This document shows, in pieces, positions 1 to 64,000 of a DNA stretch of 64,000 nt; within the stretch, counting starts at the first letter, position 1, and each line of letters starts with the position of its first letter. The stretch covers positions 81,982,358 to 82,046,357 of the forward strand of contig CM065814.1 of NCBI GenBank assembly GCA_033398695.1. Direction: 5' to 3'. Origin of the DNA: Orobanche coerulescens (lineage: Eukaryota; Streptophyta; Magnoliopsida; Lamiales; Orobanchaceae). The notes under the pieces are model-generated. The model did not search any database. It saw only the letters and a list, made by a program, of their open reading frames with translations, and had not been told where the DNA came from. Position numbers and translations under genes: made by a program.

Positions 1-1459
1 CTGATACTACATGGCTGAGGAACATTACTTCCTTTAGCCACAATTCACACTTAGAAAGCTTAGCGTACAATTTCTCATTTCTCAGAAGGTCTAGGACAAT
101 CCAAAAACGTTGCGCATGTTATTCCGGGCTCTTAGAATACACTAGAATGTCATCAATGAACACAACCACAAACTTGTCCAAATACTCTATAAACACTCAA
201 TTCATCAATTGCATAAACACGGCAGGTGCATTAGTGAGACCAAACGGCATCACTACAAACTCATAATGTCCGTAATGAGTTCTGAATGCTGACTTCGGAA
301 CATCATATTCCTTAATCCTCAGCTGATGATATCCCGACCTCAAATCAATCTTGGAAAACACTGTCGCTCGTTGCAGCTGGTCAAATAAATCATCAATTTG
401 TGGCAATGGATACCCATTCTTAATTGTCATCTTGTTCAGCTCTCGATAGTCAATACACAATCGAAGCGATCCATCCTTCTTCCGGACAAAAAGAACTGGT
501 GCACCCCAGGGCGAAACACTTGGCTGGATATAGCCTTTGTCCAGTAACTCTTCCAGTTGATTCTTCAACTCATACATGTCCGTAGGTGCCATACGATATG
601 GCGCCTTAGAAATTGGTGTAGCTCCTGGTTCCAGCTCGATGGTGAATTCTACATCCCGTCGTGGAGGTAGTCCAGGCAATTCGTCAGGAAACACATCTAG
701 AAATTCGCTCACAACATGAATGGATGAGAGTTCTAATTTTCCGTCTTCTTTCTTCATTGCGTAGCACCAATATCCGGTACAGCCCTGTTTCAACAATTTG
801 ACAGCTTTCATCGCCTTGATCATCTTTCCGGATCTTCCTTGTTTCCATCCTTCAAATAGTATTTCGGAACCATCGTCATCTATCACTGAGATATTCCTCT
901 TTCGGTAGTTTACAACAGCTCTATATCGATTAAGCCAATCATCTTCGAGTATCAGGTCGTCTCCTTGCATTTCTATCACAATCAGATTTGAGGGCCACTG
1001 TCTGCCTCCAAATGATACGGGGAAATCTCCAGTTTCTAAGTTTCCCACAATCCTCTCTCCACTCGATAAACCCACAACATAAGGCTCACAATTATGAAAG
1101 CTAGAAATATCCAAATGATTTACACAAGACAAGGATATAAATGAATGCATAGCTTCTGTATCGAATAAAACGCTAACTGGATGTGAAAGGATCTGAACAG
1201 TACCTGATGCGACATCAGCATCATGATCGTCTGTTCTCCTCATCTTATAGACATGGGGGAATGGATCCGGCACTCGATGTCCCCTTTCGGTCCCACTGTC
1301 TTCTGCCTCGTCCGCGACCAAAATTCTAGGGCAGCTGAACACTTTGCTGCGTCTGTTGGATACTGGTTTCCTTCTGAACTGGCTGTGATGTACAGGCTCT
1401 AAAAGACTTTGCAGCCTCTTCACAGAACATCGCACAATGTCCCTCTCGACCACAATCAA
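1..1459 (-). pseudogene. pol: Element A pol: aspartic protease and reverse transcriptase (broken)
   Basis: Reading right to left: a linker, a retropepsin-like domain, then gypsy reverse transcriptase. The protease active site reads [13 protein letters not shown], so the DTG/DSG glycine is Glu and the enzyme is probably dead. RT motifs seen are [28 protein letters not shown] (first catalytic Asp) and [14 protein letters not shown] replaces an Arg codon after MQLMN at 197-199. The FIDD catalytic motif follows in the same frame at about 150-165, so RT continues to the window edge. The stop fits a CGA to TGA transition. Confidence 0.9.
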
Positions 1460-2479
1460 AACAAGTCACGGAAGGTAGGGGGCAATTTTGTCGATAGTGC
1501 CCCGTCTGGGCACAGTTAAAGCACTTCCTGGTTACATCCGTCGTGGCTGATGTTGTTCTGAAGTTCTTTCCGCTCTTAGATGGGTGCGTAGGTTTCTTGA
1601 AAGAATGAAAGGATGACTGGGCCTTGCGGGTCCCATTACTCTTGTGCTTCTTGAAACTACCGGAGACTTTCTGCTTCTTGGATTCTGCAAACTTCTCCAT
1701 TGCTGCTCCTTGATTTCATACGCCAATGCTTTATCATGATATTGAAGGAGAGTGGTACATTCAAAACCGGACATATACCTCTGAATTTCTCGTTTCATTC
1801 TCATATCAAAATGGATCATCATTTCCGCATCTGTTCTGACCAGATGTCAAACAAATGCCAGCTCCTAGTTAAACGTCTTAATCGCCTGAAATACTCGCAC
1901 ATCCGAAGGCTGAGCGGAGAAAAATTCCCGAACTTTGGCTTCCCTCACAGGACGAGGGCAGCACTGAGCTTCCATCATCAATTTAAATTCTGTCCAGTCA
2001 GCATCATGATCTATAGGCCGTATGGCTTCCCACCACTCGGACGCTTCCCCTATCAGAAAGTACTGAGCAATAGATGTTCTCTGGTCGTCTGGGCAATTAA
2101 TCCTGGCAAAAATTTTCTCCAATTCCTTCATCCAATGATCCCATGTGGGAGTCTCAAAAAAGCTGTCGAATTTAGGTGGTTGCATCTTTGCTACCTCCTG
2201 CAGCCATCGGTCGCCTCGATTTCCCATGTATGGGATACCTTGATGTCCACCTCCCTGTTGTAGTCCTACTGCCACATGCATTCGGTCCACGACCTGGGCA
2301 AACTGAGTCATCTGGTTGACCACTTGACGAAGAATTCCGGGCACAACAGGTTCTGGTTCATTGTTAATAGATCTTTGTGGCTCGCCTGAGCTGTGGCTGG
2401 CCTGATTAAAAGGCGAAGCTTCTCTTTCGGCATTTCTTCGTCTGCGTCCGCGACCACGTCCACGACCACCTCTCAACAT
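1326..2479 (-). pseudogene. gag: Element A gag with two zinc knuckles (broken)
   Basis: Gag nucleocapsid precursor. I chose the start at 2479 because the protein then opens with an Arg/Gly-rich stretch, as in related gags. A retrotransposon gag domain follows (WDHWMKELEKIF, YFLIGEASEWWEAI), then two CCHC knuckles, CFNCAQTGHYRQNC and [14 protein letters not shown]. An in-frame TAG interrupts it at 1865-1867 (FN*ELAF, normally Lys or similar). A one-base frameshift near 1700 moves the knuckles into another frame, and the frame returns near 1330 at the start of pol. Confidence 0.88.
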
Positions 2480-2714
2480 ACTGTAAGCATAAATAGTCAA
2501 TATACAAGAAACAATATCGTTCTAATGTTCAAGTATAAAGAAGTATAACATGTACAGGGTGAGATAGAGTTTAAGAACTTACAACCACCGTTCGAACGAA
2601 GACGTAGGCACTACATTGATGTTATTCACGACCGATTACCTCAAAAGACATATATGACCCCTATTTTAACCCAACAGACAAGATATCCATAATCTTATCT
2701 CCAATACCATATTC
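2480..2714 (-). other. Element A leader with primer binding site
   Basis: Untranslated leader between LTR and gag. On the minus strand the LTR end is followed after about 5 bases by TGGTATTGGAGAT (about 2697-2710). This is a decayed version of the initiator-Met tRNA complement TGGTATCAGAGC seen in the sister elements here. No other feature is visible. Confidence 0.7.
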
Positions 2715-3043
2715 TGTAACCCCCCCGATATATTCAGGAATATTTCAGTGCCGTAAATCCTTTACATAGAATTTACAAGGCCGAAGAAATGAAAAGACAA
2801 TAACAGATACCAACGTATGAAATTAACTGAAATAAAATATAAACAGTTCTGGCCAATAACGAGAATATAAATATCCAAAGGAAGAATATCAATACATCAA
2901 CAAATCCAAATATCACAAACGACGACGTACTCGAGTACTTATTAAAACGATACAAACAACAGACAAATAAACCGAGCCGGAACATCACTCTGCACCCTCG
3001 TCGTCATGCAGCTCCATTGGTTGTTTCCGTGCTCTCCTGGATC

Positions 3044-4420
3044 CTGAACAAAAACAAATGTTCACCCCTCAAGGGGTTAGCACAACGATGCTAGTACAAG
3101 TACCACAATATATCATTCAACATCTCACGAAGAATAATAATAGCATGAATGACAAAATACCAACGAGTCTCTTCCTACGAGAAACTCCTAAATAACATAC
3201 ACAAATGATAATCACAACATGATATCACAACATACACATGGTAATTCCGACGATCTAGCGTTCACTGCCTAAAACCCACTATGATCCCGTCAGACCAACC
3301 CGTGGTGGAAAAACCCGCCCGATGATCCAACGCACGCTAGCATAGATCCCCCGATGATCCAGTTGTACAAACACGAGGTGGACATACAACAACGACATAT
3401 ATGCACAAAAATATGTATAATGTCAATACATAAATCAATTATGGTACTTGCCTCGATTCGATGACAAGAATAATACTTCCACGAATATCAAAACACTCGA
3501 AGGTCGCCCCTTCGATCAATCACGTAGCAAAGCTCAAACCTTAAACAAAAGAAACTCATGCCGAACGAACATCTAACAATCCAAATTACATTCGAAAGTT
3601 CATAAAACGTAACCTGTCCGACCTGCTTAACATACGTTACGTACCGTTGGTAGCGTACTTAAGCTATGAAGTCTAGCGTACGCTAACCATGTATCGATAG
3701 TTCCTCTCTGATCAGTCGACTTGACTTGTCTGATGTTATAACATACTTTATGTACCAAATGTAGCATACGGTAACCTTGCCCATTAGCGTACGTAAGCTT
3801 CAGATCATAGCATATGCTAAACAAGCATCCGACAGTCTCACTGAACAGTCGACTGTTCTGATTTATGATGAAGCGTACGAAATCCTCAGTGATTGATGTA
3901 CGTTACTCTTCTACATATCATGCTCATACAATTGTGAATGATCTTACGGATTCAAACATCTTTGAATTCAAGGATACGTATATCATCATGGTGATCATAC
4001 TCCAAATCTGGATTACAATTTCTAATGTAAAAATCAGAAGGCCTAAGGTCGATATCAATACCTTTATATCATTCAAACTATCATCTTGAAGTTTGTTTAA
4101 CAATCCATCTTTACAAGACAAATCCTTCCATGATCAATCACCTTGGTTCGTCTAACAATAATGATGTTAAAACCAAGTCCGTGATTACTACGAAGACAAC
4201 TTCTAAATTTGGATTACCAATCTTAGAAACTTCCTTTACTTGTTCATCGTAACAAGATTCAAATTATGATGTTCTTAACCGAGGTACTTAAAGCATAATC
4301 ATCTCAACTTCCTAAACATGATGTTGGTCGAATAAATCAGCTCTGGAACTTAATATCTTGATAGCATGATCATCATATCCTTAAGAACACAAATCCAAGG
4401 TTGGAGATAGTATAGCATAC
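3044..4420 (-). other. Candidate LTR-embedded intron in element A
   Basis: Minus strand: donor CTTAAG|GTATGCTAT at 4421/4420. The acceptor has a pyrimidine-rich run, TTTGTTTTTGTTCAG|GATCC, ending at 3044. The branch-like sequence GCTAAC lies at 3076-3081, about 33 bases before the acceptor. The same layout recurs in B, D and H. Prediction from sequence only. Confidence 0.5.
3627..3835. repeat. Second palindrome cluster inside LTR A
   Basis: Imperfect copies of the 12-bp palindrome occur again here, downstream of the promoter: CATACGTTACGTAC, TAGCGTACGCTA, TTAGCGTACGTAA, TAGCATATGCTA. They are interspersed with GTCGAC sites. The cluster lies within the candidate intron, unlike the single upstream array of other LTRs. 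Confidence 0.6.
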
Positions 4421-4649
4421 CTTAAGATGAAGAAAACACCGAGATAATAGTTAGAATCCAACTCCGGTTGATTGTGTGCCAATCCAAAATGATTCTCCAC
4501 TTCAATGATCAAGTATAAATAATCTCCAATCTTCAATGATCAAGTAGAGATGGTTTAAATGTGTTCAAGGAGGCTGGGATCTCTCTGGGCACGAAGTATA
4601 ATGAAGGTTAAGTGAAACAAACGAGTTGAAATGAAATGGGGTGATGTCT

Positions 4650-4657
4650 TATTTATA
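4650..4657 (-). promoter_or_regulatory. Candidate TATA box of LTR A
   Basis: Minus strand reads TTATAAATAAGA. It lies directly downstream (in transcription direction) of the palindrome array at 4666-5048, as in the other LTRs. Confidence 0.6.
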
Positions 4658-4665
4658 ATTTTCTG

Positions 4666-5048
4666 ACCTTAACGTATGTTAGCCTTCATGCAGAACATAC
4701 GTAAGTATCTTAGCGTACGCTACCCAGATGTCTTTAGCGTACGCTATCATCACTGATAGTTAATTGACCTCATTCTGAACTCGATTGCGTACATTAGACC
4801 ATCAGGTTACATACGTAAGAAACACCCTTTAGCGTACGCTAGACATATTCCTTAGCGTACGTTAACAATTATTGACTTCAAAGGTGTCCAGGTTCATCCG
4901 ATGGAATCTTATCCGGACCCATGTCCGGCTGGCGCATGTCATAGCCGCCCAGTTCAATTATTGACTGTCTAACGTATGCTATGCTTCATTCGTAGCGTAC
5001 GTTAACTCTGGCCGATAACGTACATTAAGCTACATTCTTAGCGTACAT
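4666..5048. repeat. Palindrome array in U3 of LTR A (GTAC core)
   Basis: About a dozen copies of TAGCGTACGCTA, TAACGTATGTTA, ACATACGTAA and variants in under 400 bp. The shared core is CGTACG with AT-rich arms, and many variants differ by C/T or G/A changes. It sits directly upstream of the TATA box. Confidence 0.8.
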
Positions 5049-5205
5049 TATCATGTATTTGCATGGGAAAATTTACATGTTTCCATACTCACGTACAAGG
5101 ATATAAATACGAGAAATATCAGACTTCAATTATCGATATCACAATTCCGAATAATACAGGGTTCAAATACAGATGAAATACTCAATAATAAATCCGGATA
5201 TTACA

Positions 5206-6019
5206 CGTATAGACCCTTCATCAGATGTCCCGGTTAAGTCTTCGTGTCACGGTAAAGTCAAACCCTACTGTTGATTAGACTCTATACATGTGTTAATGCA
5301 AATCAAGACCGACTGATTACTAGTGTATCTAATACGACTAGATCAGAATGCTTTGGCCAAAGACTTATGATTTTATTTTCCATTAACCGTATAGGACATT
5401 CGCCTGCTCACTAACAGGAGACTGAATCCTTTCTTGACGTAAAGTAAAGACTACTACCTGCCCATATATTCCGCACTTTGAGGTTGACTCAGCAATTAAG
5501 CAAATGAGTCTAACTACTCTAATAATAAACTAAACGTCACAGGCACATCTTCTACTGAACCCTCAAGTCAAAGGTCCACGTATACTATCACAACCTTTCG
5601 ATTCGTCATCGACTCTTTTAGAGTGAATGCCGTGTGACTGAATCAAGTATGAGTCGTGTTCGAGTATACTGGTCACACCAATATACTTAACTATGCTATC
5701 AAGACATGCACATGTCTTAGCATCAGTTATACAAGTCTTACTACAAACTTAATGCCCATTTAAGTTTATTGACTTGCGAACGGTTTACGTAAATAAACTT
5801 TAAACACTTCTAGTGCATTTTCTCTTATCCGATAATGAGAATGGAATGTTCGATTTATTTACATGGACTTCACTTTAATGTTTACCAAATCAAGAATGCA
5901 TTTGAAATACAATAAACAGTGAATGAATCGTATTGCCTTTTATTAATTATTCCATAATTACTAGTACAATGCCCTACTCTCTCATCCCCTAAGTGGAATT
6001 CGAGGGCATATTCCTAACA
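5206..6019 (-). repeat. Copia L 3' LTR, U3-side part
   Basis: On the minus strand the LTR starts TGTTAGGAATATGCCC at 6019, preceded by the polypurine tract AAGTGGGAGAT (6020-6030). It is cut at 5206 by element A. Together with the right-hand remnant the intact LTR would be roughly 1.4 kb. Confidence 0.82.
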
Positions 6020-6170
6020 ATCTCCCACTTGCAGTCAATACCACACATCATGGTGTCCAATACCCATGTTATTCAGATGTCTTTCCAAGACGGCCTGAAA
6101 TAATGGCTTAGTCAGCGGGTCAGAGACATTGTGTTATGAGTCTACTCTTTGAAATTAAACATATCATATT

Positions 6171-8600
6171 TCAACCATCTCTCGAACAATGTGATACTCT
6201 CTCTATATGCTTGGTGTTGTGGTGATCCCTAGGCTCCTTGGCTTGGGTGACAGCTCCATTATTATCACAGAATAGTGATATAGGCAGCTCCGCATTAGGC
6301 ACCACTTGAAGTTCTTGCACAAGCTTCTGCATCCAAAATGCTTTTTTGCTAGCCTCTGAGGCAACTTGGTACTCTGCTTGGCAGGTGGAATCTTCAGTAG
6401 TGGTTTGCTTGGAGCTTATCCAAGATACTGCTCCTCCATTGAGAGTAAACAAATACCCAGATGTCGACTTAGAGTCGTCATTATCTCCTTGAAAATCAAA
6501 ATCGGTGAATCCAATCACCTTCAGTTCTCCACCATCATAAGTAAGAACCATATCTCTAGTTCTTCTCAAGTACTTAAGAATGTTCTTGACGGCAATCCAG
6601 TGTTCCCCTCTCGGGATTGCTTGAAATCGGCTTACCATACTCACAGCGTAGGCTAAGTCCGGTCTCGTACACAACATAGCGTAGATGAGGCTACCCACTG
6701 CCGAGGCATAGGGTACCTTACTCATCTCTGTTTTGTCTTCCTCACTTTGAGGACACATTTTCGTGGTGAGATGAATTCCATGTCACATGGGAAGGAAACC
6801 ACTTTTAGATTCATCCATCTTGAATCTTCTCGGGATTTTATCTATATAGAGGGCTTGGGAAAGTCCAATCATTCTTCGCGGTCTATATCTATAAAGACGG
6901 ATCCCTAGAATATAGGAAGCTTCTTCCCAAGTCTTTCATGGAGAACGTTTTAGAAAGCCAAGCCTTCACGGTGTTGAACATTGCTACATTATTTCCTATA
7001 AGTAGAATATCATCTACATATAGTACTAAGAACGCAATGTTGCTCCCACTGACCCTTTTGTAAACACATGGTTCCTCCTCATTTCGTACGAAGTTAAAGT
7101 CCTCTGACTGCTTCATCAAATCAAAGGGGTCGTCCTAACGGCTATCAGGTGCGTCGTGGAGACCCAGTTCCTTGACATGTGTATAGCCATACCTCTCAGG
7201 TAAGTGAGACACCTTATCAGACCTTAGAAGTGGAGGTTGGGTTACAATAGGTTCGGTTCTTGATCCCTGATCAGATGTCTCCTTAGGACTTTCATTATGC
7301 TCTTCCAAGGAGATATTTCTACCCGATCCACCTTCCAGAATGAACTCATCCTCAAGAAAGTGCGCTTGTAAAAACCACAATGACCTTATGGTCTTCTGGA
7401 ATGTAGAATAGATAACCCATTGAGTCCTCTGGGTATCCAATGAAACGTCTCTTGATGTATCTTTCTTCCAGTTTGTCCACCTTAGCCTTCTTCACATAGG
7501 CTAGACATCCCCAAATCCTTATATGATTAAGACTTGGTTTCCTACCCTTCCACATCTCATGCAGAGTGATAGGAATGGATTTGGAAGGACATCTATTAAG
7601 GAAATAGGCAGCGGTTAGTAAGGCGTACCCCCATAGGTAAATTAGTAAATCAGCGTAATTCAACATGGAGCGAACCATGTCCAACAAAATCTGATTTCTC
7701 CTTTCTGAAACACCATTTAACTGTGGGGTTCCTGGCAGCGTGAATTGTGAAACTATTCCATGTTCTTTAAGGAACTCATCAAACTCTGAGCTCATATATT
7801 TGCCACCTCGGTCCAACCGAAATGCTTTGATATGACATCCAGTCTGTTTTTCAATTAGGGCCTTAAATTCTTTGAATTTAGTGAAGGCTTCGGATTTATG
7901 TTTCATTAAGTACACAATCCCATACCTAGTGTGATCATCTGTGAACGTTATGAAATATGGATATCCGTTTCGGGCTGCTTCCAAAGTACCACAAATTTCG
8001 GTATGTACCAACCCAAGTTTTTCAGCAGCCCTTTCGAATGTCCCTGTGAAGGGGGACTTAGTCATCTTGCCTCTAAGGTGCCACTTAAGAGATTGATTAG
8101 TATCTTGCCTACCACGTTTCTTAGTTATAGTGTTCACTGCAGATTTATTTTGTAAGTTCAGATGATATAAACCATTCAACAACGTAGCTATGCCAAACAA
8201 TTTATTTCGAAAATAAATTTTACAACTACCATTGCCAATGAAGAAACAAAATCCTTTCCGGTCCAAGACTGGAATGGATACAATGTTTTTATGCCCCTTG
8301 GGCAAAACAAGTACTTCATCTAACGTCAAAATAAAACCGTATTCTAAACCCAGTAGGAGTGATCCAATATCGGTTGCCTCGACACTTTGTCCGCTTCTGA
8401 TAGTGATCATCACTTCCACAGCTTTAAGCTGCCTACTTCATTCCAGATCCTGATTCATAGTACAACTATGAGAAGTAGCACCTGAATCCAAAATCCTTGA
8501 AGCAGAATATATAGTAGCGGAACAATTGGTTTCAAAAACAAAAATTTCTGTACCTGATATGCCATTAATCTTGGGACAAGTCCCACACTAGTGGCCTAGC
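6171..8600 (-). pseudogene. pol: Copia L pol: protease, integrase, RT, RNase H with internal deletions
   Basis: Right to left: protease motif ILDSGATSHSC (about 8480); integrase (7352-8419) with the triad visible in TFTDDHTRYG, RLDRGGKY and NGVSERRNQ; RT C-terminal part (6889-7119) with YVDDILLIG; RNase H (6171-6758) with the copia signature GSLIYAMLCTRPDLAYAVS. Two deletions stand out. The integrase zinc region jumps from KWHLR straight to GKMTKSPF, losing the rest of the HHCC finger. The RT lacks most of its N-terminal and central part between about 7119 and 7180. Stops and frame changes separate the pieces, so it is non-functional. Confidence 0.88.
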
Positions 8601-9380
8601 TCACCGCATTCAAGACATTTGTCCGTAGGTTTTGGACCGCATACCTTTTGAACCTTTAGTGCCTTGCCCTTTTCCTTTCTGCACCCCTTTCTTGGGTTTA
8701 TACTGCTCGTAGGTCTTTTTCTTCTTGTTCTTGGACCTCCGAGGCCTAGAATAAATCACAAGAGCAGCCTCCCTCATTTTAGTCTTCATGTTAGACTGTG
8801 CCGTCACCAGTTTATTCATTAGCCCAGCTAATGTGCATGAGATCTCATTACAGTTGAAATTCATTACAAACTGTATGAAGGAGTGAGGCAGAGATTTAAG
8901 GATGAGATCAATTTGAAGGGATAAATCCATATTAAAGTTGAGCACCTCGAGCCTCTCAATCATAGAGATTATCTTAAGGATGTGATCTCCCACTTTCTCT
9001 CCTTCTTTCATCCTAGCACTGAACAACTGGTTCGATATCTCATATCTAGCGGTCCTACTGTGCTCTCCATAAAGTTCGGTCAAGTGTGCAAGAATCTGCC
9101 TAGTAGAAGTCATTTACTCGTGTGCTCTCTGCAGCTCATTTGTCATTGAGCCCATCATAAAACCACGGACAAGCATAACATCCTTGACTCATTTTTCATG
9201 GACGTCATTATCTTCTTGATTACCCCTAGTTCGGACTGGATTCAGTGGAATGTCTGCCTCCAAGACATATCCTAGAGACTCCATACTGAGTACAATCATC
9301 AAGTTCCGCAACCAGTCAATAAAGTTGGGGACAGTTAGGAGATTCTTTTCAAGTAATATCGCAAGTGGGTTCTTAGCCAT
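8580..9380 (-). pseudogene. gag: Copia L gag (broken)
   Basis: Starts at 9380 (MAKNPLAILLEKN...IDWLRNL), a typical copia gag N-terminus. A stop lies at 9189 and reading resumes at 9113 with the UBN2-like stretch ILAHLTELYGEHSRTARYEI...LFSARM. A Lys-rich tail precedes a CCHC knuckle, CLECGELGH, which is cut by a TAG at about 8590. The zinc finger is therefore incomplete. Confidence 0.82.
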
Positions 9381-10971
9381 TTTAGAGAGATATAGTTTCG
9401 TTTCTCTGCATTGATTTAGACAGGATTGAATTAGTGACTTGTTTTATTATGACCGAGTATAGAGTTTAAGGGCTTGTATATTTCTTATCTCGGCTCCCAC
9501 TAATTTTATCAGAATTATACACTCCCATGTTATAATCTGGAAGTCATGGTAAGATCGACTGCTTAGTGGTGATCAAGTTCTATACAAATTTTAACAGACA
9601 CAACCTGTGAGGTTTCTCCAATTAATTTCTGTAAAGTGGTGTCTAACACCAACCCGTCCAACAGATGATTTGATCTTCTTTTACCCCTAGTCTTCATGCC
9701 CTCAACCTATCAGGTTTCTTGACAATCCAGACTATCTAAGTTGTTGACCATCAACATCTATCAGTTTGACTATTGAATCTCACCCGACAACCTATCAAGT
9801 TTCTAGGGGTAAAATTTATCACCAACTGAAGGCATCTAATGCACTCAAGAATTTTTCAACCTCTACCAAATGTACTATCCCGATAACTCGGAAGCATAGC
9901 ACATCAGCTCGGGTATCAATTTTCTACGAGTTTGATGGAGGGTAGGAAACCTCGTAATCTTTTTCAAACTTAGTCTGTTTCTTGTCGGGAGAATTTCACG
10001 ATTAATGTTCATTTTGCACATTAATTCATTTATAAGCGTGTTTGTGTGTTAATTATTCAAAATGAAAAACAGTAAATAGCAATCTAGTTACTACCAACAT
10101 ATAACTCATGGACCTTTTCCTAAGTACTGGGCTAAGCGAATGACCCAATAAAGAAAAAAATTATTCTTCGATTCTTCGTCTCCTCGGTCAGTAGTCTTCG
10201 GTCTTCGTCATAGCCAAATAAATAATTACATAATAGAAAATGCATCCTATTATACAAATTTTCTAGTAAAAATAAATAGGCTCAAAATGGCCTTTACAAC
10301 CCAATCGAAACGAACAAATCAAAACTAAGTCCACGAGCTATATCACCATCACATAAGGATTCCACACAACATGTAACGGCAATGAAATTAAAAAATTAAT
10401 TTTAATATATATTAATCCAACTAATCTACAAAAATTAATCTATTCAATTTTTATAATATTAATTCAATTAATATATATGGCATTAAAATTAAATAATCAA
10501 TTAATGTTTTAATCCAATCAATATAAAAATTAATCTATTCAATTTTAATGGTATTAATCCAATTAATACTAATAATAGTCATTTCAATTCGTTCAAAGTA
10601 ATCTAGCAAAAAGTAGTATTTTCGTTTAATATCTTTCCCATTTAAAATAATTTTTTAAATATTCATTTTAATTAAATCCAATTTAAAATGTGGGAAAATA
10701 ATACAACATAATACAGAGACTAAACGAAGTCTCGGATAAGTCGGAATGGGCCCAACCCACAAACGGAGCCCGAAAAAGGGGGCTAGCCGAGGTGACTCAT
10801 TTGGAGCGAGTCACACACTGTTGTTGTCCGGCGGCAGCGGCCTGTCCGGCCACCTGCCGAGGCCTTGCTGGCAGTGACTCGGGTAGCCCTGGGCTGCCGA
10901 GTCGGATCTCCGTTCTCTCAACTCTCTTTTCTCCTCACGGCTGAAGTGCAGGAGTGTTGGTTGCCTAATGG
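9381..10971 (-). other. Copia L 5' leader, 1.6 kb, AT-rich
   Basis: Unusually long untranslated stretch between LTR and gag. It holds an AT-rich imperfect repeat (about 10385-10580, blocks containing ATTAATCTATTCAATTTT) and a GC-rich patch (10740-10930). Next to the LTR the minus strand reads CCATTAGGCAACC, not the usual TGG-type primer site, so the priming mode is unclear. No coding potential is seen. Confidence 0.6.
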
Positions 10972-11716
10972 TGTTAGAAATGTATGATGATATATTAATA
11001 ACTCATCTCATGATTGAGTTGATTAAAAAAAATATCTCAACAACATGGCACCATGTGAGAAAAGAAGACTTCACCACATGCAAGGAAACAACACCAACCA
11101 AGGGCACACATGGAGGGGGCTTAAGGGAAATTTCCAAGAAACGAGCCGAGTCACTCGGCTCGTGTACAGGACGTTCGTCAAATGACTCCATTAAATACAC
11201 TCCATTTAAGCTCCAATATATTTATATAAATTAATTATTCCAGTTAATTAATTATATCAAATACAAAATATATTTCTCTAAGAAATATTATTTATGAATT
11301 AAATTAATTACCCGGTAATTTAATTTCAATTCATAAGACCGCTATATGATTTATCCAATAAATCATAATTAGATATCCAATATCTAATATTAATAGGGAG
11401 ATAATAAATTCACATTTATCTGACAACGCTCCTGATGCGCGACTCTGTAGGTCTGTCTCAGCCGGCATTGGGAGGAACCAATGAGTGCATACAACACTTA
11501 GCCAGCCTAGCGGGCCGCACTGTAAATTCCAACTGAGACCGAATGAAGGGATCATTCCGGAACCATTATATTGTGAATACTATATATGTAACGACCATTT
11601 TTCAGATGTTCCGGTCAAGTCTTCGGGTCACGGTAAAGTCAAACCCTACTGTTGACTAGACTCTATACATGTGTTAATGCAAATCAAGACCTACTGATTA
11701 CTAGTGTATCTAATAC
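10972..11716 (-). repeat. Copia L 5' LTR, distal part
   Basis: Minus strand ends ATTTCTAACA at 10972, the inverted partner of the LTR start TGTTAGGAAT. It is interrupted at 11716 by element B. The upstream half of this LTR is not found beyond B and was probably lost at the 19471 junction. Confidence 0.75.
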
Positions 11717-12078
11717 TGTAACACCCCCGAGATATTCAAGGTATATTACAGTACCGTGGACCCCTACATGGGAACCACTAGGCTGGACACGAAATACCAC
11801 AGGAAAAACACACATCACCCAAATGAAAGTCAAGTAACATGCCCGATATAACCGGCGGAATAAGCAACACCGACAAACGTAATTAACTTCAACGAATACA
11901 AACCACAATCCGAAGGGAAAAGCCTAAGTACTCGCGAGTACAATCTATAAGTTTATAAAGTAGACAACAACCATACTGAAAAGAATAGCGTAAATAAAAA
12001 GACTCAAATACATATATCAACGACCCTGGCCAGCATCCTCGTACTGTCCCAGCGCCCGCTCGTCCGGCTGAACATAAC

Positions 12079-12921
12079 CTGAAATCTATAACAAGAATTT
12101 CACCAAAACGGGTCCCCAAGAGGGTTAGCAATTACGCTAGTACAAGTAATTAAGGCAAACCATTTTCTTACACATTTCATAGTATAATGCACCAAATTCA
12201 TTTCAAAACCAAAACCAGACATGTCTTTTCCGGAAACAAACAGTCAACAATCAATTTGCCTAGGACCGGGGTGAAGCCACTGGTCCCACTCGAGGCCTTT
12301 AAGAACCCTCCCGAGCTGGCCATATCATAAAACAAATCACGCACAGGCATCTCCTAGGACCGGGGTGAAGCCACTGATCCTACTCGAGGCCTCTAAGGAC
12401 CCTCCCGAGCTGGCTAGCGAATCAAACTCGTGAATCCAGAGTAAAGTCATAGATTCCCTCGAGGCCCCGTAAGACCCTTCCGACGTGAGAAAAGCACACA
12501 CAATATACATCACTATTTCATGCTAAGCATAAAGGTTTCCAAAAAATACTTGCCTTGAGTAATTGACGACGACACGAACGGACGGAAATCAAACACGACC
12601 GCTAGGAACCAACGAAACCGAACCTAACGATTCAAAGAATACAATCACATCCATCTCTAAACGATTACGGAAATGGAATACACCCGAAAACCCGCCTACG
12701 ATTCATGTATATTGGTACAAAAACAACAACGAGGGCGTATCGCAACCAAACCCTCTTGATTACTCAAAAGCCACGAAATACACTATAAATTCGTAGGGAA
12801 AACAAGAATACCAACAACATTAATCATATACATTATGAATTAATCAACAACACGGAACGAATCGAACAATAACATCTAAAACCCCCAAATCACCCAAAAG
12901 TAGGGTTCTAAGAGATTTTAC
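12079..12921 (-). other. Candidate LTR-embedded intron in element B
   Basis: Minus strand: donor ATCAAG|GTAAAATC at 12922/12921, acceptor ATAGATTTCAG|GTTATG ending at 12079, branch-like TTGCTAACCC about 46 bases upstream of the acceptor. Length 843 bp, against 838 bp for the equivalent in D. The tandem modules lie inside it. Confidence 0.55.
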
Positions 12922-13094
12922 CTTGATTCGAAGATGAACAATGGATGACTAGTGATAGATTGATGTTATGATGCGTGAATATACTTCTACAATTGAATTT
13001 GGGTGAAAATCGGACGAACCCTAGCTTATAAAGCCGCTCCCGGCACGAAGAGAAGAGTGAAGGTGAGAAATGAAGAAAAATCGGCCGCTGCCAG

Positions 13095-13102
13095 TTTATA
13101 TA
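13095..13102 (-). promoter_or_regulatory. TATA box of element B 3' LTR
   Basis: Minus strand reads GTATATAAACTGG, immediately downstream of the palindrome array. The sister LTR in D has CTATATAAACC in the same place. Confidence 0.7.
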
Positions 13103-13104
13103 CG

Positions 13105-13395
13105 GTCAGGTGTTACGGCCGTAAAATAAGAACATTACGGCCGTAATGTGCCTGCCATACGGCCGTAACTGGACCCTGGAACGAAACTGGGCGAAATCAA
13201 CGAAGTCAACATACGGCCGTATCAATACACGATTACGTCCGTATCAATTCATATGGCCGTAACTCATGCATGTTACGCCTGTAACTTCTCACTAGACCAA
13301 AATGCAAGAAAAAGATGTCTCGTTACGACCGTAAAAAGGAATGCTTACGGATGTAACTCTCGAGTCTTGTGGCCATAACATCACTGGCTTACGGC
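13105..13395. repeat. Palindrome array in U3 of LTR B (GGCC core)
   Basis: About eleven copies of TTACGGCCGTAA and close variants (ATACGGCCGTAT, TTACGTCCGTAT, TTACGACCGTAA, TTACGGCCATAA) in 290 bp upstream of the TATA box. The core differs from the array at the same place in sister element D. Confidence 0.88.
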
Positions 13396-13878
13396 CATAA
13401 CATGGCCTGTGAGAGCAGGCCAGAATCTGAAGTAACCACTCGATGGGAAAGTGATCGAAGAATACCAAGGTGTACCACTACCAACGAATACACTCACGAC
13501 GGCTTCGAAGTGGAAACTAAAGCGCTAAAATGCGACGTGGTTCCGACTACACGATAAGATGTCATATTAACAAACCAAAGCTTACAACACGAACAACTCA
13601 ATTATACGAATTCGTGTAACCAAAGAAATTACGAAGTCGAATGAGTTTTACGAGAATCGAACGTTCATGCAACAACCCACAACATAAAATGGAATTACAT
13701 CAAAATATCTTTGAAACTCGTCCAAAAGGAAAAACTCCAAGAACAAAATAGATTCAAAACGTCGAAACGGTTACAAGAGAGTCGCTAAAAAGGAAAACAC
13801 ACAAAAGTGAAAATACCAGAAAAAGGAAAATGCGGATATTACATTCTACCCCTCTAAAAATAAGTTTCGTCCTGAAAC

Positions 13879-16800
13879 TTAAGAAACAAACAACTCGGGG
13901 TACTTAACACGCATACTATCCTTGGTTTTCCAAGTTGCCTCCTCGACACCATGTCTCGACCACTGCACCTTGACTAAAGGAATGGTCTTATGCCTCAGTC
14001 GCTTCTCACGGTGCTCTAAAATCTTCAAGGGGCGCTCCTCGAAGGTAATATCCTCGGCGACATCAATTTCACCATAGTCGATGATGTGACTAGGATCCGG
14101 AACATATTTCCTCAGCTCGGAAACATGGAAAACACTATGAACATAGCTCAAAGCCGAGGGTAACGCCAAACGGTAAGCCAATTTGCCGACTCTCTCGAGA
14201 ATCTCGAAAGGCCTAATAAACCTCGGACTCGACTTTCCCTTCTTTCCGAAGCGGAAAACTCCCCTCGTCGGAGACACCTTTAGCAAAACGTGGTCTCCCA
14301 CCTCGAACTCCAAAGGTCGACGACGGACGTCGGCATATGACTTATGTCGACTCTGTGCAGTCAACATCCTCTCCCGAATCAATTCCACATTCCGCCTCAT
14401 CTCTAAAACGATATCCGGTTCGGTCCCGACCAAATCGGATGCCTCATTCCAACAAATAGGTGATCGACAATGCCGCCCATAAAGTGCCTCATACGGTGCC
14501 ATGCGAATCGACGCGTGCCAACTATTGTTGTACGTGAATTTGATTAATGGCAAATGCTCCTCCCAGCCATTGCTCCAGTCAAGAGCACAAGCACGCAACA
14601 TATCCTCGAATGTCTAGATAGTGCATTCCGACTGTCCATCTGACTGAGGATGAAAAGAAGTACTCAGACGCAAACGAGTACCCAACGCCTTATGTACCGC
14701 CTGCCAAAAGTGCGATACAAAATGGCCATCCCGATCCGAAAAAATAGACTTCAGAGTACCGTGAAGCCTCATAATCTGCGCCATGAATACACGAGCCAAT
14801 TTCTCCGGGCCCCAAGTATCCTTGATGCCCAGAAAATGTGCCGACTTGGTTAGACGATCAACAATCACCCAGACCATATTCATGCCCAACCTCGATCTCG
14901 GAAAATTTGTGATGAAGTACATCGAAATATCTTCCCATTTCCATTCCGGAATGGGAAGCGACTGCAATAACCCAGCCGGTCGCTGATGCTCGATTTTGAC
15001 CTGCTAACAAGTCAAATATTTTGCTATAATTTGTGCGAACTCCTCCTTCATATAATTCCACCAAAAGTTTCTTCTCACGTCCTTGTACATGTTACTGAAC
15101 CAGGATGAACGGAGTAAGGTGTAGCATGGGCCTCGCGCAAAATACCCTGCCTCAAATCTGAGTCGTTTGGCATACATAGCCGACTCTGGAATCTCAATAC
15201 CCCATCTTAGTGAATCACAAACCTAGGAGACTTTCATTTAAGAACATTCTCTCAGATTTATGTAATCATCGGGTCCTCCAACTGCTTCAGTTTAATTTCA
15301 TCGATCAGGGACGACAAAATCTCTAAAGTGTAAAGTTGCCCGAAAGCTCCTGACAACAAAATCTCAACATCTAACTCGATCAAAACCCGCTGAAGTTCAG
15401 ATTTAGATGTAAGGATCTCAAGCGTCCGCAACGCAATCGGTTTCCAACTCAAGGCGTCGGCCACGACGTTCGCCTTTCCCGGATGATACAGGATTTCAAG
15501 ATCCTAATCCTTAATCAATTCTAACCACCTCTGCTGCCTCATATTCAACTCCCGCTGAGTAAATATGTACTTCAGACTTTTATGATTGGTAAAAATCTGA
15601 CATGCAGAGCCAAAAAGATAGTGACACCAAATCTTGAGCGCAAAAACAACCGACGCTAACTCCAAATAGTGAGTAGGGTAGTTAAGCTCATACAGCCTCA
15701 TCTGTCTCGATGCACAAGCAATGGTCTTGTCGCGCTGCATCAACACGCACCCAAGACCCTGACCCGAAGCATCGCTATAAACGGCAAAACCCTCGTTGCC
15801 ACACGCCAACACCAAAATCGGGGCTGAAGTCAAACGTCTCTTCAGCTACTCAAAACTCGATTGTCTCTCGTCATTACAGACGAACTTCTCAGACTTCTGG
15901 AGCAACTGTGTAAGTGGCTGAGATAGTTTCGAGAATCCCTCGACGAACCTACGGTAGTAGCCAGCTAGACCAAAGAAACTACGGACCTCCATCACATTCT
16001 TAGGCGGTGCCCAATCCAACACTGCCTCAATCTTCTATGGATCCACACAGACCCCCTCGGCTGAAATCACGTGACCCAGAAACATCACTTCCTTCAACCA
16101 GTACTCACATTTTGAGAACTTCGCATATAGTCGCTTGGTCCTCAAAATGTCTAACACCACACGCAGATGATAGGCATGCTCCTCCTCATTCTTCGAATAA
16201 ATGAGGATATTGTCAATGAAGACGACGACACACTTATCCAAATACCCGATAAAGACCTTGTTCATCAACTGCATGAACACCGTCGGCGCGTTAGTTAACC
16301 CGAAGGGCATAACCACAAACTCATAATGTCTGTATCTCATCCGAAAAGCTATTTTTAGAACATCGGACTCCTTCACCCGAAGCTGATAGTACCCCGATCT
16401 CAAGTCGATCTTCGAAAATACTGCAGCTCCTGCAACTGATCGAACAAGTCATCAATCCTCGGCAAAGGATACCTGTTCTTGATGGTTACCTTGTTTAGCT
16501 CGCGATATTCGATACATAAACGCAGTGAACCATCCTTCTTCCGGACAAACAGGACCGGTGCGCCTCAAGGCGAAGCGCTCGGTCGAATATATCCCGACTC
16601 AAGAAGCTCACTCAACTGCTTCTTCAACTCAGCCATCTCTGAAGGTGCCATGCGATACGGCGCCTTTGAAATCAGAGCCGCACTCGGCTCTAATTCTATA
16701 GCGAACTCCACCTCACGGTCCGACGGCAAACCCGGTAACTCATTAGGAAAGACGTCAGGGAACTCACTGACGACTGGGATCGATGAGAACTCGACTCCAC

Positions 16801-17135
16801 CATCCTCCGCCTTCAAGGCGTAACACCAATAACCAATACACCCCTTCCGCAGGAGTCTCATCGCCTTTAAAGCGTTAATTATGAACTTCTGGTTTCTCTT
16901 TCGCCCCGCGAAAGAGTGCTCAGTGCCGTCCTCGGCTAACATGGTGATGATTCTCGTGCGGTAGTTCATAATTGCATAATGCCGCTCGAACCAATCATCC
17001 CAAAGAATCAAATCCTCACCCTCAATACTCACAACAATAAGATTAGAGAGCCAAGCCCTCTTGCAAATAATCACAGAACAATCTCGGATCTCCTGATCAC
17101 CAACGATCCTATCACCGCTAGGAAGTTTAACGATG
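13879..17135 (-). pseudogene. pol: Element B pol: truncated protease, RT, RNase H, integrase, chromodomain-like tail
   Basis: Right to left: protease remnant ([11 protein letters not shown]...), RT (16035-17100), RNase H (15504-15833), integrase (13879-15300) and a chromodomain-like tail, IPLVKVQWSRHGVEEATW, near the end. Catalytic losses: the protease DTG/DSG segment is deleted (junction about 17135), the RT motif reads FIDN instead of FIDD, and the RNase H motif TDHKS reads TNHKS. Several in-frame stops separate the domains, for example at about 14605, 15005 and 15500. Integrase motifs VIVDRLTKSAHF, FSDRDGHF and DGQSE are still present. Confidence 0.9.
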
Positions 17136-18161
17136 AAAGAAAGCCTTGTGGCCCGACTGACCACAAGTATGACAAGTCAAATATGGACGAGGACACTCCC
17201 GGATCCGATGGCCCAACTTGCCACAGTTAAAGCATTTGACATCCCGAACGGAGGTACTGGCAGTACCTCGATAGCCCCCATAGAAACGAGCCGAACCACC
17301 CGCAGGAATATTTGCAGACTGATACTTCTGTTGACCTCCACCCTTGTGACCCGAGAAATATCTGGCAGATTTTTGCTTCTTGCTCTCGCGAGCCGCCTCA
17401 CTGGCCGTCATAGACATATCATACGCAAGAGCCCTACTCTGGTAATCCTTTAAAGTGGTGCAGACGAGACCAGACATGTAGTCCCGAATCGACAGTCTCA
17501 TCCGTTGGGAGAAGTGAAAAATCTTGTCACGCTCCTCTATAACTTGGGCCTTCAGGAAGCCCAACTCCTTGTTGAAATCGGTAATAGCTTGAGAAACAGG
17601 AATATCTCGAGGTTGAGCATCATAAAAGGCATGGACTCGAGCCTGTCTAACCGGACATGGGCAATATTCGGTCTCCATCTGGTCCTTGAATTCCGTCCAC
17701 GAAGCAACATGATCCTTAGGCCCAATATCCTCCCACTAATCAGTAGCGTCCCTAGTGAGAAAGTACTGGGCAATAGGGACCTTGCGGTCATCGGGAAAGT
17801 TGGTGGCAACAAAGACTTTGGATATCTCCTTGATATACCCCTCCCAGCCGACCGGGTCTGACGCCCCCGAGAACTGAGGAGGATGCATATTGCTGACATC
17901 CTAAAGCCAACGATCTGCTCCGGCCCGATTAGCGTGGGCCGGAGTCGGGTTTTGAACTGCCTGATCTATCGCAGCCATTTGGTTCACCATTTGTTGCATC
18001 ACTGCTGCAACACCAAGATCAGCGCCATCCTGAGAAGTAGCATGACTATGACGGTCACCGGTGCTACCGGCTCCCGAAGAATGCGACGTGGTCGCCTCAC
18101 CCGTTGCCCCACGTCCCCGGCCGCATCCAAGACCATGACCACGGCCTCTTCCAGCATCCAT
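17136..18161 (-). pseudogene. gag: Element B gag (broken)
   Basis: Start chosen at 18161 (MDAGRGRG), matching gag in the C/D copies. A Gly/Arg repeat is followed by the retrotransposon gag domain (KVFVATNFPDDRKVPIAQYFL) and two CCHC knuckles, CFNCGKLGHRIREC and CHTCGQSGHKAFFH. TAG/TGA stops lie at about 17900 (after DRWL) and 17738 (Trp codon of the WWEAI-type motif). The second knuckle runs into the deletion junction with pol. Confidence 0.87.
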
Positions 18162-18392
18162 ATGGGTGTTAAAAGGTAGCAAAAGAAACTCGATGACAAG
18201 TAAGAGAGGAAAAACATCCACAGTTCAAGAAATGGAAATACGGTACGAGAAAACAAGGAATCGAGTAAGGAAAACTTACGATCACTGGAAGTACCGAGAT
18301 GTTGGTGTGACGATGTGCAAAACAAAACACAACTTGACCCAAATAACTGACAAGCCTTGGTATCTATAAACCTAGGCTCCGATACCATTTTC
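18162..18392 (-). other. Element B leader and primer binding site
   Basis: Minus strand after the LTR end (18393) reads AGAAAA then TGGTATCGGAGCC (18375-18387). This matches the initiator-Met tRNA complement with one mismatch. The rest of the leader is non-coding. Confidence 0.78.
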
Positions 18393-19471
18393 TGTAACAC
18401 CCCCGAGATATTCATGGTATATTACAGTGCCGTGGACCCCTACATGGTACCCACCAGTCTGGACATGAAATACCACAGGAAAAACACACATCACCCAGAT
18501 GAAAATCAAATAACATGCCCGGTACAACTGGCGGAATAAGCGACACCGACAAACGTAATGAACTTCAATGAATACAAACCACAATCCGAAGGGAAAAGAC
18601 TATGTACTCGCAAGTACAATCTATAAGTTTATAAAATAGACAACAACCATATTGAAAAGAACAACATAGATAAAAAGACTCAAATGCACATGTCAACGAC
18701 CCTGGCCAACATCCTCGTACTGTCCCAGCGCCCGCTCGTCCGGCTGAACATAACCTGAAGTCCATAACAAGAATTTCCCCAAAATAGGTCCAGAGGGGTT
18801 AGCAATTATGCTAGTACAAGTAATTAAGGCAAACCATTCGCTTACACATTTCATAGTACATTGCACCAAATTCATTTCAAAACCAAAACCAGACATGTCT
18901 TTTCCGGAAACAAACAATCAACAATCAATTTGCCTAGGACCGGGGTGAAGCCATTGGTCCCACTCGAGGCCTCTAAGGACCCTTCCAAGCTGGCCATATC
19001 ATAAAACAAATCACGCACAGGCATCGCCTAGGACCGGGGTGAAGCCATTGATCCCACTCGTGGCCTCTAAGGACCCTCCCGAGCTGGCTAGCGAATCAAA
19101 CTCGTGAATCCAGAGTGAAGTCATAGATTCCCTCGAGGCCCCGTTGGACCCTCCCGAGGTGAGCAAAGCACACACAATATAGATCACTATTTCATGTTAA
19201 GCATAAAGGTTTCCAAAAAATACTTGCCTTGAGTAATTGACGATGACACGAACGGAAGGAAATCAAACACGACCGCAGGGAACCGCCGAAACCGAACCTA
19301 ACGATTCGAAGAATATAATCACAACCATTTCTAAATGATTACGGAAATGGAATACACCCGAAAACCCGCCTATGATTCATGTGTATTCGTACAAAAACAA
19401 CAACGAAGGCGGATCGCAACCAAACCCTCTTGATTACTCAAAAGCCACGAAATACACCATGAATTCATAGG
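18393..19471 (-). repeat. Element B 5' LTR, truncated
   Basis: Matches the 3' LTR of B from TGTAACACCCCCG through the module repeats and a stretch equivalent to about 12795. It then breaks off at 19471 where LINE sequence starts. The promoter and palindrome array of this LTR are therefore missing. It shows many point differences from the 3' LTR, so it is not a very recent insertion. Confidence 0.82.
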
Positions 19472-20335
19472 AGTGTGTTTGTTCCCGGATTTGGAATTAT
19501 CTTCGGACTCTTAAAATTTCCGATAAATATCGCCCTACCTTTTGGAAAGGCGCAGATGTCTTTGTGGCCCGTCTTGGGGTTGAGGCTGCGCCTAGGAGAC
19601 GTCTTAAAATGGTGGCCGTTAGATGGGCTAGACCGTGTGTCGGTTGGATCAAACTTAACACGGATGGTGCGGCCAAAGGGAACCCGGGTTGTGCGGGGGC
19701 GGGTGGAATTGTTCGTGATCATTTGGGTAACCCCATCCTCTATTTTTCCGAACATATTGGGGTTCAAACCAACACTTTTGCGGAACTACATGCTATTTAG
19801 CGTGGCATTGAGCTATGTTTGGGAAACAATCTTAATTAAATTTGGGTGGAAGTTGACTCGGTCGTTGCTATGAGGCTAATTCAAAGGAGGTCAATATGTC
19901 AATGGAACCTTCAAAGTTTGGTGTCGAAAATTCATAAGCTCTCGTCCCAAGCTAATATTCGTTTCTCCCACATCTATAGAAAGGGTAACGGGATTGCCGA
20001 CCTACTTGCGAATCAAGGTTGCACCCGTCGTGATTATTTTTGTTCGAATGGGCATGATCTCAAAGGGAAAGTTCTTGGACTTATTCGTCTAGACAAAATA
20101 AGTTTTTCTTATTTAAGATGTAAAAAAATACCTTTTAATTAGATTGGTTGTTGGGCCTATGTTTTGGCCTTTTTATCTCTATTGATTTCTTTTCGGGGCG
20201 TGTAAAGGGATTCGTCCTCCCTCATTCCTTTCGGGCGTGTAGAGGGACTCGTCTACCCTCAATTTTCTGTCCCGTCTTATATATTCTCGGTTTTTTTTTT
20301 AAAAAAAAATAAAAAAAGTATTAGTTTGAAAAAAA
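19472..20335 (+). mobile_element. 5'-truncated LINE (L1-type) 3' end
   Basis: Only the 3' terminal part is present: an RNase H domain, a 3' untranslated region with two near copies of a GGGCGTGTA-GAGGG-type segment, and an A-rich tail (about 20300-20335). Truncation at the 5' end is usual for L1 retrotransposition, but deletion could also explain the break. No target duplication could be identified because the sequence after the tail is not the continuation of LTR B. Confidence 0.75.
19564..20142 (+). pseudogene. LINE-encoded RNase H domain (broken)
   Basis: Plant-type RNase H as found at the C-terminus of L1 reverse-transcriptase polyproteins. Visible are WIKLNTDGAAKGNPGCAG (first Asp), AELHAI (Glu), WVEVDS (Asp) and GNGIADLLA (last Asp), so all four catalytic positions remain. 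Two TAG/TAA stops lie at 19798 and about 19837 (HAI*RGIE and NLN*IW), consistent with TGG to TAG and CAA to TAA. The N-terminal endonuclease and RT are absent. Confidence 0.82.
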
Positions 20336-21888
20336 ATAAAAAAAAAAAGTTTAATACAACGTGTGAGCTTTTTTGCTCGTGGGCCAAGTTAGAGTTTAAG
20401 CATTGAGTTTTATTTATATTGCGATTAGGGTTGTAAACAAATCATTTTTTGTTAAAGGAATAATACCCATTGTGTGCCTAAGTCTGTTAGTTTATGGGCT
20501 TTCCTAGTTAGGGTTTGGCTAGGCCTATTTGTATGTATTTCTCCCTATTTAAAGGGATGTCATCAATGGAATAATACACAACTTTTGCCATACTTTATTA
20601 TCTCAGTTATTTTTCCTTCAACACGTTATTAGCACGTAGTTCCCCACTGAGCAAGAAAAAAAATCTCTCCTTTTTTTTCCTGCAAAATTACGAAACAAGA
20701 AAAAAGGGAAAATCAGATTTTCCCAGAAACCCTAGCCCTGCATCCGCCGCCCAAAACCGCTACCTGACGTCACCGCCCGTAACCGCCAATCACCACTCGA
20801 GACCCGTGAATTTCAATTCGGCATCATCCCTATCACCAGACAATCGGACCAGACTGGACCACCTCCCACCCTATACGCTCGCTCGAGCTTCCCAGAACCA
20901 GCAAAAACGGCGCCTGTCATCTTCTTCACTGCGACCGGAATCGCATAAAATGCCGCCCGCCTTCCTCCCAAATCATCACAGCAAACCCACAGCCTTAGTC
21001 AGCGGTGCCTGTCACCGTCTCCTGCCCGACCCGCTGCGACTCATCCCCCCCATCTCCGGATTTCGCTCACAACCGCCGTATCTTGTCCGCAGCCCGCAAC
21101 CCAACCTCCAATCCCATCTCTGCACCAGACCGGACCGTGAATCCAAATCCGACCGCAAATCACCACGACCTGCCTCCGTCGCCCAGACCTACCTCCGGCT
21201 CGTACTCCGATTTCAGATCCCAGCCGGCCTTCCAGCTCGACCCGTCACTGCAGTCCAGAACCCGGCTCGCAACCCATACCCAAAAGTAGCTAACTCAACC
21301 CGGTTGTTGAACCAGACCCGACCCGACCCGCTCGGCAGTCCCATTTTTTCAGGCCGTTTTCTACCCCTATTCACGAAGTAAAGTATACAGTACGAACATT
21401 ACTATTTGCAATGTACGATTTTAGATGCCTTTAAATATTTTTGATTGCATATTATACTCTAAAATTTATTTATGATTAACTAAACCAATTAAAAGCATGA
21501 TACATTAATAATTTTAATTAAATTAAAGCAAATCGCTTATAACAACTTGAATTAAAATAAATTCACGTTGAATTAATAATTATTGCAGCATAAGAAACCT
21601 ACTTGACTGCATAATATGTGTATAGATATATTTTTAGGATTACGTGTCTATATCTATAAATATACATATATCTTGCATACATTTATAGATATCACATGCA
21701 ATTAGGCTTCATATTATTCGATTTTTAGAGGCTTATTTCTACTGCCTATATCAACTCGAACCGTGATAAAATAATTTCATTGGTAATCCTCAAAAGCATC
21801 GAAAGTAATTTTGACCATATCTTGGTTCCGAAAAGTAATACGCTCCCATTATTGAAAATTTTATCATGGAAAGTACTCATGGTAAACT
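20336..21888 (+). mobile_element. Copia-like LTR and leader remnant M
   Basis: No coding domain is recognisable. The part to about 20628 looks like a short LTR: CCTATTTAAAGGG as TATA, a short transcript leader, and an end CCTTCAACA followed by CGTTATTAGCACG, which resembles the start of some copia internal regions. A C-rich leader (20700-21380) gives a spurious Pro/Arg-rich frame, followed by an AT-rich stretch to 21888. It ends abruptly at the gypsy integrase fragment. Assignment to copia is tentative. Confidence 0.4.
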
Positions 21889-21903
21889 CAATTAGAGGAT
21901 CCG

Positions 21904-23172
21904 ATGATTACTCAAATCCTAGAGAACGTTCTTAAAGGAAAATCGCCTGGGTTTGTGATTCACGAGGATGGTGTTTTGAGATTCCAAACTCGGATTTGTG
22001 TACCGAACGACTCAGAGTTGAGACAGAGTATTTTGCGTGAGGCCCATGCTACACCTTACTCCGCTCATCCTGGTTCGAGTAAGATGTACAAGGACCTGAG
22101 AAGGAATTTCTGGTGGAATGATATGAAGGAGGAGCTCGCGCAGTTTGTGGCGAGATGTTTGACTTGTCAGCAGGTCAAAATCGAGCATCAACGACCGGCC
22201 GGGTTACTACAGTCACTTCCTGTTCCGGAATGGAAATGGGAAGACATATCGATGGATTTCATTACGAGTTTGCCGAGATCGAGGTCGGGCATGAATATGG
22301 TCTGGGTGACTGTTGATCGTCTGACCAAGTCGGCACATTTTCTGGGCATCAAGGACACTTGGGGCCCGAAGAGGTTGGCTCGTGTGTTTATCGCGCAGAT
22401 TGTGAGGCTTCACGGTACTCCGAAGTCTATTGTTTCGGACCGTGATGGCCGTTTTGTATCGCACTTTTGGCAGGCGGTGCATAAGGCGTTGGGTACTCGT
22501 TTGCGTTTGAGTACCTCTTTTCATCCTCAGCCAGATGGACAGTCGGAACGCACTATCCAAACATTCGAGAATATGTTGCGTGCTTGTGCTCTTGATAGGA
22601 CCAGTGACTGGGAGGAGCATTTGCCATTGATCGAATTCACGTACAACAATAGTTGGCACGCGTCGATTCGGATGGCACTATATGAGGCGCTTTACGGGTG
22701 GCGTTGTCGATCGCCGATTTGTTAGAATGAGGCGTCCGATTTGGTCGGGATCGAACCGGATATTATTTTAGAGACAAGGCGGAAGGTGTATTTGATTCGA
22801 GAACGGATGTTGACCGCCCAAAGTCGATAGAAGTCGTATGCCGATGTTCGTCGTCGACCTTTGGAATTCGAGGTGGGAGACCAGGTTTTGCTAAAGGTGT
22901 CGCCGACGAGGGGAGTTTTTCGTTTCGGGAAGAAGGGGAAGTTGAGTCCGAGATTTATTGGGCCCTTTGAGATTCTCGAGCGAGTCAGTGAGTTGTCATA
23001 CCGTTTGGCACTACCTACAGCCTTGAGTCAAGTTCATAACGTTTTTCATGTTCCCCAGCTGAGGAAATATATTCCGGATCCTAGTCATATCATCGATTAT
23101 GGTGAGATCGATATTGCCGAGGACATTACTTTCGAGGAGCGTGCTTTGAAGATTTTGGAGCAATGTGAGAAG
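21904..23172 (+). pseudogene. pol: Integrase fragment of gypsy copy C
   Basis: Contains the HHCC zinc domain (EAHATPYSAHPG ... CLTCQQVK), the catalytic core with intact acidic triad (VTVDRLTKSAHF, VSDRDGRF, DGQSERTIQ), and the C-terminal domain (EVGDQVLLKVSPTRG). Stops at 22723-22725 (TGG to TAG) and about 22828. At 23172 the reading passes, after EKF, directly into LTR sequence that corresponds to position 30115 of LTR2. About 640 bp (integrase end, polypurine tract and LTR start) are therefore deleted. Confidence 0.88.
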
Positions 23173-23189
23173 TTCACTTCTGGACTCGG

Positions 23190-23376
23190 CTGATGTCCAG
23201 GTAGCGCACGCTATGGCCGATAGCGCGTGCTACCGAGAGGCTATTAGCGCAAGCTACGTTTCGGGTAGCGCACGCTAACGGCCCAGTAATCTGGTTACTG
23301 GACTGGGACGTTAACTTCTGGACTGTAGTTATGTCCCGTTAGCGCACGCTAACTTCAGAGGGTTAGCGCGCGCTAA
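23190..23376. repeat. Palindrome array in LTR1 (GCGC core)
   Basis: Copies of TAGCGCACGCTA, TAGCGCGTGCTA, TAGCGCAAGCTA and TTAGCGCGCGCTAA, interleaved with CTGGACTG/CTGGACTCGG boxes, ending 12 bases before the TATA box at 23388. Confidence 0.88.
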
Positions 23377-23387
23377 CACTCCCTGGC

Positions 23388-23395
23388 TATATAAA
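23388..23395 (+). promoter_or_regulatory. TATA box of LTR1
   Basis: CTATATAAACC directly downstream of the palindrome array, the same as in LTR2 apart from neighbouring substitutions. Confidence 0.72.
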
Positions 23396-23571
23396 CCAGA
23401 GAGTTGACCCATAACAGTTCACTTTTCTTTATTTTCTTCTTCCTCCGTGAGCTGGGTGACTCGGGTGATTTGGGGCGATTGAAGTGGGGCGATTTTCATC
23501 ATTTATTCAAGATATTGAGTATCTAACACCAGATTATCATCATTTAATCATCTTCTACCTCTTGAATCAAG

Positions 23572-24409
23572 GTAAATCTCTTAGAACCCTACTTTTGGAT
23601 AATTTGGGGGTTTTAGGATTTTCGTCCGATTCGTTCGATTTTGTTGGTTAATCCATGATGAATATGATTAATCTTGTTGATATAATTAGTTTTCCTACGG
23701 ATACATTGTATATTTTCATGATTTTGCGAAATCGAGAGCGTTCGGCTATGGTCCGCCCTCGTTGCTATTTATATACGAATATACATGAATCGTAGGCGGG
23801 TTTTCGGGTGTATTCCATTTCCGTATTCGTTTAGAGATGGTTGTGATTGTGTTCTTTGAATCGTTAGGTTCGGTTCCGTTGGTTCCTAGCGTTCGTCGGT
23901 GATTTTCCTTCCGTTTGTGTCGTCATCAATTACTCAAGGCAAGTATCTTTGGAAACCTTTATACTTAACGTGAAATGGTAGTGTATATTTTGTGTGATTT
24001 ACTCACCTAGGGAGGGTCCGATGGGGCCTCGAGGGAATCTCTGGCTTCATCCTGGATTCATGAGTTTGTTTCGTGGCCAGCTCGGGAGGGTCCTTAGAGG
24101 CCTCGAGTGGGGTTCGTGGCTTCATCTCGGTCCTAGGTGACGTGTGTGCTTGATTTGGTTTATGAATGTGGCCAGCTCGGGAGGGTCCTTAGAGGCCTCG
24201 AGTGGGATTCGTGGCTTCATCCCGGTCCTAGGCAAATTGATTGACTATTTGTTTCCAGAAAAGACATGTCTGGTTTTGGTTTTTGAAATGACTTTGGTGC
24301 ATGTACTATGAAATGTGTAAGCGAATGGTTTGCCTTGATTACTTGTACTAGCGTAATTGCTAACCCCTTTGGGGACCCGTCGTGGGGAAATTCTTGTTAT
24401 GTATTTCAG
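23572..24409 (+). other. Candidate LTR-embedded intron in LTR1
   Basis: Donor ATCAAG|GTAAATC at 23571/23572, acceptor TATTTCAG|GTTATG ending 24409, branch-like TTGCTAACCC about 50 bases upstream of the acceptor. 838 bp, identical in length to the LTR2 candidate. Confidence 0.55.
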
Positions 24410-24770
24410 GTTATGATCATCCGGACGAGCGAGCACTGGGACAATACGAGGATGCTGGCCAGGGTCGTTGACATGTGCATTGAGTCTCTTTATTTCCGTT
24501 GTTTCCCTTCGATATGGTTGTTGTATACTTTCTAAACTTATAGATTGTACTCGCGAGTACTTAGGCTTTTCTTTTTGGATTATGTTTTGTATTCGTGGAA
24601 GTTATTTATGTTTGCCATTGTTGATATTCCGCCGGTTGTACCTGGCGTGTTATTTGAGTTTCAACTGGATAATGTGTGTTTCTACTGTGGTGACTTGTGT
24701 CTAGCCTGGTGGGTCCCATGTAGGGGTCCACGGCACTATAATTCACCTCGAATATCTTGGGGGTGTTACA

Positions 24771-25008
24771 GAAAATGGTATCAGAGAACTAGGTTTATGG
24801 ATACCTAGGCTTGTCGGTTATTTGGGTCTAGTTGTGTTTTGTTTTGAACATTGTCACACCGCTGTCGGCATCACAGTACTTCGAGTGTTCGTAAGTTTTC
24901 CTTACTCGATTCTTTACTTTCTAGTACCATATTTCCATTTCTTGAACTGTGGTTATTCTCCCTTTTTTACTTATCATCGAGTTGCTTTTGCCACCTCTTA
25001 TCACCACC
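24771..25008 (+). other. Leader and primer binding site of gypsy D
   Basis: GAAAA then TGGTATCAGAGAAC (24776-24789), complementary to the 3' end of initiator-Met tRNA over the first 11 bases. The rest is a T-rich untranslated leader up to the gag ATG. Confidence 0.8.
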
Positions 25009-26057
25009 ATGGATGCTGGAAGGGGCCGTGGTCGGGGTCGTGGTCGTGGTCGTGGCCGTGGACGCGGTCGGGGACGTGGGGCAGCTGGTGGGGCGGCCAC
25101 GTCGCATTCTTTGGGAGCCGGCAGTACCGGTGACCGTCACAGTCATGCTTCTTCTCAGGATTGATCCGACCTTGGTATTGCGGCTGTTATGCAACAAATG
25201 GTTAATCAAATGGCGGCGATAGCTCAGGTGGTTCAGAACCCAGATCTAGCCCATGCTAATCGGGGCGTAGCAGACCGTTGGCTCCAAGATGTCATCAAGA
25301 TGCATCCTCCTCAGTTTTCGGGAGCATCAGACCCGATCGGCTCGGAGGGGTGGATCAAGGATATATCTAAAGTCTTCGTTGCCACCAATTGTCCTGAGGA
25401 CCGTAAGGTCCCCATTTCCCAGTACTTTCTCATTGGGGACGCTACAGATTGGTGGGAGGCCATTGGGCCCAAAAACCATGTTGCTTCGTAGACCGAATTT
25501 CAAGAATTGATGGAGACTGAATATTGCCCGTGGCCGGTTAGACAGGCTCGAGTCCATGCTTTCTATGATGCTCAACCACGGGATATTCCCGTATCCCAAG
25601 CTATTGCCGATTTCAACAAGAAGTTGGGCTATGTGAAGACTCAAGTTGTCGAGGAGAGCGACAAAATTTTCCATTTTTCCAGGCGGATGAAATAATCAAC
25701 TCGAGACTACATGTCTAGGCTCGTCTATACTACGGTGAAGGATTATCAGACCCGAGCTCTTGCCTATGATATGTCGGTGACAGCCAGTGCGGCAGTCCGA
25801 GAGAGTAAGAAGCAGAAATCCGCTGGGAATTTCTCGGGTTACAAGGGTGGAAGTCACCAGAAATCTCAACCTGCAAATATTTCTACGGGCGGTTCGGCTT
25901 GTTTTTCTGGGAGTTTCCGAGGTGCCGCCGGAACCTCCGTTCGTGATCCCACATGCTTTAACTGTGTCCAGCCGGGCCATAGGAACCGGGAGTATCCTCG
26001 TCCGCCTTTGACTTGTCATACTTGTGGTCAGTCGAGCCACAAGGCTTCTTTTTGTTA
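25009..26057 (+). pseudogene. gag: Gypsy D gag (broken)
   Basis: Starts MDAGRGRG at 25009 with a long Gly-Arg dipeptide run. The retrotransposon gag domain (KVFVATNCPEDRKVPISQYFLIGDATDWWEAIG) and two CCHC knuckles follow. Knuckle 1 reads CFNCVQPGHRNREY (last Cys lost) and knuckle 2 CHTCGQSSHKASFC. Nonsense codons lie at 25162 (after SQD), 25489 (Trp to TAG), 25693 and 26057. The RG-rich start suggests RNA binding. Confidence 0.88.
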
Positions 26058-26103
26058 GCAGATCAGACTGTTTCGCGGCGCCCATCCTTCTCACCCAGCA
26101 CCT

Positions 26104-29100
26104 ATGGAGCCGAGTGTGAACCAGGGCTCGTTTGGTCCGCGGTCTCAGCCGAGTACCAGTCGAGGTAGAGGTTGGGGTCAGCCCGCTAGAGGAGGAGCTT
26201 CCAGTGTCGGCTCTGCCCACCTGCGTATCTATGATATGAGGAGGGCCGATGATCCAGCAGCCACTATGGCGACAGGTACCGTTCATATCCATTCCCATCC
26301 TGTCAGTGTTCTTTTTGATTTGGGTGCTATGCATTCATTCATCTCTCTGGAGTGTGTGCGCCGTTTGAGTCTTGACTGCTTATCACCTTGCGAGCCTTTC
26401 ATTGTTAAACTTCCTAGCGGTGATAGAATCGTCGGTGATCGAGAGGTCCGGGACAGTTCTGTGCTTATCTGTGAGAGGGCTTGGCTCGAGCAGCATGGCG
26501 CGATCATGAAATACCGCACGAGAATCATCACTATGTTAGCCGAGGACGGCACCGAGCACTCTTTCGCGGGGCGAAAGAGGGGAAACCAGAAGTTCGTTAT
26601 TAACGCCTTGAAGGCGATGAGGCTCCTGCGAAAGGGGTGTACTGGTTATTTGTGCTATGCCTTGAAGGCGGAGGATGGTGGAGTCGAGCTTTCGTCGATT
26701 CCAGTCGTTAGTGAGTTTCCTAATGTATTTCCCGACGAGTTACCGGGATTACCACCGGATCGTGAGGTTGAGTTTGCTATAGAGTTAGAGCTGGGCGCGG
26801 CTCCGATTTCGAAGGCGCCGTATCGCATGGCACCTTCAGAGATGTCCGATCTGAAGAAGCAGTTGAGTGAGCTTCTTGAGTCGGGGTATGTTCGACCGAG
26901 CGCCTCGCCTTGGGGCGCACCAGTCCTGGTTGTGCGGAAGAAGGATGGTTCACTGCGTTTGTGTATCGACTATCGCGAACTAAACAAGGTGACCATCAAG
27001 AACAAGTTTCCTTTGTCGAGGATTGATGACTTGTCCGATCAGTTGTAGGGAACTGCGGTGTTCTCGAAGATTGATTTGAGATCGGGTTACTATCAGCTTC
27101 GGGTGAGGGAGTCCGATATGCTGAAAACAGCTTTTCGGACGAGATACGGACATTATGAGTTTGTAGTTATGTCTTTCGGGTTAACTAATGCGCCGGCGGT
27201 GTTCATGTAGTTGATGAACAAAGTCTTTATCGAGTATTTGGATAAGTGTGTCGTCGTCTTCATTGACGATTATTTATTCGAGGAACGAGGAAGAGCATGC
27301 CCATCATTTGCGAGTAGTGTTAGACATTTTGAGAACCGAACAACTCTATGCGAAGTTCTCGAAATGTGAGTTCTGGCTGAAGGAAGTGATGTTTTTAGGG
27401 CACGTGATTTCAGCCGAGGGGGATCGAGTGGATCCACAGAATATTGAGGCAGTGTTGGATTGGGCACCGCCCAAGAATGTGAAGGAGATCCGTAGCTTCT
27501 TGGGTTTGGCCGGCTACTACTGTAGGTTCGTCGAGGGTTTCTCGAAACTGGCTGGGCCGCTTACACAGTTACTTCAGAAATCCGAGAAGTTCGTCTAGAA
27601 TGACGAGAGACAGTCGAGTTTCGAAGAGCTGAAGAAGCGTTTGACTTCAGCCCCGATTTTAGCGTTGCCGTGCGGCAACGAGGGTTTTGCGGTTTACAGT
27701 GATGCCTCAGGTCAGGGTCTTGGGAGCGTATTGATGCAGCACGGCAAGACCATTGCTTATGCGTCGAGGCAGTTGAGGCCGTATGAACTTAACTACCCTA
27801 CTCATGATTTGGAGTTAGCGGCAGTTGTTTTTGCACTCAAGATTTGGCGTCACTATCTTTTCGGCTCTGTATATCAGATTTTTACCGATCATAAAAGTCT
27901 AAGATACATATTTACTCAGCGGGAGTTGAATATGAGGCAGAGGAGGTGGTTAGAGTTGATTAAGGATTATAACTTCGAAATCCTTTATCATCCGGGCAAG
28001 GCGAACGTCGTGGCCGACGCCTTGAGTCGGAAACCAGTTGCGTTGCGAACGCTTGAGATCCTTACATCTCAGTCTGAGCTTCGGCGGGTTTTGATCGAGC
28101 TAGATATTGAGGTTTTGTTGCCTAGAGCTATCGGGAAACTTCGTGCTTTAGAGATTTCGTCGTCTTTGATCGATGAAATTAAGCTGAAGTAATTAGAGGA
28201 TCCGATGATTACTCAAATCCGAGAGAATGTTTTTAAAGGAAAATCTCCTGGGTTTGTGATTCACGAGGATGGTGTTTTGAGATTCCACAGTTGGCTTTGT
28301 GTACCGAACGACTCAGAGTTGAGACAGAGTATTTTGCGTGAGGCCCATGCTACACCTTACTCCGTTCATCCTGGTTCGAGTAAGATGTACAAGGACCTGA
28401 GAAGGAATTTCTGGTGAAATAATATGAAGGAGGAGGTCGCGCAGTTTGTGGTGAGATCTTTGAGTTGTCAGCAGGTCAAAATCGAGCATCAGCAACTGGT
28501 CGGGTTACTGCAGTCACTTCCTATTCCGGAATGGAAATGGGAAGATATATCGATGGATTTCATTACGAGTCTGCCTAGATCGAGGTCGGGCATGAATATG
28601 GTCTGGGTGATTGTTGATCGTCTGACCAAGTCGGCACATTTTCTAGGCATCAAGAACACTTGGGGCCCGGAGAGGTTGGCTCGTGTGTTTATCGTGCGGA
28701 TTGTGAGGCTTCATGGTACTTCGAAGTCTATTGTTTCGGATCGTGATGACCGTTTTGTATCGCACTTTTGGTAGGCGGTGCATAAGGCGTTGGGTACTCA
28801 TTTACGATTGAGTATCTCTTTTCATCCTCAGTCACATGGACAGTCGGAACGCACTATCCAAACAATCGAGGATATGTTGCGTGCTTGTGCTCTTGATTGG
28901 AGCAGTGAATGTGAGGAGCATTTGCCATTGATCGAATTCACGTACAACAATAGTTGGCACGCGTCGATTCGGATGGCACTGTATGAGGCGCTTTACGGGC
29001 GGCATTTTCGATCGCCGATTTGTTGGAATGCAGCGTCCGATTTGGTCGGGACCGAACCGGATATTATTTTAGAGACGAGGCGGAAGGTGGATTTGATTCG

Positions 29101-29602
29101 AGAACATTTGTTGACCGCCCAAAGTCCACAAAAGTCGCATGCCGACGTCCGTCGTCGACCTTTGGAATTCAAGGTGGGAGACCATGTTTTGATAAAGGTG
29201 TCGCCGACAAGTGGAGTTTTTCATTTCGGGAAGAAGGGGAAGTTGAGTCCGAGATTTATTGGGCCCTTCGAGATTCTCGATCAAGTCAGTGAGTTGGCAT
29301 ACTGTTTGGCACTACCTACGGCCTTGAGTCACGTTTATAGCATTTTCCATGTTTCCCAGCTGAGGAAATATGTTCCGGATCCTAGTCATATCATTGATTA
29401 TGGTGAGATCGATATTGCCGTGGACATTACTTTCGAGGAGCGTCCTTTGAAGATTTTGGAGCAACGTGAGAAGCGACCGAGGCATAAGACCATCCCTTTG
29501 GTCAAAGTGCAGTGATCGAGGCATGGTGTCGAGGAGGCAACTTGGGAAACCGAGGATAGCATGCGTGCTAGGTACCCGAGTTGTTTGTTTCTTAAGTTTT
29601 AG
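26104..29602 (+). pseudogene. pol: Gypsy D pol: protease, RT, RNase H, integrase, chromodomain-like tail (broken)
   Basis: Protease site [13 protein letters not shown] (Ser/Thr of D-S/T-G replaced by Leu). A further in-frame loss of about 25 residues occurs after ERAWL compared with B. RT begins [18 protein letters not shown] (Gln) lies at 27046-27048 and another at 27208; a small deletion after FIDD (about 27270) shifts the frame. RNase H (27641-28192) keeps its acidic residues ([26 protein letters not shown]). Integrase has the first finger Cys replaced (SLSC), TGG to TGA at 28416 and CAG to TAG at 28772. The tail IPLVKVQ ends in TGA at 29513; chromodomain residues follow in frame. Confidence 0.9.
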
Positions 29603-29618
29603 GACGACACTTATTTTT

Positions 29619-29630
29619 AGAGGGGTAGAA
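29619..29630 (+). promoter_or_regulatory. Polypurine tract of gypsy D
   Basis: AGAGGGGTAGAA directly before LTR2. The same tract precedes LTR B (minus strand) and, with small changes, LTR F. It primes plus-strand DNA synthesis in LTR elements. Confidence 0.8.
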
Positions 29631-29919
29631 TGTAATATCTGCATTTTTCTTTTCCCGGTATTTTCATTTTTTGGTGTATTTCTCATTTGTAGCGACCCTC
29701 ATGTATCTTTCAGTGTATTTCTTCCACCATCTATTGATCTGATTCTCCTAATTGTTATGCGGAACCGCCATTTCGGGGTTGCCGTAGATACATTCTATAT
29801 TATGATGCATTTTGAGATGTTCTGTTTGATGCTTCGTTTGTGTTTTAGTGTTTCGGACCGTTGTTACCCTGTGCCTAACGTGTGCCCATGTTACTTTATA
29901 GCACGTTCTAATCATCCTT

Positions 29920-30318
29920 CAGTAGCGCAAGCTATGTTTGTTTTGTAGCGCGTGCTAGCGAGTCTGTCCAGTACTGGACAGTTTGCTACTGGACTCGGTC
30001 AGGTGCCCAGGTAGCGCACACTATGGCCGATAGCGCGCGCTACCGATACGCTTTTAGCACACGCTACGTTTGGCCGATAGCGCGCGCTAACGGGGTCAGG
30101 TGAGTACTGGGTAGTTCACTTCTGGACTCGGCTGATGTCCAGGTAGCGCACGCTATGGCCGATAGCGTGCGCTACCGAGATGCTATTAGCACACGCTACG
30201 TTTTGGGTAGCGCACGCTAACGGCCCAGTAATCTAGTTACTGGACTGGGACATTAACTTCTGGACTGGAGTTATGTGCCGTTAGCGCACTCTAACTTCAT
30301 AGGGTTAGCACGCGCTAA
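29920..30318. repeat. Palindrome array in U3 of LTR2 (GCGC core)
   Basis: Twelve copies by eye: TAGCGCACGCTA, TAGCGCGCGCTA, TAGCGTGCGCTA, TAGCACACGCTA and others, at irregular spacing. They alternate with CTGGACT or GTCCAG boxes, and the array ends 12 bases before the TATA box. Confidence 0.9.
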
Positions 30319-30329
30319 CACTCCCTAGC

Positions 30330-30337
30330 TATATAAA
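30330..30337 (+). promoter_or_regulatory. TATA box of LTR2
   Basis: CTATATAAACCAGGG, at the downstream border of the palindrome array. Confidence 0.72.
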
Positions 30338-30511
30338 CCAGGGAGTTGACCCAGAACAGTTCACTTTTCTTTTTTTCTTCTTCCTCCTTGAGTTGGGCGA
30401 CTCGGGTGATTTGGGGCGATTGAAGTGGGGCGATTTTCATCATTTATTCAAGATCTTGAGTCTCTAACACCAGATTATCATCATTTAATCATCTCTACCT
30501 CTTGAATCAAG

Positions 30512-31349
30512 GTAAATCTCTTAGAACCCTACTTTTGGATAATTTGGGGGTTTTAGGATTTTCGTCCGATTCGTTCGATTTTGTTGGTTAATCCATGATG
30601 AATATGATTAATCTTGTTGATATCATTAGTTTTCCTATAGATTCATTGTATATTTTCATGGTTTTGCGAAATCGAGAGGGTTCGGCTGTGGTCCGCCCTC
30701 GTTGCTATTTTTATACGAATATACATGAATCGTAGGCGGGTTTTCGGGTGTATTCCATTTCCGTATTCGTTTAGAGATGGTTGTGATTGTATTCTTCGAA
30801 TCGTTAGGTTCGATTCCATTGGTTCCTAGCATTCGTCGGTGATTTTCCTTCCGTTTGTGTCGTCATCAATTACTCAAGGCAAGTATCTTTGGAAACCTTT
30901 ATGCTTAACGTTAAATGGTAATGTATATTGTGTGTGCTTTACTCACCTCGGGAGGGTCCGACGGGGCCTCGATGGAATCTATGGCTTCGTCCTCGATTCA
31001 TGAGTTTGTTTCGCGGCCAGCTCGGGAGGGTCCTTAGAGGCCTCGAGTGGGATTCGTGGCTTCGTCCCGGTTCTAGGTGACATGTGTGCTTGATTTGGTC
31101 TATGAATGTGGCAAGCTCGGTAGGGTCCTTAGAGGCCTCGAGTGGGATTCGTGACTTCGTCCCGGTCCTAGGCAAATTGATTGACTGTTTGTTTCCGGAA
31201 AAGACATGTCTGGTTTTGGTTTTTGAAATGACTTTGGTGCATGTACTATGAAATGTGTAAGCGAATGGTTTGCCTTGATTACTTGTACTAGCGTAATTTC
31301 TAACCCCTTTGGGGACCCGTCGTGGGGAAATTCTTGTTATGAATTTCAG
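30512..31349 (+). other. Candidate LTR-embedded intron in LTR2
   Basis: Donor ATCAAG|GTAAATC at 30511/30512 and acceptor GAATTTCAG|GTTATG ending 31349, 838 bp. The branch-like block here reads TTCTAACCCC, where LTR1 and B have TTGCTAACC. Confidence 0.55.
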
Positions 31350-31710
31350 GTTATGAACATCTGGACGAGCGAGCACTGGGACAATACGAGGATGCTGGCC
31401 AAGGTCGTTGACATGTGCATCGAGTCTCTTTATTTCCGTTGTTTCCCTTTGATATGGTTGTTGTCTACTTCTGAGACTTATAGATTGTACTAGCGAGAAC
31501 TTAGGCTTTTCTTTTCGGATTATGTTTTGTATCCGTGGAAGTTATTTATGTTTGCCATTGTTGATTATTCCGCCGTTGTACCGGGCGTGTTATTTGATTT
31601 TCAACTGGATAATGTGTGTTTCTACTGTGGTGAGTTGTGTCTAGCCTGGTGGGTCCCATGTAGGGGTCCACGGAACTGTAATACACCTCGAATATCTCAG
31701 GGATGTTACA

Positions 31711-31948
31711 GAAAATGGTATCAGAGAACTAGGTTTATGGATACATAGGCTTGTCGATTATTTGGGTCTAGTTGTGTTTTGTTTTGCACATTGTCACACC
31801 GCTGCTGGCATCACAGTACTTCCAGTGTTCGTAAGTTTTCCGTACTCGGTTCTTTACTTTCTCGTACCATATTTCCGTTTCTTGAACTGTGGTTATTCTC
31901 CCTCTTTTACTTATCATCGAGTTGCTTTTGCCACCTCTTATCACCAGC
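31711..31948 (+). other. Second leader and primer binding site after LTR2
   Basis: TGGTATCAGAGAAC at 31716-31729, nearly identical to the first leader at 24771-25008. It shows that LTR2 also acts as the 5' LTR of a following copy. Confidence 0.8.
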
Positions 31949-32930
31949 ATGGATGCTGGAAGGGGCCGTGGTCGTGGTCGTGGTCGTGGACGCGGTCGGG
32001 GACGTGGGGCAGCCGGTTGGGCGGCCACGTCGCATTCCTCGGGAGCCGGCAGTACTGGTAACCGTCATAGTCATGCTTCTTCTCAGGAGCATGCCGACCT
32101 TGGTATTGCGGCCGTTATGCAACAAATGGCGGCGATAGCTCAGGTGGTTCAGAACCCGGATCCGTCCCATGCTAATCGGGGCGGAGCAGACCGTTGGCTC
32201 CAAGATGTCATCAAGATGCATCCTCCTCAGTTTTCGGGCGCATCAGACCCGATCGGCTGGGAGGGGTGGATCAATGAGATATCTAAGGTCTTCGTTGCCA
32301 CGAATTGTCCCGAGGACCGTAAGGTCCCTATTTCCCAGTACTTTCTCACTGGGGACGCTACAGATTGGTGGGAGGCCGTTGGGCCCAATGACCATGTTGC
32401 TTCGTGGGCCGAATTTCAAGAATTGATGGAGACTGAATATTGCCCGTGGCCGGTTAGACAGGCTCGAGTCCATGCTTTCTATGATGCTCAACCACGGGAT
32501 ATTCCCATATCCCAAGCTATTGCCGATTTCAACAAGGAGTTGAGCTATGTGAAGACTCAAGTTGTCGAGGAGAGCGACAAAATTTTCCATTTTTCCAGGC
32601 GGATGAAATCATCAATTTGAGACTACATGTCTGGGCTCGTCTATACTACTTTGAAGGATTATCAGATCCGAGCTCTTGCCTATGATATGTCGGTGACAGC
32701 CAGTGCGGCGGTCCGAGAGAGTAAGAAGCAGAAATCCGCTGGGAATTTCTCGGGTTACAAGGGTGGAAGTCAGCAGAAATCTCAACCTGCAAATATTTCT
32801 ACGGGCAGTTCGGCTCGTTTTCTCTAGGAGATTGAGGTGCCGCCGGAACCTCCATTCGTGATCCCACATGCTTTAACTGTGGCCAGCCGCGCCATAGGAA
32901 CCGGGAGTGTCCTCGTCCGCCTTTGACTTG
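31949..32930 (+). pseudogene. gag: Second gypsy gag copy, cut by CACTA end
   Basis: Starts MDAGRGRG. Its Gly-Arg run is four residues shorter than in the first copy. The gag domain keeps YFLTGDATDWWEAVG, with Trp where the first copy has a stop. Stops lie at about 32619 (SSI*) and 32825, and a frameshift follows near the first knuckle. Sequence ends after PPLTC at the CACTA terminus (32931), so the second knuckle and pol are absent. Confidence 0.87.
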
Positions 32931-32944
32931 CACTACCAAAAATC

Positions 32945-33420
32945 AGACTTTAGCCGACGACTTAAAGTGGTCGGCTAAACCCCAAAGTCGTCGGCTAATC
33001 ATGCCAGCCGTCGGCTAAAAAACCGTCGGCCGATATTCGTCGGCCAAGGTTTAGCCGACGACTTTTTTTGTAGTCGTCGGCTAAAGTTCAATGTTTAGCC
33101 GACCACAACAAAGAAGGTCGGCTAAACTCGTTGGAAAAAAATTAGCCGACGACCTTATCGAGTCGGCTAAAACCGGTTTTTTAAAAAATAGAGTTTAGCC
33201 GACGACCGTCTTATATGTCGTCGCTAAAATCATTTTTAATAAAAAATTATTTTAGCCGACGACCGTCTTATAGGTCGTGGCTAAAACCCTTTTTAAAAAA
33301 ATAAATAAATTACTTTAGCCGACCGTCTTATATGTCGTCGCTAAAACCCTTTTTTTTTAAAAAAATAAATTACTTTAGCCGACGACCGTCTTATATGTCG
33401 TCGGCTAAAACCCTTTTTAA
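32945..33420. repeat. CACTA subterminal hairpin repeats
   Basis: Many TTTAGCCGACGAC motifs in both orientations. From 33190 on there are four roughly 60-bp tandem units, each with TTAGCCGACGACC at one side and GTCGTCGGCTAAA or GTCGTCGCTAAA at the other, so each unit can fold into a hairpin. Such subterminal motifs are transposase-binding sites in characterised CACTA elements. No gene from here to 33683. Confidence 0.85.
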
Positions 33421-33683
33421 AAAAAATTTAATTCAGATTTTGGGATCCCAAAACCTATATTTTTTGCACCTGCAATTTTTTATACACCAGCTCTCATTAT
33501 CAACAACAATCAACGCGCAACACATTCAACTAATACCATTAATAATATGCCCAACATTATATGCATCACAACGCACAACACATTTAAGAACATTAATTTC
33601 ATCAACATACTAGTAGCGTCAATAAAATCACTTACACAATTGTAACACAAATATAAATATACAAGAGTACTACAACAACACAA

Positions 33684-34145
33684 CTACAATCCACTGCCAA
33701 AATCATTAAAATGTCGAAATGTAGTAGTAGAAGGATTACCACCATCCCCTAGATCCTCGTCACGAGGCTGTGAAGATAGGGTCTGTCCGAAGAGAGAAGG
33801 CGGTGGAGCAGGTGCCTGCAGTCGAGCCTGAGTAATGGTCTGAGTCAGCGTCATCATATAGTCCATCATGGCCTGCTGCTGTCTCTGGAAACTCTCTAAC
33901 CGCGACTCAGTCCTCTGCTTGCTCTCATGTAACCGCGTCTGAGTCCTCCTTTCATTCTCAGCTCGGAGCTCCCTCTCCGCCCTCAACTGTTCCTCGAGAT
34001 AGGCAGTCCGTGCATCCCGTCCGCGAGGGCGCTGGAAGCCAGGGGTATCTTTCAATACATGGTGACCCTCGGCTCCCATCATCTTAGTGCGGTACCGACT
34101 ACCTCTAGGAGGGTAGACGGTACCCCACACCCTAGCGCGAACAAA
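33684..34145 (-). pseudogene. CACTA-associated transposon protein, C-terminal part
   Basis: Minus-strand frame of about 150 residues: a basic segment (RTKMMGAEGHHVLKD, RPRGRDA), then a coiled coil rich in Glu/Arg (YLEEQLRAERELRAENERR), then MMDYMMTLTQTITQ and an acidic C-terminus. This resembles the C-terminal region of plant En/Spm (Transposase_24-type) proteins that accompany the CACTA transposase. The N-terminal part is lost at the 34145 junction. Family identification is from pattern only. Confidence 0.6.
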
Positions 34146-34147
34146 CC

Positions 34148-34822
34148 AGGCCATTTTCCAAAGAATTGCCAAGCAGCAAATCCGAAGAAGGTACTCGTTG
34201 CAACATGGAGTGACGAAGATATTGATGATGATTTCATTGATCAAAATAACCTTGCATATATGGCACGAAGTTCATTCGACGATAGCGACTTCGAAAGACA
34301 AGTAAGTAATTCTTACGATGAACTTTTTGAAGCATTCGAGTATTACATACGGACTATCAAAATACTTTAAGTGAAATTATATCCCTTAAATCTAAATATT
34401 AATCATTGGAAAATGAAAATTCCAAAATTCTTGAAAAGGGAAAATTTATTGAAATCGATCATTCTAAATGCGTTGAAAACGAAAATATTTAAAGGGTGAT
34501 CTTGCGAAAATTCAAACTGAGCTCAAAAACTTAACAAAGAAATTTTCATGTGGGAACGAAAAATTTGAACAAATGCTCTCGGTTCAGAAATTTTCGTTGA
34601 ACAAACAGGGGTTAGGATTCAAACAAAATTCTAAACACGAATCCTTAAATTTTAATATATCCCAATGCGAAAAAATGTTTAAAAATTGGGCATCATATTT
34701 CAAATTGCAAAAGCCCAAGACTGACGATAAAAACAAAGAAAATTTCGATTCCCAAAGGAACGTTTATTCCGAATATCGTCTATGTCTCGAAACAAAAACA
34801 AACTATTGGTTGGATCCCTAAA
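34148..34822 (+). pseudogene. gag: Sirevirus-like gag C-terminal part in N
   Basis: Frame opens with KPGHFPKNC (second half of a CCHC knuckle) followed by VLVATWSDEDIDDDF, the acidic region typical of Sirevirus gags and also seen in element O (63556 on). After a TAA near 34368 and several other stops, a further frame (34573-34819) reads MLSVQKFSLNKQGLGFKQN ... YWLDP, the gag tail. The N-terminal gag and protease are missing. Confidence 0.75.
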
Positions 34823-35291
34823 AATTATTTTTTATTAAATTGTATTATACTCAGGGGGAGTAATTTTTATTTGATTATTTTTGTCAGGGGAAGTATTCAA
34901 TTCTCGTATCTATTATTCATCATTAATTGGTATCATGCATATTTATATTCAATTGGTATATTTTTTATACTTTTTGCTGAATACAAAAAAGGGGAGAATA
35001 AGTAGAATAGGATAAGCGTGATGAAAGAATGACGAGAAAAATAAAATGTAAAAAGGAGGAGAAAATAATAAAATCGAAGAAGTCGAAAAGGAGAAAAATA
35101 AAGCATACAAAAAGGGGGAGAAACAAAGGAGTTGAAAAATGAGAAACGAAGAAGTCAAAAATGACAAGAAAAGAAAAATCACTAACAAAACGATCAAAGC
35201 CGAAAACTTTGAAACGTACAACTATATACATTTTTATTTTGCAGGTTTTAGCCCATTCAAGGTGTTTTGTAATCATCAAAAATGGGGAGAT
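34823..35291 (+). other. Non-coding 3' region and polypurine tract of N
   Basis: Purine-rich stretch with several AGGGGGAG or AAAAGGGGAGA blocks. The last (AAAATGGGGAGAT, 35279-35291) abuts the LTR and is the likely polypurine tract. A Phe-rich frame on the other strand is a composition artefact. Confidence 0.65.
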
Positions 35292-35423
35292 TGTTGGAAT
35301 ATTTATTCCAATATTCATTGATAGAGTTTTGATGATTAAGTTGCTAAACAAAACAAAACAACAAAGAGTCGAAGCAAAATGACGAAGCAGACGAAGACGT
35401 AAAAAGCTGAACAAAATACAAAG

Positions 35424-35918
35424 CTAGCGCACGCTAGACTCAAAAATTAGCGCACGCTAACGGGACATCTCTGCAGTTTAGTCGAGTTCGAAGTTACCTG
35501 AAGACAAGTCATATGGTGAAGATAGCGCACGCTACACATAAAGCATAATGCACGCTATCGAAGGTTATTTTACCGTTGTGAAGATATTCAAACTCAGAAT
35601 GACATATGCATTGACATATGATTAGCGCATGCTACTGATGATATTTAGCGCACGCTAAATAGCATTTTGAATACAAGTCAATCAGAACATTGGAAGATGT
35701 TGAGTCAAAGTCATAAAGTTGGAACGGTCAGTTTGACAAATCATGCAACGGATACATGGTTAGCGCATGCTACGAAGAGAAGTTAACGCACACTAATATG
35801 TGTACTTAACGTATGCAATGAAGAAGCTAACGCACACTAAGGAAGAGAGACAGTAGCCACTGGACTGAAGATACAAGCGATAGCGCACGCTATCAAAAAG
35901 AGCTAGAGCACGCTAGCA
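35424..35918. repeat. Palindrome array in U3 of LTR N
   Basis: About twelve copies: TAGCGCACGCTA, TTAGCGCACGCTAA, TAGCGCATGCTA, TAACGCACACTA, TAGAGCACGCTA. The last lies about 40 bases before the TATA box. A CACTGGACTG box lies between copies near 35858. Confidence 0.88.
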
Positions 35919-35956
35919 AGAAAAAAGTCAATAACGGCTAGTTGGTTGAAGAAGGC

Positions 35957-35964
35957 TATAAATA
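35957..35964 (+). promoter_or_regulatory. TATA box of LTR N
   Basis: GGCTATAAATACC, directly downstream of the palindrome array in the copia LTR, the same arrangement as in the gypsy LTRs. Confidence 0.72.
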
Positions 35965-36506
35965 CCACATCCTTGGTATTAATCCATACAACAACATTGA
36001 GCAATTCATATATACTTGTTATATCATTGTAAACATTATAGTTGTTGTTCTTGAGCTTAAATTCAGAGTGATTGAGTGTGATACAATAAATCATACACGA
36101 GTGAGAAAAAGAAAAGATACGATTGGATTCAGTGTTATTAAGATCAAGGATCCGGCATTGTTAGAATCGCAATTGCTATCTTAGTGAGGTTTATCTAGTA
36201 CCGATAGACAGCTAGAGTGGTTGATTCCTTGTCCAATAGAAAAGAAAAACGGTTTAACTTGGACCGATAAAAAGATAAGTAAGAGAACGGTTTACTCGGA
36301 CCGATAGAAGACGAGCTTGTAACAGTAATCCCTCGACCGATAGAAGAGATGTGCAGATCTTTATATCTTAAGCCTAAGGAAAAAGATAACAAGAGAGGAC
36401 GTAGGCACGTTTGGCCGAACCTCTATAAATCCTTGTGTCATTTTATTTCCGCTCTTTATATTTACGCTTCCGCACAATGGTGTTAAAACCGATAATTGCT
36501 CCAACA

Positions 36507-37160
36507 CTGGCCGTTGGTGTTCTGCCTTCACCTTCTGACATATGATACACATCTCCATAAACACACCAATGTCCCGTTTCATTCCTCTCCACCAAAAGAA
36601 CTTCTTCAGCTCGTGGTACATCTTTGTACCTCCCGGGTGAGCGGAGTATGTTGCATTGTGAGCTTCTTCAATGATTTGCTTCCTAAGGGATGGATCCTTA
36701 GGAACACATAACCTCCCATCATAAGTAAAAACGTCATCTGCGGCAAAGACAGATTTCTCAATACTCCCATCTTGTGTTCGATCTTTCATATTGCACAAGA
36801 ACTTATCACGTGGTTGAGCCTCCTTAATCTTATCCTTTAAGTTTGGTTACAAGACCAAAGATGATAGGATTGATTTCGAACTCCTTGAAGACTCAACTAC
36901 CTCAATCCTCAACTCGGAGAACTCCTTAATCAAACTCTCTTGATCGGTCAAGCAAGCTAACTCGCCTCTAGTCTTCCGACTCAAGACATCAGCTACCACA
37001 GTCGCCTTACCCGGATGGTAATGGATGGTACAATCATAGTCCTTAACCAATTCTACCCATCGCCTTTGTATCATGTTAAGATCCTTTTGTGTGAAAAGAT
37101 ACTTCAGACTTTTTTGGTCCGTGTATATGTCACACTTCCCTCCGTAGAGATAGTGAATCA
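36507..37160 (-). pseudogene. pol: Gypsy E fragment: RNase H and integrase zinc domain
   Basis: Minus strand. RNase H C-terminal half (36847-37160): [44 protein letters not shown]. Then, after a short gap, the integrase HHCC domain (36507-36798): EEAHNATYSAHPGGTKMY, CIICQKVKAEHQRP. It is cut at 36507 by insertion of N and at about 37160 by the start of copia K. The sequence differs from B and D, so it comes from another gypsy family. Confidence 0.85.
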
Positions 37161-37162
37161 TG

Positions 37163-39545
37163 TACTAAAGGGAAACACGTAAGAGAATCATTCAAACCCA
37201 AATTTGAAATTTTTACTAGTCGCATTCTTGAACATTTTCATATGGACTTGATTGGTCCATCTCGATGTGCTAGTTTGAATGGCAAACTCTATATTTTGGT
37301 AATTGTAGATGACTTCTCTCGATTTACATGGGTTAAATTTCTCACTCACAAAGATGATACTTTTATGAAATTTTATAAATGGTGTCGATTAGTTCAAAAT
37401 GAGAAAAATCTTTCTATCATTTCTATTCGAACCGACCATGGTAGAGAATTTTATTGCCCCCCTTTTTGAATTATGTGTGATCAATATGGCATTAATAATA
37501 ACTTTTCACCTTTTAGAACTCCTCAACAAAATAGAGTTGTTGAAAGAAAAAATTGTTCTTTGGAAAAAATGTCTAGAACTATGTTAAATGAATATTCCTT
37601 TCCACAATATTTTTGGGCCGAAGCTATCATTACGGCATATTTTACAATAAATTGAGTTCATCTTCGTAGAGCTCAAGTTAAAACTCAATATATAATTTGG
37701 AAGGGTAAAAAGCCAAATATTTCTTATTTTCATCCGTTTGGCTGTAAAGTGTTTGTTTTAAATAACGGTAAATAAAACTGGAGAAAATTCGATTCAAACT
37801 CCGATTGAAGTATTTTTCTAGGATACTCATTAAATAGTAGAGCCTTTCGTATTTATAACTTGAGAACAAATAAAGTGGAAGAATCAATTCATGTCAAATT
37901 CGATGATGCCATTTCACCCCCGAGAAAGGTAGAATATTTTGATGGTGTAGGTACACTTCTGGATCCTCAAACCTCAAAAGACCATCCAAAAGATCTCATA
38001 ACCGAAAACATAGAAGATGGTGTTCAAATGTGAATGACAACTCTAGATTATTTGAACAATTTCGATTTTATGTCTGAGGTTGAACCCAAAAGTGTTTAGG
38101 AGGGGGTAAATGATGAAAATTGGATAACGGCAATGCAAGAAGAACTTGCACAATTCGAGCGAAACAAAGTATGAAATTTGGTTCCCGCACCAGAAGACAG
38201 CTATTATCGAGACTAAATGGGTACATAAAATCAAGTGTATCGAAGACGGCTATACAGTAAAGAATAAATCCCGTCTAGTTGTCCAATACTATAATCAAGA
38301 AGAAGCCCTTGATTATGAAGAAAGTTTTGCACCTACTGCTCGACTTGAATCCATTCGACTTATCTACACATTTGCATCGCATAATAAGATCAAACTATTT
38401 CAAATATCTTAAAAGTGCATTCCTAAATGGCATAATTCAAGAAGAGGTTTATGTGGAACAACCTCCAGGCTTTGTGGAATATGAATTTCCAGACTATGTC
38501 TACAAGCTAAATAAAGCCCTTTACGGATTGAAGCAAGCACCTAGAGCATAGTATGATAGTTTAAGTGAATCTTTGATTTCAAATGACTATAAACGAGGCA
38601 ACATAGATAACGCATTTTTTGTGAAAACTTTATATAAATATATTCTTGTGTGTCAGATTTATGTAAACGAATGGTTTTTAGTGCTACTAATGATTCTGTA
38701 TGTCAAAAATTTGAAAATCTAATGAAGGGAGAGTTCGAGATTAGAATGACGGGAGAATTGACAATCTTTCTTGGGCTGCAAATTAAGCAATGTGAGGATG
38801 GAATGTTTATCCGTCAAACTAAATACCTAGAAGATCTTCTTAAATAAATCAATATGGAAGGTAACAAGGTTATCTCCACACCAATGTCATCAACACTAAA
38901 GCTAGATAAATATGAAAGTGGAAAATTAGTTGATCAAAAACCTTTTCGATGTATGATCGGCTCCTTGCTCTATTCAGCTGCTTCTAGACCTGATATAATA
39001 TTTGCTACATGTCTGTGTGCTAGATTCCAAGCTAATCATAAGGATTGGTATCCATCTTATCTTGATTTTAATTTAGTTGCATATAGTGACGCCAACATTG
39101 GCGGCTATAAAATTAATAAAGAGAGTACAGGTGGAACGTGTCATTTTATAGGCTCATCTCTGATTTCAAGGGGTAGTAAGAAGTAAACTATTGTAGCATT
39201 ATCTACAATCAAAACTGAATATGTAGTTGTCGGCGGTTCATGTGCACATGCTCTATAGATTAAAAATCAACTTCGAGATTATGGCACATCTATTAAAAAT
39301 ATCCATATTTTATTTGATAATGCAAGCGTCATCAATCTCATTAAAAATCCTATTTTGCACAGTAGAACAAAACACATTGATATCAGACATCATTTTCGAT
39401 GAGCTCACGTACAGAAGAAAGATATCCATTTGATTTTTGTTGGTACAAAGGATCAACTAGCTGATATTTTTACAAAACCCTTAACCGAGGAATCTTTTGA
39501 CACTAGTCGCTTACAACTCGGTATTGGTCATATCGACAATTTTTT
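37163..39545 (+). pseudogene. pol: Copia K pol: integrase, RT, RNase H (first copy, broken)
   Basis: Opens in the integrase pre-core (KGKHVRESFKPKFEIFTSRILEHF). Integrase triad positions are in LVIVDDFSRFTW, IRTDHGREF and QQNRVVERK. Many stops follow (for example 37467, 37653, 38172 Trp to TGA). RT shows [36 protein letters not shown] and YGLKQAPRA. The catalytic YVDD region reads YVN followed by a one-base deletion, so both the Asp and the frame are lost. RNase H (38854-39540) ends VGTKDQLADIFTKPL. About 60 bp are deleted at AAGGATTGG (39048). Confidence 0.88.
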
Positions 39546-39554
39546 AAAAAAAAA

Positions 39555-40178
39555 TCAAGTGTAACGAAGATGGCTATCTAGTAAAGAATAAATCCCGTCT
39601 AGTTGTCCAATACTATAATCAAGAAGAAGCCCTTGATTATGAAGAAAGTTTTGCACCTACTGCTCGACTTGAATCCATTCGACTTCTCTACACATTTACA
39701 TCTCAAACTATTTCAAATATCTTAAAAGTGCATTCCTAAATGGCATAATTCAAGAAGAGGTTTATGTGGAACAACCTCCAGGCTTTGTGAAATATGAATT
39801 TCCGGACTATGTCTACAAGCTAAATAAAGCCCTTTACGGATTGAAGAAAGCACCTAAAGCATAGTATGATAGTTTAAGTGAATCTTTGATTTCAAATGAC
39901 TATAAACGAGGCAACATAGATAACGCACTTTTTGTGAAAACTTTATATAATGATATTCTTGTGTGTCAGATTTATGTAAACGAATTGTTTTTAGTGTTAC
40001 TAATGATTCTGTATGTCAAAAATTTGAAAATCTAATGAAGGGAGAGTTCGAGATTAGAATGACGGGAGAATTGACAATCTTTCTTGGGCTGCAAATTAAG
40101 CAATGCGAGGATGGAATGTTTATCCGTCAAACTAAATACCTAGAAGATCTTCTTAAAAAAATCAAGATGGAAGGTAAC
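39555..40178 (+). pseudogene. pol: Copia K duplicated RT segment (second copy, left part)
   Basis: Near-repeat of 38233 onward (CGAAGATGGCTATCTAGTAAAG ...), covering RT and the start of RNase H. It shares with copy one the damaged YVN motif and the one-base deletion, so the duplication came after the element was dead. Interrupted at 40178 by F; the flank GTAAC (40174-40178) is the target duplication. Confidence 0.85.
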
Positions 40179-40607
40179 TGTAACACCCCCAGATTTAACC
40201 GGAAATATTACAGCGCCGTGGGCCCCGAGATGGAACCCACAAGGCTAAAAGAAATTTTCGCAAACATTAACAAATGCCCAAGAGGCCAACGACGGTACTA
40301 TCTTTAAAATTTCACAAAGACTTATAAAATCCATTTATCGAAAACCGTCGTAAAAACTCATTTGAAATCGTAAGGCCAACTGCCGACATTCAAAAGTTTA
40401 GAAAACGATTTCCAAAGTAACCTCAGTTACCAGATACCAAAAGAGCATTTCAAAATACTCACGCAGCGGAAAAAGACCAACCATAAAGATACTCTAGCAA
40501 TGAATACAAGAACCAATCAAGAAACTCAATACACACAACATGTCCTAGCCGGTATCCTCCAGAAGCTCATCTCTTCACGACCGCTACAAGCTCGATACTC
40601 CAAGAAC

Positions 40608-42868
40608 CTAAAAGAAATCCCACGACGGGTCACCATAATATCCAATCATGATAACCGTCACATCACATTCATAATTACATACCAATGAGAATACAACATA
40701 AGAATACAACCAACGTAATCTTACCGCCATAACTTTACTTACTCAAGTAATTCTCATCGTAATAACCATTATCACAATTCACATTCGTATTCGATTAACC
40801 GATAAACTCGAACATAATATCCGTATGGTACCTCAAACAATACTCAAGATCCTCAAACTATCATAACCAACTCACGATACGGAAATCTACCATTTCACCA
40901 ATACGATCCATCGAATAATATCATCAAATCCCAAGACGATAACCGATTGTCCACCAAAGACAAGACCAAAGAAAATATGGAACATACCTCGAGATATGAT
41001 GTGCCACGATAATCATATCAATCTAATCCGAGATCGAACAATGCAATACGGACACGGTCCTAACACAAGACCTACAAATGCATACTCACATGACCACGTC
41101 AATATGCTCATTAACAATAACAACTATGTATACTCAATGGAAATCCCATGATCCAGCCTCAAGATAGATCCCAAGATGATCCTACAAGATCAACACGAGG
41201 TGGATAACCAACAATATACATATGCACAACAATAACACAATCTGGTAATCCAACGATCCAGCGCCCTCGAGATAGATCCCAAGATGATCCCGTCGGATCA
41301 ACACGAGGTGGAAAAACCCGTCCAATGATCCGGGCCTCAAGATAGATCCCAAGATGATCCCGTCGGATCAACACGAGGTGGACATCCGATCCAGCGCCTC
41401 AAGATAGATCGCGCGATCCCATCGGATCAACACAACATAAACAACACAATATGCATACACATATGCAAAACAATATGTTCATCATCATGAACAACGCAAC
41501 ATGAACGACAATATGACAAATCAATTAAGACGACCTCATGTTCGACAACATGAATGATAATACGCATGATCAAATCACTAACTCTAATTAAATCGATATA
41601 AGATACTTGCCCCGAGTCCTTCGGGAGAAATCTCGATGTCCAATCATCACCGACGATTATCCTCAATGCTCGGCGATCCAAACGAACAATAAACTATAGA
41701 TACTCATATCCTCGTCTTTACCATAATGTAACCTCGATACCCAAATATGCCAATAACCGAAATAAATCACATACATTATGATTTAACTCCCAGAATCGGA
41801 ATGACAACATATAATCATTGCTATATGCATTATAAATGAAATGAAATCAAAACCATTCATTAAACATTATAACTGAGCAAGTAATAACTTGCCTCGATAC
41901 CGATACGACGATGATGAAGTCGTTACCAATTCCATTGTCATCATCTACAAGTTCCTCGGTCCCGACCAAAGCAATTCACGAACATCCTCGAACACGACCG
42001 CAACATCCGGTTATAATCACCGATCAATAATCTCAACCTATCGAAGTAATCAAATAACACATATCCGATAACAATTAACAACCGACACGACCAACTAAAT
42101 CATCTCAACTATTCAACGATATCTACAATACAAACTACAACTCGATGATCAAAATCAATCAACACAACCGATCAATAAACCCAACGGTTCCACAACTATC
42201 CTGATTAACCACAACTCCGAATAATCCAATTCAAACAATTACGAATTCACAACCACAATGCGATTACGGATACGAGCGTAAAGGAAATCATATTCGACAA
42301 ACAATCACAAACTTTCCGGATTCCAAATTGATATCATGATTCGTATTTCATTAAGAACATACGAATTCTACCACTACAACCAACGAATATTCGATCTTCA
42401 TATATAAAAATACCGATAATTCAATATACGATCGTCTTGCTATGTTAAATTCATCAAAAGTTCCTCAAGAACACTAAGGGATTCGAACTCATGTTCATAA
42501 CTATTAATACAACATAATTCGATATCCTTTAACATGAAGATAATCTTCCAATTCGTAATCCAAGTAATGAATCATCGTATTCTTCAGTATACACTCTACA
42601 TAACCCCAAGGATTGTAGCAACAACTCCCTAATCATCATCATACGTATCAAATACGGATAATAATACCAAGAACATCAAGAACTCTATGATTTCATAATC
42701 ATAATCAACATATTCAAGGTATAAACCATCATTTCACCATCTTCCTTCAACATATAATTCATATAACCTCAAGAATCGAAACAACAACATCTTAATCCTC
42801 TTCATACGAATCATTTACGGATAACAATACCAAAATCCGAAATCAAAGTGAAGAATTCAACAACATAC
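40608..42868 (-). other. Candidate LTR-embedded intron in F 3' LTR
   Basis: Minus strand donor TTGAG|GTATGTTG (42868) and acceptor GGATTTCTTTTAG|GTTCTTGG (40608). Strong donor and a pyrimidine-rich acceptor; 2261 bp. A GCTAAC-type branch block was not located. Confidence 0.5.
41150..41430. repeat. GATCC-CACGAGGTGG tandem modules, F 3' LTR
   Basis: Four imperfect units of GATCCAGC...ATAGATCCCAAGATGATCC...ATCAACACGAGGTGG. Counterpart at 47272-47562 in the other LTR, where all four units read CCCTCAGCATAG while here they read CTCAAGATAG or CTCGAGATAG. Confidence 0.82.
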
Positions 42869-43065
42869 CTCAAGAACAAAAATAACCCAATCAAACCCTT
42901 CAAGAATCATCCATAATTCCATATCCAAGCCTAAAATCCAAGTCCTCAAGCTCAAAATCGACTTAGGAAGGCCAACATCTCTCTCTCTCAAAGTTTGAAG
43001 ACGAAAACGAAAAGAAACGTCGAAGGAAATGTAAGACGGGCATCTACTTATAAAACATTTCTGTT

Positions 43066-43450
43066 CGTTACGTACGTAACACACCAAGGTTAACGTCGTA
43101 GCACGCATTACGTCGTTAGCCATCCTTGATAGCGTCGTAATGCTAATCCCAAAACTAATCGTCCGCTTTGTTAACATGCTTACGCATTTAATGTTTCCTT
43201 CATAACGTCGTAACATGTACGTTGACTTGCTACTGAAAATTCTATTTAACGTCGTTATACACTTCTCGTAGCGTACGTAATGGCCGGGGTTGACTCGCCT
43301 GTCCACATCCGCCGCCGACATCGGGTCCCACCTGCCGACCATGACTCGGTCTGTCCGATTCCTTCGTTACGTGCGTAATGCTTTAGCCATAACGTCGTAA
43401 CACAACCAATTTAGCGTCGTAAGTCTTCAACATTAGCGTACGCTAAGAAT
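43066..43450. repeat. Palindrome array in F 3' LTR
   Basis: TTACGTACGTAA, AACGTCGTAAC/TAGCGTCGTAA variants and a perfect TTAGCGTACGCTAA near 43434. Lies between the LTR edge and the TATA-like site on the minus strand. Confidence 0.8.
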
Positions 43451-43749
43451 TCTATACTTAGCCAATTTCAATCAAGTTACTTTGTCTCGACATATCGAAA
43501 ACACATATATACATACCGAATACATATACGAATCCAATAACATTCTCATACGATATACCCAATATCAAAAGTGTGATAACACGATACACGATATCCTCAA
43601 TGCAACTGTCGACCAGATACGACAATTATACCGATACCGACATCTCAGTCCTTTATTTATTTTATCCATACTTTACAGATTCCACGCTGTACAATATAAC
43701 TCGGATAAAATAATATCAAACAACAATAGTAGAAATTCCGGATATTACA

Positions 43750-46295
43750 TTCTACCCCACTTAAAATAAGTTTCGTCCTCGAAACTTGCAATCCGTCATA
43801 GAGAACAAATAAACATACTGTTCAACCCAAAATATCCCAAAACCATCACGACAACGATCAATTATCATCATTACCGAATATCCAAAAGAGCATACTTACA
43901 AATACGCAGGTCGACGATCTCCTTAGATACTAGCAAGCGATCTCACTGTATAGTCCCAATACGCTTACGATCACAATTCCATGAGTCTCAACAAAATTAT
44001 ATCATCGTCAGATAAAATAATCTATCCGTGACAAATCCTGTTTGCCTGATCACATGATCAAGTTCCAATTCTGATAAAACGAATAATATCCGATATATCT
44101 GTGAAACAACTGCCCCAAACGACACGAATCCCGAGACACCGACACAAATCCGAACGCTCAGATGATCACCAACAATGATCAACCAATAAGTCAACCGAAT
44201 TTTTCATCGACATGATAAATTCCAATATGACCGACCAGAGGTCAAAACACAATCGAGAATATCATCAACATGATAAACTCCAATATGACCAACCAGAGGT
44301 CAAAACACAATCGAGAATATCATCAACATGATAAACTCCAATATGACCAACCAGAGGTCAAAACACAATCGAGAATATCATCAACATGATAAACTCCAAT
44401 ACGACCAACGAACGGTCAAAGGTAATCGAGAATACCTTCAAACGGTAAGCTCCAACACAATCAAAACAGAACCACAGAAACCGATATACGAACGAATAAA
44501 GTTCTCAAAACGACACACCAATCACATACAGTGGATCTCAACGAAATACAACCGACTGGTGAACATACCCCTCGGCATACGAACAACCAATCACAAACCG
44601 ACGAACATATCCAATCATACAGGGAGTGGGAACGCCCACTCAATATCAAAACAACCAGTATGGGGTCACCATCCCCAAATTTACACTTACAAAGAAATCA
44701 TTCAAAGATCACTATGGTAAGATTGCGCTACTAACGCACCAATGGGCTCACATAGCACATATGTCCCGGTTTTTACAAAGTCCAAAGTTCCAAAAATTAC
44801 ATCTGCACATGAATCTACAACACGCAGTATATTTCTCTTATCTGATCAATCAACCGATCATCCTTGCATAACCAATCTACCATACTAAACTTCGAATCTC
44901 TTTTCCTTGTACCATCGATATGATATGCCCGATGCACTAAATGCTTATGTACATCAATCACATTTTCAAAACCAGTTTGAAATCATATATTCTTGTCACG
45001 AAGACAATTTTCGAAAGTTCTTTCAAGAGTTTGAAAACTCAAAACATAAATATTCGTAAGACCACGAAATCAATTTTCAAAATTAAATCGGCTCGCTGGT
45101 GCCAGTTCTCGATAAAAATTCTTTTCGAATACACACGATTAAATAAAATGGAATTTATGCAAATGTCTGACCATATCCATACTCCTGTATACCAATTCGG
45201 CTCGTCACCAAATTCACTGATATTCCATTCGAAAACCGCACGATGAAATTCCAAAATATATAGACTCTGATAAAAACTCCTCCTCCACATACTACTCGCA
45301 ACGTCAATCCTTAATCCATCCTGGATCACCTCAAATATGATATGACAAAACATTGAAACAAATCAACAAATCAAACACAGCAAAAGACTTCCCGAGAAGT
45401 TCCATTTGAACAAGTAAACCAAAGCCTCGAAAGGCGGAAATAACATAGGTAAACGATTGGTAAAGTGTTTTATAAATCTCGGGAGTTTTAGAAAACAAGA
45501 AAAAGCCTTTTGAAACATTAGGGTCTCAGCCCGTATCTCATTCCACATTACAAGAAGTTTAAAAAGTAGAAAACCCTTTTTGGACCCCAAGTCCTGAGTC
45601 ATAAACCATTTCAAAATCGATTTGGGTCTCGGCCCAAAATCATTTTCCGTAAAACATCCATAAAATATTCATTTTGAAAAGTATCATTTTTCAAATGCTC
45701 AAAAGCAGTTCATGTATCACAAAATGATCTATCATGACTACATGTTCTTCTCAACAATCCATAGTCCTTCTCCCGATTACACAATTCCGTTCCAAAATCT
45801 AACCAACATACTGATTTCAGCATCATAACTTCCTAAGATCATCAATCTTGTCTCAACTCTATCGTCTCATATCGTGACACATAATATTCTGCTGAATCTC
45901 AAATCATATCAACTATAGAACAGCAATAAATCTCAATGCAATTCAAAAATCCAAATACTTACAGATCGTGAAGCCGATTCCCCGTGATACTGGCACATGT
46001 CTCGACTCAAGAAAATACTCGACACAGATATTTTCAAAACACACGTTTTGCAAACTCAGTTCAACTTGAGAACACAATACATCTCTATCCCGAGAAACAC
46101 GTTCATACCATTTGGAAAAGTTTATAACAAGCCCAAGACTACACTGCAAATCGCATAACACACAAGCCCGAGTGAACAACAAAAACTCACGGCTCTAATA
46201 TTTGTCAATCGACAACTCGAATGACGCGACAAAAACACGACCCAACTCGACCCAAATGCCTAGGTTTTCTCAACCTAAGCTCCGATATCATATTC
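43750..46295 (-). other. Element F internal region, no recognisable protein
   Basis: 2546 bp between the LTRs. Reading frames are short (maximum about 130 residues), low-complexity and unlike any retroelement domain. Features seen: polypurine tract region at 43750-43790; 58-bp tandem repeats at about 44209-44440; AT-rich DNA with scattered short inverted repeats; primer-site region at 46270-46295. Loss of all coding domains with retained LTR, PBS and PPT fits a LARD/TRIM-type non-autonomous element. Confidence 0.82.
44209..44440. repeat. 58-bp tandem repeat in F internal region
   Basis: Units contain CATGATAAACTCCAATATGACC and CAGAGGTCAAAACACAATCGAG. Successive starts at 44267 and 44325 give a period of 58. 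Two central units are identical; outer units are diverged. Confidence 0.85.
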
Positions 46296-49200
46296 TGTAA
46301 CACCCCCAGATTTAACCGGAAATATTACAGCGCCGTGGGCCCCGAGATGGAACCCACAAGGCTAAAAGAAATTTTCGCAAACATTAACAAATGCCCAAGA
46401 GGCCAACGACGGTACTATCTTTAAAATTTCACAAAGACTTATAAAATCCATTTATCGAAAACCGTCATAAAAACTCATTTGAAATCGCAAGGCCAACTGC
46501 CGACATTCAAAAGTTTAGAAAACGATTTCCAAAGTAACCTCAGTTACCAGATACCAAAAGAGCATTTCAAAATACTCACGCAGCGGAAAAAGACCAACCA
46601 TAAAGATACTCTAGCAGCGGAATACAAGAACCAATCAAGAAACTCAATACACACAACATGTCCTAGCCAGTATCCTCCGGGAAGCTCATCTCTTCACGAC
46701 CGCTACAAGCTCGATACTCCAAGAACCTAAAAAGAAATCCCACGACGGGGTCAGCCATAATATCCAATCATGATAACCGTCACATCACATTCATAATTAC
46801 ATACCAATGAGAATACAACATAAGAATACAACCAACGTAATCTTACCGCCATAACTTTACTTACTCAAGTAATTCTCATCAGAATAACCATTATCACAAT
46901 TCACATCCTGTATTCGATTAACCGATAAACTCGAACATAATATCTGTATGGTACCTCAAACAATACTCAAGATCCTCAAACTATCATAACCAACTCACGA
47001 TACGGAAATCTACCATTTCTGACCAATACGATCCATCGAATAATATCATCAAATCCCAAGACGATAACCGATTGTCCACCAAAGACAAGACCAAAGAAAA
47101 TATGGAACATACCTCGAGATATGATGTGCCACGATAATCATATCAATCTAATCCGAGATCAGAACAATGCAATACGGACACGGTCCTAACACAAGACCTA
47201 CAAATGCATACTCACATGACCACGTCAATATGCTCAGTAACAATAACAACTATGTATACTCAATGGAAATCTCATGATCCAGCGCCCTCAGCATAGATCC
47301 CAAGATGATCCTACAAGATCAACACGAGGTGGATAACCAACAATATACATATGCACAACAATAACACAATACTGGGTAATCCAACGATCCAGCGCCCTCA
47401 GCATAGATCCCAAGATGATCCCGTCGGATCAACACGAGGTGGAAAAACCCGTCCAATGATCCAGCGCCCTCAGCATAGATCCCAAGATGATCCCGTCGGA
47501 TCAACACGAGGTGGACATCCGATCCAGCGCCCTCAGCATAGATCGCGCGATCCCATCGGATCAACACAACATAAACAACACAATATGCATACACATATGC
47601 AAAACAATATGTTCATCATCATGAACAACGCAACATGAACGACAATATGACAAATCAATTAAGACGACCTCATGTTCGACAACATGAATGATAATACGCA
47701 TGATCAAATCACTAACTCTAATTAAATCGATATAAGATACTTGCCCCGAGTCCTTCGGGAGAAATCTCGATGTCCAATCATCACCGACGATTATCCTCAA
47801 TGCTCGGCGATCCAAACGAACAATAAACTATAGATACTCATATCCTCGTCTTTACCATAATGTAACCTCGATACCCAAATATGCCAATAACCGAAATAAA
47901 TCACATACATTATGATTTAACTCCCAGAATCGGAATGACAACATATAATCATTGCTATATGCATTATAAATGAAATGAAACTGAAACCATTCATTAAACA
48001 TTATAACTGAGCAAGTAATAACTTGCCTCGATACCGATACGACGATGATGAAGTCGTTACCAATTCCATTGTCATCATCTACAAGTTCCTCGGTCCCGAC
48101 CAAAGCAATTCACGAACATCCTCGAACACGACCGCAACATCCGGTTATAATCACCGATCAATAATCTCAACCTATCGAAGTAATCAAATAACACATATCC
48201 GATAACAATTAACAACCGACACGACCAACTAAATCATCTCAACTATTCAACGATATCTACAATACAAACTACAACTCGATGATCAAAATCAATCAACACA
48301 ACCGATCAATAAACCCAACGGTTCCACAACTATCCTGATTAACCACAAGTCCGAATAATCCAATTCAAACAATTACGAATTCACAACCACAATGCGATTA
48401 CGGATACGAGCGTAAAGGAAATCATATTCGACGAACAATCACAAACTTTCCGGATTCCAAATTGATATCATGATTCGTATTTCATTAAGAACATACGAAT
48501 TCTACCACTACAACCAACGAATATTCGATCTTCATATATAAAAATACCGATAATTCAATATACGATCGTCTTGCTATGTTAAATTCATCAAAAGTTCCTC
48601 AAGAACACTAAGGGATTCGAACTCATGTTCATAACTATTAATACAACATAATTCGATATCCTTTAACATGAAGATAATCTTCCAATTCGTAATCCAAGTA
48701 ATGAATCATCGTATTCTTCAGTATACACTCTACATAACCCCAAGGATTGTAGCAACAACTCCCTAATCATCATCATACGGATCAAATACGGATAATAATA
48801 CCAAGAACATCAAGAACTCTATGATTTCATAATCATAATCAACATATTCAAGGTATAAACCATCATTTCACCATCTTCCTTCAACATATAATTCATATAA
48901 CCTCAAGAATCGAAACAACAACATCTTAATCCTCTTCATACGAATCATTTACGGATAACAATACCAAAATCCGAAATCAAAGTGAAGAATTCAACAACAT
49001 ACCTCAAGAACATAAATAACCCAATCAAACCCTTCAAGAATCATCCATAATTCCATATCCAAGCCTAAAATCCAAGTCCTCAAGCTCAAAATCGACTTAG
49101 GAAGGCCAACATCTCTCTCTCAAAGTTTGAAGACGAAAACGAAAAGAAACGTCAAGGAAATGTAAGACGGGCATCTACTTATAAAACATTGCTCGTTACG

Positions 49201-49878
49201 TCGTAACACACCAAGGTTAACGTCGTAGCACGACACGACGTTAGCCATCCTTGATAGCGCATTTAATGCTAATCCCAAAACTAAGCGTCTATTTTGTTAA
49301 CATGCTTACGTCGTAATGTTTCCTTCATAACGTCGTAACATGTACGTTGACTTGCTACAGTAAAATTCTATTTAACGTCGTTATACACTTCTCGTAGCGT
49401 ACGTAATGGCCGGGGTTGACTACTTTGTCCACATCCGCCGCCCGACATCGGGTCCCACTGCCGACCATGACTCGGTCTGTCCGATTCGCCGTTACGTACG
49501 TAATGCTTTAGCCATAACGTCGTAACACAACCAATTTAGCGTACGTAAGTCTTCAACATTAGCGTACGCTAAGAATTCTATACTTAGCCAATTTCAATCA
49601 AGTACTGCTTTGTCTCGACATATCGAAAACACATATATACATACTGAATACATATACTGAATCCAATAACATTCTCATACGATATACCCAATATCAAAAG
49701 TGCGATAACCTGATACACGATATCCTCAATGCAACTGTCGACCAGATACGACAATTATACCGATACCGACATCTCAGTCCTTTATTTATTTTATCCATAC
49801 TTTACAGATTCCACGCTGTACAATATAACTCGGATAAAATAATATCAAACAACAATAGTAGAAATTCCGGATATTACA
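46296..49878 (-). repeat. Element F 5' LTR, 3583 bp
   Basis: TGTAACACCCCCAG ... GGATATTACA, with a candidate intron at 46727-49002 (donor TTGAG|GTATGTTG, acceptor TTTCTTTTTAG|GTTCTTGG on the minus strand), four module repeats and a palindrome array at 49190-49573. The central 1.5 kb is almost identical to the other LTR. Confidence 0.9.
49190..49573. repeat. Palindrome array in F 5' LTR
   Basis: Same positions as 43066-43450 but with rearranged motif variants, for example AGCGCATTTAATG at 49256 and TACGTCGTAATG at 49307, where the other LTR has these two forms in swapped order. Ends with TTAGCGTACGCTAA. Confidence 0.8.
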
Positions 49879-50625
49879 GTAACAAGGTTGTCTCCACACC
49901 AATGTCATCAACAATAAAGCTAGATAAATATGAAAGTGGAAAACTAGTTGATCAAAAACCTTTTCGATGTATGATCGGCTCCTTGCTCTATTCAACTACT
50001 TCTAGACCTGATATAATATTTGCTACATGTCTGTGTGCTAGATTCTAAGCTAATCATAAGGAATCACATTTATCTGCATGTAAACGAATTTTTCGATATT
50101 TAAATAGAACTATTGGACTAGGATTGGTATCTATCTTATCTTGATTTTAATTTAGTTGCATATAGTGACGCCAACATTGGCGGCTATAAAATTAATAAAG
50201 AGAGTACAGGTGGAACGTGTCATTTTATAGGCTCATCTCTGATTTCATGGGGTAGTAAGAAGTAAACTATTGTAGCATTATCTACAATCAAAACTGAATA
50301 TGTAGTTGTCGGCGGTTCATGTACACATGCTCTATGGATTAAAAATCAACTTGGAGATTATGGCATGTCTATTAAAAATATCCACATTTTATTTGATAAT
50401 ACAAGCGCCATCAATCTCAGTAAAAATCCTGTTTTGCACAGTAGAACAAAACACATTGATATCAGACATCATTTTCTATGAGCTCACGTACAGAAGAAAG
50501 ATATCCATTTGATTTTTGTCGGTACAAAGGATCAACTAGCAGATATTTTTACAAAACTCTTACCCGAGGAATCTTTTAACACTAGTCGCTTACAACTCAG
50601 TATTGGTCATATCGACCATTTTTAA
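49879..50625 (+). pseudogene. pol: Copia K RNase H, second copy, right part
   Basis: Resumes after F with the target duplication GTAAC and continues the reading ...GNKVVSTPMSS, RCMIGSLLYS, PDIIFATCLCARF, then SDANIGGYKINKESTGGTCHF, YVVVGGS and DQLADIFTK. It keeps the 60 bp (SHLSACKRIFRYLN-type) that the first copy lost. Stops include TAG/TAA at 50047 and 50262. Ends at HIDHF* near 50625. Confidence 0.85.
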
Positions 50626-50976
50626 AGAGTATTTTTTTAATATTGTTCTTAAAATGAAATCGAAATATGAAAATCCTACTCCCAGCGCACGTTATACGTT
50701 ATATATAGTGCGCGCTAGCTAATTAGTTCATAAAACTGAATCAGTTACTGGAAAGAATGCTCAGATCTATATTTGTCCCCGATAGTGTATGCTAAATAAA
50801 GAAGTAGCGCACACTAATGACCATCCAGTATACTTAAAAGTCAATACCGATCCTCTTTTATTATCTCATAAACCCTACTCTCTAGGAGATCATAATCCTC
50901 AAAATTAGCCACCCAAACTTCAAATTAAACCATTAAATCTTCATTTTATCAAATAGTATACTCATTTCAACCTTCA
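50626..50976 (+). promoter_or_regulatory. Inter-ORF region of K with palindromes around a TATA-like site
   Basis: Between pol and the third ORF: AGCGCACGTTA (50684), TTATATATAG (50699-50708), TGCGCGCTAGC (50709-50719), then GATAGTGTATGCTA (50784) and TAGCGCACACTA (about 50806). These are the same motifs as in the LTR promoters, here internal and 250 bases upstream of an ORF, so they could be a promoter for it. Confidence 0.45.
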
Positions 50977-51850
50977 ATGGCAAGAATATCGAGGGCTCCA
51001 ATGAAGAAACCAAGCAAGTGACCCAGAAGTTGTCATTGATGTTACCGATTTTGTTTTTGATAATAATGACTTTGGCTTAGAAATTCGATTGTTGTTGGTT
51101 GCGTTGACAAAATGTATAATGCCAAAAGTTAACACGCAACATAAATTAGTCAGGGTGGACAAACAAGTCTTGTATCATGTGTTGAATGAAGAGCCAGTTA
51201 ATTTTGCTCACTTTAGTTTTCAGTGTATTCTCTCTAAAGCCAAACTTTTTCGGTCCAAGAAATATGCCTCTAAAACAGGGAAAGCCGGAATGCCTTTTAG
51301 CTCTTTTCTTACGAAAATCTTCAAATTTCATAATGTTGATTTGTCGAATGAAGTTTCCATATCGGTCTCTCGAGGTTATGAAACTTTAGATTCGTCGCTC
51401 AAAGATATGCATTATGTCCAAACTTTGAATCTAGGATAGGAACTTTTTTCTCATATTTGAGTAAAGACGATAGTGTTCATAAGGGGACACGCATGCCGAC
51501 TTCTAAGGAAAGAATTACTAGGTAAGGTCTGGAGATTTTGAGAGAACTGCAAACTGGGACGTTGGTGCGTAAACCATAATCCAAAGGCAAAAGGCAGATG
51601 GGTGAAGAATATAGTGAGAGAGAGGAAGATGATCTCGTAGTCTGGATGCGCAATCTTGAAACAAGTCAAGTTAAAATTTGTGATGATATTAGAGCCATTC
51701 AGACAGAAGTTTAGGAAGCTAGGGACAAAATCTATTCAGTCAAACATCTCCTCGAAGAATACATTCGTTTCACCAATCATGCGTTCTCATTCCCCACTCG
51801 TTCCTCTGACCAAATCCTTAAAATTCATGGTTTGATAACTATCTAAGAAC
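50977..51850 (+). pseudogene. Third ORF of copia K, plant-transposon-protein-like (broken)
   Basis: Lies between pol and the 3' LTR, where some Sireviruses carry an extra (env-like) ORF. It starts MARISRAPMKKPSK at 50977, then a frame change leads to about 140 residues (51018-51437) with HKLVRVDKQVLYHVLNEEP and SKAKLFRSKKYASKTGK, resembling the domain often annotated as putative plant transposon protein. A second part with stops follows and ends in a heptad-like helix (WMRNLETSQVKICDDIRAI). No signal peptide or membrane segment seen, so envelope function is not supported. Confidence 0.55.
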
Positions 51851-52354
51851 AATGTTTTGTATGTGGTCTGGTTTAAAACTTATTTTTGATGTTTATGTTT
51901 CTTTTTCATGTTTTTCTCACATATTGTTCATTTGGTTTGGCTGGAAACTTATATGTGGTTCGATAATTTTGATGTTCATGTTTCTAGACTCATGATGAAT
52001 ATTGTTGGTTTTTCATATATCAATATTATGTGCTGTTTATTGTATTATTGCACTTTGGTTTCTCACGTCCATCTTTTTCTGAATTTTAGATTCTAGCTTA
52101 AAATTTAACCTATAAGCTGTTTTTCTGCACAGTTAAGGGGGAGCTTCGTTTCAGGGGGAGTTATATCTTTTTTACCTTTTTGCTTCTGGTAAAAAGGGGA
52201 AGAAAGCTAAAACTTTGATGATTCGAATTTCTGACATTTTACAAGCTTCTAACGAAATCGAACAAAGCATTCACTTTGATTCGAATATTTTGTCATAAAA
52301 GTTTTTGTAGCTATTTTTTATTAAATGTTTTGTCATCATAGAAAAGGGGAAGAT
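51851..52354 (+). other. Copia K 3' untranslated region and polypurine tract
   Basis: Contains AAGGGGGAGC and CAGGGGGAG blocks near 52135-52160 and ends in AAAAGGGGAAGAT (52342-52354) immediately before the LTR, the likely plus-strand primer. Otherwise T-rich and non-coding. Confidence 0.75.
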
Positions 52355-52554
52355 TGTTGAACAAATCATTTTTGATGATGTATTTTCTCAAAACAAACAT
52401 TTGAGTGAAACAAAATATCAAAACCTATTCAGACAAAATCGACGCGTATTACATCAGACAAGAACTCTAGAAATAACGTGAATAGCGCATGATATTTATA
52501 TGCAATAGCACACGCTATCGGGCTCGTAATTTCTAGTATTTTGAAGTCAGTAAC
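52355..52554 (+). repeat. Copia K 3' LTR, first part
   Basis: Starts TGTTGAACAAATC after the polypurine tract. Contains TAGCGCATGATA and TAGCACACGCTA. Interrupted at 52554 by solo LTR G; GTAAC (52550-52554) is duplicated at 58385-58389. Confidence 0.85.
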
Positions 52555-53592
52555 TGTCACGGCCCCTTATTCCTAAGGACGGCACAGCCGGAGCGTGACC
52601 CGGGGTAGGAATTAAGAAGTGGGGAAGAAAGGGGAAAACATACGTTTCATAAGGAATAGGGGTGGATTTCCATGAATAACATATCAAGGCATCATGAAGG
52701 GGAGTCAATCCCGTGGGAATGACTTAGAATCTAAAGTAGAATACATAGTTATAATATTAGCCTTGAAGTTTAGAAAAAGGCTTCATAGCATCTAACAATC
52801 GGCATAACTTAGAAAGCAAAATCATAAAGTGTTTGCAGCGGAAAGATATGGTTGGTTACATATATGAAGATATGTAACCAGGGCTTACCATTGATCATAA
52901 ACAAAAGACTTCCACTAAACACCCTCCGTCACATCCCCTGCTCAACCTGCACATTTTAAAACATATACAGGGCTGAGTACAACGTACTCCGTGAACATAT
53001 TGCTGAAACATAAAACATGCTTTCGTATTTATCATCATGCATATAAGCAGTAACACATTGGGGTTTTAATAAAAGCCTATGTTCACTAAATTATTTCGTT
53101 TCGTATCATATATTATCAGATTCACCATATCCAAAATTACGTCGGGGAAGGTGGCCACCTCCCGCGAGCGTTACTCCCCGAGATTGGCCACTCCGAAGAG
53201 AGCTCAGAATCCAGAGTACTGTGTACACTAACCTGTAACACCCCCAAAATCAAACCGGGAGTATTACACGCCGCAGACCCTCTCCGTGAGGATCCACCAG
53301 GCTAGAGATCAAAACCACGCAATAAATTATATACCGACATGATAAAATACCAAATCCATAGACCAACTTGGTCTTTCGTCACTAACATACAAGTCAAAAA
53401 TACACATTCCTATCTCGACTCATATCCATGCAAGGGTAAAATACTCTCACAAACAAAAAGTACGACAGCGGAAAATACCATACACGAACTCCGACTAACT
53501 GCATCCAAAAATGGCCTTCATGTGATTAGTATCATTCGCCTTCCATCATCCTTCACGCCGATCCTGTGTTTTGCTCCCAGACCTGCATGTAC

Positions 53593-55250
53593 CTGGATGC
53601 AAAATAGACATCCACCCCCCGAATACTCGGGGGTTAGCAAAACTATACTGTTTTGCTAGTACAAGTATAAAATGCAAATACGAGCCATACACAACACATT
53701 CCGAGAATACAACAAAAGACTTCCCGAGATATTTTTTAATTAAAAATAGTTCAAGTCTTGAAAGTAGAAAAGAAACAAGTAAGCACTTTGAAAACACTTC
53801 CAAATCTCGGGAGTTTTGAAAACATTTGTGATTGAAAAGTTCTTAATTCCTTGAAAGCCACTTAGGGTCACAACCCCAAAGTTCATTTTTCCAAAATGCA
53901 AATCCGTTAACAAAACACAGGGTCCACGACCCAACCATCCCGGTCACAACACACAGGGTCCACGACTCGATCATCAACTTCAATTCACTTCCAAAGACAT
54001 ATTACACATAATACATTATTCTTATGCCATTTTAGCCAAATACCAAGACTCGATATATAATGTCTCTCGACCCCGAGCACCAAGCATTGTGATACTCTGG
54101 ACATATCACATTAATCATCAGTACAAACACTCTGTCAATTCTCGCGACCCGGTCCGGCCCTCAAGCCACCAAGTCCCTGTGCACCCCGTCGAGCGACCCC
54201 AAGTGAGAATGCCCACTCGAAAGTAACTCTCGCGACCCGGTCCAACCGCTAAGCCACTAGGTCCCTGTGTGACCCCGACGAGTCAATCCCCGAGTGAGAG
54301 TACCCGAAAAAAACCTTACAACTCTCATCAGTTCTCATTTCCAAAACCACAATCCTCAAGAGTCAATCACAATATATATAGTCGAGGTATTTTGCTAGAA
54401 TGGCCAAACTAGCCAACACATACTCACGACCCAACATTACTACTATCCACAAGGAAGCACACTTATCTCAACAACACCGAACGACACAACCTATATCACA
54501 CAACTCACACATTCACCGATAACCACATGACTCCACGCACAATTCTTAACAAAAGGATTGAACCTTAAATTACCGACGACATAATCACACATAATCACAT
54601 CACCCGAAAGTAAGGAGATCCTATACTCAACACTAACACACATAGTCAATTAAGCACATTAAATCCCAAACACAAGAGTCGTCTTTTAAGAAAACCATGA
54701 TTGTAAATATACCGATTCTTTTGAAAAATGGTTGTAAACATTCATTTAGCACATATCGTCGAGTACCAACCATTATATCCACAAAACACGTAATGTATGG
54801 GCAAGATACTTGCCTCGATAATCGATACCAGATACTCCGATGAACACGGCTCAACCGGGTAATCTCAAACACCTACAATTCTCCGACGGAAATAAACGGT
54901 AACACAACCGATCGGGAAACGACGAATGGAAGAGTTCCGACTCGAGTTCTTCGCAAGAAACCTGACCCTAACATCATGTCATCAATAATCAACGATCGTA
55001 CGAGGAAGAATAATCGTAGAACGCTCAAAACCCCCCTCTAAGAACTTTCACCGGACACCTTCAAGGCGTTGATTAGGAACTGAACAAAACGATTAATATT
55101 TAGGAATCAAACCATGGAACAACAAGGAAATTTATAGGATGTAACTTAATAATAAATAATCCATCACTAATCTAAGTTATTACGGATCAAACGGGTGAAA
55201 TCAAGCAAAACCCCTAATTTTCCATAAACTAAGGTTTTAGGAAAACTAAC
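53593..55250 (-). other. Candidate LTR-embedded intron in H
   Basis: Minus strand donor ATCAAG|GTTAGTTT (55250), acceptor TTTTGCATCCAG|GTACATG (53593), branch-like TTTGCTAACCCCC at about 53630-53640, 41 bases before the acceptor. Next to it a CCCCCG/CGGGGG hairpin. 1658 bp. Confidence 0.5.
54143..54315. repeat. Tandem modules in H
   Basis: Two units starting CTCGCGACCCGGTCC and ending in AGTGAGA-type sequence, about 85 bp each, inside the candidate intron. They correspond in position, not in sequence, to the modules of A, B, D and F. Confidence 0.75.
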
Positions 55251-55420
55251 CTTGATTCGCTGGATTGAAGGATGTTATGGAATGATCAATCGATGATATG
55301 AACTCCATAACTTCGTGGATTCATAGTATAACAACATATCTTCGACTTCTCCAAGACTCCAGCCGCGGACAGGAAAGATAGAAAATAAAAAACAAGTGAA
55401 AATATGACTGCTCGGTCATG

Positions 55421-55427
55421 TTTATAC
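55421..55427 (-). promoter_or_regulatory. TATA-like site of H
   Basis: Minus strand CCAGTATAAACATG at the border of the palindrome array. Confidence 0.5.
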
Positions 55428-55435
55428 TGGTGCAG

Positions 55436-55856
55436 CCTAGCGTGCGCTAGGCTGCCGAGCTAGCGTGCGCTAACAAGCGGTCATGTTCGAGAATGTTCAG
55501 CCGGGGCCCGCGTTGACCTATCCTGCCGACCTGTCCTGCTGTCCAAAACCTTCCTGTCCGACCGCGGTAGCGCGCGCTGTGCAGGGCCTTGCGTGTGCTA
55601 GCCGGTCCGTCCAGAACCCCCTGGACTAGACTGCTCGGTCAGGTAGCGTGCGCTGGTCGTCCGATAGCGTGCGCTACACCGGCCGATTAGCGCGAGCAGC
55701 GACTGACAGTAGCGTGCGCTACCTGCCGATCCTCCCCGAATCCAGAACCTCAAAAACCTCTCTGGCCAGCCTGATAGCGTGCGCTGGTCAGACGAACAGC
55801 GTGCGCTACTCCTGCCGAGTTAGCGCGCGCAGCCTTTCGACTGTGGCGTGCGCTAT
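55436..55856. repeat. Palindrome array in U3 of H (GTGC/GCGC core)
   Basis: About twelve copies: TAGCGTGCGCTA repeatedly, with TAGCGCGCGCTG, TAGCGTGCGCTG, CAGCGTGCGCTA and TTAGCGCGAGCAG. CTGGACT, GTCCAG and CTCGGTCAGG boxes lie between copies, as in LTR D. Confidence 0.88.
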
Positions 55857-58389
55857 GACGGTTCCTGCCGCACCTGCCCAGCCAGTGCCCGCACCCGTCC
55901 GGCCAGTGCCCAACCGTCATGACTCGACGACTCGATTTTTCGAAACCACACGAAACGAACACGACCACCGCTCGAGGACACAACATCCATCCGGAATGAA
56001 AACAATGGATAACAAATCACCCCATACGGCCATAAATCCAAAATTAGTAGTCGAGAAAAATAATACCAGCGCTCAACAACTGGGAAATATCCGAAGAAAA
56101 ATCCAAAATAACCAGAACGAAAATCATGGGTATTACATAACCCTGGCCAGAAACCTTTGTCTAGCTCAGGATCCGATCATTTCATAGGTTGGCAATCCAA
56201 TAGTGATAAATTCATAAGAATCCACATAAAAGTTTTTATGCATCATATTCATTGAAATCATAATTTGCTTGTAAAATATTTCATCAAAATAGAGCAAAGC
56301 TTAAATCATTTTCGTATAGAAAGCCCACCTGGACAAGTAATAAACGCAAGCAAAAATGATTCTCATCTATTTCTTACGTTTCAGTCTGTTGCTCCACCTT
56401 TCATCCTAAACAACTAAGTTTAGCAGTCGACCGAGCTTAACGAAGTCTAACGGACAACGGACTCGATCTACATGTTTGGATTTTAGAGTTTTGCATTCGA
56501 CTTAAGTTTAAAAATAAAAGCTATGATTCTATTAGAGAACCTAGCTGACCATATAACATATAAGGATACTAACAACAGTAACCGATACTCGATTCCGTTA
56601 CACATTCCTTGGTTCGAAAACCATCATCAAAGACTTAACATAATCATAACATAATGTGCATCAAGGAAGAAAAGAATTAGCATTCTATTAATGCACATAA
56701 GAACAGGATAGTGTATCTTATACCACTGGAAAACCACTGAAGTCTAGCTTCATGTCTATTTTACGGATCTCAAAAATATTAAACGTGGATAAATTCATGG
56801 CCGTTTCCGTGAAGTGTAACGAAACTGCCAATATCCGGCGAAAATGGTAAAAACATCATATTAACCTAGAGCTCGTTTCTAGCAACGAAAACCCTAAACA
56901 TGTAAACTCTAATCATGCATATCATACTTATAACACATATATGAGTCGACATACAAGCATGCTTCTCGATATTACCAACTCCATTTCATAATTTTTTTCT
57001 TTTGAAAACATGAATACTTACTCATTTTATTTCTCAACTTTAAATCTTCAAACATCATTAACATCACGTATCATCAAGCATCAATTGTTACCAACATCAA
57101 ACAACACACTTAACATACACTCATGTTGATAATCAAAGTTTTGGTTCTAATATGAAAGTGACCTAAACATGATTTTAAAAACTTCAATACATATTATGCT
57201 CTTTAGTTACATCAAATATTATCTAACACATTTTCAACTTCATAAATCTAACTTCATGCCTTTGTTTTCAAATAAATTTCCAAAACATTTTATAAAAATC
57301 TAACAAAAATATATAATGTACTTCTTTCATACATCATCAAAATTATCAAGTCACTTTTGAACATATATCAACATATCAAGAACTAAGCATGATTCTTTCT
57401 TACTTTCAAAACACCAAACATTTTATAAAAATTCCATAAATTCATCATAGCATCATATCATCATATAGAAACACATTGTGTAAGAAAATCATAAGAAAAA
57501 CAACACATGATTGGGTTATAAAACCCAAAGAATTTAGGCCAAGATATGAAATCAAAACCATGATTAAAACTTGTTTTAAACACTTTCAAGAACCTTAGAA
57601 TCAACTTAAAAACAACATACAAAATATTATAACGTTAAACGTAAGGTCTTTATATATTTTTCCAAATCTTAAAGTTAGCTAAAACCTATTTCTACTTGGA
57701 TAGAAATGAATAGGAGAATGTAACTTACTTAAATATGAACTTTGTTTCAAGTTTGGAACACAAAATGAGCTTGTACTTGAGTTATAATGGAAGAACAATG
57801 GTGCTTCAATGGTGAAGGGGGACGGGGGCGGCCAAAGTGAGAAGAAAAGAGGAAGAAGATGAATTGAGGAGGAAAAATGAAATGGAGGTGATGTCCCTTT
57901 ATATACTATGTTAACCCTAGACGTCATCATAAATCGGTCGAAGAATATTTTACGTATCGCTCCTCCGCAGATAAAATTACTCGAGTATTGTGTGTATGTC
58001 ATATAGTTGAATTATAGTGTCGCACTTACAGCTTAAAGTCGGAGAAAAGTTTCGCGATTTACGGAACGCGAATTATCCGAGAAAACGACTCGACATAAAA
58101 TATACCCGAAAATTCAAAAAGTAAACTTTTGAAAATCGTGCTCGTAACATAAAAGTGGTGTATATATAAGGCGATGGAATCACGATTCTATCTATCGAAG
58201 CATAAAATCAAAATCAAAAGAGAATCCCTAGCAGATAACCGAACATCCAATTTCTGAATTAAAAACGTGTAAATAGTTCTAAACTTATTCCATTAGTCAT
58301 AATCTTATTATTTGTGAATGCAAAACCCTAATGTCGCACTTGAGGTTATAATAATTCATGCATAGAAAAGGCCGGGGCATTACAGTAAC

Positions 58390-58563
58390 ACATGTAATAT
58401 GCTACTCCAAGTTTCAACATGAATTCAGTAGCGCACGCTACTTACAGACAATAGCGCACGCTACCTATTACTCCAATGAAACAAATCTGTGAGGACAGTA
58501 AGGTTTCTCAAATTCAGTAGCGCAAGCTACAATCTCATCTAATGTATGCTAATGGGTCAAGAC
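58390..58563 (+). repeat. Copia K 3' LTR, second part
   Basis: Continues the LTR after G. Contains two TAGCGCACGCTA copies, TAGCGCAAGCTA and TAATGTATGCTAA. Cut at 58563 by fragment I; the remaining LTR is not found in the window. Confidence 0.75.
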
Positions 58564-59025
58564 TGTAATACCTGAGATTTTCGGTTCCAGTTATCTTGAA
58601 TTGTTTGTCATTCTATGTAGTATACTGTTTGCGTGTTGTCGAGCGGTTGGCATTATTTGCTCGTTGATTGATATGTGTTGGTATCGTGCTACCGTGTTTA
58701 TGATGTATAGAGGATATGTGGTGCCTGTGTTTACATAATCGTATATCGTGCTTTGGTATTTATTTGTTTTCGATTTGGATCGTTGGTGTTGTCCGTTAGT
58801 GTTTCTTTGCATGTTGAATGATCGTTGTTTTGTCGAGGAGTATCGTTGTTGTGCATTTGGGTCGACTTTGTAAGATCATCACCCGCACTTATAAAGTCTA
58901 TAAATTCTGAGACATTACACTGTGATAGAGCATCAAGTTATCTTTCCAATGGTTCAAACGGTGAGTCAATCAAAATCCGAGCGAAGGGGTTATCATTGAA
59001 ATAGCAAAGACTACACTGTCAGCTT

Positions 59026-59228
59026 TTAGTGCATGATTAGTGCACGCTATCTTAGCTATTAGCGTGCGCTAACTGCTAGGGACAGAGCGTTCTATCCTCC
59101 ATTGGACTGCCTCATTTGCACACGCTAATGTATTGATTAGCGCACGCTAACGGGTTGAGGCAGAAGCTTCTGGACTGCATTTTTAGCAGTTAGCGCACGC
59201 TACGCAAGTCCGTAGCACACGCTAAAAC
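59026..59228. repeat. Palindrome array in fragment I
   Basis: Seven copies: TAGTGCACGCTA, TTAGCGTGCGCTAA, TTAGCGCACGCTAA, TTAGCGCACGCTA, TAGCACACGCTAA and decayed ones, with TTGGACTGC and CTGGACTGC boxes between them. Confidence 0.85.
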
Positions 59229-60239
59229 TCAATTTCAGATATCTTACCTTCTTTCTCTTCTTTGGCAATCCGCGGCGACTTGAGGCAGAGGAGTTTATAT
59301 TCCAGCCAGATATCATCATCCATATACATTTTTGAGTTCCTAGTACGAAGTTATCATCATCTAATCATCATTCACCGTTCTAATCAAGGTTAGATTTCTT
59401 AAAAATATAGTTTTGGGGAAATTGAGGATTTTGATTGATTTCCTTTGTTGGCTCGATTCTCTCACGCAATCCGGATTTAATGTGATTTAACCTAGATTAA
59501 TGATGGATTATTGATTATTAAGTTGTATTCTACCAATTTTCTTGTTGTTCCATGGTTTGATTGCTAAGGATTCGTCGTTTTTTTGAGTTCCTAATCGACG
59601 CCTTGAAGGTGTCCGGTAGAATGTCATAGAGGGGATTCGGGCGTTCTATGATTATTCTTCCTCGTACGATCGTTGATTTATTGATGATATGATGTTAGGG
59701 TTGAGTTCCTTGCGAAGATCTCGTATTGAACCCTTCCGTTTTTCGTCATCTTTATTTTCTAACATCAAGGGTTTTGAAGCTTTCTGATCGATCGTGTTCT
59801 TCAGAATATTCGCGGACGATTATCGAGGCAAGTATCTTGCTCATACATTTCGTGTTCCGTAGATGTAATAATTCATAATCGACTATGTGTGCTATTTGAG
59901 TACTCAAAATGAACCCTCAAAAGGAACGTTATAATCTCATTAATGGTTTTCTTTCAAAATGCTTGAGTGCTTTGTGAATAAATGAGTTTTACGGATACAT
60001 TGTATTGTGGTTGTAAATTGAAATACATTTACTTCATATTGTGTGGTTATAAAAGTTCTCTTCCCTTGTTAAGGGTTGTATGTTAGAATGTGTATTTATT
60101 TGGTGAGTGCGTAAGGTTGTGTTATATTGTTTACTGACTCCATTGTAAGGAGGTGGTGCTATTTGGTGTTATTCGAGAAGTATATCTGCTCGTGGTATGT
60201 GAATGTGGTGTTGTTGATATGTGTCTCGGATTGTTGTGT

Positions 60240-60500
60240 TGTTCTGTGGAACTAGGTAGGGTCCGACGGGGCTTCTGGAGTTCGATACTTGATTAGTACG
60301 AACAATATATGTGTGTACCAGGTAGGTTCCAATGGGGTCTCTGGAATTCGATACTTGATGAGTATGAAACGTACTTATGTGATGCCATGTAGGGTCGGAC
60401 GGGGCCTCTGGAGTTCGTTACTTGATGAGTACGAACCGTATTTGTGAGATGCCAGGTAAGGTCGGATAGGGCCTCAGGAATTCTCTACTTGATGAGTACG
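60240..60500. repeat. Four roughly 60-bp tandem modules in fragment I
   Basis: Units contain AGGTAGGGTCCGACGGGG, CTGGAGTTCG and TACTTGATGAGTACGAA. The GGGTCCGACGGGGCC part is shared with the modules of LTR D, the rest is not. Confidence 0.85.
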
Positions 60501-61111
60501 AATAATATTTTGTTGTCAGATTGCATGACAAGTGATTATATTCTAGCTGTCGAGAACTGAATAAATCTTTGGGCTGTGACCCTAAGTGATTTTTGAAAAT
60601 ATGAGGACTTTTTAATCCTAAATATTTTTCCTCTAAAAACTTCCGAGATTTGTAAACCGCTTAAAAATCGTTTACTTGCTTTATTATTTTCATGCTTTCA
60701 GATTGTTTTGCTCAAATGAAATATCTCGGGAAGTCTTTCATTGTGTTTGATTGGTTGATTATTTTGGATTATTATATTCTTGGAATATGACGTGTATGGC
60801 CCGTAATTGCACTTTATACTTGCACTAGCAAAATTCTAGTTTGCTAACCTCCGCGTAATCGGGGGGTGGATGCCTGTTATTGCATTCTGGTACGTGGAGG
60901 TTCTTGAGGAGCAAAACGCAGGATCAGTACGAAGGATGATGAAAGACAAAACATACTAATCACAAGCAGGACACTAATTAGTACTGTTTGTCGAATTGTG
61001 TTTTTTTTCTTTCCGCTGTAGTGTTTTCCCATCCTATGGTGTTGAACAAATTATTTTGATGTTGAAAAAAAAGACTCAAACATTGTGTATCTCAAAATTC
61101 AAGTAAAACAG

Positions 61112-61905
61112 AGTCTAGCGCATGCTACAGATAAGAGGTAGCGCAAGCTATTGAAGAACCTACCTGAAGACAGAAACCTATCTGCAAAGCACTTGGAATC
61201 CCACCTGATGCCCCAGCGCACGCAACCTTCTCTTACTAGCGCACGCTAGTTGATCATTTTAGCGCACGCAAGAGAGTGCCTAGCGCACGCTACCTGTTCG
61301 TATTCTCAAGACAGTAAGGTCTGGACTCAAATCTAGGCAACAGGAAGCGCACGCTATGAAAGATAATAGCGCATGCTATTTCGGTCAGTAACGTATGCTA
61401 CAGATGATATTTTATGTATGTTACCTGGAAGCATTTTGAAGACAGTAGGCTCTGGAACTCAAGGAAGGAAGCAGGAAGCGCATGCTAAGAAAGGATGTAA
61501 CGCACGCTATGAAGAGCTACTAGCACACGATATCAATACACATTAGCGCACGCTACATATTCAAAATCCGACCATTAAGCCATTCAACTGTTGGGACGAT
61601 AGAGTCAACAAAGGAATCACGGAAAATCTAGAAAGTAAATCTTGACTATCTAGGGCACGCTATGGATGCACATTAGTGCATGCTAAACTCAAAATTTATC
61701 CGTTGGAGAGAACGTTGGAGACAAAGCCATATTAAAGTATTCAAGTCAATAAAGTAAGCTGACCAAATCGACAGCGCACGCTAAAGCTATTGTCTAGCAC
61801 ACACTAGACATATCATATTACCGTTGGAAAAGTTTCAAGACCGTTCAATTCAGCAAAGTCAAACATCGATAGCGCACACTATAAGGAATTATTAGTGCAC
61901 GCTAA
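61112..61905. repeat. Palindrome array in U3 of LTR O
   Basis: More than twenty copies of TAGCGCACGCTA, TAGCGCATGCTA, TAGCGCAAGCTA, TAACGCACGCTA and half-decayed forms over 800 bp. They end about 40 bases before the TATA box, with GTCTGGACTC and GCTCTGGAACTC boxes between them. Confidence 0.9.
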
Positions 61906-61942
61906 TAATACAAATTTCAGCATATCAGGAGGGACTGAACAC

Positions 61943-61950
61943 TATAAATA
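61943..61950 (+). promoter_or_regulatory. TATA box of LTR O
   Basis: CACTATAAATACCC downstream of the palindrome array, matching the copia LTR N arrangement. Confidence 0.72.
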
Positions 61951-62542
61951 CCCATGGCATTGGGTATCTCAAGACACACAACTTCAAGTATACAAACGCA
62001 CTATTGATCTCAGATTATTGTTATTCATTGCATTCTAAGTTGTGACGATAAAAGATACGAGTGTTATACACATATTGTAATATCTTATATACTTCGTATC
62101 TTCTTTAATTGTTGTGAGTGTTGCATTAATCCTTCACGAGCTTGAGAGAAACGAATCAAGAGTTATCAATCCAGTTTTATTATGATCTTTGATCCGGCAT
62201 TGTTAGGATTATACTCTGACGATCGTAAATGAGGATTATCTAGTTCCTTTAGAACACTAGATAAGAAAATTTATATTGAGTGTTTGGTTGTGCTTGGACC
62301 AATCGAAGACAAGCATTGTAACAGTTGTGCCCGGACCTATAAAAGACGAGACAAGATTGTGTGTGGTTTTTCTTGAGCCAATAGAAAAAGAAAACGGAGA
62401 GAGGATGTAGGCAAGTTGCCGAACCTCTATACATCGTTGTGTCTTTTACTTTCCGCATAATTTCTTTTTCTTTGAAAGAAAGTTTAATTATACGCAATAC
62501 CACTATTCAACCCCCTTATAGTGGTACTGCTATCTCCTCAGT

Positions 62543-62602
62543 TGGTATCGAAGCGGGTCTCTTTTTAAAGGTTTAACCACCTTAGAGAAAAAAGATCCGC
62601 AA
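62543..62602 (+). other. Primer binding site and short leader of O
   Basis: TGGTATCGAAGCGGG two bases after the LTR, an initiator-Met type primer site with changes from TGGTATCAGAGC. The leader is only 60 bases. Confidence 0.75.
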
Positions 62603-64000
62603 ATGGCTCTATTGGGTCAAATCAAAGGAAATGCTCTCAACCGTCCTCCTTTCTTTGACGGATCCAACTTCATGACCTAGAAAAAGAAGATGGATATATT
62701 CGTCCAAGCATACGACATTGAAATCTGGAAATTCATCGCTCTTGGTCTGAAAATCGCCAAGAAGGAAGATGGGTCATTGAAAAAATTCAATGAATTTGAT
62801 GATGAAGATTGGAAGAACATGCACATTAACTCTCGTGCTACTCAACTCTTGTATTGTGCTCCCAATCCTGAAGAACTTAACATGATATCATCCTACGAAA
62901 GCGCAAACGAAATCTGGGAAATTCTTGAGGTAACTCATGAAGGAACCACTCATGTCAAGGAGACCAAGATCAACATGCTTCTTCATGATTATGAAATATT
63001 CTCTATGAAGGATGATGAAACGATCACTAGTATGCTGGATCATTTTTCGGCTATAACCAACGGTCTTGCATCTTTTGGAAGACCTATATCTAGTAGCGAC
63101 AAGGCTAAGAAAATTCTTCGCTCGCTGCCATGTGAATGGGATGCCACGGTTACTGCAATCATGGAATCCAAAGATCTCAACAAGCTTGAATTTAGCGCCC
63201 TCATCGGGTCACTCATCAACTATGAGATCATTCTCAAATCAAGAGGCTCCAAACCAAAGCCTCGTGAAAAAGTAGTCGCTTTCAACGTTGATAGCGATAT
63301 TGAGGAAGAAATACCAGAAGATGAAGATAACGAGGAACTCACTCTCTATGCCAAGAACTTTAGAAGGTACAAAAACTTAATTCAAATAAGGCGGAGTTTC
63401 CTTGGTCGGGAAGGTAAGACGGAACAAAAGAAAAATACTTATGTTCCTACAAAGAAGTTCGACAATAATTGTCAGAAATGCGGTCAATCTGGTCATTATG
63501 CCAAAGAATGCCGAGGATCTACTTCCAAGCCCTAAATTGAAAGATTCAAAAAGAAGGAAGTTCTAATTACCTCTTGGAGTGATGACGAGGAGGAGATTGA
63601 GAGATCCCTAGACGCAAATCTCCCATTTATGGCTCTCGACTCAGAAGATGCTATCGATGTAAGTTCTAAACTCAATGATGATGAATATGATTCATTTGAT
63701 TTTTGCGATTCACAAGAAATCAATCATGACAATGAGCTATTAAGCGCGTTTGAATCCTTAAACATGGAATACGATGAAATGGTCAAATTAAATATGTCCT
63801 TAAAAATAAAAATAAAATATTTAGAACTCGAAAATTCTACTCTTCAAAATAAAGGCAAAAATATTGAAATAGACCATACCTTATGCCTTTAGAAAGAAAA
63901 TATTTTGAAAATCGAGTTGACAAAAACTCAAAAGGAATTGAAATATATAATGAATAAATTTACTCTCAGAAACGAGAAGTTCGAAAAGCTTTTATCTATT
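62603..64000 (+). pseudogene. gag: Element O gag (Sirevirus-like), running off the window
   Basis: Start at 62603 (MALLGQIKGNALNRPPFFDG) puts the N-terminus next to the leader. TAG at 62678-62680 replaces the Trp of the usual WK(K) motif (codon 26). The UBN2-type gag domain follows (NEIWEILEVTHEGT, ETKINMLLHDYE, LRSLPCEWD), then the CCHC knuckle CQKCGQSGHYAKEC at residues about 290-303. After TAA at 63533-63535 the frame continues with the acidic Sirevirus gag region (VLITSWSDDEEEIE) and a coiled coil. A further stop lies at about 63891. Cut by the window edge before protease. Confidence 0.88.

Follow-up and report, generated by a model that had tools for sequence, protein, structure and literature searches.

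LTRs and palindrome arrays of the window

The window, by which we mean the whole 64-kb stretch of DNA analysed here, contains LTR sequences of gypsy-type, copia-type and LARD-like elements in which short palindromes are gathered into arrays. The palindromes fall into three classes, with the consensus forms TAGCG-YR-CGCTA (class 1), TTACG-GC-CGTAA (class 2) and TWRCG-T-CGYWA (class 3). The arrays and their TATA boxes are given below from left to right, with TATA distances measured to the last palindrome of the array and not to the CpG island.

3628 to 3819, minus strand: array G1, sites at 3628/3651/3674 and 3762/3785/3808 in steps of 23 bp
4650 to 4657, minus strand: TATAAATA box assigned to LTR A, 12 bp beyond the last palindrome
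4670 to 5050, minus strand (strand inferred): array A, class 1 with TA centre, in an LTR assigned to a minus-strand gypsy element
13095 to 13102, minus strand: TATATAAA box of LTR B, 10 bp beyond the last palindrome
13113 to 13400, minus strand: array B, class 2 (TTACGGCCGTAA), 11 sites with up to three mismatches, in gypsy LTR 11717-13843
23202 to 23375, plus strand: array C, class 1, six sites, in a gypsy LTR truncated at 23171 and ending at about 24770
23388 to 23395, plus strand: TATATAAA box of LTR C, 12 bp beyond the array
29923 to 30317, plus strand: array D, class 1, 12 sites, in gypsy LTR 29631-31710
30330 to 30337, plus strand: TATATAAA box of LTR D, 12 bp beyond the array
35425 to 35915, plus strand: array K, class 1, 11 sites, in a promoter region assigned to a copia-type element
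35957 to 35964, plus strand: TATAAATA box of K, 41 bp beyond the array
43045 to 43052, minus strand: TATAAGTA box of LARD-like LTR 40179-43749, 15 bp beyond the array
43068 to 43445, minus strand: array of LARD-like LTR 40179-43749, class 3 and 12-mer variants, 11 sites
49196 to 49571, minus strand: second LARD-like array, 10 sites, in LTR 46296-49878, with TATAAGTA 12 bp beyond
50683 to 50816, plus strand: array K3a, four class-1 sites as two pairs, following a stretch with copia pol similarity
52483 to 52517, plus strand: K3b, one pair, probable LTR fragment
55419 to 55426, minus strand: TATAAACA box of LTR H, 11 bp beyond the array
55438 to 55855, minus strand: array H, class 1, 11 sites, in LTR 53234-56137, gypsy-type by its LTR ends
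58429 to 58529, plus strand: array F1, class 1, three sites
59038 to 59224, plus strand: array F2, class 1, three pairs at 22 bp
61116 to 61904, plus strand: array O, class 1, 19 sites, in a copia element with gag at 62681
61943 to 61950, plus strand: TATAAATA box of O, 38 bp beyond the array

Gypsy coding domains adjoin arrays B, C and D. The LTR of array A has its right edge at 5205; the array holds seven matches with up to two mismatches, and a relaxed scan places runs at 4785/4807/4830/4853 and 4970/4993/5016/5039, 22-23 bp apart. Its orientation is inferred and not certain because a second TATAAATA lies on the plus strand at 5102, 51 bp past the other end of the array. Array G1 possibly belongs to the same gypsy LTR as A, and minus-strand homology to gag and protease/RT is found near it at 200-2425. 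No coding region was seen in the H element, while the stretch downstream of F2 (59488-59953) is 74% like 54688-55179 of LTR H. For the gypsy protease/RT region the top homology match was 47% over 57%, with others up to 72% over about one third, and the best 120 of 6790 matches were mostly eudicot where named.

For array K, copia integrase/RT similarity begins downstream at 37080, and 36295-36452 matches 62293-62456, which lies ahead of the copia gag of O (73%). Beside K3b, 52326-52359 matches the region to the left of array K. The top match of the copia integrase was 51% over 98%, and the best 120 of 1108 matches were again mostly eudicot where named.

Abundance and composition of the palindromes

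A previous reading of this DNA, made from the sequence only, had described palindrome arrays in several unrelated LTRs, and our counts confirm this. The class-1 palindrome TAGCGYRCGCTA has 32 exact matches in the window, 67 with up to one mismatch and 94 with up to two, compared with 0.1 and 2.4, respectively, for the latter two in shuffled sequence (means of 10 dinucleotide shuffles). The array coordinates given earlier proved correct, with one more array (3628-3819) lying to the left of where that description began. The general form proposed for the motif, TTA-S-G-NNNN-C-S-TAA, did not hold, having no exact match in the window, and two further classes of palindrome exist, TTACGGCCGTAA and TWRCGTCGYWA. 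The class-3 11-mer has 11 exact matches versus 0.1 expected.

Nearly all of the 94 matches (90) are inside 13 of the 14 array intervals that we drew, the one interval with no class-1 match being the class-2 array of B. The density of TAGCGYRCGCTA is 19.7 per kb in the 4.56 kb of arrays and 0.067 per kb outside (four matches in the remaining 59.4 kb), a ratio that describes clustering only and is no independent test, because the intervals were drawn around the matches themselves. The enrichment as a whole was measured inside this one window.

The class-1 centre is YR in all 79 sites considered (array C left out; the centre was not a selection criterion), and the flanks of the 12-mer carry at most 0.26 bits of information. 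Dyad symmetry is present but imperfect, as the centre is often CA. Changes were seen at 72 symmetric position pairs, one of them compensated, among matches limited to two mismatches.

One way to account for the arrays is that CpG density itself is selected, as a methylation target or CpG island, with the palindrome incidental. The CpG observed/expected ratio of 1.37-1.94 in arrays A, B and the LARD-like LTRs favours this idea, but the ratio is 0.98-1.20 in D, H, F2, K and O and 1.02 for the entire window, and CpG density leaves the symmetry, the YR centre and the spacing unexplained. We consider this explanation highly improbable.

Spacing and helical phase

The arrays are more ordered than had been reported, with a spacing of about two helical turns and a helical phase. 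Among 76 adjacent centre-to-centre gaps (clusters of at least three class-1 matches, with the copies C and the second LARD-like LTR included), 44 are 21-24 bp, compared with a null mean of 6.5 and a maximum of 16 in 2000 sets, and none of these class-1 gaps is 12-18 or 25-43 bp. The same spacing recurs in the other classes: seven of 10 class-2 gaps are 22 bp (the gaps of array B being 22, 22, 54, 22, 18, 22, 50, 22, 22 and 22), as are six of 10 and six of nine class-3 gaps, at 22-23 bp, in the two LARD-like LTRs.

A phase of 10.95 bp runs through the distances of 30-200 bp (cosine 0.61 versus 0.19 in the null, the observed value being reached by none of 1000 null sets), although distances within one array are not independent of each other. 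The phase is also found in the copia-type arrays alone (reached by two of 500 null sets) and in the gypsy-type arrays alone (one of 500). Array G1 by itself has no 10.7-10.9 phase (0.09) and array A peaks at 11.7, both with few distances, and gaps of 17-19 bp break the phase in C, D, B and one LARD-like LTR.

Near-constant spacing could also be left by decayed minisatellites, that is, by 22-23 bp units spread by slippage of which the palindromes alone are still recognisable, and array D does contain a real 132-bp duplication. Several spacers in C and D repeat owing to duplication. However, the 11-bp spacers are otherwise unrelated (n=25, mean identity 0.28, with an identity of 8/11 reached by one of 300 pairs). 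Furthermore, the 26 larger gaps fall nearest to an odd multiple of 10.9 bp in 14 cases and to an even one in 12, and since both are about equally common, a tandem 22-bp unit fails as an explanation. One spacing is common to three sequence classes, and decay of the spacers with the palindromes left intact would itself require selection on the palindromes. Based on the spacers and the phase multiples we rejected minisatellite origin as the sole cause, and give the explanation in general a very small chance.

A further possibility is that the palindromes work through hairpins, of RNA or DNA, from which small RNAs arise, a role proposed for Sirevirus LTRs of maize; palindrome-rich LTR regions are reported as hotspots of sRNA mapping in three maize Copia families (PMC5311732). 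Consistent with this, folding z-scores are -4.7 to -6.9 in A, B, D, H and F2 (five of the eight arrays first folded) and -2.4 in G1. Against it, array O has a z of -0.61 as a whole (19 sites) and +0.83 for its first 13 sites, the LARD-like LTRs -1.5 and -1.8, and K -2.0; the compensated changes noted above are rare, and a phase of about 10.9 bp is a feature of double-stranded DNA. RNA folding is not general to the arrays, which weakens a hairpin role, and we regard it as improbable.

Position before the TATA box and possible exchange of U3

The expectation that the arrays end shortly upstream of a TATA box was borne out for most of them, as nine of the 12 tested have one 10-41 bp downstream, compared with 0.073 boxes per 50 bp on one strand. 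These nine represent about seven separate cases, since C and D, and likewise the two LARD-like LTRs, are copies. No TATA box was found within 120 bp of G1, K3a or F2.

A single mobile insert shared by all these LTRs, which the sequence-only reading had named as a result that would speak against a common module, was rejected. With the palindromes masked, 12 regions showed no similarity between the array regions of different families (E <= 0.01); what was left over were the C-D pair, the two LARD-like LTRs, leader or R-U5 stretches and one 34-bp match outside the arrays. LTRs B and D are 86% identical in R/U5, while the similarity of their U3 cores is no better than that of shuffles, and in both the palindromes end 10-12 bp ahead of TATATAAA. 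This comparison suggests promoter replacement, with the geometry kept, inside one family. It would seem that the U3 can be exchanged as a module or evolves fast, the recognised sequence being free to change under a constant geometry.

Such switching of palindrome class would also suit an arms race, and it is conceivable that what the arrays dock is an epigenetic regulator and not an activator. Candidates would be a VANC-type anti-silencing protein encoded by the elements themselves, or a silencing factor of the host that uses the arrays to recognise retrotransposons. VANC21 is reported to bind a short motif that is dense in non-coding VANDAL21 DNA, with density mattering for localisation (PMC5735166), and the substitutions at the two CpGs of our sites are predominantly C-to-T and G-to-A changes, the pattern that methylation of the sites would be expected to leave. 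However, VANC targets are described as tandem repeats (PMC5735166), whereas the 11-bp spacers here are unrelated, and the location directly ahead of the TATA box in gypsy LTRs points to promoter function. In addition, the 30 ORFs scanned by Pfam, a subset of the ORFs, contained no transcription-factor-type DNA-binding domain; they gave retroelement domains and zinc knuckles, with Transposase_32 and DUF6837 below the curated cut-off. We consider epigenetic docking unlikely.

A putative cooperative dimeric factor

We propose, with a probability of roughly 0.6 and on the basis of sequence features, that the arrays are phased sites through which a putative DNA-binding factor, dimeric and cooperative, would act on the LTR promoter. 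The arrays would be upstream promoter modules of LTR retrotransposons, in which every 11-12 bp dyad site would hold one dimer of a sequence-specific factor. With about two helical turns (22-23 bp) between them, adjacent dimers would sit on the same face of the double helix, bind cooperatively and act, perhaps as activators, on the TATA box downstream. The factor, or a set of paralogous factors, may be of host origin. The suggestion that unrelated LTRs share a cis-module bound by a dimeric factor is supported by the dyad symmetry, the two-turn spacing, the helical phase and the occurrence in both gypsy and copia-type promoters. The YR centre of class 1, the location mostly before a TATA box and the use of one spacing by three sequence classes are likewise observed.

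Several observations count against this cooperative-dimer reading. The class-1 centre has a preferred orientation with respect to transcription (61 CA versus two TG among 85 sites), which would be unexpected for a simple symmetric homodimer; there are gaps of 17-19 bp; and G1, K3a and F2 have no nearby TATA box. The deviating phase of G1 and A taken singly, the low folding z-scores of several arrays and the duplicated spacers of C and D also weigh against it.

Plant sites that might be compared include those of BZR1 (CGTGYG) and FHY3 (CACGCGC), as well as NAC, SBP, VOZ, bZIP and LBD sites. The BZR1 site fits CA- or TG-centred sites only, and because none of these sites fits all three classes, we name no factor.

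More tentatively, and with the odds somewhat against it, gypsy and copia elements of one genome may have converged on one promoter architecture, with two-turn dimer sites on one DNA face for one family of cooperative factors. The palindrome would be switched by U3 replacement at constant geometry, a pattern that would fit competition among paralogous factors of one fold, or their escape from silencing.

To our knowledge, how plant retrotransposons are switched on is understood for few families. The present motif, which gypsy and copia-type elements share and for which symmetry, spacing and phase have been measured, offers a direct handle for finding the protein.

Comparison with known systems

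The VANC/VANDAL system of Arabidopsis resembles the arrays in having dense short motifs in non-coding transposon DNA, which are needed for recognition and differ between related VANDAL elements (PMC5735166). VANDAL elements carry their own VANC gene and their motifs are spread by tandem repeats (PMC5735166); apart from the 132-bp duplication in D, our arrays, with their unrelated 11-bp spacers, do not show such spread, and no VANC domain was found among the 30 Pfam-scanned ORFs, a subset drawn from elements of which several are incomplete. The VANC motif YAGTATTAY is not palindromic, and "palindrom" does not occur in the main text of PMC5735166.

In their way of working, the arrays are similar to the EBNA1 dyad-symmetry sites of EBV and the LANA LBS1/2 sites of KSHV, tandem dimer sites with cooperative binding, those of EBNA1 being 21 bp apart centre to centre (PMC3798644). 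These serve viral episome maintenance in animals, and we claim no kinship of the proteins. As a text match of motif strings, TAGCGTGCGCTA occurs in three EBV papers; of the six papers that contain any of the motif strings, none has a title on plants or transposons.

A search for paired class-1 motifs gave matches in one viral contig and one bacterium, and no exact class-2 pair was present in the viral contigs searched. The pair TAGCGTGCGCTA-N11-TAGCGCACGCTA in an IMG/VR contig (L001), at 23 bp, resembles paired bacterial and phage operators; it is a single pair and not an array, lies upstream of a minus-strand ORF and is probably an operator.

The closest precedent is provided by the palindromic repeated motifs (RM) of Sirevirus LTRs (Bousios et al., 2010; PMC2829016). 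The earlier claim that such a combination is without precedent among described families is accordingly correct in part only: the RM come close, being palindromic and multi-copy and forming CpG islands shortly ahead of the TATA box. As described in the parts of that source covered here, the RM are dyad-symmetric, number at least eight copies per element, are concentrated in the first half of the LTR (beginning 200-400 bp from the LTR start and extending 300-500 bp) and, in 12 of the 13 motifs listed, contain a CGG-CCG core. Our arrays begin inside this range in D (292 bp), H (282 bp) and the LARD-like LTR (304 bp), and outside it in B (443 bp) and A (155 bp), and site numbers are 10-12 in D, B, H and the LARD-like LTRs, three in F1 and six in F2. 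The TATA box follows the last palindrome by 10-15 bp in gypsy-type arrays and by 38-41 bp in K and O. Dyad symmetry is shared with the RM, and class 2 (array B) contains CGGCCG, whereas classes 1 and 3 have no CGG/CCG pair. The RM are also reported as Sirevirus-specific and absent from classic copia (PMC2829016), in contrast to the arrays here, which are found in gypsy LTRs too, those of B, C and D adjoining gypsy coding domains, and in which one motif is common to two superfamilies. What is new relative to the RM is the occurrence in gypsy and copia elements of one genome, mostly without the CGG-CCG core, and the measured phase. The parts of PMC2829016 covered make no statement on RM spacing, and our results turn the Sirevirus palindromes into a testable rule, namely whether their spacing is also two turns.

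Class-1 palindromes

The window contains gypsy and copia elements and is repeat DNA of a plant-like kind. The class-1 palindrome, TAGCGYRCGCTA, is present in 32 exact copies in the 64-kb window, and the number rises to 67 with at most one mismatch (0.1 in shuffles) and to 94 with at most two (2.4 in shuffles). Ninety of these 94 matches lie inside 13 of 14 array intervals, which were drawn around the arrays and total 4.56 kb; the remaining interval holds the class-2 array of LTR B. The sequence-only reading had given the palindrome as TTA-S-G-NNNN-C-S-TAA, a formula with no match in the window, and the correct description is the 12-mer.

The anatomy of the sites was determined on a set of 79, from which array C was omitted as a copy of D and in which the arrays of the LARD-like element were not counted. 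Flanking positions carry at most 0.26 bits each, and the central two bases are YR in 79/79; the central bases were unused in selecting matches while the outer ten were used, and the conservation of those ten is partly by choice. Of 85 sites (nine intervals, 3600-61920) read along the assigned transcription, 61 have CA at the centre, 13 TA, 9 CG and 2 TG, a count to which we attach no probability since related elements are not independent. The CA bias recurs in arrays D, F, H, K and O and may reflect an asymmetric complex, or sites descended from one another. When a base of either CpG is substituted, the change is in most cases C to T or G to A, a pattern that would fit methylation of the sites.

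Host elements and TATA boxes

The edges of the LTRs were placed by their TGTAAT...TTACA ends and by the primer-site-like TGGTATCAGAG that follows LTRs C and D.

Features of the window
LTR of A: right edge at 5205, the sole edge found
11717-13843: LTR B, edge reading
29631-31710: LTR D, edge reading
40179-49878: LARD-like non-autonomous element, LTRs of 3.57 kb aligned at 97.4%, TSD GTAAC
40179-43749 and 46296-49878: LARD-like LTRs, edge reading
53234-56137: LTR H, edge reading
33194-33426, 44204-44455 and 60254-60502: tandem repeats, units of 60, 58 and 67 bp

Based on their LTR ends, H and the LARD-like element were called gypsy-type; F was classed with them because it resembles H (74%) and the C/D leader (72-73%), and K was called copia-type from a stretch in common with the O leader and downstream similarity to copia integrase/RT. 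The copia pol segment into which the LARD-like element is inserted exists as a tandem duplicate (38227-38865/39551-40178), and none of the three internal ORFs of the element that were scanned has a Pfam match over the curated cut-off. An ORF at 51005-51439, between arrays K3a and K3b, matches Transposase_32 (putative plant transposon protein) at 27.1 bits, the curated cut-off being 45. A succession of gypsy coding and LTR pieces, in the order integrase-LTR-gag...integrase-LTR-gag, occupies 21886-32949, as after recombination between elements.

A TATA box lies 10-15 bp past the array in A, B, C, D, H and the LARD-like LTRs and 38-41 bp past it in K and O. Within 120 bp of arrays G1, K3a and F2 the box is absent. 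A second TATA-type sequence, TATAAATA, is found on the opposite strand of A at 5102, and the strand of A therefore depends on its LTR edge.

Spacing and helical phase

In clusters of at least three class-1 matches, 44 of 76 adjacent gaps (copies, namely C and the second LARD-like LTR, counted in) measure 21-24 bp, compared with a mean of 6.5 and a maximum of 16 in 2000 trials of random placement; gaps of 12-18 and 25-43 bp number zero in the same scan. Mean identity among the 25 spacers of 11 bp is 0.28, with at least 8/11 positions identical in 1/300 pairs; in C and D, spacers shorter or longer than this are repeated as a result of duplication. The other classes are for the most part similarly spaced. 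LTR B has 11 sites with at most three mismatches to its class-2 palindrome, TTACGGCCGTAA, at gaps of 22, 22, 54, 22, 18, 22, 50, 22, 22 and 22 bp, and the two LARD-like LTRs have 11 and 10 sites (class-3 TWRCGTCGYWA and 12-mer variants), with 6/10 gaps at 22-23 bp in one and 6/9 in the other. Under relaxed matching, array A contains two four-site runs at 22-23 bp.

Class-1 distances of 30-200 bp, with C dropped, are periodic at 10.95 bp (cosine 0.61 versus a null of 0.19; 0/1000). The result is unchanged with D, K, H or O removed singly (0/500 each) and the phase is present in copia-type arrays alone (2/500) and gypsy-type arrays alone (1/500), although distances inside one array are interdependent and these tests are not independent trials. 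Four LTRs (C, D, B and one of the LARD-like pair) contain gaps of 17-19 bp, which run counter to the phase, as do the G1 cluster, which taken singly lacks it (0.09), and A, which singly peaks at 11.7. For 26 larger gaps the nearest multiple of 10.9 is odd in 14 and even in 12, which disfavours a simple lattice of 22-bp units.

The phase, the dyad symmetry and the unconserved spacers fit putative dimers that sit next to one another on a single face of the DNA, two turns apart and adjoining the promoter. Based on the position of the arrays before the TATA box, activation would be our first choice over silencing as their effect. Hairpins as the common function of the arrays appear less likely: folding z values of -4.7 to -6.9 in A, B, D, H and F2 are in their favour, but folding of the complete array O barely exceeds that of shuffles (z = -0.6), the LARD-like LTRs reach -1.5 and -1.8, K -2.0 and G1 -2.4, and compensated changes in the palindromes stand at 1/72.

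U3 regions of related LTRs

B and D are close relatives, with 87% identity in pol, 86% at the LTR start (72 columns) and 86% in R/U5 (1202 columns). Their U3 cores align no better than shuffled DNA (score 23; 50 shuffles reach 29), nor do the 150 bp from the TATA box on (score 20; shuffles reach 23). The two LTRs carry different palindrome classes, both of which stop 10-12 bp before TATATAAA. Unmasked, D matches H at 77% over 57 bp (E 1.75e-5), a match that is gone after masking; H scores 36 against the D U3 (shuffles at most 24), and A is barely above shuffles against D (29 versus at most 26) and B (27 versus at most 26). With palindromes masked, the 12 array regions compared are without resemblance between families at E <= 0.01, and a single mobile insert common to all LTRs, the alternative named in the sequence-only reading, is thus unsupported.

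Comparison with known systems

A search with the paired class-1 motif matched a viral contig (IMG/VR; L001:12696-12730), where TAGCGTGCGCTA-N11-TAGCGCACGCTA, the same palindrome at the same 23-bp spacing, lies upstream of a minus-strand ORF (11780-12679) and is possibly an operator pair. The paired motif is present too in a bacterial contig of Aurantiacibacter xanthus (L002:396-429).

Among the titles and abstract starts that text searches listed, with few subscription journals covered, there was no report of such arrays in plant gypsy LTRs; the papers listed include one on Drosophila that mentions both palindromes and gypsy (PMC8790561) and a review (PMC10794571). The EBNA1 dyad-symmetry sites, described in PMC3798644 as 21 bp apart and cooperative, are a physical parallel to the spaced arrays. 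The Sirevirus repeated motifs are reported in PMC2829016 to be Sirevirus-specific and to have a CGG-CCG core; a maize follow-up study on them is touched on in PMC5311732. Palindromy and, for most arrays, a nearby TATA box are features of both systems. In copy number and LTR position the arrays of D, H and the LARD-like element agree with the Sirevirus motifs, whereas those of B and A start outside the reported range and F1 and F2 have 3 and 6 sites. The CpG islands of the Sirevirus motifs may have a counterpart in the CpG-bearing arrays. The earlier view that no described family has this combination thus holds only in part, since the Sirevirus motifs are palindromic and multi-copy, make up CpG islands and precede a TATA box. 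Since classes 1 and 3 are without the CGG-CCG core, and gypsy hosts do not agree with the Sirevirus host genus, we keep the arrays apart from the Sirevirus repeated motif family.
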